In this document: in pieces, positions 1 to 42,466 of the stretch
Layout: each line of letters opens with the position of its first letter
Numbering within the stretch: the first letter of the stretch is position 1
DNA from: a virus
Reading direction: 5' to 3' (one strand)
Length of the DNA: 42,466 nt
Virus record (IMG/VR): IMGVR_UViG_3300021356_000044
Location: 1 to 42,466 of that record
Notes under the pieces: model-generated
Told to the model about the DNA's origin: nothing
Seen by the model: the letters and a program-made list of their open reading frames with translations, nothing else
The model's database searches: none
Translations under genes and position numbers: made by a program

Positions 1-14
1 TTTGAATCAGTCAT
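1..14 (-). CDS. 5' end of a gene running off the left edge
   Basis: Only the first four codons (M-T-D-S) are inside the window. The ATG at 12-14 is preceded by GGAGG with a 7-nt spacing and by the promoter copy at 33..77, which makes it a real start. Product unknown. Confidence 0.6.
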
Positions 15-32
15 GTCTCATCCTCCGAGCTA

Positions 33-77
33 GGTTACTCCCCAGGTATACCAGCCTGGGGAGTCCCGTCAAGATTA
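33..77 (-). promoter_or_regulatory. 45-bp promoter-operator unit, Cys-arm variant
   Basis: This entry defines the layout shared by all copies. Read on the minus strand: -35 TTGACG (67-72), a 16-bp spacer ending in TGG (extended -10), -10 TATACC (45-50). A palindrome with 10-bp arms (37-46 and 55-64) surrounds the -10, separated by 8 bp. TAACC and a GGAGG follow about 10 bp later. In this copy the arms read ACTCCCCAGG / CCTGGGGAGT. It drives the gene entering at the left edge. Confidence 0.85.
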
Positions 78-599
78 TCAGCCAGCGTTGTTTTTCCGCT
101 CCCAAGGTGGGCGGAAATCTCCCGCCACCCAATCATGCTCATAACGCTGGCGCATCGCCTGGATTCTATCCAGGGGGACGCCATGAGTATTCCGAGCGGC
201 AAGCTGCTCGTCCTTACACCCGTCGCCATCGAATAGGTCCAGAATCTTAATTCGGACATTGTACCCCTGCTCATTAAGCCGAGATTCAATGTCAATGTAA
301 GGGGCAATCTCCCAAGCCTGGGTAAACGTGTTTGCCACGTACACGTCACAACCATTCCTAAGCGCCCGCGCAGTACGTTTCTGATTCCAGAGGTGGGCAG
401 GACCGAGTTTCCCCCCGTCGAAGTTATAGACTCCCTTATCGTCTACGAAAAAGTCATCCGTGGAGTAAACCACGGATTTCTGTCCCGCGAGATTTGCAGC
501 GCGAGACAACGCGCTAGCGAAAGTGGACTTTCCACTCCCCGGCAGCCCACGAACGAGAGTGAGGATAACCAGTTGAGTTGTCTCGTTGAGCTTCTGCAT
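78..599 (-). CDS. P-loop kinase-like ATPase (AAA_33 / N4BP2-like)
   Basis: 173 aa. Residues 18-26 (GLPGSGKST) are a clear Walker A. TDDFF near 47-51 and VANTF near 88 match the pattern of small P-loop kinases of the AAA_33 group, which includes N4BP2-like proteins and the kinase part of phage polynucleotide kinases. The substrate cannot be read from the sequence; a nucleotide or RNA/DNA 5' end is possible by family. The fold is well supported, the activity is inferred. The start ATG follows GGAGG by 7 nt and the gene has its own promoter at 625..669. It is the only gene with a recognisable enzyme fold in the first 5 kb, and is more GC-rich than the replication genes. Confidence 0.8.
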   Translation of the reverse strand: MQKLNETTQLVILTLVRGLPGSGKSTFASALSRAANLAGQKSVVYSTDDFFVDDKGVYNFDGGKLGPAHLWNQKRTARALRNGCDVYVANTFTQAWEIAPYIDIESRLNEQGYNVRIKILDLFDGDGCKDEQLAARNTHGVPLDRIQAMRQRYEHDWVAGDFRPPWERKNNAG

Positions 600-624
600 A
601 TGTGTACCTCCGTAGTACGTCCTT

Positions 625-669
625 GGTTACTCCCCAGGTATACCAGCCTGGGAGTACCAGTCAAGATTA
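625..669 (-). promoter_or_regulatory. promoter-operator unit (one arm shifted)
   Basis: Same 45-bp layout as 33..77, with -35 TTGACT. One base is missing from the -35-proximal arm and one is gained beside it, so total length and promoter spacing are kept while the dyad is imperfect. Drives the kinase-like gene 78..599. Confidence 0.8.
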
Positions 670-674
670 TCAGT

Positions 675-896
675 CTAGAATTTAGGCACCACGCGGTAGC
701 AGCACCTACAGGGGAGCCAGTCAGCGCGCCTACCAAGCCGCTCACCCAACTCAACCCACACTTTATGTGCCAGCCTCCGTTGAGCCCGAAGGCCCAGCCC
801 TGGGTGCCTCATCCTACCCCCACCCAAGGGGAGAAACCCCTTGAGCGCCAGAGCCCCACGATAAGTCTCGTTTTGAGCACGCACGCCATTGTTCAT
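675..896 (-). CDS. small basic protein, unknown
   Basis: 73 aa, rich in Arg, Gly and Leu, with a CRCC cluster near the C-terminus. No family recognised. The ATG follows GGAGG by 7 nt, downstream of the promoter at 912..956, and the stop lies just before the next promoter. This layout is the main evidence for the gene. The DNA is GC-rich compared with the rest of the window. Confidence 0.6.
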   Translation of the reverse strand: MNNGVRAQNETYRGALALKGFLPLGGGRMRHPGLGLRAQRRLAHKVWVELGERLGRRADWLPCRCCYRVVPKF

Positions 897-911
897 GTAG
901 TGTCCTCCGTT

Positions 912-956
912 GGTTACTCCCCAGGTATACCACCCTGGGGAGTCCCGTCAAGATTA
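912..956 (-). promoter_or_regulatory. promoter-operator unit, Cys-arm variant
   Basis: Canonical layout, -35 TTGACG, -10 TATACC, arms ACTCCCCAGG / CCTGGGGAGT (both arms changed together). Drives 675..896. Confidence 0.85.
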
Positions 957-957
957 T

Positions 958-1305
958 CTAGCCAGCTTTATGGGAGGTGTTGCCAGCGCCCACCCACGTT
1001 CCATAACTCATGCCCGAGCCCCCATGAGTTTGGTTTCTAGGGTCAGACCAACGATTGTTTTGGTTTGTGGAAACCATTGCATGGTCCGGCCTTTCTTTTC
1101 TTTTGCCGCGCACTTTTTTGTCACTACCGAAATGGTATTCGATTGCAGCCTTCACAACCCCCGGCACATAGGGGCAGTCAATGTTTTCATGCACATCTAG
1201 AATGTGCTCCCAGAGGATATCACCCTCGATATCCTCAAGGCCCGGTATCTCTTCTTGAAAGTCTTTTGACTGGTATACTTTTTTGACTAGTGCATCAGAC
1301 CACAT
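958..1305 (-). CDS. hypothetical protein, basic C-terminal half
   Basis: 115 aa. The N-terminal 65 residues are acidic and probably folded (LEDIEGDILWEHILDVHENI region). The C-terminal 50 are Lys/Arg/Gly/Ser-rich and low in hydrophobics. No family recognised. GGAGG-TCACT-ATG start and its own promoter at 1321..1365. Confidence 0.65.
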   Translation of the reverse strand: MWSDALVKKVYQSKDFQEEIPGLEDIEGDILWEHILDVHENIDCPYVPGVVKAAIEYHFGSDKKVRGKRKERPDHAMVSTNQNNRWSDPRNQTHGGSGMSYGTWVGAGNTSHKAG

Positions 1306-1320
1306 AGTGACCTCCGTTCT

Positions 1321-1365
1321 GGTTACTCCCTAGGTATACCAGCCTAGGGAGTCCCGTCAAGATTA
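1321..1365 (-). promoter_or_regulatory. promoter-operator unit
   Basis: Canonical copy with CCTAGG-type arms, -35 TTGACG. Leader carries two extra bases before AACGGAGG. Drives 958..1305. Confidence 0.85.
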
Positions 1366-1791
1366 TCAACACCCCCCGTTGCAAATATGCATCACCACCG
1401 TGGGGTAGCCCATTCCATCGGGGGCGTACATCTCCTGAATCTCCCCGTGCTTACCGCACGCATCGCACTCATCCTGAAAAATGCCGGGGGTAACATCCTC
1501 CATAAATTTGGCGAATCGCTCATATTTGAGTTTTTCCGCTGCTTTCTCCCGGTTGAGAGATTCACGGGTCTGATAATGGCCTTCCTCGATAGCCACGGGC
1601 AGCTTCAACCCGTGTTTTACTTCAACCTCGATAAGCTGTTTGGCAATACTGAGGCTAGGCACCACCTCAGTACCATCGGCCAGAGTACTGCCAGCCTCAC
1701 GGTAGGCTTTGATAGCCTTGATGCGTCCACCGCCCTCCCAGGTGTTGAGAATCTCCTGAGAAGGGACAGGCCAACATGCAATTTTACTCAT
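1366..1791 (-). CDS. hypothetical protein with C-terminal Cys cluster
   Basis: 141 aa. The C-terminal 40 residues carry CDACGKHGE (CxxC) and a terminal HICNGGC, a likely zinc site made of two Cys pairs. The N-terminal part (residues 20-95) is helical and charged. Family not recognised. Start ATG follows GGAGG by 7 nt; promoter at 1807..1851. Confidence 0.7.
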   Translation of the reverse strand: MSKIACWPVPSQEILNTWEGGGRIKAIKAYREAGSTLADGTEVVPSLSIAKQLIEVEVKHGLKLPVAIEEGHYQTRESLNREKAAEKLKYERFAKFMEDVTPGIFQDECDACGKHGEIQEMYAPDGMGYPTVVMHICNGGC

Positions 1792-1806
1792 ATCTCATCC
1801 TCCGTT

Positions 1807-1851
1807 GGTTACTCCCTAGGTATACCACCCTAGGGAGTACCGTCAAGATTA
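1807..1851 (-). promoter_or_regulatory. promoter-operator unit
   Basis: Canonical copy, perfect CTCCCTAGG / CCTAGGGAG dyad. Drives 1366..1791. Confidence 0.88.
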
Positions 1852-1852
1852 T

Positions 1853-2113
1853 TTAGTCAAAAGGTACTCCTCTTCGATAGTCGTAAGGAGGTGACTCCCA
1901 GCACCACACACCCTCAGTGACCTTCCGACCGTACTTCTTTGTATGCGCCAAGTGCCCATACCTCTCTTTAAAGACACGGACTTTTATGTTCAAGCTTGTC
2001 TGCCTCTCCCTCCTGCCTGGAAAAAGCCTATCGAAATACTCATTCGCCAATTCTGCCGTAGGCGCAATGACCGTCCAAGAACACTCCATCAGTTCCGTTG
2101 TCGCTACCCACAT
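1853..2113 (-). CDS. hypothetical protein
   Basis: 86 aa, Trp/Tyr/Arg-rich, compact with no low-complexity part. Contains AELANEYFDRLFPGRRER, resembling an amphipathic helix. No family recognised. GGAGG-TCAGT-ATG start, own promoter at 2127..2171. Confidence 0.65.
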   Translation of the reverse strand: MWVATTELMECSWTVIAPTAELANEYFDRLFPGRRERQTSLNIKVRVFKERYGHLAHTKKYGRKVTEGVWCWESPPYDYRRGVPFD

Positions 2114-2126
2114 ACTGACCTCCGTT

Positions 2127-2171
2127 GGTTACTCCCTAGGTATACCAGCCTAGGGAGTACCGTCAAGATTA
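2127..2171 (-). promoter_or_regulatory. promoter-operator unit
   Basis: Canonical copy. Drives 1853..2113. Confidence 0.87.
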
Positions 2172-2172
2172 T

Positions 2173-2403
2173 CTAGCCAGCTTCCCTTGAGGCAATAGCC
2201 TCCTCTGCAATTCCAAACTCCCCACAAACATATTTGAGTAGATCAAGACCACTGCTGTACTCAACCTCGACCTTGACCACTGGCCCATACCTGTAGACAT
2301 CACACGCCTCAACCGCAGCCAGCGCAGCACGCTTTGTACGCTCCCGCACTGAGTAGCACTCATGGTCATCTAGGCACTGTGCATACCAGTAAACTACTTT
2401 CAT
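2173..2403 (-). CDS. hypothetical protein
   Basis: 76 aa, alternating strands and helices (VYWYAQCLDDHECYSV, then an Ala-rich helix). No family recognised. Start uses GGAG with 8-nt spacing after the promoter at 2419..2463. Confidence 0.65.
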   Translation of the reverse strand: MKVVYWYAQCLDDHECYSVRERTKRAALAAVEACDVYRYGPVVKVEVEYSSGLDLLKYVCGEFGIAEEAIASREAG

Positions 2404-2418
2404 GTAGTTTACTCCGTT

Positions 2419-2463
2419 GGTTACTCCCTAGGTATACTACCCTAGGGAGTCCCGTCAAGATTA
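2419..2463 (-). promoter_or_regulatory. promoter-operator unit
   Basis: Canonical copy with TAG instead of TGG before the -10, so the extended -10 is weakened. Drives 2173..2403. Confidence 0.85.
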
Positions 2464-2784
2464 TCAGGCGGTGAATCGTCGTGGGTCTTCTATAAACAAA
2501 GACTCCGAACCATCGTACTCATGTAACCCAAAGCGTTGCCCCTGAGGTACATACTCAATCGACACGTCATCCCAGCCGCCACAGTAAACGTCGTCGTATC
2601 CCATATTTTCCAAAAGAAGCTTTACCTCACCCTCGTTCAACCCTCGTTCACAGGCTTGAACAAGTTTCGGGTGAAACAGTAAAGTCTCCTGATACTCAAG
2701 GTTCCATGTACTCCACCCAGCACCAAAATTCTCAGATACCAGAACCGCAACATTACCATCAACGATTACACGCTCAACACTCAT
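2464..2784 (-). CDS. conserved phage hypothetical protein (FGAGWSTW type)
   Basis: 106 aa, acidic. Residues around 16-27 (LVSENFGAGWSTWN) and the later YVPQGQRF...EYDGSE segment resemble, from memory, a small protein widespread in phages with the same GAGW-TW and EYDG-E signatures and no known function. GGAGG-TCATT-ATG start; promoter at 2801..2845. Confidence 0.75.
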   Translation of the reverse strand: MSVERVIVDGNVAVLVSENFGAGWSTWNLEYQETLLFHPKLVQACERGLNEGEVKLLLENMGYDDVYCGGWDDVSIEYVPQGQRFGLHEYDGSESLFIEDPRRFTA

Positions 2785-2800
2785 AATGACCTCCGATGTT

Positions 2801-2845
2801 GGTTACTCCCTAGGTATACCACCCTAGGGAGTACCGTCAAGATTA
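2801..2845 (-). promoter_or_regulatory. promoter-operator unit
   Basis: Canonical copy; leader variant with CATCGGAGG. Drives 2464..2784. Confidence 0.87.
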
Positions 2846-2846
2846 G

Positions 2847-3164
2847 TTAGTTGAATAAATCTCTACGGAATATTTCGCGCCACCCCTCTGGCATCTTTTT
2901 CCAACTAGATGGGGTATATGTAGTAGTGCAAGGCCAGCCCCGGTGACTATTTATCGCCAGGAATACAGGCTGTGCAATGGGAGAGCAGTAGTGGAATTTT
3001 TCATCTATAGGGTTGTCCCCAGAGTATTCCACCACTAGCTCGGCCATGCGACCGCTGCTGTACTGGTCACGAATAGTATCTTCGATATACGCGACCCATG
3101 CGCGCCGACCCTTCACTTTGTAGAAGTGAACCCCCGCCTTACGCTTACCGTCTACAATAGCCAT
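2847..3164 (-). CDS. hypothetical protein
   Basis: 105 aa, mixed alpha/beta composition with several Trp and Tyr, and a basic C-terminus (SSWKKMPEGWREIFRRDLF). No family recognised. GGAGG start with 8-nt spacing; promoter 3183..3227. Confidence 0.65.
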   Translation of the reverse strand: MAIVDGKRKAGVHFYKVKGRRAWVAYIEDTIRDQYSSGRMAELVVEYSGDNPIDEKFHYCSPIAQPVFLAINSHRGWPCTTTYTPSSWKKMPEGWREIFRRDLFN

Positions 3165-3182
3165 GCTTTCATCCTCCGTTCT

Positions 3183-3227
3183 GGTTACTCCCTAGGTATA
3201 CCAGCCTAGGGAGTACCGTCAAGATTA
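3183..3227 (-). promoter_or_regulatory. promoter-operator unit
   Basis: Canonical copy. Drives 2847..3164. Confidence 0.87.
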
Positions 3228-3479
3228 TCTCTCCCAGTAGTTCTTAGCAATGCCGCGTGAGATATCACGCGCCCTCATTGAAATCTCAAGAATTTGAGCA
3301 TTGTGATCAGGGTGGTAGAGACAATGATCGGCCATTGTTGCTACAGCCGAAAACTTACCGCTGAGAATCAACAGACGCTCCCGCTTAGCTGGAGTTCTAG
3401 GTTCCCCACTCACCTCCATAGCCTCTACCTCCCATGAGATAAGAACCTCAATAATCTCAGCGCTCAGAATTTTGCTCAT
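3225..3479 (-). CDS. hypothetical helical protein
   Basis: 84 aa. The reading frame stays open upstream through the promoter, but the true start is the ATG at 3479, just behind CGGAGG. Sequence is largely helical, with ATMADHCLYHPDHNAQILEI in the middle. Its stop overlaps the 3' end of the promoter unit at 3183..3227. Promoter 3494..3538. Function unknown. Confidence 0.65.
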   Translation of the reverse strand: MSKILSAEIIEVLISWEVEAMEVSGEPRTPAKRERLLILSGKFSAVATMADHCLYHPDHNAQILEISMRARDISRGIAKNYWER

Positions 3480-3493
3480 GTTCAACCTCCGTT

Positions 3494-3538
3494 GGTTACT
3501 CCCTAGGTATACCAGCCTAGGGAGTACCGTCAAGATTA
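3494..3538 (-). promoter_or_regulatory. promoter-operator unit
   Basis: Canonical copy. Drives 3225..3479. Confidence 0.87.
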
Positions 3539-3539
3539 T

Positions 3540-3872
3540 CTAGCCAGAGTACTGCCACACCGGGTCACATGGCAGGAGCGATTCAGACTCCATAGTCAGA
3601 ATCACTTTTCTGGGAGTGTGCTCCTCACAGAAGTTTTTGAGCCACGCCCGCACCTTCCTAGGGCAGTCCTCTCGCTGATTGAAGTGGTGCTCAATCAGGA
3701 ACCCTCCAGGGGACTGGTCCACAGAATCGAACCTCTCACACAGGTTCGCCCACATGACACCCATTTTTCGGGCGTACAGTTTGCGTCGAGCCTCAGAGCC
3801 CAATCCGTACTTAGTATACCAGCTAGGGAGGTCAGGGTATACTGAGATGTATACTGAAGTGTACTGGCTCAT
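3540..3872 (-). CDS. hypothetical protein
   Basis: 110 aa. N-terminus is Tyr/Ser-rich (QYTSVYISVYPDLPSWYTKY), followed by a basic helix and REDCPRKVRAWLKNFCEEH. No family recognised. GGAGG-ATGAGAC-ATG start; promoter 3890..3934. Confidence 0.65.
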   Translation of the reverse strand: MSQYTSVYISVYPDLPSWYTKYGLGSEARRKLYARKMGVMWANLCERFDSVDQSPGGFLIEHHFNQREDCPRKVRAWLKNFCEEHTPRKVILTMESESLLPCDPVWQYSG

Positions 3873-3889
3873 GTCTCATCCTCCGTTCT

Positions 3890-3934
3890 GGTTACTCCCT
3901 AGGTATACCGCCCTGGGATACCAAGTCAAGATTA
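3890..3934 (-). promoter_or_regulatory. promoter-operator unit, asymmetric arms
   Basis: Same 45-bp frame with -35 TTGACT and -10 TATACC. One arm is of the CCTAGG type and the other of the CCCAGG type, so the dyad is broken at its centre. Drives 3540..3872. Confidence 0.8.
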
Positions 3935-4084
3935 GTTAGTTTTACTACTAAGCCCTAACCTCTTACGAACCTTCTCACGCTCACGCTCGACTTCCTCTTC
4001 AGTTTTCCCCTTATTGCACTGCGTTGCGTTTCTAACAATGCAGTTCATACACCAGTGAGGTGCGTCCCCACAGTAGTATCTCAT
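3932..4084 (-). CDS. 50-aa Cys-rich (zinc-finger-like) protein
   Basis: 50 aa: four Cys (residues 5, 12, 15, 23) plus His10 in the first half, then a charged helix (EEEVEREREKVRKRLGL). It looks like a small zinc finger followed by a coiled coil. An in-frame GTG two codons upstream (4090) is 5 nt from GGAGG, so initiation there is also possible. Promoter 4104..4148. The standard unit layout supports it as a gene. Confidence 0.65.
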   Translation of the reverse strand: MRYYCGDAPHWCMNCIVRNATQCNKGKTEEEVEREREKVRKRLGLSSKTN

Positions 4085-4103
4085 GCCCACACTAACCTCC
4101 GTT

Positions 4104-4148
4104 GGTTACTCCCCAGGTATACCACCCTGGGGAGTACCGTCAAGATTA
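4104..4148 (-). promoter_or_regulatory. promoter-operator unit, Cys-arm variant
   Basis: Canonical layout with arms ACTCCCCAGG / CCTGGGGAGT. Drives 3932..4084. Confidence 0.86.
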
Positions 4149-4244
4149 TCAGTCCTGCTTTCTATCTAGGTAGAATAGAATGGGAATGAGGATAATCATC
4201 CCCACAACTAGATGCTGTATAGCATCCCAATCGGGGTTACCCAT
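4149..4244 (-). CDS. 31-aa single-helix membrane peptide
   Basis: 31 aa: a short polar N-terminus, one hydrophobic helix (LVVGMIILIPILFYL, about residues 12-26) and a charged tail (DRKQD). Its ATG overlaps the stop of the 30-aa gene upstream (TAATG), so the two are translationally coupled. Function unknown; small phage membrane peptides of this kind can be holin, exclusion or lysis-control proteins, but nothing here decides that. Confidence 0.55.
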   Translation of the reverse strand: MGNPDWDAIQHLVVGMIILIPILFYLDRKQD

Positions 4245-4336
4245 TACTTACCTACCGTTTGAAAGCCATGAACGGCAGCGGCGATAAGGCCACACAAGGG
4301 GACAGACGTGAGTGTTAGAATCAGAATAGTAGTCAT
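4244..4336 (-). CDS. 30-aa membrane peptide, first of a coupled pair
   Basis: 30 aa: a hydrophobic segment (about residues 4-23, ILILTLTSVPLCGLIAAAV) and a short tail. GGAGG-TCAAT-ATG start behind the promoter 4355..4399. The stop TAA shares a base with the ATG of the next gene. Function unknown; see 4149..4244. Confidence 0.55.
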   Translation of the reverse strand: MTTILILTLTSVPLCGLIAAAVHGFQTVGK

Positions 4337-4354
4337 ATTGACCTCCGTTGTTTT

Positions 4355-4399
4355 GGTTACTCCCTAGGTATACCACCCTAGGGAGTCCCGTCAAGATTA
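4355..4399 (-). promoter_or_regulatory. promoter-operator unit
   Basis: Canonical copy. Drives the pair of tiny membrane-peptide genes 4149..4336. Confidence 0.87.
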
Positions 4400-4401
4400 T
4401 C

Positions 4402-4635
4402 CTAAAAAGAATCCTCGCGCTTCTGAATCATGCGAGCGCGCTTCGACGCACGCGGCTCGTTGTGGAATCCGTTATCACAGCAAGCGCAGTTAGGCCCACC
4501 GGGACCGAACCGATACGCCTTGCGATAGCGGCGCGTGTTTCGACGGCGAGTGAAAAACGACACGCCGTCGTCTTCACCGTAGAAGCCGCGCTTCATCTTG
4601 ATGATGAAAGGCGCATCCTTATACGTTTTACCCAT
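4402..4635 (-). CDS. small very basic protein with a Cys cluster
   Basis: 77 aa, strongly Arg/Lys-rich (RRRNTRRYRKAYRFGPGG), with CACCDNGFHNEP, a possible metal site or nucleic-acid-binding knuckle. GC-rich compared with its neighbours. GGAGG start with 7-nt spacing; promoter 4651..4695. Function unknown; nucleic-acid binding is an inference from charge. Confidence 0.65.
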   Translation of the reverse strand: MGKTYKDAPFIIKMKRGFYGEDDGVSFFTRRRNTRRYRKAYRFGPGGPNCACCDNGFHNEPRASKRARMIQKREDSF

Positions 4636-4650
4636 GTACTGTCCTCCGTT

Positions 4651-4695
4651 GGTTACTCCCTAGGTATATCACCCTAGGGAGTACCGTCAAGATTA
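4651..4695 (-). promoter_or_regulatory. promoter-operator unit
   Basis: Canonical copy with TGA instead of TGG before the -10. Drives 4402..4635. Confidence 0.86.
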
Positions 4696-5157
4696 TCAGT
4701 CTAGTTCTAGGTTAGAGAATCTAAGGTCCATTTGAGTTTTAGGTAGCTGGCGCACTTTTTCTTTTAGAGCCTCCTGCATAAATTTCTTTTCAGTTTCCAC
4801 AGCCACAGAAGGCTGCTTAGGCTCACTAGGAATATAAATCGAAGACTGCTTAGGCGCAGCCTTAGCTTTAGCCTTAGAGTTAGCAATCATTACCAACTGC
4901 TTACGGTACTTATGCGCCATGCGCTTAGCGCGCTTCTTAAATTTACCGGAAAACGGCCTACCTGTTTTCAGAAACCACTGAGCCATGTAAGTACCCATGC
5001 GGGCATCGGCACCGGAAAACCCGATACCGTTATCCTGCAACGTAGCCCCCGCGCTTTTCTCGGTAGGAGTCTGGTTATTGTAGATAGCGAGGATAGCTCG
5101 CTCAATAGCCATTGGCTTAGTGTTGAGGATGTTAACGATGTTCTCTTCTGTGTACAT
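4696..5157 (-). CDS. conserved phage/plasmid hypothetical (NGxGFsgxDA type)
   Basis: 153 aa. Residues 17-90 (ERAILAIYNNQT, DNGIGFSGADAR, KFKKRAKRMAHKYRKQL) resemble from memory a domain common in plasmid and phage proteins, with an IY-x-x-QT-x-x-E motif and NGxGF-x-x-x-DA. The second half is Lys/Ala/Pro-rich and looks unstructured. Function unknown. GGAGG-TCATT-ATG start; promoter 5171..5215. Confidence 0.75.
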   Translation of the reverse strand: MYTEENIVNILNTKPMAIERAILAIYNNQTPTEKSAGATLQDNGIGFSGADARMGTYMAQWFLKTGRPFSGKFKKRAKRMAHKYRKQLVMIANSKAKAKAAPKQSSIYIPSEPKQPSVAVETEKKFMQEALKEKVRQLPKTQMDLRFSNLELD

Positions 5158-5170
5158 AATGACCTCCGTT

Positions 5171-5215
5171 GGTTACTCCCTAGGTATACCACCCTAGGGA
5201 GTACCGTCAAGATTA
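5171..5215 (-). promoter_or_regulatory. promoter-operator unit
   Basis: Canonical copy. Drives 4696..5157. Confidence 0.88.
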
Positions 5216-5641
5216 TCCCAGAAACAAACTAACTTTATTTTCGTCTTTATCTCCTAGTGAATACTTCGAGCGAAGACAATCAGAGTGATTATGTTCTACC
5301 TCACCCTTCCAAGCGCTCCTGATTTCCTCGCACTCCTCTAGCACGCTCCTAAGCTTCATATCCCATTTTTCCTCCGTAGAGATGGGGAGAGGCTTACCAT
5401 TCTCCTTATTGAAGGCCTTTACCTCTTCAGAGAGGTCTTCAAAGCCAGCCTGAAAGTTAAAGCACTTCAGCCTAGTCTTTTGAAAAATCCATTCTTGAAT
5501 AACCCTAGGGTCAAACTTCAGGACTTCAGGCTCAGTGCGCTCCCGCACATGCTTAGAATGCACTTTGCATTCTACTAGGTTGATACCTACAGGTATCATG
5601 CTCACCCAAGCGATATTGTGGTCACAATCAACTCTTGCCAT
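5213..5641 (-). CDS. hypothetical protein
   Basis: 142 aa. N-terminal 30 residues form a short beta-rich piece (DHNIAWVSMIPVGINLVECKV), the rest is charged and helical. No family recognised. The stop lies at the edge of the promoter 5171..5215. GGAGG start with 7-nt spacing; promoter 5657..5701. Confidence 0.7.
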   Translation of the reverse strand: MARVDCDHNIAWVSMIPVGINLVECKVHSKHVRERTEPEVLKFDPRVIQEWIFQKTRLKCFNFQAGFEDLSEEVKAFNKENGKPLPISTEEKWDMKLRSVLEECEEIRSAWKGEVEHNHSDCLRSKYSLGDKDENKVSLFLG

Positions 5642-5656
5642 GTATTATCCTCCGTT

Positions 5657-5701
5657 GGTTACTCCCTAGGTATACCACCCTAGGGAGTACCGTCAAGATT
5701 A
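5657..5701 (-). promoter_or_regulatory. promoter-operator unit
   Basis: Canonical copy. Drives 5213..5641. Confidence 0.88.
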
Positions 5702-6028
5702 CTACCACCAGGAGGTGTAAATAATTTTACACCCCTTACTAATCTCCTCTAATGCTCGCTTGATAAATTTTTCCGTATCTTCAATATCCTCTGGATAAGA
5801 CTGTCCCCAGAAAAACCCTTGAGATGTTTTTAGATTCCGATGGTTGTCTCGCAAATCCATAAGGTCTTGCCTATCAAGCTCCAACTCTTCGCAGTTAAAC
5901 TCACCCTTGTTACCTCTAGAGCGCCAAAGCTCTGACATGTAACCCTCAAGGTTTGCGTGCTTACGCCAGTAAGCAATCTCAACCTTCTCACCACCCTTCA
6001 CAGAAAATGCGTATTGATCCAATCCCAT
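5702..6028 (-). CDS. conserved phage protein of the MGLD-Y family
   Basis: 108 aa. The start MGLDQYAF and the segment IAYWRKHANLEGYMSELW match, from memory, a family found in many phages (MGLD-x-Y...YWRKH-x-NLH-x-WM). The molecular role is not established. An upstream in-frame ATG lies inside the GGAGG region, so the second ATG (5 nt from GGAGG) is the likely start. Promoter 6047..6091. Confidence 0.8.
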   Translation of the reverse strand: MGLDQYAFSVKGGEKVEIAYWRKHANLEGYMSELWRSRGNKGEFNCEELELDRQDLMDLRDNHRNLKTSQGFFWGQSYPEDIEDTEKFIKRALEEISKGCKIIYTSWW

Positions 6029-6046
6029 AATAGCCTCCATTGTTTT

Positions 6047-6091
6047 GGTTACTCCCTAGGTATACCGCCCTAGGGAGTACCGTCAAGATTA
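6047..6091 (-). promoter_or_regulatory. promoter-operator unit
   Basis: Canonical copy with CGG instead of TGG before the -10. Drives 5702..6028. Confidence 0.86.
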
Positions 6092-6355
6092 TCCGATTCC
6101 CAACTCTGACTCAATACTTGAAATTGCGCGCTCCAAGGTATCAAGTACGCGCTCTCGCTTCCAACTTTTAGGAAGTCCTAAAAGGTCTTTTAGGATAGCG
6201 CTTGTACTTCTACCACTAAACCGCATACCTCTAATTTCCAGCCTCAAACGATGGCGCATCGTTGCCAACTGTAGTAGGTGGACAATGCCACCGGGAAACT
6301 GAATCTTTGTAAAACCTACGCTGTTAGAATCCAGTATTACGCCAGTAGAATCCAT
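6089..6355 (-). CDS. hypothetical protein
   Basis: 88 aa. Beta-rich first third (GVILDSNSVGFTKIQFPGGI), then a basic helical part. No family recognised. Start chosen at the ATG 8 nt from GGAGG; an upstream ATG would overlap the ribosome-binding site. Promoter 6377..6421. Confidence 0.65.
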   Translation of the reverse strand: MDSTGVILDSNSVGFTKIQFPGGIVHLLQLATMRHRLRLEIRGMRFSGRSTSAILKDLLGLPKSWKRERVLDTLERAISSIESELGIG

Positions 6356-6376
6356 TATAATAGCCTCCATTGTTTT

Positions 6377-6421
6377 GGTTACTCCCTAGGTATACCACCC
6401 TAGGGAGTACCGTCAAGATTA
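6377..6421 (-). promoter_or_regulatory. promoter-operator unit
   Basis: Canonical copy. Drives 6089..6355. Confidence 0.88.
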
Positions 6422-6739
6422 CTTGTCTAGAACATGCTTTGTAAATACCTGCTTACTGTCACCGTAAGGATAGCAAATTCTAGTGCCAACTTTTATATAT
6501 CGCTGGCCCTTTTTTATTGTCCCGTCTTTGTGGTCCCTTCTACATATATGAATTTTTCGTAAAAACACTTTTTCCCATTGTTGGTTAAAATTACACCAGC
6601 TATAGCCAGCGCGCTCTAGTCTATCAACTAGATCCTCCTCACCTCGCTCATCATCCTCATCCTCATACGCATAGCGAGGGTCCTCGCTAGTGTCGTCAAT
6701 GTACGAGTAGTAAGCTGCGTTTCGTCCGTATCGACTCAT
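6419..6739 (-). CDS. hypothetical protein, acidic stretch
   Basis: 106 aa. Residues 15-40 are strongly acidic and Tyr-rich (DDTSEDPRYAYEDEDDERGE). The second half is basic with CRRDHKDGTIKKGQRYIKVG, a short beta-type core resembling an SH3-like barrel. No family recognised. GGAGG-CTATC-ATG start; promoter 6753..6797. Confidence 0.65.
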   Translation of the reverse strand: MSRYGRNAAYYSYIDDTSEDPRYAYEDEDDERGEEDLVDRLERAGYSWCNFNQQWEKVFLRKIHICRRDHKDGTIKKGQRYIKVGTRICYPYGDSKQVFTKHVLDK

Positions 6740-6752
6740 GATAGCCTCCGTT

Positions 6753-6797
6753 AGTTACTCCCTAGGTATACCACCCTAGGAAGCACAGTCAAGATTA
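6753..6797 (-). promoter_or_regulatory. promoter-operator unit, degenerate arm
   Basis: -35 TTGACT and -10 TATACC are kept, but the -35-proximal arm reads GCTTCCTAGG, so two dyad positions are lost. The unit is also coding: the upstream gene 6776..7000 ends inside it. Drives 6419..6739. Confidence 0.8.
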
Positions 6798-7000
6798 TCT
6801 GTATTGATATACCAGTTATTTATAATAACCTCATGCAATTCTTTTGTAAGCTGCCTACAGGAAAGTACTACCTGTTTCCTTTCAGCATGTACGACATGAG
6901 TGGGGTATTCCATGGAGCGGACTACCATCATACCGGCCTCAGTCGCTAGCTCTACCCAAGCGTTTAGCTTACTTGTACTAACAATGTGTGTTGAATACAT
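6776..7000 (-). CDS. hypothetical protein, C-terminus coded by the next promoter
   Basis: 74 aa from the second ATG (5 nt from GGAGG; an ATG one codon earlier is only 2 nt away). Alternating strands and helices, no family recognised. Unlike its neighbours it does not stop before the next unit: its last residues (NLDCAS) are encoded by the -35 region of 6753..6797. Promoter 7014..7058. Confidence 0.65.
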   Translation of the reverse strand: MYSTHIVSTSKLNAWVELATEAGMMVVRSMEYPTHVVHAERKQVVLSCRQLTKELHEVIINNWYINTDNLDCAS

Positions 7001-7013
7001 CATATCCTCCGTT

Positions 7014-7058
7014 GGTTACACTCTGTAGATACCACCCTAAGAGTATAAGTCAAGTATA
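7014..7058 (-). promoter_or_regulatory. divergent promoter unit without the CCTAGG dyad
   Basis: Same 45-bp frame: -35 TTGACT (7048-7053), 16-bp spacer ending TGG, -10 TATCTA (7026-7031). The arms are different (ACTCTTAGG / ACAGAGTG) and pair poorly. Drives 6776..7000. Confidence 0.75.
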
Positions 7059-7140
7059 TGAAGTGAGGGAGAGAGGTTGGTATATAGGTCCCTCAGTTAT
7101 ATTTTCCTCTCCCCCTCAGTACAGGACCTAACTAGGGGCT
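7059..7140. other. 82-bp spacer without a gene
   Basis: Purine/pyrimidine-biased stretch between two genes, with several GAGGG and CCTCT runs. I see no start codon with a ribosome-binding site and no terminator. Confidence 0.4.
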
Positions 7141-7434
7141 CTATTCAGAAAGTTTCGGAGGCGAGCCACACCTAGATTTGCGGTAACTATTGAGATCTAA
7201 AGCGTCTCTTACCACTAAGGTCTTTTTATCGACCACAATCCAGCTAGTGCCGATATTAGAGTAAATTGTTGTGTAGATGCGTCGCCATCGGTTTTTTACC
7301 TTTAGCCAGTGGCGAGTTGGAATCTTACTCCCATAACCGTCTACGTTGCGCCCGTACATGGGAGCAGTCTCGTCTGCTTTGTAGTCTTGAATCAAACTAG
7401 GCTCAAGAGCATGTACTCTTGTCATTTCAAACAT
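7141..7434 (-). CDS. hypothetical protein
   Basis: 97 aa, basic, with a beta-rich centre (HWLKVKNRWRRIYTTIYSN, TSWIVVDKKTLVVRD). No family recognised. GGAGG-TCAAT-ATG start; promoter 7453..7497. Confidence 0.65.
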   Translation of the reverse strand: MFEMTRVHALEPSLIQDYKADETAPMYGRNVDGYGSKIPTRHWLKVKNRWRRIYTTIYSNIGTSWIVVDKKTLVVRDALDLNSYRKSRCGSPPKLSE

Positions 7435-7452
7435 ATTGACCTCCGTTGTCTT

Positions 7453-7497
7453 GGTTACTCCCTAGGTATACCAGCCTAGGGAGCACCGTCAAGATTA
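7453..7497 (-). promoter_or_regulatory. promoter-operator unit
   Basis: Canonical copy. Drives 7141..7434. Confidence 0.87.
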
Positions 7498-7499
7498 TC

Positions 7500-7664
7500 T
7501 CACATCAAGATAACTTGTTTATTTTGAAGTATCAAAGAACGGCTCGTGCCATGTAGGGATTTATTCTTTTTATCAAACAAAGCCCATTTGAAGTCTTTTC
7601 TAATCTCTGGGGCAAGCTCGAATTTGACAGCTTGCCACAATCGCTTTTCGATTTCCGCTGCCAT
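7500..7664 (-). CDS. 54-aa hypothetical protein
   Basis: 54 aa, basic. An amphipathic helix (IEKRLWQAVKFELAPEIRKD) is followed by a beta-type hairpin (KWALFDKKNKSLHG...LILQNKQVILM). The AGGAG lies 9 nt before the ATG. It is controlled by the separate promoter at 7709..7736, which has a different operator. Function unknown. Confidence 0.65.
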   Translation of the reverse strand: MAAEIEKRLWQAVKFELAPEIRKDFKWALFDKKNKSLHGTSRSLILQNKQVILM

Positions 7665-7683
7665 TGAATCTTTCTCCTAACAG

Positions 7684-7700
7684 TACGGGACCGTCCCGTA
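7684..7700 (-). promoter_or_regulatory. 17-bp perfect palindrome TACGGGAC-n-GTCCCGTA
   Basis: A 17-bp palindrome just downstream of the -10 at 7709..7714, placed where a repressor would block promoter clearance. A half-site-like copy (GGGACCGTT on the minus strand, 7718-7730) lies in the promoter spacer. This dyad differs from the CCTAGG operator of the neighbours. Confidence 0.6.
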
Positions 7701-7708
7701 ATACCTAA

Positions 7709-7736
7709 GGTATAGCAGAACGGTCCCGTATGTCAA
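7709..7736 (-). promoter_or_regulatory. sigma70-type promoter with its own operator
   Basis: -35 TTGACA (7731-7736), 16-bp spacer ending TGC, -10 TATACC (7709-7714). Same spacing rule as the repeated unit but a consensus -35. Drives 7500..7664. Confidence 0.75.
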
Positions 7737-7748
7737 GATATTAGAAAT

Positions 7749-7928
7749 TTACTCCTCGTCTTCCTCTTCAGAAGAGGATTCAATCGCTTCAATAAAGAAT
7801 TCGTGAACCTCTTCTACACTGCACTCGTACAGTGTGAAAGACTTAGACTGTCCCTTTTCTCCCTTTACAAAGGGGTACTTAGAAATGGTCACCTTGACTT
7901 GCTCTTGCTGCTTATTCTCTAGACGCAT
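7749..7928 (-). CDS. 59-aa protein with acidic tail, paralogue A
   Basis: 59 aa: starts MRLENKQQEQ, has a short beta/alpha core (KVTISKYPF, SKSFTLYE, VEEVHEFF) and ends in a run of Glu/Asp. By eye about 42 of the first 51 residues match the protein at 10862..11044, so the two are recent paralogues in the same genome. AGGAG start. Its promoter (7985..8012) abuts a long palindrome. Role unknown; size and acidic tail suggest a nucleic-acid mimic or regulator, but that is a guess. Confidence 0.75.
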   Translation of the reverse strand: MRLENKQQEQVKVTISKYPFVKGEKGQSKSFTLYECSVEEVHEFFIEAIESSSEEEDEE

Positions 7929-7957
7929 AATATATTCTCCTAATTTTATTTGTAATT

Positions 7958-7985
7958 GGTAAGTGTCTCCCTTGAGACACTTACC
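7958..7985 (-). promoter_or_regulatory. 28-bp palindrome abutting the -10 of paralogue A
   Basis: Two 12-bp perfect arms (GGTAAGTGTCTC and its complement) separated by 4 bp. The palindrome begins at the last base of the -10, so transcription should start inside it. Best read as an operator; as RNA only the downstream part would be transcribed from this promoter. Confidence 0.65.
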
Positions 7986-8012
7986 TTATAGCACCCTGAA
8001 ACTCACTGTCAA
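7985..8012 (-). promoter_or_regulatory. sigma70-type promoter of paralogue A
   Basis: -35 TTGACA (8007-8012), 16-bp spacer ending TGC (extended -10), -10 TATAAG (7985-7990). It overlaps the last codons of gene 8009..8152. Confidence 0.75.
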
Positions 8013-8152
8013 ACTTTTCTCAAATTAAATTCAAAATTTGAACCATACGCTAATATATACTCAGTCATACAGCGATTGGCTTCCCACGCACAATCAAACT
8101 CGTCAATCTCTTCCCAAGATTGACCTTTATACTTTGCAAATAACTTCCACAT
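8009..8152 (-). CDS. 47-aa hypothetical protein
   Basis: 47 aa: KLFAKYKGQSWEEIDEFDCAWEANRCMTEYILAYG-type sequence, a beta hairpin then a helix. The layout resembles from memory a family of short phage proteins with an ID-x-FDT-x-x-EA...YILAFG pattern, of unknown role. GGAGG-TTAAT-ATG start; promoter 8171..8215. Confidence 0.7.
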   Translation of the reverse strand: MWKLFAKYKGQSWEEIDEFDCAWEANRCMTEYILAYGSNFEFNLRKV

Positions 8153-8170
8153 ATTAACCTCCGTTGTCTT

Positions 8171-8215
8171 GGTTACTCCCTAGGTATACCACCCTAGGGA
8201 GTACCGTCAAGATTA
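8171..8215 (-). promoter_or_regulatory. promoter-operator unit
   Basis: Canonical copy. Drives 8009..8152 and possibly the genes beyond. Confidence 0.88.
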
Positions 8216-8452
8216 TTTCCTAGCCTTTTTACCAGCGTAGTATCCAGCCCACAAAGACGCGCCTAGCAGCGAACTATAGGCGAAGCCTGGATGCCGTCTA
8301 GCTTCCTCACGGAACCCTCTAAGGTGCCAGAGGATAGTATCGTCAGACCAAGGCATATCGCACGTCAGACCAAGGTTATAGCCTCTAGCAGCCTCCTCAC
8401 GACACGCGGCAGTGGTAGAAAGGCTACTGTCATATTTTGCAATAGTAGTCAT
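8213..8452 (-). CDS. hypothetical protein
   Basis: 79 aa. Helical, with a small-residue-rich C-terminal helix (SSLLGASLWAGYYAGKKARK) that could associate with a membrane but is short. No family recognised. GGAGG-TCAAT-ATG start; promoter 8471..8515. Confidence 0.6.
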   Translation of the reverse strand: MTTIAKYDSSLSTTAACREEAARGYNLGLTCDMPWSDDTILWHLRGFREEARRHPGFAYSSLLGASLWAGYYAGKKARK

Positions 8453-8470
8453 ATTGACCTCCGTTGTCTT

Positions 8471-8515
8471 GGTTACTCCCTAGGTATACCAGCCTAGGGA
8501 GTACCGTCAAGATTC
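8471..8515 (-). promoter_or_regulatory. promoter-operator unit
   Basis: Canonical copy. Drives 8213..8452. Confidence 0.88.
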
Positions 8516-8522
8516 TAAACCT

Positions 8523-8705
8523 CTACCCACCTACTACAGACTCTTCTGGGAATTGCTCTCTCCAATCAAGTTGGAAAGATTCATCATGTTCCTCAAAAAA
8601 CTTACAAAGAGTTTCGTGAGCATACAAAACGAGTGTTTCCCAATCCCAGTCGTCAACCATAGCTGCTACCAACTTCTCACGATTCTTCTCAGTATTTTCT
8701 ACCAT
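8523..8705 (-). CDS. small phage protein of the DWD-x-x-TL-x-x-YA type
   Basis: 60 aa, acidic. The core MVDDWDWETLVLYAHETL recalls a short phage/plasmid protein with D-W-D-L-D-T-L and Y-A motifs; no function is known for it. The ATG 6 nt after GGAGG was chosen over a TTG that overlaps the ribosome-binding site. Promoter 8725..8769. Confidence 0.7.
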   Translation of the reverse strand: MVENTEKNREKLVAAMVDDWDWETLVLYAHETLCKFFEEHDESFQLDWREQFPEESVVGG

Positions 8706-8724
8706 TGCCAACCTCCGTTGTCTT

Positions 8725-8769
8725 GGTTACTCCCTAGGTATACCACCCTAGGGAGTACCGTCAAGATTA
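8725..8769 (-). promoter_or_regulatory. promoter-operator unit
   Basis: Canonical copy. Drives 8523..8705. Confidence 0.88.
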
Positions 8770-8770
8770 G

Positions 8771-8980
8771 TTACCAACTAACATCATAATAATCTTCTGG
8801 CTCAATATTTTCGTCTACGTCAGACTGATTGTACCCAGAAAGAATTTCTGGCCTGAATCCAGAAAGCTTTTCTTTCTTACACTCGCCACACACCTTAGCC
8901 AAAGGAATTCCTTGGGCATCGTTGACCCACCACGCAAATTCCTCAGACCAGTTGCCATCTTTGCAGTAATGTCCAGGCAT
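8771..8980 (-). CDS. small conserved phage protein with two Cys pairs
   Basis: 69 aa. Cys at 6 and CGEC near 31-34 with His4 could bind zinc. The tail GYNQSDVDENIEPEDYYD resembles from memory a conserved end motif (DVDE-x-IEPEDY) of small phage proteins. The start has a poor ribosome-binding site (ACGGAG then 9 nt). Promoter 9001..9045. Confidence 0.65.
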   Translation of the reverse strand: MPGHYCKDGNWSEEFAWWVNDAQGIPLAKVCGECKKEKLSGFRPEILSGYNQSDVDENIEPEDYYDVSW

Positions 8981-9000
8981 TGTCTATGCTCCGTTGTCTT

Positions 9001-9045
9001 GGTTACTCCCTAGGTATATCACCCTAGGGAGTCCCGTCAAGATTA
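9001..9045 (-). promoter_or_regulatory. promoter-operator unit
   Basis: Canonical copy with TGA before the -10. Drives 8771..8980. Confidence 0.87.
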
Positions 9046-9465
9046 ACCAAACTTTAAATTCAGCTGGTCAACATCATTGTTGTCAGCTTGAGTAATTCCC
9101 TCAATAATAACAGAACCAGTAAGCATCCCATTTTTTGTCACTTCATGCTTATCCACAAGCGCTTGAAACGCTTTTGTGGCTCGCATTTTATGGTTAGCCT
9201 CTAGCTCTGCCTTTGAAGACAAAGCGTCCCGTAAAACAGACATCATTGTCTCGTCATTTACTTTAGAAAGCGCAGCCAAAGCCACAGCTTTCCAAGGCAC
9301 AGAAGGATGGCAGCGGGACGTAAACGCCTCACCACACTTCATTTTATAGGTGACTCGGATAACCTCTGAGCCTTCAAAGGTAGTGCCCTCAATCTCGTCA
9401 CGGTTATCAAGCTTTACTTTAGAAAGCGCAGCCAGAGCCATCTGAGAAACATTTTCGATAATCAT
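9043..9465 (-). CDS. hypothetical protein with an internal repeat
   Basis: 140 aa. The nonamer-like sequence ALAALSKV occurs twice (residues about 10-17 and 62-69), suggesting an internal duplication. The C-terminal part is a mixed alpha/beta region ending acidic. No family recognised. GGAGG-CTATT-ATG start; promoter 9482..9526. Confidence 0.7.
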   Translation of the reverse strand: MIIENVSQMALAALSKVKLDNRDEIEGTTFEGSEVIRVTYKMKCGEAFTSRCHPSVPWKAVALAALSKVNDETMMSVLRDALSSKAELEANHKMRATKAFQALVDKHEVTKNGMLTGSVIIEGITQADNNDVDQLNLKFG

Positions 9466-9481
9466 AATAGCCTCCGATGTT

Positions 9482-9526
9482 GGTTACTCCCTAGGTATAC
9501 CACCCTAGGGAGTACCGTCAAGATTA
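9482..9526 (-). promoter_or_regulatory. promoter-operator unit
   Basis: Canonical copy. Drives 9043..9465. Confidence 0.88.
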
Positions 9527-9527
9527 G

Positions 9528-9860
9528 TTACCAAGTTTTTACTTGGATGCTAATATACTCTAGGTCCCCTACTTCGTATCTATGCTTATTCTCATTATAC
9601 ATAAATGTCTGAATATAAGTATCACCCATATTCACATAGTAAAAACCGTTATGGTACTCCACACCATGACCGTCTAAAATCTCATTGGCTGCTATCATCA
9701 CTCGGTAATACTTACTAAACGGGTGATATGCCGTCCTATCAGCTTTTCTTACGTCAGAGAAACAGCCAGCCATTTCCTCATTACGCACAAGCAAGTGTAG
9801 CAGGTTGGCTGCATCCCAATCTTCAAGCGCATCATTAATTTTCTTTTTAGAGATAGGCAT
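9528..9860 (-). CDS. hypothetical protein
   Basis: 110 aa. Helical first half (INDALEDWDAANLLHLLVRN), beta-rich second half with many Tyr (EYHNGFYYVNMGDTYIQTF). No family recognised. ATG 8 nt after GGAG chosen; a TTG two codons earlier is too close. Promoter 9879..9923. Confidence 0.68.
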   Translation of the reverse strand: MPISKKKINDALEDWDAANLLHLLVRNEEMAGCFSDVRKADRTAYHPFSKYYRVMIAANEILDGHGVEYHNGFYYVNMGDTYIQTFMYNENKHRYEVGDLEYISIQVKTW

Positions 9861-9878
9861 AATCAATTCTCCGATGTT

Positions 9879-9923
9879 GGTTACTCCCCAGGTATACCAC
9901 CCTGGGGAGTCCCGTCAAGATTA
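9879..9923 (-). promoter_or_regulatory. promoter-operator unit, Cys-arm variant
   Basis: Canonical layout with arms ACTCCCCAGG / CCTGGGGAGT. Drives 9528..9860. Confidence 0.86.
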
Positions 9924-10331
9924 CCTGAGCAAATTGTCCAGCCATCGCTGGCGAGCGTTGCGGTGCACATCCTCAACAAATCTCGCCTTTCTGAAATTGT
10001 CCTTATTTCTAGAAATTGTATCCCTCGTTAATTCAGAATTGTTTTTTCTCAATTTTAAACCAGCGCCGAGAATCTGTGCTTTGACTGCCCAATCACAAAG
10101 ACCATCCAAGGCATAGATGGCGGTAGAGCTTTTGTCATAGCCTTTGAGAAACTGACGAATAACCCTTGCCTTTGCCTCTAGGCTAGAATCGCAGTTATCC
10201 TTTTTAGCTAGCTTTTCAGCATCCGTAAGACCCCAGCGCCATTTACTATCTAAGGCGTCAACCGTCCACATAATGCCCTGCCATCCATCGCGAATGGTCT
10301 GTGCTTCTTTTTTCGTGTAAGTAATTCCCAT
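9921..10331 (-). CDS. hypothetical helical basic protein
   Basis: 136 aa, mostly helical and basic at its C-terminus (KARFVEDVHRNARQRWLDNLL). No family recognised. Start ATG behind GGAGG (spacing 8 nt). Promoter 10350..10394. Confidence 0.7.
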   Translation of the reverse strand: MGITYTKKEAQTIRDGWQGIMWTVDALDSKWRWGLTDAEKLAKKDNCDSSLEAKARVIRQFLKGYDKSSTAIYALDGLCDWAVKAQILGAGLKLRKNNSELTRDTISRNKDNFRKARFVEDVHRNARQRWLDNLLR

Positions 10332-10349
10332 TGTCTATCCTCCGATGTT

Positions 10350-10394
10350 GGTTACTCCCTAGGTATACCACCCTAGGGAGTACCGTCAAGATTA
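10350..10394 (-). promoter_or_regulatory. promoter-operator unit
   Basis: Canonical copy. Drives 9921..10331. Confidence 0.88.
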
Positions 10395-10395
10395 C

Positions 10396-10731
10396 TTAAC
10401 TCTCTTTGAGAGATTTGTAGTAATCTTCAAAAGAAGAAAACTCTCCCTGCAAAGACCTATCCTCTTGATAGTCAGAATAAAGTTTTGCAATCTTATCTTT
10501 GTTTTTAATCCAGACGTTCATGTCATACTCTACAGCGCGCTGGATATCATATCCAAGGTCATCCCATTCGGGAGTATGCTTGTTACACTCCGAGATTTTA
10601 GCTTCAAAATCTCTCGGAGTGATTTGCTTTTGAAAAAGCACCATCGCATCAACAGCCTCTTTAAAGGTCTTGAAGTAAACAGTGCCAGTGTTGTAAGAAT
10701 AAAATGTATAGATACTGTCTTTCTTAGCCAT
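10396..10731 (-). CDS. hypothetical protein
   Basis: 111 aa, Tyr/Lys/Asp-rich, alternating strands and helices (SIYTFYSYNTGTVYFKTFKE at the N-terminus). No family recognised. Two adjacent ATGs follow GGAGG; the second (6 nt) is taken. Its promoter at 10746..10790 is one of the divergent copies. Confidence 0.68.
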   Translation of the reverse strand: MAKKDSIYTFYSYNTGTVYFKTFKEAVDAMVLFQKQITPRDFEAKISECNKHTPEWDDLGYDIQRAVEYDMNVWIKNKDKIAKLYSDYQEDRSLQGEFSSFEDYYKSLKES

Positions 10732-10745
10732 CATTAACCTCCGTT

Positions 10746-10790
10746 GGTTACACTCTCTAAGTACCACCCTTAAAAATGCAATCAAGAAAA
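10746..10790 (-). promoter_or_regulatory. divergent promoter unit without a dyad
   Basis: 45-bp frame kept: -35 TTGATT, TGG, -10 TACTTA. The arms (ATTTTTAAGG / TAGAGAGTG) are not complementary. It lies directly after the terminator 10797..10828. Probably weak. Drives 10396..10731. Confidence 0.65.
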
Positions 10791-10796
10791 AGAGAC

Positions 10797-10828
10797 AAAA
10801 AAACCCTACTCAAATAAATTGAGTAGGG
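10797..10828 (-). terminator. intrinsic terminator after paralogue B
   Basis: On the minus strand a 10-bp perfect stem (CCCTACTCAA and its complement, loop 5 nt) is followed by seven T. It ends transcription of 10862..11044. Confidence 0.85.
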
Positions 10829-10861
10829 CTTATTGCTCAGACTGAAATTGTTAGTCTGTAA

Positions 10862-11044
10862 CTACTCGTCCTCTTCCTCTTCCTCAACGGCAGACTCAAG
10901 AGCCTCCATAAAGAAACCGTGAACCTCGTCCACAGTTGTCTCATAAAGAGTAAAAGACTTAGATTGACCTTTCTCGCCCTTAGTGAAGGGGTACTTAGAA
11001 ATGGTAACCTTAACCTGCTCCTGCTGCTCATTCTTCAAACGCAT
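10862..11044 (-). CDS. 60-aa protein with acidic tail, paralogue B
   Basis: 60 aa: MRLKNEQQEQ, then the same short core as 7749..7928 and an EEEEEDE tail. The two copies differ at about nine of the first 51 positions. AGGAG start with 8-nt spacing. Unlike its neighbours it is closed by an intrinsic terminator and opened by a separate promoter (11097..11124), so it forms an isolated single-gene unit next to the large gene-poor region. Role unknown. Confidence 0.75.
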   Translation of the reverse strand: MRLKNEQQEQVKVTISKYPFTKGEKGQSKSFTLYETTVDEVHGFFMEALESAVEEEEEDE

Positions 11045-11058
11045 AATAAATTCTCCTA

Positions 11059-11080
11059 AAATGGCTTGCTTTCAAGCCTT
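11059..11080 (-). promoter_or_regulatory. leader hairpin upstream of paralogue B
   Basis: In the transcript a GGCTTG / CAAGCC stem (6 bp, 4-nt loop) lies about 8 nt upstream of the AGGAG. It could stabilise the 5' end or affect initiation. Confidence 0.4.
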
Positions 11081-11096
11081 TAAACTTTCTGCCCCT

Positions 11097-11124
11097 TAGA
11101 TACCACATCCAAGGCACATGTCAA
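11097..11124 (-). promoter_or_regulatory. sigma70-type promoter of paralogue B
   Basis: -35 TTGACA (11119-11124), 16-bp spacer ending TGG, -10 TATCTA (11097-11102). No long palindrome at the start site. Confidence 0.72.
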
Positions 11125-11684
11125 TGCTTCCTGCACGCATTTACATCACGAATTAAATTTTGTTCGTGTCTGCGTTGAGTGCATCGTGCCCCCAACTCTC
11201 AACCTACTTCTAGCACAGTTGTAATCACAGTCAAGTAGTGTCGAGCTTTTTTTCGCCACCCATGAAATATCGCTCGCGTATGCGCGCACCTACGCGCGCA
11301 CGTAGAGCTATAGTGAATTTTTACACCAAAATATTAATTTATTCTAATATTTTTATTAATTTTTACACTAAATTGAGATACTTTTGCATCCCACCAAACC
11401 CTAATGATTGCAGTAACTTAGCTGAAACCGAGTGCGATTGCTCCCGAGGGTAGACAACGCCACAATCACTAGATACTAAAAAGAGTATATAATTTTGTAA
11501 ACTAAGTAGAAATTTTAGTTTTGAGTATACTTTTTTCTTGCAATCTGTGCAGAGCAGCTAGCCAGCCCCCATCTCATACCAGCCTAGCCAGGAATTGCCA
11601 GAAAAGCCCCTAGAATCGACGTTTCAAGGCTCAGCCTACCGGCAGACCGTCTGAAGGCCAGAAATTGCCGTAGACAGGCTTATT
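11125..11684. other. 560-bp gene-poor region, possible replication origin or control region
   Basis: No convincing gene on either strand. It contains a CACGAA...TTCGTG inverted repeat (11147-11168), GTTGAG...CTCAAC (11174-11202), a GC-alternating block with CTACG/CGTAG arms (11270-11305), an A/T-rich block with two AATTTTTACAC copies (11316-11367), two GAGTATA copies near 11483 and 11523, then a GC-richer part with repeated CTGGC words (11550-11665). A plus-strand frame at 11238..11453 has no ribosome-binding site. The density of repeats and the base-composition switch are typical of origins, but this is inference. Confidence 0.45.
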
Positions 11685-11975
11685 CTAGGCCTTGTAGCCA
11701 TCTCCGAGGTAATGGAGGAGGGTGCTTGTGGTGCAGCCCTTAATAAATTGCCGAATCGCATCCTCAAAACAATCGCCATAAATTGCGATTGGCGATTGCT
11801 CATCAATTAAAAATACTCCCCAGGAATATTGCCGGTCCATCCTAACTGCCTGGAATCTCATTCGATTTATAACTATCGAATAGTAACCAGTGACATGGTT
11901 ATGAACTACTTTTGTCTTGTCGATTACTACTGGTAAGTATTTTTGAATCTCACCTACGAAATTGTCTAGCGTCAT
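11685..11975 (-). CDS. hypothetical protein
   Basis: 96 aa from the ATG at 11975. The frame stays open 16 codons further to a TTG with no ribosome-binding site. Ile/Val/Asp-rich alpha/beta protein (SIVINRMRFQAVRMDRQYSW, FEDAIRQFIKG). Family not recognised. No unit-type promoter upstream; the A/T-rich repeats at 12165..12207 may serve it. Confidence 0.55.
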   Translation of the reverse strand: MTLDNFVGEIQKYLPVVIDKTKVVHNHVTGYYSIVINRMRFQAVRMDRQYSWGVFLIDEQSPIAIYGDCFEDAIRQFIKGCTTSTLLHYLGDGYKA

Positions 11976-12230
11976 AAAAATATTGTCCTGAGTGTCTTGT
12001 GCGAAAATATTGTCACGAAACAATAAGCATTGCGCGCAAAAAAATTGCCGACTTTCCCCTAATGATTACCACCCTTTGCAGCTATTTCAAGATGAAATAC
12101 CAACAATTCAAATTTCAGAAAATTTTCAAAAAATTGCGACAGAGAGGAGGGGGCACCTCCATTATATACTAAATATTATACTAGTTTTCTATACTAAATA
12201 TTATACTTAAATGATACACTAACTAAAAAA
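11976..12230. other. A/T-rich intergenic region
   Basis: 255 bp without a supported gene. It holds a GGAGG/CCTCC inverted repeat (12146-12160) and the 18-bp direct repeats listed at 12165..12207. The words AAATTGCCG and AAATTGCGA recur here and in the flanking gene. Confidence 0.4.
12165..12207. repeat. two 18-bp direct repeats, 25-bp period
   Basis: TATACTAAATATTATACT occurs exactly at 12165-12182 and 12190-12207. On the minus strand each copy includes TATAAT, so they may be tandem -10 elements, iterons or binding sites for gene 11685..11975. A shorter related piece lies near 12213. Confidence 0.6.
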
Positions 12231-12425
12231 CTAATCCTCAACAATATTGGAAAGGGCTTGTGTAATGCTTTCCCTAAGTCGTCTATCGTCATGGGGCATC
12301 TTCATGCTGCTGGTTCGGGTTACCCTGACTATAAGGGAAAGGGCTTGTAGGATTACCTTTTGATTGGCTTCTATCCTCTCTACCCTTGCTAGGGCTTCCT
12401 TGCTTTGGAATCCTCCTAAATTCAT
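12231..12425 (-). CDS. hypothetical helical protein
   Basis: 64 aa, mostly helical (SKEALARVERIEANQKVILQ, RRLRESITQALSNIV). The ATG overlaps the stop of 12422..12592 (ATGA) and the ribosome-binding site lies inside the 31-bp repeat. Last gene of the short operon 12231..13265. Function unknown. Confidence 0.65.
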   Translation of the reverse strand: MNLGGFQSKEALARVERIEANQKVILQALSLIVRVTRTSSMKMPHDDRRLRESITQALSNIVED

Positions 12426-12452
12426 CTCCTATCTAGCTCCTGCATAATCTCT
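12422..12452. repeat. 31-bp direct repeat, copy 1
   Basis: Exactly identical to 12600-12630. It encodes the C-terminal IMQELDRR and stop of the gene, and on the same strand an AGGAG ribosome-binding site. Confidence 0.8.
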
Positions 12453-12592
12453 AGTTCTTGCAGTTGGTTTTCATGATACTTTATTTCTTCTCTATAGCGG
12501 GCTACTTCATTTTCTAATCTGTCTAATTCTTTCTTTAGGTAGATTAGGTTTCCTTTTAAGACTTGTTCTCTAGTTAGTTTCTTTGGGTACAT
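12422..12592 (-). CDS. 56-aa coiled-coil protein
   Basis: 56 aa, continuous heptad-like helix (LKKELDRLENEVARYREEI...). Ends in EIMQELDRR, the same nine residues as the upstream gene 12600..12779, because both 3' ends are the same 31-bp DNA repeat. AGGAG 11 nt before ATG. Function unknown; homodimerisation is likely from the heptads. Confidence 0.65.
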   Translation of the reverse strand: MYPKKLTREQVLKGNLIYLKKELDRLENEVARYREEIKYHENQLQELEIMQELDRR

Positions 12593-12599
12593 AGATTAG

Positions 12600-12630
12600 T
12601 CATCTCCTATCTAGCTCCTGCATAATCTCT
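12600..12630. repeat. 31-bp direct repeat, copy 2
   Basis: Second copy, 178 bp from the first; same frame and same position at the 3' end of a gene. A duplication that moved a gene end together with the start signal of the following gene. Confidence 0.8.
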
Positions 12631-12779
12631 TCAAACTCCCCTTCATCAATCCCGGTGTTTTGGATAAAGTAGTTCATAATCTTTTTATAATCCCAGCCGA
12701 GTTGGAATCTTAGTTTATTAACTATGTTATCTATTGCGGGGTAATTATTTGTTAGGATGTAATTCTTAAGAGTATTCAT
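12600..12779 (-). CDS. 59-aa hypothetical protein
   Basis: 59 aa: a helical protein (NYPAIDNIVNKLRFQLGWDY, KKIMNYFIQNTGIDEGEF) ending in the repeat-encoded EIMQELDRR. The ribosome-binding site is weak. It follows 12785..13009 by 5 nt, so it is cotranscribed. Function unknown. Confidence 0.62.
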   Translation of the reverse strand: MNTLKNYILTNNYPAIDNIVNKLRFQLGWDYKKIMNYFIQNTGIDEGEFEEIMQELDRR

Positions 12780-12784
12780 TTGGG

Positions 12785-13009
12785 TTACTCAAACAATTTA
12801 TTATCTGCGTATCTAATCTGCCCACCATCACAAATAAACACATCGTCAGGTTTTCCTGGGTGTTTTTCGTTTGGCTCTAGCGCGTCTCCTCTATGGATGA
12901 CATGGGAGATATCGTGTTCAAAAGGGTAGTGCCGTAGCCAAACGGCTAGTAGGACATTGGCGTTGTCGTCATGTAGCTCTAGTATCTCTCTTAATTCTTT
13001 TACTGTCAT
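12785..13009 (-). CDS. conserved phage protein of the MTV-x-ELxxxL type
   Basis: 74 aa: MTVKELREILELHDDNANV..., then a beta-rich half with FICDGGQIRYAD. Short phage proteins starting MTV-x-ELI-x-x-L-x-x-x-DPDAxV are common and uncharacterised; the match is from memory. ATG 10 nt after AGGA; a GTG ten codons upstream overlaps the previous gene and has no ribosome-binding site. Confidence 0.65.
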   Translation of the reverse strand: MTVKELREILELHDDNANVLLAVWLRHYPFEHDISHVIHRGDALEPNEKHPGKPDDVFICDGGQIRYADNKLFE

Positions 13010-13028
13010 TTGTAAGTAGTCCTTTTGG

Positions 13029-13265
13029 TTACATCCCACTGATGGCTTTTCTGATATTAGACTTAGTGTATCTTTTACCGTTTGGGGTATGTGCTGAATC
13101 GTTTAAGAATTGAGTACACCCAGGGAATACGCCTTGATTTAATAGACTGAGAATAGATTCTGCTACTGAATCAAGGGTATGCTCTCTGAGTCTGCATAGC
13201 TCAATATGCTTGTTCACGTCGTAATCAGACAAAAGGTAATTAGTTATACTTTGTGCTGTTTTCAT
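13029..13265 (-). CDS. hypothetical protein
   Basis: 78 aa. Helical, with a basic C-terminus (RYTKSNIRKAISGM) resembling the DNA-contact end of small helical regulators, but not diagnostic. The frame runs upstream through the promoter; the true start is the ATG 7 nt after GGAGG. First gene behind promoter 13286..13330. Confidence 0.65.
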   Translation of the reverse strand: MKTAQSITNYLLSDYDVNKHIELCRLREHTLDSVAESILSLLNQGVFPGCTQFLNDSAHTPNGKRYTKSNIRKAISGM

Positions 13266-13285
13266 ATCTATACCTCCGTTGTTTT

Positions 13286-13330
13286 GGTTACATCCCTGGT
13301 ATACCAGCCTAGGGAGTACCGTCAAGATTA
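13286..13330 (-). promoter_or_regulatory. promoter-operator unit, one arm altered
   Basis: -35 TTGACG and -10 TATACC kept. The start-site arm reads CCAGGGATG instead of CCTAGGGAGT, so the dyad is partial. Drives the operon 13265 to 12231. Confidence 0.82.
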
Positions 13331-13396
13331 TGCTTTGTTCTGAAAAGGTGAAAGTGAGATTAATAAAAAAGAAATGGCTAGTATCGTAGTTAACAT
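13328..13396 (-). CDS. 22-aa hydrophobic membrane peptide
   Basis: 22 aa: MLTTILAISFLLISLSPFQNKA, a single hydrophobic helix with a short polar tail. AGGAG lies 6 nt before the ATG but within a hairpin (13401..13422). The stop touches the promoter 13286..13330. Size and hydrophobicity resemble type I toxin-like or leader peptides; no family can be assigned. Confidence 0.5.
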   Translation of the reverse strand: MLTTILAISFLLISLSPFQNKA

Positions 13397-13400
13397 TATT

Positions 13401-13422
13401 CGCTCCTGTGTTTATGGGAGCG
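13401..13422 (-). promoter_or_regulatory. hairpin covering the ribosome-binding site of the 22-aa peptide
   Basis: Minus strand: CGCTCC and GGAGCG form a 6-bp perfect GC-rich stem with a 10-nt loop. The GGAG of the ribosome-binding site is in the stem, so translation should be low unless the hairpin is opened. Confidence 0.55.
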
Positions 13423-13428
13423 GGGGCT

Positions 13429-13635
13429 TTACCCTAGTCGAATCCTTTGTTCAAGGGCTTCCTTCTCTCTAGTGAAAGTTTGGAATAAGTTTTCATTGGG
13501 TAGGTCGCCTTTCCTCGTTTTTGCTACCTCTACCCAATCAGAGTTTTCTAAACAGAATTCGATATTATCTAGGTGGCAGTCGTCACAATAGATAAGGCTA
13601 GTTTCTACTTCGCAGCCTATGCATGTTAGTGCCAA
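13429..13635 (-). CDS. small zinc-ribbon-like protein
   Basis: 68 aa. CIGC (residues 5-8) and CDDC (17-20) form a likely Cys4 zinc site at the N-terminus; the rest is a charged helix. Start is TTG, 7 nt after GGAG, one base after the stop of 13637..13810. Function unknown. Confidence 0.65.
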   Translation of the reverse strand: MALTCIGCEVETSLIYCDDCHLDNIEFCLENSDWVEVAKTRKGDLPNENLFQTFTREKEALEQRIRLG

Positions 13636-13636
13636 T

Positions 13637-13810
13637 TTACTTCTCCCAGCCTAGTACAAATTCACCTAACAGATTCTCTCCCTTGATTAACTCAAGTTTG
13701 TCTACGTCTATTGATTTGTAGAGTGTGGTCATGGCTTCGTGGGCTTGTTCTTTTTTTGTGAATGAGTATTTACTTATTCTCATTCCTGAAGTTACTTTTA
13801 CTAGCCACAT
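13637..13810 (-). CDS. 57-aa hypothetical protein
   Basis: 57 aa: a beta strand (WLVKVTSGMRISKYSF), a helix (KKEQAHEAMTTLYKSI) and a second strand (KLELIKGENLLGEFVLGW), a beta-alpha-beta unit. GAGG 9 nt before ATG. Cotranscribed with the genes on both sides. Confidence 0.65.
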   Translation of the reverse strand: MWLVKVTSGMRISKYSFTKKEQAHEAMTTLYKSIDVDKLELIKGENLLGEFVLGWEK

Positions 13811-13843
13811 AATATATTGCCTCGTTATTTATATTTTTATATC

Positions 13844-14086
13844 TCAGAATTGTAGTGGGCGATAATGCACATGCTTCTCTAATAGTTTACGCTCTTCGTA
13901 TTCTTTGGCTTCCTCATGGCTGTCATGCGTAGCTGGTGTCCCATCATCTAGCATTGAGTAGCCAATAGTCTCTACGCTTGGAATCGTACCGCCCTGCACA
14001 AGAGCGTATCGTACCCACCAGCTACCCTTACGTACCCAGTCGCCAATCCAAGCGAAGTCTCCAGATTTAAATTCTATGGTTTTCAT
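13844..14086 (-). CDS. hypothetical protein
   Basis: 80 aa. Trp-rich beta part (FAWIGDWVRKGSWWVRYALV) followed by an acidic helix (HDSHEEAKEYEERKLLEKH). No family recognised. GAGG 8 nt before ATG; promoter 14102..14146. Confidence 0.66.
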   Translation of the reverse strand: MKTIEFKSGDFAWIGDWVRKGSWWVRYALVQGGTIPSVETIGYSMLDDGTPATHDSHEEAKEYEERKLLEKHVHYRPLQF

Positions 14087-14101
14087 TTGTAGTGCCTCTT
14101 T

Positions 14102-14146
14102 GGTTACTCCCTAGGTATACCACCCTAGGGAGCACCGTCAAGATTA
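14102..14146 (-). promoter_or_regulatory. promoter-operator unit
   Basis: Canonical copy. Drives 13844..14086 and probably the genes down to 13328. Confidence 0.87.
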
Positions 14147-14431
14147 TCTCACCCTACTAATCATCGTATCGAATTTTCTTTTCTCGATTTCTGCCATGTC
14201 CATAGCAATATGATGTGATGCGTAAGACAATGCCTTGCTAGCCTTCACTAATTCTTCTTTTGCTTTCTGGATATGCTCCGACAGTACCTCTGTATTGTTA
14301 TCTTCAATGGAGCCGCCCAGCCAGTGTACTTTAAACTGATTTGATTGTCTGATAGCCATTAGTTTTGAATTTAGCTTTTCAAGCTGCTTCCAAACAATTT
14401 CATGGTCTGTGAATTGTTTTTCTTTTTCCAT
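14144..14431 (-). CDS. helical hypothetical protein
   Basis: 95 aa, nearly all helical and charged (HIQKAKEELVKASKALSYA), likely coiled coil. The ATG at 14431 lies 2 nt after the stop of 14433..14636, so the three genes 14636-14144 form an operon. An in-frame ATG eight codons upstream overlaps that gene. Function unknown. Confidence 0.66.
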   Translation of the reverse strand: MEKEKQFTDHEIVWKQLEKLNSKLMAIRQSNQFKVHWLGGSIEDNNTEVLSEHIQKAKEELVKASKALSYASHHIAMDMAEIEKRKFDTMISRVR

Positions 14432-14432
14432 T

Positions 14433-14636
14433 TTAATACACCACCAAAGTATCATCGCCTGTTACTTTAGCGATAATCTTCCTGTTTGCAGTTACTTCAC
14501 CATCTTTCCAAACGGTTGCATACCCAATAGATAAAACAATTGTTTCTGAGATACCCCAGGTATCATCTTCCCAACATTCGTCTTCTTTAAGACTACTCAT
14601 AGTGTCGAGAATGTATTCTTTATCGTTTTCAGTCAT
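14433..14636 (-). CDS. hypothetical protein
   Basis: 67 aa, acidic first half, beta-rich second half (TIVLSIGYATVWKDGEV, RKIIAKVTGDDTLVVY). The ATG overlaps the stop of the upstream gene (TAATG), with GAGG 7 nt upstream. Function unknown. Confidence 0.66.
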   Translation of the reverse strand: MTENDKEYILDTMSSLKEDECWEDDTWGISETIVLSIGYATVWKDGEVTANRKIIAKVTGDDTLVVY

Positions 14637-14917
14637 TAGTTAGCCTCTTGGCCAGATGGGAGGAATGCGAGTAAGGGCCTTCCTGTGTTTCGGTCTTGAA
14701 TCTCAATTATCTCGAAATTATCCCAATCAACCCTAACCCTTCCTTTTGAATAATCAGTCAGCCAATTATTTCTACGCATAAATTTAAGTAATTGTCTAGT
14801 TGTAGTATCGTCATCGATATAAATTTTATCTTCTACGTTAGATACGTTAAATACGTCATTCCAATACCAGCCAGACTCGTCTCGCCATGCATCAATAGAC
14901 ACTAGTTTGTACATCAT
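14636..14917 (-). CDS. hypothetical protein
   Basis: 93 aa. Mixed alpha/beta (DDTTTRQLLKFMRRNNWLTD, VRVDWDNFEIIEIQDR). Two adjacent ATGs follow GGAGG (8 and 11 nt); the first is used. First gene behind promoter 14938..14982. No family recognised. Confidence 0.67.
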   Translation of the reverse strand: MMYKLVSIDAWRDESGWYWNDVFNVSNVEDKIYIDDDTTTRQLLKFMRRNNWLTDYSKGRVRVDWDNFEIIEIQDRNTGRPLLAFLPSGQEAN

Positions 14918-14937
14918 CGTGTAAGCCTCCATTGTTT

Positions 14938-14982
14938 GGTTACTCCCTAGGTATACCACCCTAGGGAGTCCCGTCAAGATTA
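14938..14982 (-). promoter_or_regulatory. promoter-operator unit
   Basis: Canonical copy. Drives the three-gene operon 14917 to 14144. Confidence 0.88.
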
Positions 14983-15324
14983 ATCAACTGTGGGAATCGT
15001 TTTTATGTACTCTATAATTTCTTTTACGGGTTTTTTGTTGTCGGTCATATCAATTAGCGTCTCTACCTCATCGCGAGTAAGGCCTAGCTCGCCTGGATAG
15101 AAAACACCCACATGGTCAGCTATTTCTCTGGCTCCGTCATAGATGCCATTATGGTTTACTTGATAGCCCAGCCAGTTAGCTAAGTGGCCTACAGTACACA
15201 TCTCGCCACTATCATCATCTGCCCATGCACGCCTACACACAGTATCTTCAGATAAATCTGATATCCATTTATTTTTGATATCTTGAGTTAGATTTTTTTC
15301 TGACTCTGAGTTTTTGTTGAGCAT
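14980..15324 (-). CDS. hypothetical protein (possible member of a phage CxxG-LxD family)
   Basis: 114 aa. The segment GEMCTVGHLANWLGY and the end LTRDEVETLIDMTDN...EIIEYIK recall, from memory, short phage proteins with a C-x-x-G-x-L core and a terminal MND-x-x-x-SFxEIAdyI motif, of unknown role. The match is weak. GGAGG-AACAC-ATG start; promoter 15338..15382. Confidence 0.65.
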   Translation of the reverse strand: MLNKNSESEKNLTQDIKNKWISDLSEDTVCRRAWADDDSGEMCTVGHLANWLGYQVNHNGIYDGAREIADHVGVFYPGELGLTRDEVETLIDMTDNKKPVKEIIEYIKTIPTVD

Positions 15325-15767
15325 GTGTTCCTCCGCTGATTACACTTCCTATCTACCACCCTAGAAAGCATTGTCAAGCCTTTCACTTTTGATTTATTTT
15401 TCTGCTTTTCTTTTGTTTTCTTTTTTCTATTGTTTTTTTCTTCTAGCAAAGACTCTTCAATATAGATGCACGCATGAACAATTGCCCAATCAGGACCTTC
15501 CTTGTCATCTTTCCAAAAAGAAAAGCAATGCTCTGCTATTTTCTTTTCAGCTACATTTTTTGTTTTGTCGTTAAACAAGTCATGGAGATTCATCCAATCA
15601 GTAACATAGCTGAAAGAATCTCTCTGCAAGAATTCGCAGTAACCAATCTGTGATGGTTTTTTAGCCCAGCGAGTTTTACATCTCAGAGATATCTTTTTGT
15701 CGATATCTAACGCGCTAGACTGAAAGGGTAGAAATAGGCAAAATAAAAATATTGTTACTAGCTTCAT
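15288..15767 (-). CDS. secreted protein with N-terminal signal peptide
   Basis: 159 aa. Residues 1-19 (MKLVTIFLFCLFLPFQSSA) are a typical Sec signal peptide with an SSA cleavage site. The mature part has four Cys (CKTRW, GYCEF, EHCFSF, HACIY), probably two disulfides in the periplasm, then a long Lys-rich stretch. The last ~38 residues are encoded by the promoter unit 15338..15382 and by the 5' end of the next gene, so the functional end may be earlier. GGAG 9 nt before ATG. Function unknown. Confidence 0.62.
   Translation of the reverse strand: MKLVTIFLFCLFLPFQSSALDIDKKISLRCKTRWAKKPSQIGYCEFLQRDSFSYVTDWMNLHDLFNDKTKNVAEKKIAEHCFSFWKDDKEGPDWAIVHACIYIEESLLEEKNNRKKKTKEKQKNKSKVKGLTMLSRVVDRKCNQRRNTCSTKTQSQKKI
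15338..15382 (-). promoter_or_regulatory. divergent promoter unit without the CCTAGG dyad
   Basis: -35 TTGACA (15372-15377), 16-bp spacer ending TGG, -10 TAGATA (15350-15355). Arms TGCTTTCTAGG and AGGAAGTG pair poorly. Drives 14980..15324; it lies inside the reading frame of 15288..15767. Confidence 0.72.
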
Positions 15768-15783
15768 TTATAATTGCTCCGCT

Positions 15784-16125
15784 TCAAATATTGTCAGAGT
15801 CTTCCTCTGTCTCATCCTCTTCCTCAGATTCTCTCCAAGATATCTTTAGATGATAATGAGTCTTGTTAACCTCTTTTAGATTAACCATGTAGCCCATCTT
15901 TTCCAACTCAAAACAGAGAGATATTGCCCTCTTCTTATCGTCTATAATGACAGTCACGTTATCAACTCTCTCAGATGCTCTCTGAAGAATTAAAAACCTA
16001 ACTTTAAAAAGATGGTTAATCCAATCAGATTCATTAGTAAAGTAAGATGGGGGAGGTTTCTGGGTTTCTTTCGTAGCCCAACCTTCAATATCTTCAGGAG
16101 TAGGAAAATAAATATCTAGATTCAT
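15784..16125 (-). CDS. hypothetical protein with acidic C-terminus
   Basis: 113 aa. Alpha/beta core (VDNVTVIIDDKKRAISLCFE, MGYMVNLKEVNKTHYHLKI) and a terminal acidic tail (EEEDETEEDSDN). Cotranscribed with 16144..16395. No family recognised. Confidence 0.68.
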   Translation of the reverse strand: MNLDIYFPTPEDIEGWATKETQKPPPSYFTNESDWINHLFKVRFLILQRASERVDNVTVIIDDKKRAISLCFELEKMGYMVNLKEVNKTHYHLKISWRESEEEDETEEDSDNI

Positions 16126-16143
16126 AATAAAGTTTATCCTGTT

Positions 16144-16395
16144 CTAATCAGCGGATGGGAACGGGAGCACGTCCCATGCGGTCAATCCTGTATCTAGGAC
16201 AACCATAGGCGTACCATCTAGATCTCTAATTTCACATGTACTATTTTCATCTTCGTATACACACTTAGCCAGTGTTTTGTAGTCAAGGTGAGATAGTAGT
16301 GAGTTTATCAGAGTAATCCTATCGTCATGAGAATCTAGACAAAGACTTTCATTTTTAAGAAGGCATCCAGCTAAAACGTCGCTTAAAGTAAACAT
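16144..16395 (-). CDS. hypothetical protein
   Basis: 83 aa. N-terminal helix (FTLSDVLAGCLLKN), then a beta-rich part (STCEIRDLDGTPMVVLDTG). GGAGG 5 nt before ATG. It is the first protein gene downstream of the tRNA cluster. Function unknown. Confidence 0.66.
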   Translation of the reverse strand: MFTLSDVLAGCLLKNESLCLDSHDDRITLINSLLSHLDYKTLAKCVYEDENSTCEIRDLDGTPMVVLDTGLTAWDVLPFPSAD

Positions 16396-16419
16396 ATATT
16401 CCTCCGTATAAAGATTAAG

Positions 16420-16493
16420 TACTCCCTGTAGGACTTGAACCTACGACCTAACCGTTATGAGCGGTCTGCTCTAACCAACTGAGCTAAGGGAGC
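16420..16493 (-). tRNA. tRNA with CAU anticodon (Ile2 or elongator Met)
   Basis: 74 nt, full cloverleaf: acceptor GCTCCCT/AGGGAGT (G1-U72), D arm with AGTTGGTTAGAGC, anticodon loop CTCATAA, T arm with GGTTCAAGTCC, discriminator A; CCA not encoded. The body (TTAGCTCAG, GGTTCAAGTCC) looks more like tRNA-Ile2, whose C34 is changed to lysidine for AUA codons, than like elongator Met. This assignment is from memory. Confidence 0.85.
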
Positions 16494-16497
16494 AAAG

Positions 16498-16571
16498 TAC
16501 GCCCTAGTGGACTCGAACCACTGACCCTCGGTTTAGAAGACCGATGCTCTATCCAACTGAGCTAAGGGCGC
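16498..16571 (-). tRNA. tRNA-Arg (UCU)
   Basis: 74 nt, anticodon loop CTTCTAA, acceptor GCGCCCT/AGGGCGT with a terminal G-U pair, T-loop TTCGAGT. Four nt from the CAU tRNA. Reads AGA/AGG, codons often used in these A/T-rich genes. CCA not encoded. Confidence 0.9.
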
Positions 16572-16576
16572 ATGTT

Positions 16577-16665
16577 GCTATTTATTAATATTCTAAGTAA
16601 CCAAAAAGAAGATGTGATTTCATACCAAGAAATATCTCATCCAAAAAAGAATACTAATAAATAGC
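16577..16665 (-). ncRNA. 89-nt fully structured spacer between tRNA-Leu and tRNA-Arg
   Basis: On the minus strand GCTATTTATTAGTATTCT (16648-16665) pairs with 16577-16594 over 18 positions, with one G-U wobble and no mismatch. Inside, GATGAGATATTTC and GAAATCACATC form a second stem around TTGGTAT. The structure starts directly after the tRNA-Leu CCA. It may be a processing stem or a small RNA; whether it accumulates is unknown. Confidence 0.5.
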
Positions 16666-16753
16666 TGGTGCCGGGAGCGGGGGTCGAACCCGCACGACCA
16701 AACTAGTCAACGGATTTTAAGTCCGTTGTGTCTACCAATTCCACCATCCCGGC
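16666..16753 (-). tRNA. tRNA-Leu (UAA) with encoded CCA
   Basis: 88 nt with CCA. Acceptor GCCGGGA/TCCCGGC, anticodon loop CTTAAAA, long class II variable arm, T-loop TTCGACC. It is the only one of the four tRNAs here whose CCA is encoded. Confidence 0.92.
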
Positions 16754-16767
16754 AGCTAACGATTACC

Positions 16768-16796
16768 TATGTACCACCATGCGAGTACATTGTCAA
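16768..16796 (-). promoter_or_regulatory. sigma70-type promoter of the tRNA cluster
   Basis: -35 TTGACA (16791-16796), 17-bp spacer ending TGG, -10 TACATA (16768-16773), about 15 bp before tRNA-Leu. It should transcribe the three tRNAs and continue into 16144..16395. No palindrome. Confidence 0.72.
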
Positions 16797-16801
16797 GCAT
16801 C

Positions 16802-17401
16802 TCAACTTTTTTTCTTTGGAAACTTATAAGACGGCGTTTTGTTTCTTCTGTTTTCTTTTTTGATTTGTTCTAAGTTTTCTTTTTCTTTTCTTCTGATTTC
16901 TCTTAATAGCAAAGACCGTTCTATGTTGTGCCTTTTGTACTCTTCTTCAGTACAAATAGCATCTTCAAAACAAATAATCCAAGACCTTCTAAGTCTCCAC
17001 GATCTTTTCTTATCTGGGTATCCCCATAACTCTCTAGGAAAAGAAAAATTCTTTATCTTATTCTTAACCTCAAAAGTTACTAAATCCATTCTGCAAGAAA
17101 TCAAAGTACTGTTAATTAAGTCTAAATACTTTGGACTCAAATACAAGTTTTCTTTGCTTAAAGTTTTTGTCAACCACTCTGCATAAGAGTTGTCATATAA
17201 TCCAACTTCCTCTGGAAAGTTGTTATAAACTTTCTTTGCAACTTTTGCTTTTTTAGAGGTTGATTCTGGTAAGTATTTATCTAAACTTAATGCTGGATAT
17301 TTTACCAGCTTTGGCTCTTTACTTTTTAACTTAAACCTCTGCTTTTTCGCCCCAGAATCAGGCTTTTTCGCTTTGGCTAGTTTTGGCGGCTTTAGTCGCA
17401 T
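16802..17401 (-). CDS. basic protein with the M-R-L-K tail, unknown
   Basis: 199 aa. Residues 1-40 are Lys/Pro-rich: MRLKPPKLAKAKK, then RFKLKSK. The middle (75-155) looks folded (SWRLRRSWIICFEDAI), the end is again Lys-rich (SYKFPKKKS). It carries the tail signature shared with RecA and the polymerase. Last gene before the tRNA cluster. Start ATG behind TTAGGA. No family recognised. Confidence 0.7.
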   Translation of the reverse strand: MRLKPPKLAKAKKPDSGAKKQRFKLKSKEPKLVKYPALSLDKYLPESTSKKAKVAKKVYNNFPEEVGLYDNSYAEWLTKTLSKENLYLSPKYLDLINSTLISCRMDLVTFEVKNKIKNFSFPRELWGYPDKKRSWRLRRSWIICFEDAICTEEEYKRHNIERSLLLREIRRKEKENLEQIKKENRRNKTPSYKFPKKKS

Positions 17402-17474
17402 TATTCCTAACTTCCAAGAAAGTGAAATATATGCGCTACACTACGCAGCGCATACACTGAAAGTATTAATATTA
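17402..17474. other. 73-bp spacer
   Basis: Contains a short repeated word (GCGCTACAC / GCGCATACAC) but no gene, promoter or terminator that I can support. Confidence 0.3.
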
Positions 17475-17987
17475 CTACCAAACTTTCCAGTTTGAAGACG
17501 TTTTACCCTTCATGACTTGAAGTAAACACTCACCCACTGAAACAAAAAGAGACTCAGATTTAGCTTGAACTACTCCTAGCAATTCAACTTTGGCTCCGAG
17601 TTTCATTTTTGTAAATGCTGCCGCGTAGTTAGGTCTGCTTCTAGCCTGTGAAAGTGTAGTCGGGTAGTAACCATATTCATTCTTTAAAATCTGAAATAAG
17701 ATCTCTATTTCAGGACGCCAATATACTGAATCTTCGTCCAGTGTTTCTGACATACTGTAGTCCACATAGATCTCTACAAAGTCGTTCCCCTCGCAGTAGA
17801 TTTTATCTCCAATCTGGAAGCTTCTGCGAAGGCCAGCACCATGCAATTCCTTGCATATTTGATACTCTGTTTTGTCTAAAGCTGGAAGTAGTCCCTCAGT
17901 TTCTTTCTTGGGACTTTCAACTTTTTTCTGCTTGAGAGAAAACTTATTTTTCTTTAACTTAGGCTTAAAGCTCTTCTTTAGTTTCAT
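17475..17987 (-). CDS. protein with a strong MKLK tail, unknown
   Basis: 170 aa. Residues 1-28 are a basic tail (MKLKKSFKPKLKKNKFSLKQ), then an acidic linker and a folded alpha/beta domain (45-170). It overlaps 17965..18177 by 23 nt. The ribosome-binding site is weak, which fits translational coupling. No family recognised. Confidence 0.7.
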   Translation of the reverse strand: MKLKKSFKPKLKKNKFSLKQKKVESPKKETEGLLPALDKTEYQICKELHGAGLRRSFQIGDKIYCEGNDFVEIYVDYSMSETLDEDSVYWRPEIEILFQILKNEYGYYPTTLSQARSRPNYAAAFTKMKLGAKVELLGVVQAKSESLFVSVGECLLQVMKGKTSSNWKVW

Positions 17988-18177
17988 ATTTAAAATTTTC
18001 CCAAGCTTTGATTATCTCATCTAATGTAGCCATATATGGGGCCATGCCGATGTCAGTAGCCAGAAATCTACTAAATTCTTGCTCTCTTTCAGAGTAAGTA
18101 ATTAACTTTTTTGCCCTACAAAACCTTTCGTAGAGACTTTCATTAGGAAAAGATTTATCTGGAATATCTACACTCAT
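17965..18177 (-). CDS. 70-aa helical hypothetical protein
   Basis: 70 aa, helical (SLYERFCRAKKLITYSEREQ, ATLDEIIKAWENFKYET). The ATG at 18177 follows GAGG by 7 nt; a GTG one codon upstream is also possible. Overlaps the next gene's start. Function unknown. Confidence 0.65.
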   Translation of the reverse strand: MSVDIPDKSFPNESLYERFCRAKKLITYSEREQEFSRFLATDIGMAPYMATLDEIIKAWENFKYETKEEL

Positions 18178-18194
18178 CACATGACCTCACTAGT

Positions 18195-18554
18195 TTATTC
18201 TGATTTACAAGTCACCTTTTCATACACATCAAAGTCAACATCTAGCCAAATAACAACTGGCTCATCAGAATCTTTCATTTTACAAAACCACTTAGTTCTT
18301 AACTCCACATCGTTATGCGGAAACGACATAGCCAGTAAATGAGCCCCATCTGGGTCTACATCTGATATAAACTTTTCTTCATATACACTTCTGTTTCTAC
18401 CAGAAGCATTCTGGACTAGCCTAAGAAGGCCGTAAGTATTAGTAACCACCATGCTGGTTTTTTCCTCCTCAAGAATAAAACAATCCTCTGCCCAAGGAAC
18501 TGCAACAGATTCCATAGGCAGAGGACTTAATTTCAGTTTACATGTAAATGTCAC
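18195..18554 (-). CDS. hypothetical beta-rich protein
   Basis: 119 aa, beta-rich (CFILEEEKTSMVVTNTYGLL, EPVVIWLDVDFDVYEK). GTG start taken at 18554, overlapping the end of 18538..19269 by 17 nt; no clear ribosome-binding site, so the start is uncertain. No family recognised. Confidence 0.6.
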   Translation of the reverse strand: MTFTCKLKLSPLPMESVAVPWAEDCFILEEEKTSMVVTNTYGLLRLVQNASGRNRSVYEEKFISDVDPDGAHLLAMSFPHNDVELRTKWFCKMKDSDEPVVIWLDVDFDVYEKVTCKSE

Positions 18555-19269
18555 GACTGGGATTTCTTTTTAGCTTAAAGCGAGTCTTCTTAGATTTAGT
18601 ATCTACCTGCCTGTTCAAAGAAACCTTATCGGCGTCATTTGTCCCACGCTGGTAAGCACTGGAGTCTAGCCTAGCTTTGCTCTGCTGTCCCTTTTTCAAG
18701 TTAAGGTTATCTAAGAAATCCTGAACCTTCTGGTCCTTACGCAGTACGAGGGCCGTAACGCCTCCTCCCTGCTCATTTTCGACCTCTGCCTTGTTAGCCT
18801 CTGCCTGTGCCTGCAAACGCTTGATAAGGCGTGCAATGAGGCCGAAGCGATAGCCGTTGGACACGGCAGCGCCCTGACCATAGGCATTCTTACGAGTTAA
18901 CCTTTCTACAACTTCAAAAAGATACTCAATCGTAACTCTAGCAGAAGCAATATCATGCTGTGCGCCAACCAATGTCAGCGCTGACATTCTGTAAGACTTA
19001 GACACAAAAAGTGAACAGTTAAATACTTTAGACACTCCAAAGGCTAGCTGACTTTTCCAAGTAGCCATCCTACCTGACTTATGAAACACCTGACTGATAA
19101 CATCAGACTGGTCCTCTGAGTCATCTTTGATTTGAGATAATGACAGCCCATGCTTTAGTGCAATCTTATGGGCACGGGCAGCAGCGGCTGCTGCCTCATG
19201 CTCGTTACTAGACTCTGCAAGTCCGAGAAGCTTTTTAATCTTCTTCTCAATTTTATTTATATCAGCCAT
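18538..19269 (-). CDS. DUF2786-type protein with FKLK tail
   Basis: 243 aa. Residues 3-50 (INKIEKKIKKLLGLAESSNE, EAAAAAARAHKIALKHGLSL) are the DUF2786 signature found in phages and bacteria, followed by a DUF7168-like helical core (90-170). Function unknown; association with DNA metabolism is plausible only from context. The C-terminus is basic and contains KKTRFKLKRN, the same RFKLK word seen in the N-terminal tail of 16802..17401. GGAG 6 nt before ATG. Confidence 0.8.
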   Translation of the reverse strand: MADINKIEKKIKKLLGLAESSNEHEAAAAAARAHKIALKHGLSLSQIKDDSEDQSDVISQVFHKSGRMATWKSQLAFGVSKVFNCSLFVSKSYRMSALTLVGAQHDIASARVTIEYLFEVVERLTRKNAYGQGAAVSNGYRFGLIARLIKRLQAQAEANKAEVENEQGGGVTALVLRKDQKVQDFLDNLNLKKGQQSKARLDSSAYQRGTNDADKVSLNRQVDTKSKKTRFKLKRNPSRDIYM

Positions 19270-19283
19270 TTATATCTCCAGTT

Positions 19284-20102
19284 TTACTGAGCGTAACGGT
19301 TGTACAAGCCTCGGATAAAACTCTCAGACCTCTCCCCTAGCTGCTGAGCACGCTCGTAAGAACGTCGCTCGATAACGTGTGTGTTGTACTCAGTGAATGC
19401 ATTGAAAACATTCCAAAGACTTGGGTTTTCTTTACCAAAAATCTCCTTTGAAGAAAGGACACCCTCCACCATCTTCTCAGGCACCACGCGCTCCTCAGAG
19501 AGAAGACGAACCTCAGACTCAATATCAAGGTACGGAACCTCAATCTGGGTTAGCTCACGCCAGTAAGGTAGTACTGAATCGGTGTACGTGTTGATAGCCT
19601 TTTCAGCATCACGAATAACCTCATCCAAACGAATCTCACCAGAGTGCTTTGCACGGATTCTGAAAAGGTCCTTACCAACAGTCATCCCATTGGTACACAC
19701 CAAACGGTGTCCGCGAAGGCCAACAGTGAACGCCTTACTACCGTCGTATGAATTCTTAAAAATCAACTCAAGGTGAACATCATCGCCCACATTCACAGCA
19801 CTCTCTACGGTAGGGATAATGTAAGACGCATACAGGCGACCACCCTCTTTAGTGCAGCGAATGTTCTCCTTAAACTCAAGTCCCAGCTTATCAACCACAT
19901 CACGCGAGCGGTCTACAACCTCCTGATGGGTTACAAGAGCGTAGTTATCCGAAGCCACCTTGAAGAGATGCCCCGTCTCCGCATTAATAATAGCCTTACG
20001 CTTGGGAACCTCCATCAAGCCCAAGTCCGCGTGATTAATGTATACGGGAGTCTCCGTAACAGGGAAGAAAGGAGTCTCATTCAAAACTTTACCGAGTCGC
20101 AT
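19284..20102 (-). CDS. DUF932 protein
   Basis: 272 aa. Opens with RLGKVLNETPFFPVTETPVY and contains AIINAETGHLFKVASDNYAL, the pattern of DUF932 (phage/plasmid-like protein of TIGR03299 type). Function unproven in the family. Start ATG at 20102 lies 5 nt after GGAGG; an upstream in-frame start lies in the promoter. Its promoter is at 20160..20188. Codon use is GC-richer than that of the neighbours. Confidence 0.85.
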   Translation of the reverse strand: MRLGKVLNETPFFPVTETPVYINHADLGLMEVPKRKAIINAETGHLFKVASDNYALVTHQEVVDRSRDVVDKLGLEFKENIRCTKEGGRLYASYIIPTVESAVNVGDDVHLELIFKNSYDGSKAFTVGLRGHRLVCTNGMTVGKDLFRIRAKHSGEIRLDEVIRDAEKAINTYTDSVLPYWRELTQIEVPYLDIESEVRLLSEERVVPEKMVEGVLSSKEIFGKENPSLWNVFNAFTEYNTHVIERRSYERAQQLGERSESFIRGLYNRYAQ

Positions 20103-20159
20103 AGTAGCCTCCAGTGGCTTATTGGTTACGTGTAGCGGCTGCTGCCAGCCTCGACTACA

Positions 20160-20188
20160 GTGGTACCACCCTGCGACCACTATGTCAA
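20160..20188 (-). promoter_or_regulatory. sigma70-type promoter before the DUF932 gene
   Basis: -35 TTGACA (20183-20188), 17-bp spacer ending GGGTGG, then TACCAC (20160-20165), a poor -10 behind an extended TGG. It keeps the GGGTGGTA core of the left-arm promoters, with ACCAC/GTGGT symmetry instead of the CCTAGG dyad. Confidence 0.6.
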
Positions 20189-20224
20189 GCAGGTTTTTCC
20201 AGAAAAAACGAAAATTCTTGAAAA

Positions 20225-20860
20225 TTAATCTTCGTCTAAAAACTCTGCTAGTTCATCATCGGAAAAACTTTCTGACTCTTTTTTTGCTTTTTCATATAAG
20301 TTTTCTTCTTCTACAAGTTCAGCTTCTTCGCTTACAATAGCTGCGTCTAAAATAGATTCAGACACGATATCTATCTGTTTAGGACTCCAGCCATTTAAAA
20401 CCTCCATAGTAACGTTAACTTTAACCTCTGGAGATTCTTTACGAACAAGACCAGCATCTTGAAGAAGACCAATCATTGATTGGCGTGTATTACGTATATC
20501 ATTTATAAACTTAGAATGCCTAGAATCACCGGCAGGAATAAAATCCATTTGGTTAAACGCACGACGCTCAAGCTCCTGAAAAATTGCCAGGGATTGATTT
20601 ACAAAATCCACCTGACTAAATTGTGTGAGATACTCTTTTCTAGCCTCATAAACTGCATCAAGGTCATTTTTAATTGTTACCTCGCTATAGTTCATGTCGT
20701 TGGCAATCTCTACAATACTCTTGCCACGCAATCGCTGTCGCGCTACCTCTAGCCTTCTAAGTTCAATTTCTGACTCAGTACACTTGTGGCTCTTCTTTCT
20801 ATTGGAAGAGTCAAACAGCGTTGGAATCTCACTCTCATCTGTAATGGGGCGGCGGGGCAT
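20225..20860 (-). CDS. terS: terminase small subunit (candidate)
   Basis: 211 aa. Residues 33-70 hold a helix-turn-helix (RLRGKSIVEIANDMNYSEVT), as in small terminases that bind the packaging site. A helical oligomerisation-like core (80-140) and an acidic C-terminus (SDDELAEFLDED) fit the family. Directly downstream (9 bp) of the large subunit, the reverse of the usual order. AGGAG 6 nt before ATG. Identification rests on the helix-turn-helix and adjacency. Confidence 0.75.
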   Translation of the reverse strand: MPRRPITDESEIPTLFDSSNRKKSHKCTESEIELRRLEVARQRLRGKSIVEIANDMNYSEVTIKNDLDAVYEARKEYLTQFSQVDFVNQSLAIFQELERRAFNQMDFIPAGDSRHSKFINDIRNTRQSMIGLLQDAGLVRKESPEVKVNVTMEVLNGWSPKQIDIVSESILDAAIVSEEAELVEEENLYEKAKKESESFSDDELAEFLDED

Positions 20861-20869
20861 ACGACTCTC

Positions 20870-22597
20870 CTAGATAAACTCAAATGAAAATACTTTCTTT
20901 CTACGCTCCATTGCCATGAAACAATAATTACATGCGTGTAGAAAGTGAGGGTCTAAACCTAAGTTTATCCATCTATATTGCAAGTTATTAGTATCAGTTC
21001 TCACGTTTACTAATTCTCTTGCCACTGCTTTAAGGTGTTTGAATAAGACATCTTTCACAACAAAAGAAGGAGTATAGATTCCTGTCTTTTCATCTCTGAT
21101 ATCTTGTATAAGGCCTTTGGGGTTTGCAAGTTCAACCTTACGTCTTCTCCATTGCCGTAAGGTAAACTCTATTGACTTGTACCTATCTAATAGCACAACC
21201 CACTTAAATCTAATCTCTTCCGAAGACCTCCTGAGTTGAGGAGACTCAGTTCCCTTCTTAGATTGTCTTTTGTCAGACCATCTAGCTATCTCTCCACTAG
21301 CCTTGTAATAAGCTAGGAAAACTCTGCCAGGGAAAGCTTGTGCAAATTCTTTTGCTTCGTTCGCGTTTGGCAATGCATCAAGAATGCAAACATCAACGTC
21401 CCATTCTTTCATTCGCTGATACAGCCACTTGAAAGGAGAAACGACTACCCCATCTATTTTATACTTGTCGTGGTAAGAATCTATTACCTCAACATGTATA
21501 ACGTTTCTTTTTTCTCCGCGCCACTTAGCAATAACTATATGAAGTTGTCCCGATCTTTGATCCACTCCCATGTAAGTATTATTGCTGGGAGTTTTCCATG
21601 AAAGATCTGTGTTTACACAACCTTCCAGCTCGTCATCAATAATTCCCTGATTCTCTTCATCCACATAAGGTTTTCCAAGACAAGCATTATAAAACTCTTT
21701 TGGGTTATCACTAGTGACATACTTTTGCCAAATCCTCTTAGCATCATATGTAGCACTCAGCATTTGGTGGATATGGAAGGAATCAATCTCTGCATTAGGG
21801 TTGTGTGCGATATAATCGCCATCCTGCGGATCAATGTAATCTTTTCCACAGGTAGGGCACCTGTAAAAATACTCTGGCCTAGTTTTGGTCTGTCGCTTAC
21901 CAATACACTCTGGGAATACGTCAGAAAGAATTACACCGTCAGAACAATTACAGTTTGTATGCCAAAATTGTTGATTGCCCTGAAGAAACGCCTTGTCGAT
22001 TGCATCGTTTGGAAGACCAGCAGTAGATATCTTGTACATCTCAGGCTCATAGGAACCTGACAGTCTTTCTTCAACCTGATTGATTTCTTTCACATCCATC
22101 AATCGAGTCTCATCGAGGCAGATAATGTCTAGAGGAACGGAGTCCTTAGAAGCAGTACCTCCCATGTAGGACATGTATAGAGAAGACTCACCTAGTTGTT
22201 TTAATTCTATACTCCCAGAACCCTTCATGACTTCGTTGAACTCTGGGATATTCTCAATAATAGGTTGTAGTCTGTCTTTACTGAACTTTGCTACAGTGTC
22301 GTGTACAGGAAAGTAAAACCCAGCTTTCTTGGCATATTTCCTTCCAATATACCTAGAAAATCTAAGCCTGTGTAATACTTTTAGTACCATCCAAATTGTA
22401 AGTCCAACCTGAGTACACTTTCTTACATTTATAAATGGATTAGTGCTTAAGTATATTTTTTTGAGAAATTTTCTATTCGCAAATGTAAAAGGTCTTCTGT
22501 CAACTTCAAATTTATTTAGAGCACACCACACTCCTAAGTTTCGCATACGCAAAGCTTGAAGTTGATCTGGGGAAACTTTATTTAATGGGTTATTCAA
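20870..22597 (-). CDS. terL: terminase large subunit, lambda GpA-like
   Basis: 575 aa. The ATPase motif is KCTQVGLT (residues 60-67), with the lysine at the start of the loop as in lambda gpA (KSARVGYS) rather than before the final Thr. Walker B is VPLDIICLDE (155-163). A CNC...C and CPTC cluster (about 215-250) matches the zinc-binding insert of GpA-like terminases. The nuclease half contains GVDQRSGQLHIVIAKW and CILDALPN, with candidate metal-binding Asp residues. It cuts and pumps phage DNA into proheads. Start is TTG, 6 nt after AGGAGG. Confidence 0.9.
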   Translation of the reverse strand: MNNPLNKVSPDQLQALRMRNLGVWCALNKFEVDRRPFTFANRKFLKKIYLSTNPFINVRKCTQVGLTIWMVLKVLHRLRFSRYIGRKYAKKAGFYFPVHDTVAKFSKDRLQPIIENIPEFNEVMKGSGSIELKQLGESSLYMSYMGGTASKDSVPLDIICLDETRLMDVKEINQVEERLSGSYEPEMYKISTAGLPNDAIDKAFLQGNQQFWHTNCNCSDGVILSDVFPECIGKRQTKTRPEYFYRCPTCGKDYIDPQDGDYIAHNPNAEIDSFHIHQMLSATYDAKRIWQKYVTSDNPKEFYNACLGKPYVDEENQGIIDDELEGCVNTDLSWKTPSNNTYMGVDQRSGQLHIVIAKWRGEKRNVIHVEVIDSYHDKYKIDGVVVSPFKWLYQRMKEWDVDVCILDALPNANEAKEFAQAFPGRVFLAYYKASGEIARWSDKRQSKKGTESPQLRRSSEEIRFKWVVLLDRYKSIEFTLRQWRRRKVELANPKGLIQDIRDEKTGIYTPSFVVKDVLFKHLKAVARELVNVRTDTNNLQYRWINLGLDPHFLHACNYCFMAMERRKKVFSFEFI

Positions 22598-22662
22598 CTA
22601 ATTCCTCCTAGCGGGAAGAAGATATCAGTTGAAAATTGAAATGTGAAGACAGAAAGGGCGCG
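22598..22662. other. 65-bp spacer with ribosome-binding site
   Basis: Contains the AGGAGG of the large terminase and a GGCTAGCGCGCC inverted repeat near 22660. No promoter recognised. Confidence 0.3.
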
Positions 22663-23217
22663 CTAGCCTTCTTGGAGGCTTCTCTTGCGCTGCTCCTCAT
22701 CAAACCTGTGCCTAGGGGAGTATGCGACATCATCATCAATGTGGAATGCTTTAGTTGCTGCATTAGAAAGGGACGTAGCCAATGACTCTGGAAAAGAAAT
22801 CACATATACGTCTTTACCTTTATCTTTCAAAGGCTCAACTAAGTATATGAAATCACCATCCCCACTAACTAAAACAAAAACATCATAATTATCTGCATTT
22901 GCAAATGCATCAGCAGTAATTCCAACATCCCAATTTGAGTTGTTAGCACTCTTCTTCTTTTTATCGAAAAAGACATGTCGCTTCTTAACATTGAAGTTAA
23001 GTTGTCTCAGCGCAGTAATAAAATTAGTCTGATCATGTCCAGAGCTAACAATTAGGTACGCGGTAACCTCTAGCTCAGGATCATCATCGCCTTGCTCAGA
23101 TGCAATATCTAAAACTAGATCTTGAAGCTTTTGGTAATCAACACGATGGTCATTACCATGTGCGTGTCTACAACTATACCATAAATTCTGAACATCTACG
23201 GCAACAAAGTATCTCAT
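22663..23217 (-). CDS. NYN-domain ribonuclease-like protein
   Basis: 184 aa. YFVAVDVQNLW (residues 3-13), TADAFANADNYDVFVLVSGDGDFIYLV (about 110-136, with the conserved SGDGDF) and the downstream VISF strand are the NYN/LabA (DUF88) pattern. The PIN-like fold places Asp7, Asp112-type residues and the two Asp of SGDGDF at the metal site. NYN proteins are RNases or nucleic-acid nucleases; the target here is unknown. Weak ribosome-binding site (AGGGA). Confidence 0.85.
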   Translation of the reverse strand: MRYFVAVDVQNLWYSCRHAHGNDHRVDYQKLQDLVLDIASEQGDDDPELEVTAYLIVSSGHDQTNFITALRQLNFNVKKRHVFFDKKKKSANNSNWDVGITADAFANADNYDVFVLVSGDGDFIYLVEPLKDKGKDVYVISFPESLATSLSNAATKAFHIDDDVAYSPRHRFDEEQRKRSLQEG

Positions 23218-23223
23218 AGGTCC

Positions 23224-23322
23224 CTACTTATTAAAATCATTCTGTTCGCATTTACAGTGCAGCATTACTTTTCCGCACTTATTACAAACCGGAAGAGCCG
23301 TTGCTTTAGCTTTAGCTTTCAC
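23224..23322 (-). CDS. 32-aa zinc-knuckle peptide
   Basis: 32 aa: a Lys/Ala tail (MKAKAKATALP), then CNKCGKVMLHCKCEQ with C-x2-C and C-x-C, a complete Cys4 set. GTG start, 6 nt after AGGAG, overlapping the end of 23312..23956 by 11 nt. Short but with good start and metal motifs. Confidence 0.6.
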   Translation of the reverse strand: MKAKAKATALPVCNKCGKVMLHCKCEQNDFNK

Positions 23323-23956
23323 TACAAACTCCTAATATTAGATCTTTTGGGTACTTGACTAAAGTATCCAAAAACATTACTATTTTATCTTCTACTTTTA
23401 AATAGAAAGAATCACTTAAAGTATTTTGTAAGCTTTTTTTAAGCTTCTTGGGAGCAGCTTTATTTATGCTCTCAAAGAAGTTATTGTTCATCATAACAAA
23501 AACTGGCATACGATTTTTAGTAAATATTAATAAAGGAACCTGATCTTTCTTTGCCGTTGTTTCTGCTTGCTCCCACCATTTCCAAACAGCAGCTTTTTCT
23601 GAAGAAAGAAAAGTATAAAACTTTCCAAAAGCTTCTTGATTCTTACACTCTACGTGGAATGGGAAGGACTCATCTGGAGTACACAAGTCTCCAGCCATGT
23701 TGAAGTCGGTAGCTAATACAGAACCGCCAGATCCAGGGGTCCTGTAAAACTTAGCAGACCACCACTCTGACATTGTGTCTCTGACTTGAAGCTCAAACCT
23801 GCTACCTTTTCTTTTCGCCTTCTTGCCAGATGCGCTTCTTGATTTCTTAGCGCCTATATCCTCTGGCACACCGATAACATCGGCTGGTGCAGACCTAAAT
23901 TTCATATTAGAAATTTTCTGCACCATTGAAGGTTTCTTTTTTCGTTTAAGCTTCAC
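23312..23956 (-). CDS. PD-(D/E)XK nuclease (resolvase-like), basic tail
   Basis: 214 aa. Residues 48-110 carry the fold: GSRFELQVRDTMSE (Glu), FYRTPGSGG, DLCTPDESFPFHVECKNQEA (Asp then E-x-K). This is the arrangement of small phage Holliday-junction resolvase or VRR-like endonucleases. The N-terminus is a basic tail, MKLKRKKKPSMVQK, of the shared type. GTG start overlapping the TGA of the upstream gene. Exact substrate uncertain; nuclease fold well supported. Confidence 0.8.
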   Translation of the reverse strand: MKLKRKKKPSMVQKISNMKFRSAPADVIGVPEDIGAKKSRSASGKKAKRKGSRFELQVRDTMSEWWSAKFYRTPGSGGSVLATDFNMAGDLCTPDESFPFHVECKNQEAFGKFYTFLSSEKAAVWKWWEQAETTAKKDQVPLLIFTKNRMPVFVMMNNNFFESINKAAPKKLKKSLQNTLSDSFYLKVEDKIVMFLDTLVKYPKDLILGVCSES

Positions 23957-24123
23957 TTTTCTTTTACACTTACATGTATTTGATCTCCCTCTTCAGAGAA
24001 ATCAATTTCATAATTTTCTTCTACAAACTTTTTAAACTTTTGATTTGTCCATAGTTGTTTAAAAATTAAGAAGAGTATATTTATGGCATCTTCATTTGGT
24101 ATAGTATAATTTTCTTCAGACAT
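23953..24123 (-). CDS. 56-aa acidic hypothetical protein
   Basis: 56 aa, acidic and helical (DAINILFLIFKQLWTNQKFK). Its TGA overlaps the GTG start of the nuclease gene and its ATG lies close to the dUTPase stop, so it is part of one operon. Function unknown. Confidence 0.65.
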   Translation of the reverse strand: MSEENYTIPNEDAINILFLIFKQLWTNQKFKKFVEENYEIDFSEEGDQIHVSVKEK

Positions 24124-24125
24124 AG

Positions 24126-24581
24126 TTATCTGCTTCCAGTAGAGCCGAAGCCTCCATCCCCCCTCTCGGTGTTCCCGTGATAGGGCTCATGGCTTATTTC
24201 TTCAACTTTAGGAGTTAAAATAGGTATAAGCACTCCCTGTGCTATCTTTTGACCAGCCTCTATTTTCTGGCTGTCAAGTCCAAGGTTATGCATATCTATC
24301 ATAACCTCACCGGAATAGCCATGATCAACCACGCAAGCACCTACGACGAGTTGCAGCTTAGAAGCAACGCTAGATTTATTTTTTATCTCTAGCATCGTTC
24401 CTTTAGGAATTTCTACTGCTACACCAGTTTCAAGAACATACCCTCCTCCTGAGTGTATGCTTACATATTTTTTATTTTTTGATGGGTTCCAGAAAAAATC
24501 TATTCCAGCATCGTCAGGATGTGCTCTCTCTGGAAGCTTAACATTATGTCTTAATTTTTTAACTCTTAAGAAGTTTTCCAA
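24126..24581 (-). CDS. dut: dUTPase
   Basis: 151 aa, full trimeric dUTPase layout. Motif 1 AHPDDAGIDFFW (residues 20-31), motif 2 around KNKSSVASK, motif 3 ACVVDHGYSGEVMID, motif 4 AQGVLIP, motif 5 ERGDGGFGSTG at the C-terminus. It hydrolyses dUTP to dUMP and keeps uracil out of phage DNA. TTG start, 5 nt after GAGG, just after the stop of the membrane-protein gene 24593..24769. Confidence 0.95.
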   Translation of the reverse strand: MENFLRVKKLRHNVKLPERAHPDDAGIDFFWNPSKNKKYVSIHSGGGYVLETGVAVEIPKGTMLEIKNKSSVASKLQLVVGACVVDHGYSGEVMIDMHNLGLDSQKIEAGQKIAQGVLIPILTPKVEEISHEPYHGNTERGDGGFGSTGSR

Positions 24582-24592
24582 ACTTACCTCAA

Positions 24593-24769
24593 TTAATATT
24601 CTACATAATATATCATGTAATATATTATGTAACAGAAGAAAATAAAAATCAAATCAAAGTTAATTTCTTCTGTGGACTCTTTTAATCTTCCTTGAGCCCT
24701 ACCAACTAAAATAGTAGCTGCACTCATGAATAAAAAATATATAGACACAAATAATATAAAATGTTCCAT
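24593..24769 (-). CDS. 58-aa protein with two membrane helices (holin-like)
   Basis: 58 aa: helix 1 about residues 3-22 (HFILFVSIYFLFMSAATILV), a charged loop (GRAQGRLKESTEEINFD), helix 2 about 39-55, very Tyr/Ile-rich. The ATG overlaps the stop of the KTSC gene (TAATG). A small two-helix protein of this kind could be a holin, but no lysis gene is adjacent; the transglycosylase-like gene is 0.8 kb upstream. The 3' end holds an 11-bp inverted repeat (24603-24630). Confidence 0.6.
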   Translation of the reverse strand: MEHFILFVSIYFLFMSAATILVGRAQGRLKESTEEINFDLIFIFFCYIIYYMIYYVEY

Positions 24770-24981
24770 TACATTCTCTTATACGGAAAACCGCCACGAG
24801 ATATATTTTGATTAAAATACTTTCCTACTGACTCAGCTTCTAAAAGCCCATAATACTCTGAAACTGGAACTCCCTCATACTCATACAAGCTACCATTTTT
24901 AAACAGTATTCTTAATATTTCTTCCTCTTTATCATAACCAACCTCTGCTATGTTAGAAGAAACAACTTTAAACATTTCCAT
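24769..24981 (-). CDS. KTSC-domain protein
   Basis: 70 aa, made of a single KTSC domain: VVSSNIAEVGYDKEEEILRI, LYEYEGVP, then Y-x-x-L-x-x-A-x-SVGKYFN. Such domains occur in phage and bacterial proteins, alone or fused to lysyl-tRNA synthetase-related proteins; function unclear. Directly follows tRNA-Pro in transcription. Confidence 0.85.
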   Translation of the reverse strand: MEMFKVVSSNIAEVGYDKEEEILRILFKNGSLYEYEGVPVSEYYGLLEAESVGKYFNQNISRGGFPYKRM

Positions 24982-25001
24982 TTTTTATCCTTTAAAAAAT
25001 A

Positions 25002-25075
25002 TCGGGGAGACAGGATTTGAACCTGCAACCCTCTGCTCCCAAAGCAGATGCGCTACCAGATTGCGCTACTCCCCG
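25002..25075 (-). tRNA. tRNA-Pro (UGG)
   Basis: 74 nt. Acceptor CGGGGAG/CTCCCCG, anticodon loop TTTGGGA, T-loop TTCAAAT, discriminator A; CCA not encoded. It stands alone, about 8 kb from the other tRNAs. Confidence 0.92.
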
Positions 25076-25087
25076 AAAAAACACTGA

Positions 25088-25585
25088 CTACCCAATGATA
25101 TAGGGCTTCCAATCATCCATGATTTTGTAGCTATGCATATGTCTTGGCTTGAAAGGGACAGAATAAATTTTCATCCCAGCTTCTTCTGGAGTGCGGTTAC
25201 CTTTATAATTATTACAATTAAAACAACTACAAACCACATTTTCCCAAATATCTTTGCCTCCGCGACTACTTGGCATAACATGGTCTTTTGTAACAGTCAA
25301 GTGGTTAAGTTTCTTTTTGCAATATGCACATCTATAATTATCTCTTCTTAATAAAGCACCCTTAGACATTCTAGTTTTTAAATAAAACCTATGCCCTCCA
25401 GTAGTATATCTAATTACAGAAGGTACTTTATACTTTTTATTAACAGTGCTTACGTATTTGTTATCATAGCTCTGAACTATGTCTGCTCTTTCAGTGAACA
25501 CTAAAGTGAATGCCCTCTGCCATGGGACCACTCCTAGTGGTAGGTAGGATGAGCTAAGTAGTAAGGTCGCTGTGTGCTCGTTCAT
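25088..25585 (-). CDS. HNH endonuclease (McrA-like)
   Basis: 165 aa. N-terminal LSSSYLPLGVVPWQRAFTLVF is the usual leader of this HNH group. The HNH core is at about 83-135: CAYCKKKL, VTKDHVMPSSRGG, NVVCSCFNCNNYKG, with two CxxC zinc pairs and the DH metal dyad. It could help packaging as terminase-associated HNH proteins do, or act as a free-standing homing endonuclease. Overlaps the end of 25554..26132 by 32 nt. Confidence 0.9.
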   Translation of the reverse strand: MNEHTATLLLSSSYLPLGVVPWQRAFTLVFTERADIVQSYDNKYVSTVNKKYKVPSVIRYTTGGHRFYLKTRMSKGALLRRDNYRCAYCKKKLNHLTVTKDHVMPSSRGGKDIWENVVCSCFNCNNYKGNRTPEEAGMKIYSVPFKPRHMHSYKIMDDWKPYIIG

Positions 25586-26132
25586 AGTTATCTTTAAACA
25601 TTTTTCTCAGTCGAAGGAAGTGCTTCCAGTGCTTTGAAACTTCTCTGCATCTACCTTCTTTTTTAGGTGCCCTAACAGCAGCCACCCAAGCCTGCTTCCA
25701 AGATAATATATTACTTCTTGGCCTACATATTTTTACGGTCTTCTTTCTTGTCTTTATAATATGGTTTAGCCAGAACGAAGTAGATGAAACTAGATTTGTT
25801 CTATCGACTCCGTATCGCTCAACCCAAGGCCATAACTGAAGCACTCCAATCGCCTTAGGTTTTCCTCGCTTGCTAAACTTATGGTCGCCTCTGGCTTTCG
25901 TATCGTAGCCAGATTCTCTACAAGCTGCTGCTATCGACATTCCTAGCATATGGTCAGGAACGCCAACGGACTTCTCAACTGCGAGCATCACAGATGCAGA
26001 GAGCATAGCCTTTCCCTTCTCATTTCTGGCTACGTGTGGACACGCCTCCACATACTCTCTTATCGTGTCACTCCAAACAAAAGGTTCTTCCACATTTGAA
26101 AACAGAGTAATTACAATAAATAGATTATACAT
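25554..26132 (-). CDS. lytic-transglycosylase-like protein
   Basis: 192 aa. A hydrophobic N-terminus (MYNLFIVITLFS) may act as a signal or anchor. The centre has ASVMLAVEKSVGVPDHML, AAACRESGYDTKARGD (candidate catalytic Glu) and KAIGVLQLWPW, the order of motifs of soluble-lytic-transglycosylase folds (E-S, then GxxQ). It probably cuts peptidoglycan during lysis or entry. The match is to motifs, not to a named enzyme. AGGAGG 6 nt before ATG. Confidence 0.65.
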   Translation of the reverse strand: MYNLFIVITLFSNVEEPFVWSDTIREYVEACPHVARNEKGKAMLSASVMLAVEKSVGVPDHMLGMSIAAACRESGYDTKARGDHKFSKRGKPKAIGVLQLWPWVERYGVDRTNLVSSTSFWLNHIIKTRKKTVKICRPRSNILSWKQAWVAAVRAPKKEGRCREVSKHWKHFLRLRKMFKDNYERAHSDLTT

Positions 26133-26161
26133 AAAATTCCTCCTATTAATAAGAGTTGTAT

Positions 26162-26323
26162 TTATATTATAAACTGCTCTTTTAACTTATCATAATCTAT
26201 CATTAACTTGGTATGTCCTAACTGGACATTAACTACTTTTCTTCAATTTTTTGTCTTTATACCGATTACCTCTCCTTCTACTCCAGTAGAAATATGCTTT
26301 ACCTTAGCTCCAACCTTAATCAT
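26162..26323 (-). pseudogene. small SH3/KOW-like gene interrupted by an in-frame TGA
   Basis: The first 26 codons (MIKVGAKVKHISTGVEGEVI...) end at TGA (26243-26245). In the same frame 26 more codons follow without a stop (RKVVNVQLGHTKLMIDYDKL...) up to TAA at 26162. Both halves read like one small beta-barrel domain, and a Gly codon GGA in place of TGA would restore it. AGGAG 6 nt before the ATG. It may be a nonsense mutation, readthrough, or a functional 26-aa product. Confidence 0.5.
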
Positions 26324-26334
26324 TAACTACTCCT

Positions 26335-28260
26335 TTAGTTAACATAAGACTGTCCGTCTTTTCTCTCTACTAAAAGTCTGTTGTGAAAATAATCAGATAA
26401 AGATTGTTGATGAGTAATAACAAATACAGATGATTTCTTCTTTGCTATCTCTTCCAATACCTTAATCACATAATAAGATCCTGTCTCATCTACATTCTCA
26501 AAAACCTCGTCTAACAAAACTAAGTTAAACGATCTTCCTGACCTGAGTGCGATGAGATCATTAATTGCCAGGGCAATGGCGAGGTCGATTCTTCTACGCT
26601 CCCCGCCACTGTTACCCTTGTAGGTCTGAGATGCCTTATGGTTATTTACACTGACATTAAAGCTCTCTCTCCGCTCTCCTGAGCCGAGCACTTTAGTAGC
26701 GCTGAAAGTAACTGATACACCACCATCAGTTAGTATGCCTAGATAATAATTAGTTTTATCGTTAAGGAAGGGTATTACCCTGTCGAGCATGAATGATCTG
26801 ACGCCTGTTCTAGAAAATCCTTTTTTCCAGAATTCAAGGTGAGTTAGCTCCTGATGCTTTGCATCGTATGCTTCTTTCTCTACCTTGTGCTCTTCCTTTA
26901 TTCTTTCTAACTCTTCCTTATTTTCTTTTACTAGCTCAGTCCAAGGGTTCTCTCTTTCACCCTCTTCAGCTAGTTTTTCTAGTAGTAGAAGTCTTTTATC
27001 TCCTAGAGACTTTATACTAGACTTTATTTCTATTTTCTTTTCATTTGCTTTAGTACTTTCTAGTACTTCTTTATTCTTCAGTATTAGCAGTTGATTTATT
27101 TGATCAACATCGTCTTCCATTGAAAGCTTTCTTTTTTTGAAAGCCTTATTAAGCTTTCTCAACTTAGTTTCAACTTCAGACAAGCTACGCTTGTTATCAT
27201 CTATCTCAAAGTCTATGCCCTCTGCGGCCTTTCTCACGGTACGTTCTAGCACCCTCCCGCCACAGTAAAAGCATTCTTCGCCATGTAGGTCTTCAGAAGC
27301 TAGCTTCTCTTTTCTCCCACACAGACCATCAATATGCTTTGATATTGAGTTATAAGTAGTAGTTAACTTTACCTTTTTTTCATTATAACTTTCAATAAGC
27401 TTCTCTTTTCTAAGACCTAAACTAGATTTAACTTCTCCTAGCTCTAATATCTCTTTCTGCAAATCTTCAAGATCTACGCCTATAAAGTTTTCTAGTTCTT
27501 GCTTTAAACCATCAACTCTACTGTCAATTAAAGAGATTTTAGCTTGAATACTTTCAAGCTTTTCTTGCTTCTCAGAATCAAAACTATCTCTCTTATCTTT
27601 AAAAGACTCAAAGTTAGTTTTGCAAGACTTATATTTATTAGCTAAATTAGTACAATTAACTTCTAACTTGCCTAGGTCAGAAGACAGTGCAGCAAACTTT
27701 CTTTTTGTAACGTTGTGGGCTACAGAAAATATCTCAAGATCTAAAACTTTTTCTAAACACTCTTTCTGCTCTTTATCAGTTAGCTCTCCAAACCTCCTAA
27801 GATTTTTAGAGTAACCTTGCCCGAAGACTATGGAGGCGGCGAACGTTACCTTGTCCACTACAATGATGTCTTCAATATACCTTTGAGTGTCTTTGTTATC
27901 TTTTCCGCGAGAGTCCACTCCGTTTATGGTGAGGTACAGATTGTTCTTGTACTTGGAGTGCTTTCTAAATCGCTCTACTTCGTAATCTTTACCACCCTCT
28001 TTAAAAGACAGCTTTACCCTACAGTTTTTTCCGATGTTTGAATTAACGATGTCATCGGACTTTTCCAGGCTTCTAAGCGTGTCTCCGAAAAGGCACCAGT
28101 AGATTGCCTCGACAATAGAAGACTTACCTGACCCATTACTTTCTGATGTAGTGTCGTCGTTATTGACGCCTTCTATAATGGTCAACCCTCTATTATTTAG
28201 CTTTACACTTGCAGAGCCAATAATAAGAAAATTCTCTGCTTCTAAATTTATAAATTCCAT
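26335..28260 (-). CDS. sbcC: SbcC / gp46-like recombination ATPase
   Basis: 641 aa SMC-type protein. N-terminal Walker A SNGSGKSSIVEAIYWCLFGD (41-60). A long coiled coil carries a zinc hook, ECFYCGG (about 325-331). C-terminal signature SGGERRRIDLAIALAI and Walker B NLVLLDEVFENVD. With the SbcD/gp47 partner (29105..30187) it forms the nuclease-ATPase that processes DNA ends for recombination-dependent replication. The loop before Walker A is longer than usual (GVNNDDTTSE). Confidence 0.93.
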   Translation of the reverse strand: MEFINLEAENFLIIGSASVKLNNRGLTIIEGVNNDDTTSESNGSGKSSIVEAIYWCLFGDTLRSLEKSDDIVNSNIGKNCRVKLSFKEGGKDYEVERFRKHSKYKNNLYLTINGVDSRGKDNKDTQRYIEDIIVVDKVTFAASIVFGQGYSKNLRRFGELTDKEQKECLEKVLDLEIFSVAHNVTKRKFAALSSDLGKLEVNCTNLANKYKSCKTNFESFKDKRDSFDSEKQEKLESIQAKISLIDSRVDGLKQELENFIGVDLEDLQKEILELGEVKSSLGLRKEKLIESYNEKKVKLTTTYNSISKHIDGLCGRKEKLASEDLHGEECFYCGGRVLERTVRKAAEGIDFEIDDNKRSLSEVETKLRKLNKAFKKRKLSMEDDVDQINQLLILKNKEVLESTKANEKKIEIKSSIKSLGDKRLLLLEKLAEEGERENPWTELVKENKEELERIKEEHKVEKEAYDAKHQELTHLEFWKKGFSRTGVRSFMLDRVIPFLNDKTNYYLGILTDGGVSVTFSATKVLGSGERRESFNVSVNNHKASQTYKGNSGGERRRIDLAIALAINDLIALRSGRSFNLVLLDEVFENVDETGSYYVIKVLEEIAKKKSSVFVITHQQSLSDYFHNRLLVERKDGQSYVN

Positions 28261-28272
28261 AATACCTTATTT

Positions 28273-28683
28273 TTATTTACTTTTTAGTATAAATTCTTTT
28301 AACCACTTTTTAACTTCAACCGAAGTTACTTCGTCTTCCTCTTCTTCTTCGCCAACAGAACATCTACCGGCAAGCTTTGAATAGTCAGACTGTAGTTTTA
28401 TGTACGCTTTTTGTAGGGCTTCGTTCGTAACTGCACAATCCATCATCGTGTCATTCTGAACTTTAATGTCTTGGACACTACCCATCAAGACGCCCATATT
28501 TTCATCTACACTTTTTGTAATCACTTGAGTGTCGTGATCAACTACCTTTTTAACGTCGGAGGCAGTTCCTATATTTAAGGTGCTGGTAACAGCCAAATAA
28601 GCCCCTACAACAGCTACGCCTATATCTTTAGGAGCAAAAGATAAGTTAATCGTTCCCTTGCCTTCTTCTTTGTTCTCGCTCAC
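28273..28683 (-). CDS. membrane-anchored protein, unknown
   Basis: 136 aa. One membrane segment (about 20-40, IGVAVVGAYLAVTSTLNIG) follows a polar N-terminus. The rest is helical with two Cys and an acidic GEEEEEDE patch near the end. GTG start 6 nt after GGAGG, overlapping 28646..28900. Inserted between the recombination genes sbcC and sbcD. An i-spanin-like role is possible but unsupported. Confidence 0.65.
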   Translation of the reverse strand: MSENKEEGKGTINLSFAPKDIGVAVVGAYLAVTSTLNIGTASDVKKVVDHDTQVITKSVDENMGVLMGSVQDIKVQNDTMMDCAVTNEALQKAYIKLQSDYSKLAGRCSVGEEEEEDEVTSVEVKKWLKEFILKSK

Positions 28684-28900
28684 AACTATCCTCCCTGCCT
28701 CCGTTTATTAGATATGGCCTCCTCTTTACCATAAAGTTATTAGTACAGATCATGTATCCGTACTTACATATCTTACTACACTTACCGTTTACAATCTTAC
28801 CGCTAGGCCCATATTGGTAAACCAGTTCGTGTATACATAACTCGCCATCAACCTCATGCGAGGTTAATCTTGGCTGACCTCGTACCCTAAGTACTTTCAA
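28646..28900 (-). CDS. small Cys-containing basic protein
   Basis: 84 aa, with five Cys (ELCIHE, KCSKICKYGYMICTNN, DSCER) and a basic C-terminus. Start TTG overlaps the stop of 28887..29105; the ribosome-binding site is weak. It overlaps the next gene by 38 nt. Function unknown. Confidence 0.55.
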   Translation of the reverse strand: MKVLRVRGQPRLTSHEVDGELCIHELVYQYGPSGKIVNGKCSKICKYGYMICTNNFMVKRRPYLINGGREDSCEREQRRRQGND

Positions 28901-29105
28901 TGTCTTCTAGCGCTACGGTTTCGTAGTTAGTGCTTATGTGTAGGGAGGATCTCAATGCGTACCTCTTCCTACAAGTAAGACATTTTGCTTCCCAGCCAAA
29001 AATTTTATCTCTAGCAACAGAAACTCTTTCTACTATAGAGAAAGACTCACCATTACAAAAAGAACATCTAAACTGTCTATTTTTATCCTCTGAAACAGTA
29101 AACAT
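28887..29105 (-). CDS. zinc-ribbon protein
   Basis: 72 aa. CSFC (about 14-17) and CLTC (42-45) form a Cys4 zinc ribbon, followed by KRYALRSSLHISTNYETV. ATG overlaps the stop of sbcD (TAATG), so it is translationally coupled. Function unknown; zinc ribbons in phage operons often bind nucleic acid. Confidence 0.7.
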   Translation of the reverse strand: MFTVSEDKNRQFRCSFCNGESFSIVERVSVARDKIFGWEAKCLTCRKRYALRSSLHISTNYETVALEDIEST

Positions 29106-30187
29106 TAATTTGCCTCTTCAAAAGCAGTCTGAAGTATTTCTTTACCCATAGACATTAGTAGAGACAAATCTAAATCTTCTTTGTCTACTATATCAGAATT
29201 AACATATTCTTCTATTTTTCCGAATGGGCCTGCATCGTCTGAGAATGTTATTCTTTCCTCAGACTGCTCTTTTTTCTCTGGTATGTCTTCTATTATAACA
29301 GAGAGTGCCCCTCGGTCTAAGAGCTTTTTTCTTAGCTTTTCTTTTTTATAATCTTCTATATGATAGTTTCGTACTACCTTTACAAAGCAGTTAGAAACTT
29401 CATAGTCTTTAGTTTTTCCAGTCACCAATAAAAACTTAGGAGCCTCAGTTGGAATCCTACTGATACTCCAATCGTCCGTATCAATAACCATGAATGACTT
29501 TTCAAAACCAGCATCATCCCAGCGATGTTGCATTCCAGACCCAATATAATGAAAATTAGATCCTAGCTGCTGGCCTATGTGATAATGCCCACCCAATATT
29601 AAATCCCAATTATCAGGTAGAAGCATGTGAAGTTCTAGCTCACATGGCAGAACGTAGTCTGAAGGCCCTACCTTTGCTCCTAGCACCCCATAGTGCATAA
29701 GCAAGATAGCTCCCTTTGAAGCGTACTCAGGACGATTCCTGACGCCCTCTCTGACGTGCTCGGCTATTACTTCCCCATCGTCAATGTATGGTACTCCAAA
29801 CAGCCCGATACCGCCTCCTAAATCTCTCCACAGAGGCTTATCAAGAACTTCACAGCGACCACGGTTATTGAATCGAGAAAGTGAGTGGATAGTTCCAGAC
29901 TTATTAGCTTGATCGTGATTGCCTGGAATCATATAGGTAGTAACTTTTTCAGACCACACAGATATAGCATGGTGTGTTCTATTATAGGTGTCTACATCAA
30001 TTCGCTTTCTAGTATCAAATAAATCTCCACCAAATAAAACATAATCACAGTCATTTTGTAGAGCATAAGAATAAACCTGCTCTATAACTTTAACTGCATC
30101 AGAAACTCTAGAATTTCTTCCGTCTTCTGATATGACACCATTTTTAAATGCATGTGAGTGTAAGTCTGAAAAAGCTACAATTTTCAT
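29105..30187 (-). CDS. sbcD: SbcD / gp47-like nuclease
   Basis: 360 aa calcineurin-like phosphoesterase: FSDLHSHAF (residues 6-14), FGGDLFDTRKR (52-62), PGNHDQ (95-100), MHYG (165-168) and GGHYHIGQ (199-206) are the metal-binding motifs. The C-terminal part is the SbcC-binding region. 3'-5' exonuclease/endonuclease subunit acting with 26335..28260. The three small genes between the two subunits are unusual. Confidence 0.93.
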   Translation of the reverse strand: MKIVAFSDLHSHAFKNGVISEDGRNSRVSDAVKVIEQVYSYALQNDCDYVLFGGDLFDTRKRIDVDTYNRTHHAISVWSEKVTTYMIPGNHDQANKSGTIHSLSRFNNRGRCEVLDKPLWRDLGGGIGLFGVPYIDDGEVIAEHVREGVRNRPEYASKGAILLMHYGVLGAKVGPSDYVLPCELELHMLLPDNWDLILGGHYHIGQQLGSNFHYIGSGMQHRWDDAGFEKSFMVIDTDDWSISRIPTEAPKFLLVTGKTKDYEVSNCFVKVVRNYHIEDYKKEKLRKKLLDRGALSVIIEDIPEKKEQSEERITFSDDAGPFGKIEEYVNSDIVDKEDLDLSLLMSMGKEILQTAFEEAN

Positions 30188-30194
30188 AATATAT

Positions 30195-31337
30195 TTATTC
30201 TTCTTTTACTTCGTCTAAAGCTTCACCCACACTCTTTGACTCTTCCTTTGCTCCGAATAAGTCATTGTGTAAGTAACCGTAGATCTCTTTATATTTATCT
30301 TCGTTTTCTTTGAGCCACAAAATAGAGTTGTCTCTACCCTGCCCAATGCTCTCTCCGTTATAACTAAACCAAGCCCCTGACTTATCTATTAGACCGTAAT
30401 CAATAGCTAAATCTAAGACTGAGCCATAGTTATTTATGCCATAACCCCAGATAATATCGAACTCAGCGGTCTTGTATGGGGGAGCTACCTTGTTCTTTAC
30501 TATCTTTGCGCGCACTCTGTTTCCGTAAGGAGCATCGCCTTTCTTTAGTGTGGCTATCCTTCTCACATCAACTCTGACGCTAGCGTAAAACTTAAGCGCA
30601 TTACCTCCAGGGGTAGTTTCATTACTCCCAAAAGTAACTCCAATCTTTTGTCTAATCTGATTGATAAACGCTACTGAAGTTTTTGTTTTATTGGCGTTAG
30701 CAGTAATCTTTCTCAGTGCTTGAGAAAGCATTCTAGCTTGAAGTCCAACGTGATTCTTCTCCATCTCTGCATCAATCTCTGCTTTTGGAGTGAGTGCAGC
30801 TACAGAATCAACAACAATTAAATCAACAATGTTTTCTTTGATGATATCATCAACGATATCAAGAGCTTGCTCGCCATAGTCAGGCTGACAAAACAACAAG
30901 TTATCAACATCAATGCCAAGCTTTCCTGCGTAATCCATATCTAGTGCGTGCTCTGCATCTATAAATGCAGCCACACCACCAGCTTTCTGACACTCAGCGA
31001 TAGCATGTAAGGTTAATGTTGTTTTCCCAGAAGCCTCAGGGCCATAGATTTCAATAATCCGCCCTCTTGGATACCCACCTATGCCTAACGCATAATCAAG
31101 TCCAATAGCCCCACTAGGAACAAATCCAACCTTTGAAACTGCAACATCACCCATACGATGTAACAGTCCATCATCTTTATATTTTTTACTTACCTTCTCA
31201 ATTAGAGAAGATACAGCAGCCAACTGCTCACCACCCATAGGTTTAGGGCCAGACTTAACTTCTGAAGGCTTAGATTTTCTAGACTTCAATACTGGCTTTT
31301 CTTTTTTTACTTTGGGCTTTTCTTTTTTAAATTTCAT
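30195..31337 (-). CDS. recA: RecA recombinase with Lys-rich N-terminal tail
   Basis: 380 aa. Walker [10 protein letters not shown] (99-107), IDAEHALD, Walker [11 protein letters not shown], the L1 region [20 protein letters not shown] and L2 [18 protein letters not shown] are all intact, so it should be active: strand exchange and recombination-dependent replication. About 35 residues ([14 protein letters not shown]...) precede the usual RecA start and match the basic tails of other proteins here. It lies right behind the terminator at 31353..31386; GGGGAG 3 nt before ATG. Confidence 0.95.
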
Positions 31338-31352
31338 GTGCTCCCCAAATAA

Positions 31353-31386
31353 TAAAAAAACCCCACCACAAATTAATGTGGTGGGG
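31353..31386 (-). terminator. intrinsic terminator between ssb and recA
   Basis: Minus strand: 10-bp perfect stem CCCCACCACA with a 6-nt loop, followed by seven T. It stands 11 nt after the ssb stop and 16 nt before the recA ATG. Confidence 0.9.
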
Positions 31387-31397
31387 ACAAAAAATGC

Positions 31398-32360
31398 TTA
31401 GCTTCCCTGCTTAGCCTTTTTTAATTTCTCTCTAATACTCTTCATGGAGTCATTCTCATCACCATCGTCATCGGACGAGAAATCATCATCAAGACTATCC
31501 CAATCATCTTCTTCGTCAGAAGACTTAGCCTCTACCTTTGGCTCCTCTTTCTTGACCTCTTTGATGCTCTCAAACTCATCATCTCCTGATGCAAGAGACT
31601 TTCTCTCAGGAGCACCACCAAGAGCAGCGCGCTGCTTTCCAGTGGTAGGGTCTAACCTACCCTCAAAAATCCCAACCTGTGTATCGTAGTCATACACAGT
31701 GATTGGAAACTCTGCTTCCAAATCAATGAGATGGTCAATGTAATCAAGCCCTGGGGGATCAACTAGTGGCTTAGGACTTCCTCCAACCGAAACAACATAC
31801 TTAGTGTATGTCCTTCCATCTTCAGAGCCCGTAACCTCAAGCTTCACCTTAACATCTCTACCCTCAAGCGGGTGCGTGATGTCTCCGTACCCAGAGTCTG
31901 GATTAAATGTCTCTTTGATGTCTTTGAACACCGAAGGAGTCATGTACCAAAGAAGAATCTTTGGATTACCGTTCTCGTCAACAGGGTCTTTGACATCAAT
32001 CGCATTACAAATGTAAGTCATCTTACACTTAATGTTTCTAGCGATAGACATCTGGCTTGGATCTTGAGAATTGAAGTAATCGTTTGTCATCTGACAAAAG
32101 TAACAATTCTCCTGATTGTGTCGGTAAGCGCACGCTAATGGGAGCATTGAATTCATGCCCACCGGAATGTTCCAGTGCTGTGCTCGCACAATGTAGAACT
32201 TGTTCCACGAAGGAGCCTTCAAGATTCGGAGGATTTTATGCTTTCCTCTTTCAATCTTTACTTTGGCTCGCTTCTCTCGTTTGCCAAACTTTTTATCGTC
32301 TTGGCTAATGGCTTCATTGGTCTGGGTTACCCACCCTGCAAGTCTTGGATCTACACTCAT
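31398..32360 (-). CDS. gp32-like single-stranded DNA-binding protein
   Basis: 320 aa. Positions 85-105 (LACAYRHNQENCYFCQ) hold the His/Cys zinc site typical of T4 gp32. The core (45-210) has basic and aromatic residues, and residues 262-320 are the acidic, Asp/Ser-rich tail (EEDDWDSLDDDFSSDDDGD) that contacts replication partners. It coats ssDNA at forks and during recombination. Followed directly by the terminator. Confidence 0.88.
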   Translation of the reverse strand: MSVDPRLAGWVTQTNEAISQDDKKFGKREKRAKVKIERGKHKILRILKAPSWNKFYIVRAQHWNIPVGMNSMLPLACAYRHNQENCYFCQMTNDYFNSQDPSQMSIARNIKCKMTYICNAIDVKDPVDENGNPKILLWYMTPSVFKDIKETFNPDSGYGDITHPLEGRDVKVKLEVTGSEDGRTYTKYVVSVGGSPKPLVDPPGLDYIDHLIDLEAEFPITVYDYDTQVGIFEGRLDPTTGKQRAALGGAPERKSLASGDDEFESIKEVKKEEPKVEAKSSDEEDDWDSLDDDFSSDDDGDENDSMKSIREKLKKAKQGS

Positions 32361-32372
32361 TTTCGTTCCCTT

Positions 32373-32939
32373 TTATCCTATTCTTTCAAATCCATCGCTA
32401 TCGAGCTTCTTAATCACAGGAGATTGATTAAATCGTTGTGTTGCTCCTGCACTTATAAGCCCTTGTAACTTATGCTCAACAGCAGTCAGAGCAGCTTTAT
32501 ATACCCTCTTATGCTTTTGAGCTTCGATTAGTTCAAGTTTAGCTTTTTTGTATTCTTCTGCTAAAAGAATCTCAGCTTCAATTAATTTTTCTGTTACCTT
32601 TACTCCTTCTTTTGCAAGTCTACTTCTTATAGATTTTGATAAATTAGACTTAATGATGTCTAAGTTAAAATCTTTTTTACTTTCTTCTGCTTCAGCTAAA
32701 GCAAATAAATAGCCATAGCCCGCAGCCAACTTAGGCTGTCTAGCAAATTCATGTTGAATGTCTGAGTTATCTATAGATAAATCTAAGTCTGGGTTTAGCT
32801 CATCAACAACAGAATCAAAGTTAAACCTAGTAAACACATTATCTAATACAGATAAGCCCTCCTCATCAACATACGCATCAATCTCTTCAAAGTCATCTTC
32901 AAAGTCATCTTCAAGAGATAAGTTCTTTTTTTGTATCAT
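32373..32939 (-). CDS. hypothetical replication-operon protein
   Basis: 188 aa from the ATG at 32939, which overlaps the polymerase stop (ATGA) with GAGG 7 nt upstream. The first 55 residues are acidic (LEDDFEDDFEEIDAYVDEE), the rest is a long helical region (SIRSRLAKEGVKVTEKLIEA) up to residue 170. Could be a recombination mediator or gp32 partner by position between polymerase and ssb, but no family motif is seen. Confidence 0.68.
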   Translation of the reverse strand: MIQKKNLSLEDDFEDDFEEIDAYVDEEGLSVLDNVFTRFNFDSVVDELNPDLDLSIDNSDIQHEFARQPKLAAGYGYLFALAEAEESKKDFNLDIIKSNLSKSIRSRLAKEGVKVTEKLIEAEILLAEEYKKAKLELIEAQKHKRVYKAALTAVEHKLQGLISAGATQRFNQSPVIKKLDSDGFERIG

Positions 32940-34948
32940 ATTTCTACCTCTTCTTTGTGAGCCCAAGACTTATTACTAATTTCAATGTCAGCAATAATAG
33001 GAACCTTGAACTCCCAATCTTCAAACAACTCTTTTAGTTTGTACAAAGCTTGAAGTTCATCCATGTGAATGTAAAATACCAACTCATCATGAATGTTCAT
33101 TATGGTTTTAGACTTCATGCCACGTAAGTATTTGTAGCACCTAACCATAATAATCTTAAACATATCCGCAGCTGTAGATTGAATAGCATAGTTTACAGCC
33201 TGCCTGTATCCACGCTCTCTTTTCCAATCTTCAATATTTGGATCTTTTAAGAAATCTAATCTTCTTTTTCTGCCAAAGAAGTTTTTAACGTAGCCGTGTC
33301 GCTTGGCTAGCCTTTTATACTTTTCAATAAAGTTGGCTACTCCCACGTATCTGTCCAAGTACATGGAGATGTACTCTTTTGCCACATCTCCATCAATCTG
33401 CAAGGTTTGAGCTAGCTTCTTTGGTCCGATACCGTAGATGATGCCGAAGTTAATAGCCTTCGCAGCAGTTCTCTGCTCTTTAGTAACGCTGTCATATTCC
33501 ACCTCAAACATCTCAGATGCAGTAGAGGTATGAATATCTAGCCCTGTCTCATATGCGTTAATCAACTTTTCATCTTTAGAGTAGTGGGCCGTAAGCCGCA
33601 CCTCAATCTGAGAAAGGTCGATGAATGCCATGATGTACCCATCAATAGGCACAAACGCTCTTCTTATGTTGTAGAACTCTTCTCCCTTCTTTGGTCTAGG
33701 AAGAACCTGCAATGGAGGAGACGAGCATGACAACCTACCTGTCACCGCTACAGCTTGGCGATAGCTTGTGTGGATAATTCCTTTATCGTCACAGTATGTA
33801 GGAAAAGGGTCCGCATAAGTTGTCTTGATTTTTGTCTTTTCTCTAAACTTAAGTAAGTCTGCGATATACGGAAACTGACTAGATATTGACTGCAACGCGA
33901 GTACGTCTGTAGACATCTCATTGCTAGGAGTATACCTGTTCGTATGAATCCCTTTTGAAAGCAGCAACTCTCTAAGCTGCTTAGGAGAAGACAAGTCAAA
34001 CTCTTTTCCTGCGCCTTCCCATACTTTCTTTTCCAACGCATCAATATCTAGCGCAAGCTGGTCTGAAATCTTCTTAGAGATGCCAGAGTTATACTTGACT
34101 CCGTTATTCTCCATACAAGCTAATGCTTCAAGAACTTCTAGCTCTCGCTCGTATGTGTTTAGAATGTCTTCGTCTTCTTGTAACTGCTCAAAAAACTTAA
34201 AGAAAAGCTTCCAAGTGTAATACGTATCTCTGCAAGCATACTCAACCATAATCTCGATAGGAATATGCTCATACCCAAACTCTCGCATCTTAATTTTAAG
34301 TTTACGAGCCAGCTTTCTACGAATATCTTGAATAGCTTTTTCGTATCTGTGTGAGTCAGGGTCAATGTATTTTTCTGCTAAATTCTTGAGAGCGTGAGAA
34401 TCATTCTCATCAAGAACATAGTGCATAAGCATTGTATCATGCACTTCACCGCGCAGTACTATCCCGTCCTTTGCAAGCATATGCTTATCAAACTTGTAGT
34501 TATGAAAAACATAAACAGCAAAAGGAAGATTAAGTATCTCAGAAATAACAGGCCTTAGCTCTTCCAAACTAGGCTGATGAGACTGAGTGATGTGCCTGAA
34601 TGGAATATAGTAGTTCTCGTTTTCTCCAAACGTAAACGATATTCCAATAATCTTATGCTGCCACTTAAGACCTTGAGTCTCAGTGTCTACAGCAATAACT
34701 TCAGGCTGCTCAGCGTAAAGCTGGTCCTTAACTTTATTTAAGTCTATAAGATTATCAATCAGCTTAAACTTATCGCTATCCTGGGGAGGTATGTACTCCT
34801 TAGCGACAAGATCAATAATCTCATAGACTGTAAGTTCTTTCTTTTTACTTTTTGATGCCCGTTGCTTTTTCGATTTGCTTTCTTGCGTTGTGCATGTACT
34901 CGTCTTTTCGTTTTTTTGAATCTTCCAACGACCTTTTTTTAAGCGCAT
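32936..34948 (-). CDS. polA: DNA polymerase I (family A) with 3'-5' exonuclease
   Basis: 670 aa. Exonuclease motifs: VDTETQGL (86-93), FHNYKFDKH, YACRDTYYTW. Polymerase motifs: A FIDLSQIEVRL, B RTAAKAINFGIIYG, C MNIHDELVFYI. The position equal to E. coli Phe762 is Phe. There is no 5'-3' exonuclease domain. The replicative polymerase of this phage. The first 35 residues are a basic tail (MRLKKGRWKIQKNEK) encoded inside the end of 34845..35111; the matching tail in other proteins and AAGG 6 nt upstream support this start. Confidence 0.95.
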   Translation of the reverse strand: MRLKKGRWKIQKNEKTSTCTTQESKSKKQRASKSKKKELTVYEIIDLVAKEYIPPQDSDKFKLIDNLIDLNKVKDQLYAEQPEVIAVDTETQGLKWQHKIIGISFTFGENENYYIPFRHITQSHQPSLEELRPVISEILNLPFAVYVFHNYKFDKHMLAKDGIVLRGEVHDTMLMHYVLDENDSHALKNLAEKYIDPDSHRYEKAIQDIRRKLARKLKIKMREFGYEHIPIEIMVEYACRDTYYTWKLFFKFFEQLQEDEDILNTYERELEVLEALACMENNGVKYNSGISKKISDQLALDIDALEKKVWEGAGKEFDLSSPKQLRELLLSKGIHTNRYTPSNEMSTDVLALQSISSQFPYIADLLKFREKTKIKTTYADPFPTYCDDKGIIHTSYRQAVAVTGRLSCSSPPLQVLPRPKKGEEFYNIRRAFVPIDGYIMAFIDLSQIEVRLTAHYSKDEKLINAYETGLDIHTSTASEMFEVEYDSVTKEQRTAAKAINFGIIYGIGPKKLAQTLQIDGDVAKEYISMYLDRYVGVANFIEKYKRLAKRHGYVKNFFGRKRRLDFLKDPNIEDWKRERGYRQAVNYAIQSTAADMFKIIMVRCYKYLRGMKSKTIMNIHDELVFYIHMDELQALYKLKELFEDWEFKVPIIADIEISNKSWAHKEEVEI

Positions 34949-35111
34949 CGTTTACCTTCTCTTTTGTATTCAAGGTACGTAGAGCAGGAAGAGGAAACTT
35001 TCTACGAGTCTTCGATCCACAGGCGATGCAGGGAACTTCCTGATCTCTGCTCTTGACCAACTCTTCAAATACCTCTCCGCATGTTAAACATTCGTAATCA
35101 TAGAGAATCAT
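34845..35111 (-). CDS. FmdB-like zinc-ribbon protein
   Basis: 88 aa. MILYDYECLTCGEVFEELV, D-x-x-x-x-C-x-x-C-GSKTRRKF: the FmdB/regulatory zinc-ribbon pattern with two CxxC pairs at 9-12 and 28-31. The C-terminal 45 residues are a basic helix. The last 104 nt overlap the start of the polymerase gene in another frame. Its ATG overlaps the stop of the gene upstream (ATGA). Confidence 0.82.
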   Translation of the reverse strand: MILYDYECLTCGEVFEELVKSRDQEVPCIACGSKTRRKFPLPALRTLNTKEKVNDALKKRSLEDSKKRKDEYMHNARKQIEKATGIKK

Positions 35112-35746
35112 AAATCTAACTCCTGCAAAAATATCTCAAGTTCGGATACAGATTTTATCTGTATCACCCATTGAAAATAGTTTGGGTAGCAAGCCTTTTC
35201 TGTATCAAACAAAGACCTGCAAACCAAACCTTGGTCAGAAAGCTTAGTAGCCAAATCATCCTTGATATAGACTAAAATGCTTTTCTTCCGTCGAGTCTCT
35301 ACTTTAAAAAGGTATTCAGTGTTGAGCGGACCCAGATGGCGCGAAGACACGCTTTGAATGTTTCTGGTGCGCTTCATAGAATAGTCTGTACCTTTAAGGT
35401 ACTCTTCTATTCTATCCACCATATCATCGCGTAGACAACCATCATTCTTGTATTCAAGCTTTCTTGGTCTGTCATACCCTTTTTTTCTAGAATTCCCGAG
35501 TTTTATCTTTTCAATTAGTCTTAACTCTTCTTTTTTGCTTTTCTTTCTCTTTTCTTTTTCTCTACTCTTACTTTCTACTTCTTCTTTCTTCTGCCTTACT
35601 TTTCTATCGTGTAAAATGCCGCTGCCTAAATCGCAGACTTTCTTACACTCAGCCCTAGCTACGCAATTATTAAAAGGGCACTCAGTCCCGTCGTCATCAT
35701 AATACTCCTTGCCAAAGCAAGAATTTTCATCGGCTTTAATCGACAT
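35108..35746 (-). CDS. hypothetical protein with N-terminal Cys cluster
   Basis: 212 aa. CPFNNCVARAECKKVCD (about 23-39) is a compact four-Cys site, possibly Fe-S or zinc. A highly charged linker (50-100, RQKKEEVESKSREKEKRKK) leads to a folded C-terminal domain (SILVYIKDDLATKLSDQGLV). Position between primase and polymerase suggests a replication accessory role. ATG overlaps the stop of the RHH gene. Confidence 0.68.
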   Translation of the reverse strand: MSIKADENSCFGKEYYDDDGTECPFNNCVARAECKKVCDLGSGILHDRKVRQKKEEVESKSREKEKRKKSKKEELRLIEKIKLGNSRKKGYDRPRKLEYKNDGCLRDDMVDRIEEYLKGTDYSMKRTRNIQSVSSRHLGPLNTEYLFKVETRRKKSILVYIKDDLATKLSDQGLVCRSLFDTEKACYPNYFQWVIQIKSVSELEIFLQELDL

Positions 35747-35910
35747 TATCTATTATAATAACTGCTAATAATCCGTCGTAGTAATTCTGAAGTGTTAATG
35801 TCAAGAACTTCACAATCAGATTGCAAACTTTCAAGCTGCTTTTCAGTCACATAAATTTGTAACTTAATCTTCTTGCTGGGCTTCGTTCTCGCTGGCTTGA
35901 CTAACTTCAA
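35746..35910 (-). CDS. 54-aa ribbon-helix-helix DNA-binding protein
   Basis: 54 aa: basic N-terminus (MKLVKPARTKPSKK), a strand IKLQIYVTEKQLESL, then the two helices (LQSDCEVL and NTSELLRRIISSYY). This is the CopG/Arc-type RHH pattern. TTG start, 6 nt after AGGAG. Stop overlaps the next ATG (TAATG). A candidate transcriptional repressor; its operator is unknown, and the palindromic promoters in the left arm are possible targets. Confidence 0.68.
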   Translation of the reverse strand: MKLVKPARTKPSKKIKLQIYVTEKQLESLQSDCEVLDINTSELLRRIISSYYNR

Positions 35911-35940
35911 AGCTATCTCCTCGCAATGCTTATTGTAGCC

Positions 35941-37023
35941 CTATTGTAGTCGCGTTTTGCCCTGCATGTCAAGCCTATTCCACTCCATGCTGTAGAGCGT
36001 GTAGTCAAGGCTTCTCAGACGCACTGCGGAGCCGATCAGAGCGCTGTTCTCGGCGCGAGAGCGCTTGCCTGCGTCCCTGTCATCGTCTAGTGGGTGGAGG
36101 ACCGTCTTAACGGTCCCACTAAGCATGTCTGCAAACCGTTCAAGTTCTGGGTACCCATCTTTATCCCAATAGAATATTTTAGTTTTAAACTTATCTAGCA
36201 GCCTAGCTTGCCTCTTTGAAAGAGATTTTCCATATGTAGCTGCGCCCATATCTCCTACAGCTATAGCGTCAAACGCACCCTCTGTAAGAACAATAGTGTC
36301 TCCTTTGACCCTATCTAAGTTGAATATAAACTTGCTTTGACTGTTATCTGTAGGAGCTAGGTATTTAGCACTCAACCCTGTAGGAAAAAATTTTCTTCCT
36401 ACATAAGTAACTAAGTCCCCCTTGTAGTAGTCTGGAATTACAATTCTGCCAGCGTACCTTCCAGAGAAGCAGTATCTAATCTTATATTTTATAATGTCTT
36501 GCTTAGTAAGTTTTCTCTCGTTGATTAGATAGTCCCTCACCTGCTTAACCTGACCAATGAGGGGCTTTACCTTACACTTTTCGTAAACCGGAACGAACGT
36601 TCCATCAAACTCTAACGGCTTATAGTCTTTGTACTCTTCATCCTCTTCTTCTACAGACTGTAAGTACAAATCCTCAAGAATCTCATCAAGATCGGCCTTG
36701 TCAGTAAGAAATACATCCCCATCCAACAGATAGGTGACTACCTCATTAACTGACACGTTCTCCATGTCAGCTATAAACTGAGGGAGCCACTTAGGGTCGT
36801 ATTTACACTTCTGGCAGTAAACCAGCCCTGCACTCAGAAGCACGTAGAAGTGACCTGTCTTGTTGTCTTCGCAGAAAGGGCAGTGTGTTCTTATTCGATA
36901 GTCTTTAGTAGTGGTATAAATTTTGTCAAAAATGCTGTATACATACTCTTCAAAAGGGTAATTTTTGATAGCCTTATACAGCTTCTTTTTATCATAAGTG
37001 TAATTATAATTTGATCTGCTCAT
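35941..37023 (-). CDS. DnaG-type primase (zinc and toprim domains)
   Basis: 360 aa. Zinc-binding part CPFCEDNKTGHFYV...CQKCKYD (about 49-77), then a toprim domain: VLTEGAFDAIAVGDMGAAT (about 250-268, catalytic Glu), FYWDKDGYPEL and HPLDDDRDAGK. It makes RNA primers for lagging-strand synthesis together with the DnaB-like helicase 39766..41064. Start taken at ATG 37023; TTG 37035 is possible. Its 3' third is clearly GC-richer than the rest. Confidence 0.9.
   Translation of the reverse strand: MSRSNYNYTYDKKKLYKAIKNYPFEEYVYSIFDKIYTTTKDYRIRTHCPFCEDNKTGHFYVLLSAGLVYCQKCKYDPKWLPQFIADMENVSVNEVVTYLLDGDVFLTDKADLDEILEDLYLQSVEEEDEEYKDYKPLEFDGTFVPVYEKCKVKPLIGQVKQVRDYLINERKLTKQDIIKYKIRYCFSGRYAGRIVIPDYYKGDLVTYVGRKFFPTGLSAKYLAPTDNSQSKFIFNLDRVKGDTIVLTEGAFDAIAVGDMGAATYGKSLSKRQARLLDKFKTKIFYWDKDGYPELERFADMLSGTVKTVLHPLDDDRDAGKRSRAENSALIGSAVRLRSLDYTLYSMEWNRLDMQGKTRLQ
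35943..35972 (-). promoter_or_regulatory. possible promoter before the RHH gene
   Basis: TTGACA (35967-35972), 18-bp spacer, TACAAT (35943-35948), lying in the last codons of the primase gene and pointing at the RHH gene. The word CTATTGTAG is repeated directly downstream. No dyad. Confidence 0.5.
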
Positions 37024-37345
37024 TACAGGTTTCAAACTCTTCTTCTAAGAACTCCTCAGCCATGTCTATGGCCCAAGGCTCTTTTTTATCCATTTCTGTA
37101 ATTATGTTATGACTGACCATCTCAGATAGTATTTCATCTAAACCCCAATTTGATTTTACAAAAAAATCATCATGTTTGGGCTTTATTGATTTTAATGAAT
37201 CAAGCTTTTCTATCTGAGTTTTAGTTAGCCTCTTATTTATATTATAATATTCTTGGCACTTTTTGAGAAACGAAGAAGTAGGAAATCTTTCCTTAGCCTC
37301 TTGTAATATTTCCCAATAACCGCGCTCCTCTAAAAAGTCCGACAT
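37004..37345 (-). CDS. hypothetical helical protein
   Basis: 113 aa, helical, basic first half (FPTSSFLKKCQEYYNINKRL) and acidic second half (AIDMAEEFLEEEFETCNE). It overlaps the primase start by about 20 nt, so the two are coupled. Function unknown; primase/helicase accessory is conceivable from position. Confidence 0.65.
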   Translation of the reverse strand: MSDFLEERGYWEILQEAKERFPTSSFLKKCQEYYNINKRLTKTQIEKLDSLKSIKPKHDDFFVKSNWGLDEILSEMVSHNIITEMDKKEPWAIDMAEEFLEEEFETCNEQIKL

Positions 37346-37348
37346 CTA

Positions 37349-37942
37349 TCAGCAAGGATCCCAGACATCACACCAACCCCCACAGCATTTAGGGATGGGG
37401 CAATGAACGTTCTGCTCATTTGTGCCTGCCCAATAGCAGGTAAACGCATCTTCTGGACACTCAGGCCAGCCATACTTGCCAGCGCACTTCTGGTTAATCA
37501 TGTCGCTGGCGCTATTTTTACACTCACCTTTTGGGTGACACTTCATGTCACACCCACAATAATAATTTTCCCAGCTAACTGAGCCATAAGGAATGTCTGG
37601 GTTTGCTGGCCCTAGCTCCTGACAGTCTGTTGGGTAATCAAAATAAACCTCACAGTAGTGAACCTGCCAGTGACAATCTACTTTAGAATCTGAACAAGTA
37701 GACTCCACAGGAGTTACCGGCTTATCTCTGTTAGGAACCTTTATAGGTGGTAGGTTTCTTTGTAGAACCTGAAAAGTAAATATTATAGACAACAGTAGTA
37801 TTACTGATGCGACTGCTATTTTTTTAGTTTTCAAGAGATCACCCATTTTTTCTACACGGTAGAATATACCTAATGTAAATAAAAATAAAAAAAAGAATAT
37901 AGTAAATACAATCTCTTCTAACACCCTGGACAGATGACTCAT
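37349..37942 (-). CDS. membrane protein with Cys-rich outer domain
   Basis: 197 aa. Two hydrophobic segments (10-30, FTIFFFLFLFTLGIF; 43-62, VASVILLLSIIFTFQVL) leave a Cys-rich C-terminal domain of about 130 residues with some 18 Cys (CSDSKVDCHW, CGCDMKCHPKGEC, CPIPKCCGGWCDVWDPC). Disulfide bonds imply an oxidising location, outside the cytoplasm. Not similar to any phage family I know; a host-envelope role is an inference. ATG behind AGGAAGG. Confidence 0.7.
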   Translation of the reverse strand: MSHLSRVLEEIVFTIFFFLFLFTLGIFYRVEKMGDLLKTKKIAVASVILLLSIIFTFQVLQRNLPPIKVPNRDKPVTPVESTCSDSKVDCHWQVHYCEVYFDYPTDCQELGPANPDIPYGSVSWENYYCGCDMKCHPKGECKNSASDMINQKCAGKYGWPECPEDAFTCYWAGTNEQNVHCPIPKCCGGWCDVWDPC

Positions 37943-37951
37943 GCGACCTTC

Positions 37952-38332
37952 CTACTCATACTCCTTCTCCATCTCCTCTTTGAGTGTCGCCAGAATATCG
38001 CCTGCGGAATGGTCGTCGGGCAACCGCCCGTCTTCCGCCCTAAGCGCAATTTCTCTAGACAAGCCCACATACTTGTTGATTCCTGAGAGCGTTTGAAATA
38101 CGTGCTTGTTGGCCTCCAGCATGGCTGAGATAGCACGTCGCTGGTCGTATACCTCAAGCGCGAGATCACGGGCAGCTTTGGCTAAGGCCTTAATCTCGTC
38201 TGGGTCCAGCCCATCGGCTGAATCCACCCGCCGTTCGATTGTGCTGAGAAATACATCCATAAGCTGTGGTCTGCCGGTACTGATAGCAGCATACAACATA
38301 AGCAAATCACCATTCTTGATTTCCTCGTTCAT
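37952..38332 (-). CDS. hypothetical protein of foreign base composition
   Basis: 126 aa, helical and Ala/Leu-rich (ALAKAARDLALEVYDQRRAI). ATG at 38332 follows AAGGA by 9 nt; an ATG nine codons earlier has no ribosome-binding site. The gene is visibly GC-richer and uses more CGC/GCC codons than the flanking genes, which suggests recent acquisition. Function unknown. Confidence 0.65.
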   Translation of the reverse strand: MNEEIKNGDLLMLYAAISTGRPQLMDVFLSTIERRVDSADGLDPDEIKALAKAARDLALEVYDQRRAISAMLEANKHVFQTLSGINKYVGLSREIALRAEDGRLPDDHSAGDILATLKEEMEKEYE

Positions 38333-38397
38333 AGCGTCACATCCTTTAATCTCATTCACCAGCGCGGCAGATCACTGCGTTTCTACCACGCCAGATG

Positions 38398-38661
38398 TTA
38401 TAAACTTTTAGCTATTATAATGTTCTTTTCTCCGGTAACTCCTTCCCAAACATTACCGACAGATTCCATAAATGACTCTCTATCAATACCCATAGTCTTA
38501 GCAACTATAGCTGCATACTCTATCGCTCTGTGCGAAGTCATGATGTAGCCAACCTCAGTGGGCATATCTCCAGGCAACTCCCCGTAAACACACAAAGCGT
38601 TGTAAAGGCTCTTGACGTTCTCACCGATTAGCTTCTCATCTACTTTTTGCTCTTCACTCAT
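38398..38661 (-). CDS. hypothetical protein
   Basis: 87 aa, helical (ENVKSLYNALCVYGELPGDM, HRAIEYAAIVAKTMGIDRES). Follows the amidase gene by 16 nt. No family recognised. Confidence 0.65.
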   Translation of the reverse strand: MSEEQKVDEKLIGENVKSLYNALCVYGELPGDMPTEVGYIMTSHRAIEYAAIVAKTMGIDRESFMESVGNVWEGVTGEKNIIIAKSL

Positions 38662-38677
38662 AAAAATCTCCTATAAA

Positions 38678-39550
38678 TTAACGATACTTAATCCCCGCGT
38701 ATCGGGGGTCCCAAGCCTCAGGAATTGGGTTTCCGGTAAGCCACTTAGCCCCCTTCCCCCCATCAGAAAGACCAAGCTTCTCCTGAGCCCAAATACCACA
38801 AGCCTTCCATATCAAAGATCCTGGGTCTGAAGTTCTGGACGCAGAAGTTTGTCTGTGTGCATGGACGAACTTTATCTCGCCCCCACGCCTTCCAATCTCT
38901 TCGCATATATATTCAATGGTTTCCCTAGTAGACTGAATAATCTCATCGGTGGGAACCATTGGCTTTCGATTAGGTCTGCTTTTTGGCTTCCAGAAATACT
39001 TTGGGTCTACTCCAATGCCTGAGTAGTACCCATCACACTCAATACCGACATCATGAGTGTTAAATACATTCTGTGCCTGAGCCATACGCTTCAGCACGTC
39101 ATTAATGTAGTGGGACTCACCGTTGGGATGAGTAATGAAGTGCATGTCTAACGTGTACGGGCATCGACCATTAAAGAAAGTAGCAGTTTGATGTAATGTA
39201 ATTCCAGTAATGTCTTTAACATTACGCTCTCTTCTAACTGGCTTCTTTTTTTGTCTTCTTCTTTTTTGTGCTTCATCTCTATAATCAATCATACAAGAAG
39301 TCATGAGATTCAAAGAATCTTCATCTGCCTCTTCTGCCAACTTTTCAGCTAACTCAATAATGTGGTCGCCAATAGTTTCTTGGTCTGGTTCAAACTCAAT
39401 ATCATGAGCCTCGGTAAAATCCTCAGTAGCTAAAAAAGTTTCATTGCCAGGGGAACCATCAGCACCCCACTTAGGCAAGTCATAACCAAGCTTCATTAGA
39501 TTTCTCTGAAACGCTTTAGCTTCCTTAGACTTTTTTCCGCGCTCAATCAT
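38678..39550 (-). CDS. N-acetylmuramoyl-L-alanine amidase (endolysin) with peptidoglycan-binding domain
   Basis: 290 aa. N-terminal domain (residues 4-50) is a PG_binding_1-type fold (FQRNLMKLGYDLPKWGADGS). The catalytic amidase_2 domain (about 117-280) has the zinc ligands in GITLHQTAT, FVHAHRQ and TSDPGSL, and a CDGYYSGI loop. Cuts the amide bond between MurNAc and the stem peptide at the end of infection. No signal peptide seen. Start ATG at 39550 behind GGAGAG. No holin adjacent. Confidence 0.92.
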   Translation of the reverse strand: MIERGKKSKEAKAFQRNLMKLGYDLPKWGADGSPGNETFLATEDFTEAHDIEFEPDQETIGDHIIELAEKLAEEADEDSLNLMTSCMIDYRDEAQKRRRQKKKPVRRERNVKDITGITLHQTATFFNGRCPYTLDMHFITHPNGESHYINDVLKRMAQAQNVFNTHDVGIECDGYYSGIGVDPKYFWKPKSRPNRKPMVPTDEIIQSTRETIEYICEEIGRRGGEIKFVHAHRQTSASRTSDPGSLIWKACGIWAQEKLGLSDGGKGAKWLTGNPIPEAWDPRYAGIKYR

Positions 39551-39565
39551 TTTACTCTCCACAGT

Positions 39566-39769
39566 TTATTGTTGTCTGCTTTTCTTTTTATCAGTAAACC
39601 AAACCCTTGCATTTAACGTGCAAACCATGTCATCTCTACAATAGTAATATTCTTCTCTAGGAAGATTAGGATTTTTTAGATCTGGATGTAAACTCATTAC
39701 AGCCAAATCTAAATCAGACCTAGCTTTTCCACATGAACCGCAATTTATTATTTTCTCTAAATTTTTCAT
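39566..39769 (-). CDS. small zinc-ribbon protein
   Basis: 67 aa: CGSC (about 10-13) and CRDDMVC (44-50) make a Cys4 site; the rest is short strands and a basic end. The ATG overlaps the helicase stop (ATGA). Function unknown. Confidence 0.68.
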   Translation of the reverse strand: MKNLEKIINCGSCGKARSDLDLAVMSLHPDLKNPNLPREEYYYCRDDMVCTLNARVWFTDKKKSRQQ

Positions 39770-41064
39770 GGCTCCATCATCGCTATGTCTGCGTAAAATC
39801 TTCCCATGTAATAGTTAGTAGTGATCGGAATCTCAATCTGTGCTGGGCTATCTCGATTCTTAGCTAGAAATATCCGCATCTTTCGTTCTTCGTGCTCTGC
39901 CTTTGTCTGGCACAAGGCAGCTATAACGTCAGCTATGGCAGCTTTACCGAAGTCCTCTGCTACGTCACCAATGGTGATAATCTTTTTAGCCAGAGAAGAT
40001 CTATTTGCCTGACTCGCAGTCCACAAAGGCAACTCTTCATCAACTGCCCAGCCTCTTAAGTTTTTGTAGATGTAAGAAAGATTCTGGCGTTCTTCTGCAA
40101 ACTTTGTTGAAGACGCTAACTCATCAGCATAATCAACTACTATAAGATCTGGATACCAGTTTTCGTTTCTAAGATTTTCTACATAAGCAATAAGGGTTTG
40201 TACTGTAGCTCGCTTAGAGCCATACTCCTTTATGTGTAGCGCCTTTTCAAATTTACTTTCCCAATACTTAATTTTTTCTTCGACATAAGATTCCCTCTCC
40301 ATCAAATCTTTAGAAGTCACTTCAGCTAGTGACATGTCGAATCTATCTAAGTATCTATCCTCACTCATCTCCAAAGTGAAGATGACCACCTTTCTGCCTA
40401 TCCTGACATTATGCTCTGCTAAGTGCTTTAATGCCATAGACTTACCACGGTTAGGTGGTGCTAAGATAACCCCCAACTCTTTTGACCCAAGACCACCAAA
40501 CCTTAGATAGTTGTCTAGTTCAGCAATCCCGGTGGGGCATGTTTTTACCTTTATCTTTCTTCGCTCTACCCTTTCCTTTAGCACATCAACACTAGGATAG
40601 TATTGACCTTTTCTATGCTGGTAGGTTGATTCGTACAGAGCGGAGCTAAACACGTTTGGGATAGACTCTAAAGTATCGGAATCATAAAGCTCTTTCGCTT
40701 TTACAAAAGCTTCCCTGACTGCTTCTTTCTGGATGAAAGAAACTGCCTCACTCATAATGAAATCTCTATCCCGAGTTTCATCTTCCTGAAGCTGCTTCCA
40801 AATATACTTTATGCTTTCTACTCTATCTTTTGAAAACCCAGACTTCTTAGAAGACAGCTCTTCTTTAATCTTCCTAACTAACGCTCTAGTAGTTATAGGT
40901 TCTCTGTAATTTTTATAAAAGGAACGTATTTGATTAAAGACCCACTTCAAGTCTTTAGTTTCAAAATACGCTGGCTTCATGTGGGCAGTGCTATATGCTA
41001 AAAACTTTTTGTCCTTTAGCATCAAAGCCATAATGCCCATTTGAAAATCTACATCGTATTCCAC
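39766..41064 (-). CDS. dnaB: DnaB-like replicative helicase
   Basis: 432 aa. N-terminal helical domain (1-140), then the RecA-like motor: Walker A APPNRGKSM (202-210; first residue Ala instead of Gly), VVIFTLEMSEDRYLDRFDM (H1a/DnaB motif), Walker B DLIVVDYADEL, ANRSS and the end motif. Unwinds DNA 5'-3' ahead of the polymerase and recruits the primase. GTG start, 6 nt after AGGA. Confidence 0.92.
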   Translation of the reverse strand: MEYDVDFQMGIMALMLKDKKFLAYSTAHMKPAYFETKDLKWVFNQIRSFYKNYREPITTRALVRKIKEELSSKKSGFSKDRVESIKYIWKQLQEDETRDRDFIMSEAVSFIQKEAVREAFVKAKELYDSDTLESIPNVFSSALYESTYQHRKGQYYPSVDVLKERVERRKIKVKTCPTGIAELDNYLRFGGLGSKELGVILAPPNRGKSMALKHLAEHNVRIGRKVVIFTLEMSEDRYLDRFDMSLAEVTSKDLMERESYVEEKIKYWESKFEKALHIKEYGSKRATVQTLIAYVENLRNENWYPDLIVVDYADELASSTKFAEERQNLSYIYKNLRGWAVDEELPLWTASQANRSSLAKKIITIGDVAEDFGKAAIADVIAALCQTKAEHEERKMRIFLAKNRDSPAQIEIPITTNYYMGRFYADIAMMEP

Positions 41065-41072
41065 TATATATC

Positions 41073-41465
41073 CTAGTTGAGAGTTTCACCCTCTGCTTTT
41101 ACTTCTACGTAAGAATCTCTATTTTTATCAGTCAAAATATCAAACCACTCTTCAGTTTCAATATACTTATATATGCCCTTTGGAGAAAGCTGGTCTGGGT
41201 AGTCCTTTGGATCTATCTCTGTACGCACAGTTATAGTGATAGTCAGATCAATAGCGTTCACACTACGAAGAAACCTTTTCTCCCCAGGCAACAAAGTTGC
41301 ACACCGCTTTCTGACCTCATGGTTCTCTTTCTGCTTTTCAATGTTAAATCTAGTTCGCTTTATAGGTTTTCTTTTTTGTAACTTTTCAGATATCTCTTCT
41401 GCCCTCTCTGAGTACCGAGTCTTCAGCTTGGGCTTATCCTTTTTCGGTCTAGGCTTCAGTCTCAT
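41073..41465 (-). CDS. basic protein with MRLK tail, unknown
   Basis: 130 aa. Residues 1-45 are Lys/Arg/Pro-rich (MRLKPRPKKDKPKLKTRYSE, KRKPIKRTRFN). The rest (60-130) is a beta-rich domain (VNAIDLTITITVRTEIDPKD). ATG overlaps the stop of the gene upstream (ATGA). One of the proteins with the shared tail. Function unknown. Confidence 0.7.
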   Translation of the reverse strand: MRLKPRPKKDKPKLKTRYSERAEEISEKLQKRKPIKRTRFNIEKQKENHEVRKRCATLLPGEKRFLRSVNAIDLTITITVRTEIDPKDYPDQLSPKGIYKYIETEEWFDILTDKNRDSYVEVKAEGETLN

Positions 41466-42466
41466 ATATCAATCCTTTTTGAGTCCTCAGACTCCCAGAA
41501 AAGCTTATTAACCTTCTCACCCCAATGCTTATTAGCAAGCATCGACAACCACTTAACCTGTGTCTTCAAGAATCCTAATGGGAGCGCTCTGGCTGGGAGC
41601 AGAGGGAATCCTAAGTCCTCAAAGATATACTTGTCAGTTAGGCCTCGCTCTTTCATGTCTTCATACAACCGCTTACCGTTAAGGTACTCAATCTTATCTT
41701 TATCAGACATTGAAAGTTTGTTTTTGCTTCTGTCTATCTTATAGGATTTCTCTACGTTATCTTTAGATTGATCCTCTAGGCAGATATCCCGCTTAAACCT
41801 TTTACAGTAGTCGTGGTATCTTCCGATGGCAGACCAGTTGGACATTACGCTGGTGATGTATTTAAGGTCTGGTGCGCTGTCCTTCCATGCGTTGTGGTAG
41901 TAGAACTGCGCCTCTATAAACCTGTCTACATCAAACTCTAACTGCTTGCAGATCGCAGCACCTAGAACATAACGCTTATACTGACCCCTCTTAGAGATAG
42001 GGACAAGGTTTATGAATCTGTTTCTATTATAATATCTAATCTTTTCTTCTAAAGATTTAGCAAAAGCTATCACCTCCTCACCTGTTACTTGAACTTTAGC
42101 AGTTAATACTTCCTCTTCGTATAAATCATCTGGCTTAACTACATGCTTTTTAGGCTTTTTTACTTCTATGAAATCATCTTCTTCTAGGTGTTCCATAGCT
42201 TTTTCCTTATTAAATAAGTACACCCTGCACTTCCCCGCATGATATTCGCCATTGTTCTGTAAACAAAGAATACCGTTATCTTCTAAAACTTGTTTTATTG
42301 ATAAGTAATGTAGGAGTGATTTTGAGTTAGACGATGCGTGCGCCCCCAACCGCCTAAACAGAGAAACTGGAACAGGTATCAACCCCTCCTTAGACAAGAG
42401 GTACCTAACCAGCCCATCAACAATATGAGACAGCTTAGCGATAGACGACTTATATATGAGGCGAGT
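41462..42466 (-). CDS. hypothetical protein, 5' end beyond the window
   Basis: At least 334 aa: the frame is open to the right edge (TRLIYKSSIAKLSHIVDGLV precedes the TTG at 42397), so the start is outside. Helical and basic with a compact region ICKQLEFDVDRFIEAQFYYH. Position before the helicase and the 41073 gene suggests a replication factor such as a loader or initiator, but no family motif is visible. Confidence 0.7.
   Translation of the reverse strand, partial: TRLIYKSSIAKLSHIVDGLVRYLLSKEGLIPVPVSLFRRLGAHASSNSKSLLHYLSIKQVLEDNGILCLQNNGEYHAGKCRVYLFNKEKAMEHLEEDDFIEVKKPKKHVVKPDDLYEEEVLTAKVQVTGEEVIAFAKSLEEKIRYYNRNRFINLVPISKRGQYKRYVLGAAICKQLEFDVDRFIEAQFYYHNAWKDSAPDLKYITSVMSNWSAIGRYHDYCKRFKRDICLEDQSKDNVEKSYKIDRSKNKLSMSDKDKIEYLNGKRLYEDMKERGLTDKYIFEDLGFPLLPARALPLGFLKTQVKWLSMLANKHWGEKVNKLFWESEDSKRIDI

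Follow-up and report, generated by a model that had tools for sequence, protein, structure and literature searches.

Why should some thirty small genes of one phage each follow a near-identical promoter-like unit with a palindrome wrapped round its -10 element? The window, by which we mean the whole stretch of DNA analysed, is virus record IMGVR_UViG_3300021356_000044 (42,466 bases, an incomplete genome). A first-pass annotation had read the palindrome as an operator built into each promoter, at which a single dyad-binding regulator could switch dozens of genes at once. Here, we propose that the units are probably composite intergenic cassettes resembling the promoter early stem-loops (PeSLs) of T4-like phages, in which the promoter of the next gene would be combined with an RNA stem-loop closing the previous one, and we put the probability of this reading at roughly 0.7. 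The support from this analysis consists of the anatomy and position of the units, RNA pairing on the sense strand, dependence on the upstream gene, and a match in geometry to phage RB49.

Outside the array, the window encodes a DnaB-type helicase, a primase, a family A DNA polymerase, a gp32-like SSB, RecA and SbcCD, along with a terminase with a GpA-type ATPase domain, a dUTPase, HNH nucleases and tRNAs. Judged by these genes, this is a virus of bacteria outside the T4 group. Its terminase shares at most about 31% identity with those of known phages (Pseudomonas, Aeromonas, Thermus and others). In the nearest relative compared, the polymerase is 94% identical, and the available stretch of that relative stops short of the array.

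Anatomy of the array

A canonical unit was defined by a match to TTGACNNNANTCCCNNGGNNGGTATACCNNGGGAGTAACC with no more than three mismatches. Scanning the 42,466 bases on both strands, together with a reversed control, returned 30 units on the minus strand and none on the plus strand or in the control; three divergent units, ending at 7054, 10786 and 15378, bring the total to 33. The scan and its controls confirm the first-pass count of 30 canonical and three divergent units before small genes on one strand, but the range given for them, 33-14982, holds for the canonical units and leaves the third divergent one (15338..15378) outside.

Twenty-seven canonical units lie within 33..10390 on the minus strand (plus-strand ends 73, 665, 952, 1361, 1847, 2167, 2459, 2841, 3223, 3534, 3930, 4144, 4395, 4691, 5211, 5697, 6087, 6417, 6793, 7493, 8211, 8511, 8765, 9041, 9522, 9919 and 10390), each with one small gene behind it. 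The other three (13286-13326, 14102-14142 and 14938-14978, also minus) each head several genes. About 45 small minus-strand genes make up the array (78..15324), nearly all without known families. One promoter per gene, as had been claimed, is nearly strict from 0 to about 11 kb and gives way from 11 to 15 kb to units that may head several genes; the sequence lends good support to an arrangement in which each gene has its own promoter-like unit. Two adjoining small genes share an exact 31-nt repeat over their 3' ends (12422-12452 and 12600-12630), and both of their proteins terminate in IMQELDRR.

Each unit has the layout TAAT-CTTGAC-N17-TATACC-TAACC..GGAGG directly 5' of a small gene, and the aligned block reads TAAT-CTTGACGG-TACTCCCTAGG-GTGGTATA-CCTAGGGAGTA-ACC-AACGGAGG-ATG. 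The dyad is TACTCCCTAGG-GTGGTATA-CCTAGGGAGTA, with the -10 at its centre and the extended -10 within its 8-nt loop. It had been described as a palindrome of 10+10 bp round the -10; the position stands, and the extent becomes 11+8+11, falling to 10 pairs in units whose outermost left base is G. Nor are the elements constant throughout, as first described: the extended TGG varies at five units (TAG at 2459, TGA at 4691 and 9041, CGG at 3930 and 6087), GGAGG at four (changed at 2459, 9041 and 9919, absent at 14142), and one divergent unit (10746..10786, TTGATT) has TTGAT in place of TTGAC. TAAT lies 5' of CTTGAC in about 29 of the 33 units and is often the stop codon of the upstream gene. The reading frame begins 46-66 nt past the unit start in 32 units, the gene of the first leaving the contig.

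From these elements, we infer that transcription would start at the units. The -10, TATACC, does not end in the usual T, which counts against the promoter/stem-loop reading; sigma70 sites were not in excess in a generic promoter scan, since that scan requires a T as the sixth base of the -10.

DNA dyad or RNA hairpin

A dyad of 10-11 bp over the -10, perfect in most units, occupies the classic position for a repressor. A DNA operator, at which one dimeric regulator of the phage or the host sits over every -10 and switches all the small genes, would account for this, for a position changed on both sides of the dyad in four units, and for the near-identity of the thirty copies, which to that extent counts against the PeSL-like reading. 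The change in question is T-A to C-G on both arms, and its four instances are possibly copies of one event. As canonical copies cannot separate a DNA dyad from an RNA hairpin, the imperfect copies were taken as the test.

In the divergent units, duplex symmetry is mostly lost and the sense strand still pairs over 10-13 bp. The unit at 7014..7054 folds at -11.2 kcal/mol on the sense strand vs -5.9 on the antisense, with two G-U pairs; the corresponding values are -9.7 vs -2.0 (five G-U pairs) at 10746..10786 and -8.0 vs -1.5 (three G-U pairs) at 15338..15378, all three units being on the minus strand. Variants with G-U pairs also occur in units 6793, 7493 and 14142, and in the first of these two such pairs complete the pairing (-17.8 sense, -9.6 antisense). 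Significance was assessed with shuffles that preserve the core sequence, giving p = 0.003-0.05 per divergent unit and a combined p of about 1e-6 over six non-canonical promoters, namely the three divergent units and three promoters outside the array (below). When G-U pairs are disallowed, or on the antisense strand, the signal from the same six is weak. This argues that what the divergent units preserve is pairing in RNA, and of the sense strand alone, not a DNA dyad as an operator would have it, with few independent units behind the G-U argument. Single-strand hairpin promoters of the N4 type were considered and set aside, as was cruciform extrusion, a misfit with G-U pairs on one strand only.

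Relation to the upstream gene

An upstream stop codon lies no more than 11 nt from CTTGAC in 29 of the 33 units, with unit 4144 scored through a short ORF and unit 6793 through an upstream frame that runs into the unit. That frame (6776-7000) is open into the unit at 6753-6793 and stops at a TAG within the left arm. Four units lie far from any upstream gene, and as a group they have the weakest hairpins (-12.1, -11.2, -9.7 and -8.0 kcal/mol vs about -20 in the others; Mann-Whitney p 0.0006). Three of the four are preceded by a separate hairpin or terminator: among these, a clear intrinsic terminator with a T tract (10801..10831, minus) separates gene 10862-11044 from the divergent unit 10746-10786, and a strong hairpin, GAGGGGGAGAGG..CCTCTCTCCCTC (7055-7140, -28.6 kcal/mol), separates gene 7141-7434 from the divergent unit 7014-7054. 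Thus weak hairpins go with a previous gene that already has an end structure, or with the lack of any nearby gene. This dependence on the upstream gene counts against an operator, and a role for the hairpin at the end of the upstream transcript fits better than promoter switching. No U tract follows the stem, so termination is not predicted under standard rules, a point against the promoter/stem-loop reading.

Hairpins at other promoters of the phage and its relatives

Three non-array promoters on the minus strand carry hairpins whose arms are unrelated in sequence to those of the array. The promoter of gene 10862-11044 (11085..11124) has a hairpin of -14.3 kcal/mol over its -10 (p 0.0005 for 11124), that of the DUF932 gene 19284-20102 (20148..20188) a dyad AGTGGT..ACCACT round the -10 (p = 0.057), and that of tRNA-Leu (16756..16797) a weak dyad ATGTAC..GTACAT round the -10 (p = 0.093 for 16796). 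Across the window, then, the duplex sequence is kept in 30 units and lost in three, while other promoters have unrelated hairpins instead, and such replacement at the same place is a further point against an operator. Gene 10862-11044 (60 aa) and gene 7749-7928 (59 aa), both on the minus strand, encode small acidic paralogues with the sequence MRLxNxQQEQVKVTISKYPF; both have non-array promoters (11124 and 8012) and their own separate leader hairpins, and homologues occur in two related contigs (L025 and L032).

Among TTGAC..TGGTA promoters of the nearest relatives, hairpins are found at G005 95085, G009 19538 and L015 15308, and none at G010 30584 or G004 34463. The first (G005, a record of 128,195 bases; L013 12457 is the same site) has a perfect 9-bp dyad GACTACTTA..TAAGTAGTC round the -10, and the second (G009, the contig of L017) a perfect 9-bp dyad TAGTAATAC..GTATTACTA in the same place. 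These two are distant relatives, with terminases 63-64% identical, and these are single promoters with dyad sequences other than that of the array.

The earlier annotation had suggested searching related phages for the dyad; among the other viruses searched, none was found to carry the array. The array dyad was absent from the other viruses, phage records and species genomes searched, and no host regulon or CRISPR spacer match was found in GTDB species genomes. Array protein 9043-9465 led to no relatives, and array protein 5702-6028 was dropped as a route to them, since it matched numerous contigs unrelated to one another, some of which carry start-associated repeats of other kinds.

Other start-associated repeats were seen in four contigs. 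The first (L056, 4271-7081), an unrelated virus contig, has eight TTTACAGGAGTAAA palindromes directly 5' of ATG with the Shine-Dalgarno at their centre. Another (L055, 145-10111) carries GGAGTTGACAAAA nine times, in most cases with a -10-like box and then a gene start after it, and with no dyad noticed. A 459-kb virus contig (L054, 3803-11339) has six copies of TGATACCAACTAG, mostly 5' of ribosome sites, some of which fold GTTGG-TGATA-CCAAC hairpins across a stop codon, and a 232-kb virus contig (L040, 1124-7865) has eight scattered copies of CTCTTATCCTAGT, mostly 5' of genes.

Comparison with known systems

PeSLs are reported as cassettes between the small early genes of RB49/phi1 and other T4-like phages, where they are said to mediate gene shuffling, and the title of the paper calls them 'composite conserved promoter-terminator motifs' (Arbiol 2010). 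The RB49 stem-loops are reported to act as terminators, in line with that title. We measured RB49 directly, using 26 early promoters that lie between genes and abut a stop codon. Of these, 17 carry a hairpin below -7 kcal/mol, centred +0.5 to +2.5 nt from the -10 start in 12 and lying in the spacer in 5; in the window units the centre is at -0.5 nt. A typical RB49 stem-loop reads tag-TTGACACAACAAAACGGGGGTAGTAATATACCCCCATC, with no U tract.

The window matches this arrangement in having many intergenic copies (33 units on one strand, with sigma70-like promoters of the form TTGAC-N17-TATA or a close variant), a stop codon abutting TTGACA, a stem-loop combined with the promoter and set round the -10, a Shine-Dalgarno next and typically no U tract. 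It differs in its longer stems (10-13 bp vs about 7-10 bp) and in its near-uniform sequence, which is unrelated to that of the RB49 PeSLs. Unlike the phages that carry PeSLs, this phage is not T4-like, having a family A polymerase and a gpA-type terminase.

Other systems are less close. In the haloarchaeal virus HGTV-1, a promoter element and an inverted repeat lie 5' of most ORFs in one region, which its authors liken to PeSLs; the window shares a promoter with an inverted repeat before ORFs, but in the HGTV-1 copies examined the promoter is archaeal and the repeat is downstream of the TATA box, whereas the window dyad is on the -10. The SAS/ESAS of cluster K mycobacteriophages and the 17-bp dyads of cluster O are likewise repeats, many at the starts of small non-structural genes and some inverted, but SAS marks the start of translation, most dyads of cluster O lie away from promoters, and neither is described over a -10. 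Cluster A stoperators are 13 bp long. They are described as asymmetric repressor sites that stop elongation, unlike the window units, which are symmetric and on promoters.

Alternative explanations

What regulator might an operator serve? No integrase, lysogeny repressor or other repressor was recognised in the window, the only candidates for DNA binding being an RHH protein of 54 aa and a zinc ribbon; the 42-kb fragment of an incomplete genome yields no specific candidate for a cognate regulator. The RHH protein (35746-35910), put forward in the first-pass annotation, has a conserved position within the replication module of relatives; no array was found in the stretches of them examined, and the protein was rejected on this ground. 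The absence of the dyad from every GTDB genome and other virus searched adds to this. A dyad serving as operator for one regulator is not borne out, given the RNA pairing, the unrelated hairpins, the dependence on the upstream gene and the RB49 layout; it is the less likely reading, and we consider it unlikely. Distinctly unlikely, in our estimate, is a version in which a dyad-binding regulator, perhaps encoded outside the fragment, binds a 28-30 bp site at about 30 promoters and the symmetry is put to further use in the RNA hairpin. If this were true, such a regulator would switch the whole accessory gene set at once.

We also considered a translational switch of the kind known from T4 genes e, soc, 49 and I-TevI, whose late promoters are embedded in hairpins that fold only in read-through RNA. 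Read-through RNA in the window would then block the next ribosome site, leaving only RNA from the embedded promoter to be translated (the model here being e, soc and I-TevI). The topology is alike, with a promoter inside a hairpin and the left arm missing from self-initiated RNA, and the predicted accessibility of the Shine-Dalgarno averages 0.37 in read-through RNA vs 0.50 in own RNA. The T4 hairpins hide the ribosome site, whereas the window stem stops 6-16 nt short of the Shine-Dalgarno and excludes it; the accessibility difference is small, is reversed in several units, and was too slight for simple sequestration to be retained. As such a switch also leaves the weakening of hairpins at far upstream genes unexplained, we judge it quite improbable. 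Copying alone, by which one cassette with a chance, functionless dyad was recently duplicated, draws on the local copying that clustered leader variants indicate, but is very improbable, as paired changes and G-U-preserving ones are seen in the older, divergent units, and other promoters have hairpins of different sequence.

Proposed role of the units

As PeSL-like spacers, the units would give the upstream gene its stop codon (TAAT) and the next gene a sigma70-like extended -10 promoter and a Shine-Dalgarno. In RNA read through from upstream, the stem-loop would form directly past the upstream stop codon, where it probably ends, trims or insulates the upstream transcript, giving each small gene its own mRNA. 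Self-initiated RNA, having no left arm, would not fold and would leave the next gene undisturbed. Recombination between units is the likeliest reason for the near-identity of the copies, and gene cassettes may be shuffled in the same way. Adjacent units share leader variants in 11 cases vs 4.6 in shuffled order (p 0.001), a clustering that fits local copying or recombination.

This reading would extend the promoter/stem-loop arrangement known from T4-like phages to a phage unrelated to them, in which the copies are cleaner and more numerous than in the parts of RB49 examined. As a way of packing many small, independent genes, the arrangement looks general and is perhaps convergent. The reading also suggests that, at phage promoters, symmetry can reflect the RNA structure of read-through transcripts; given the G-U evidence on the sense strand and the tie to the upstream gene, an operator should not be the default reading.
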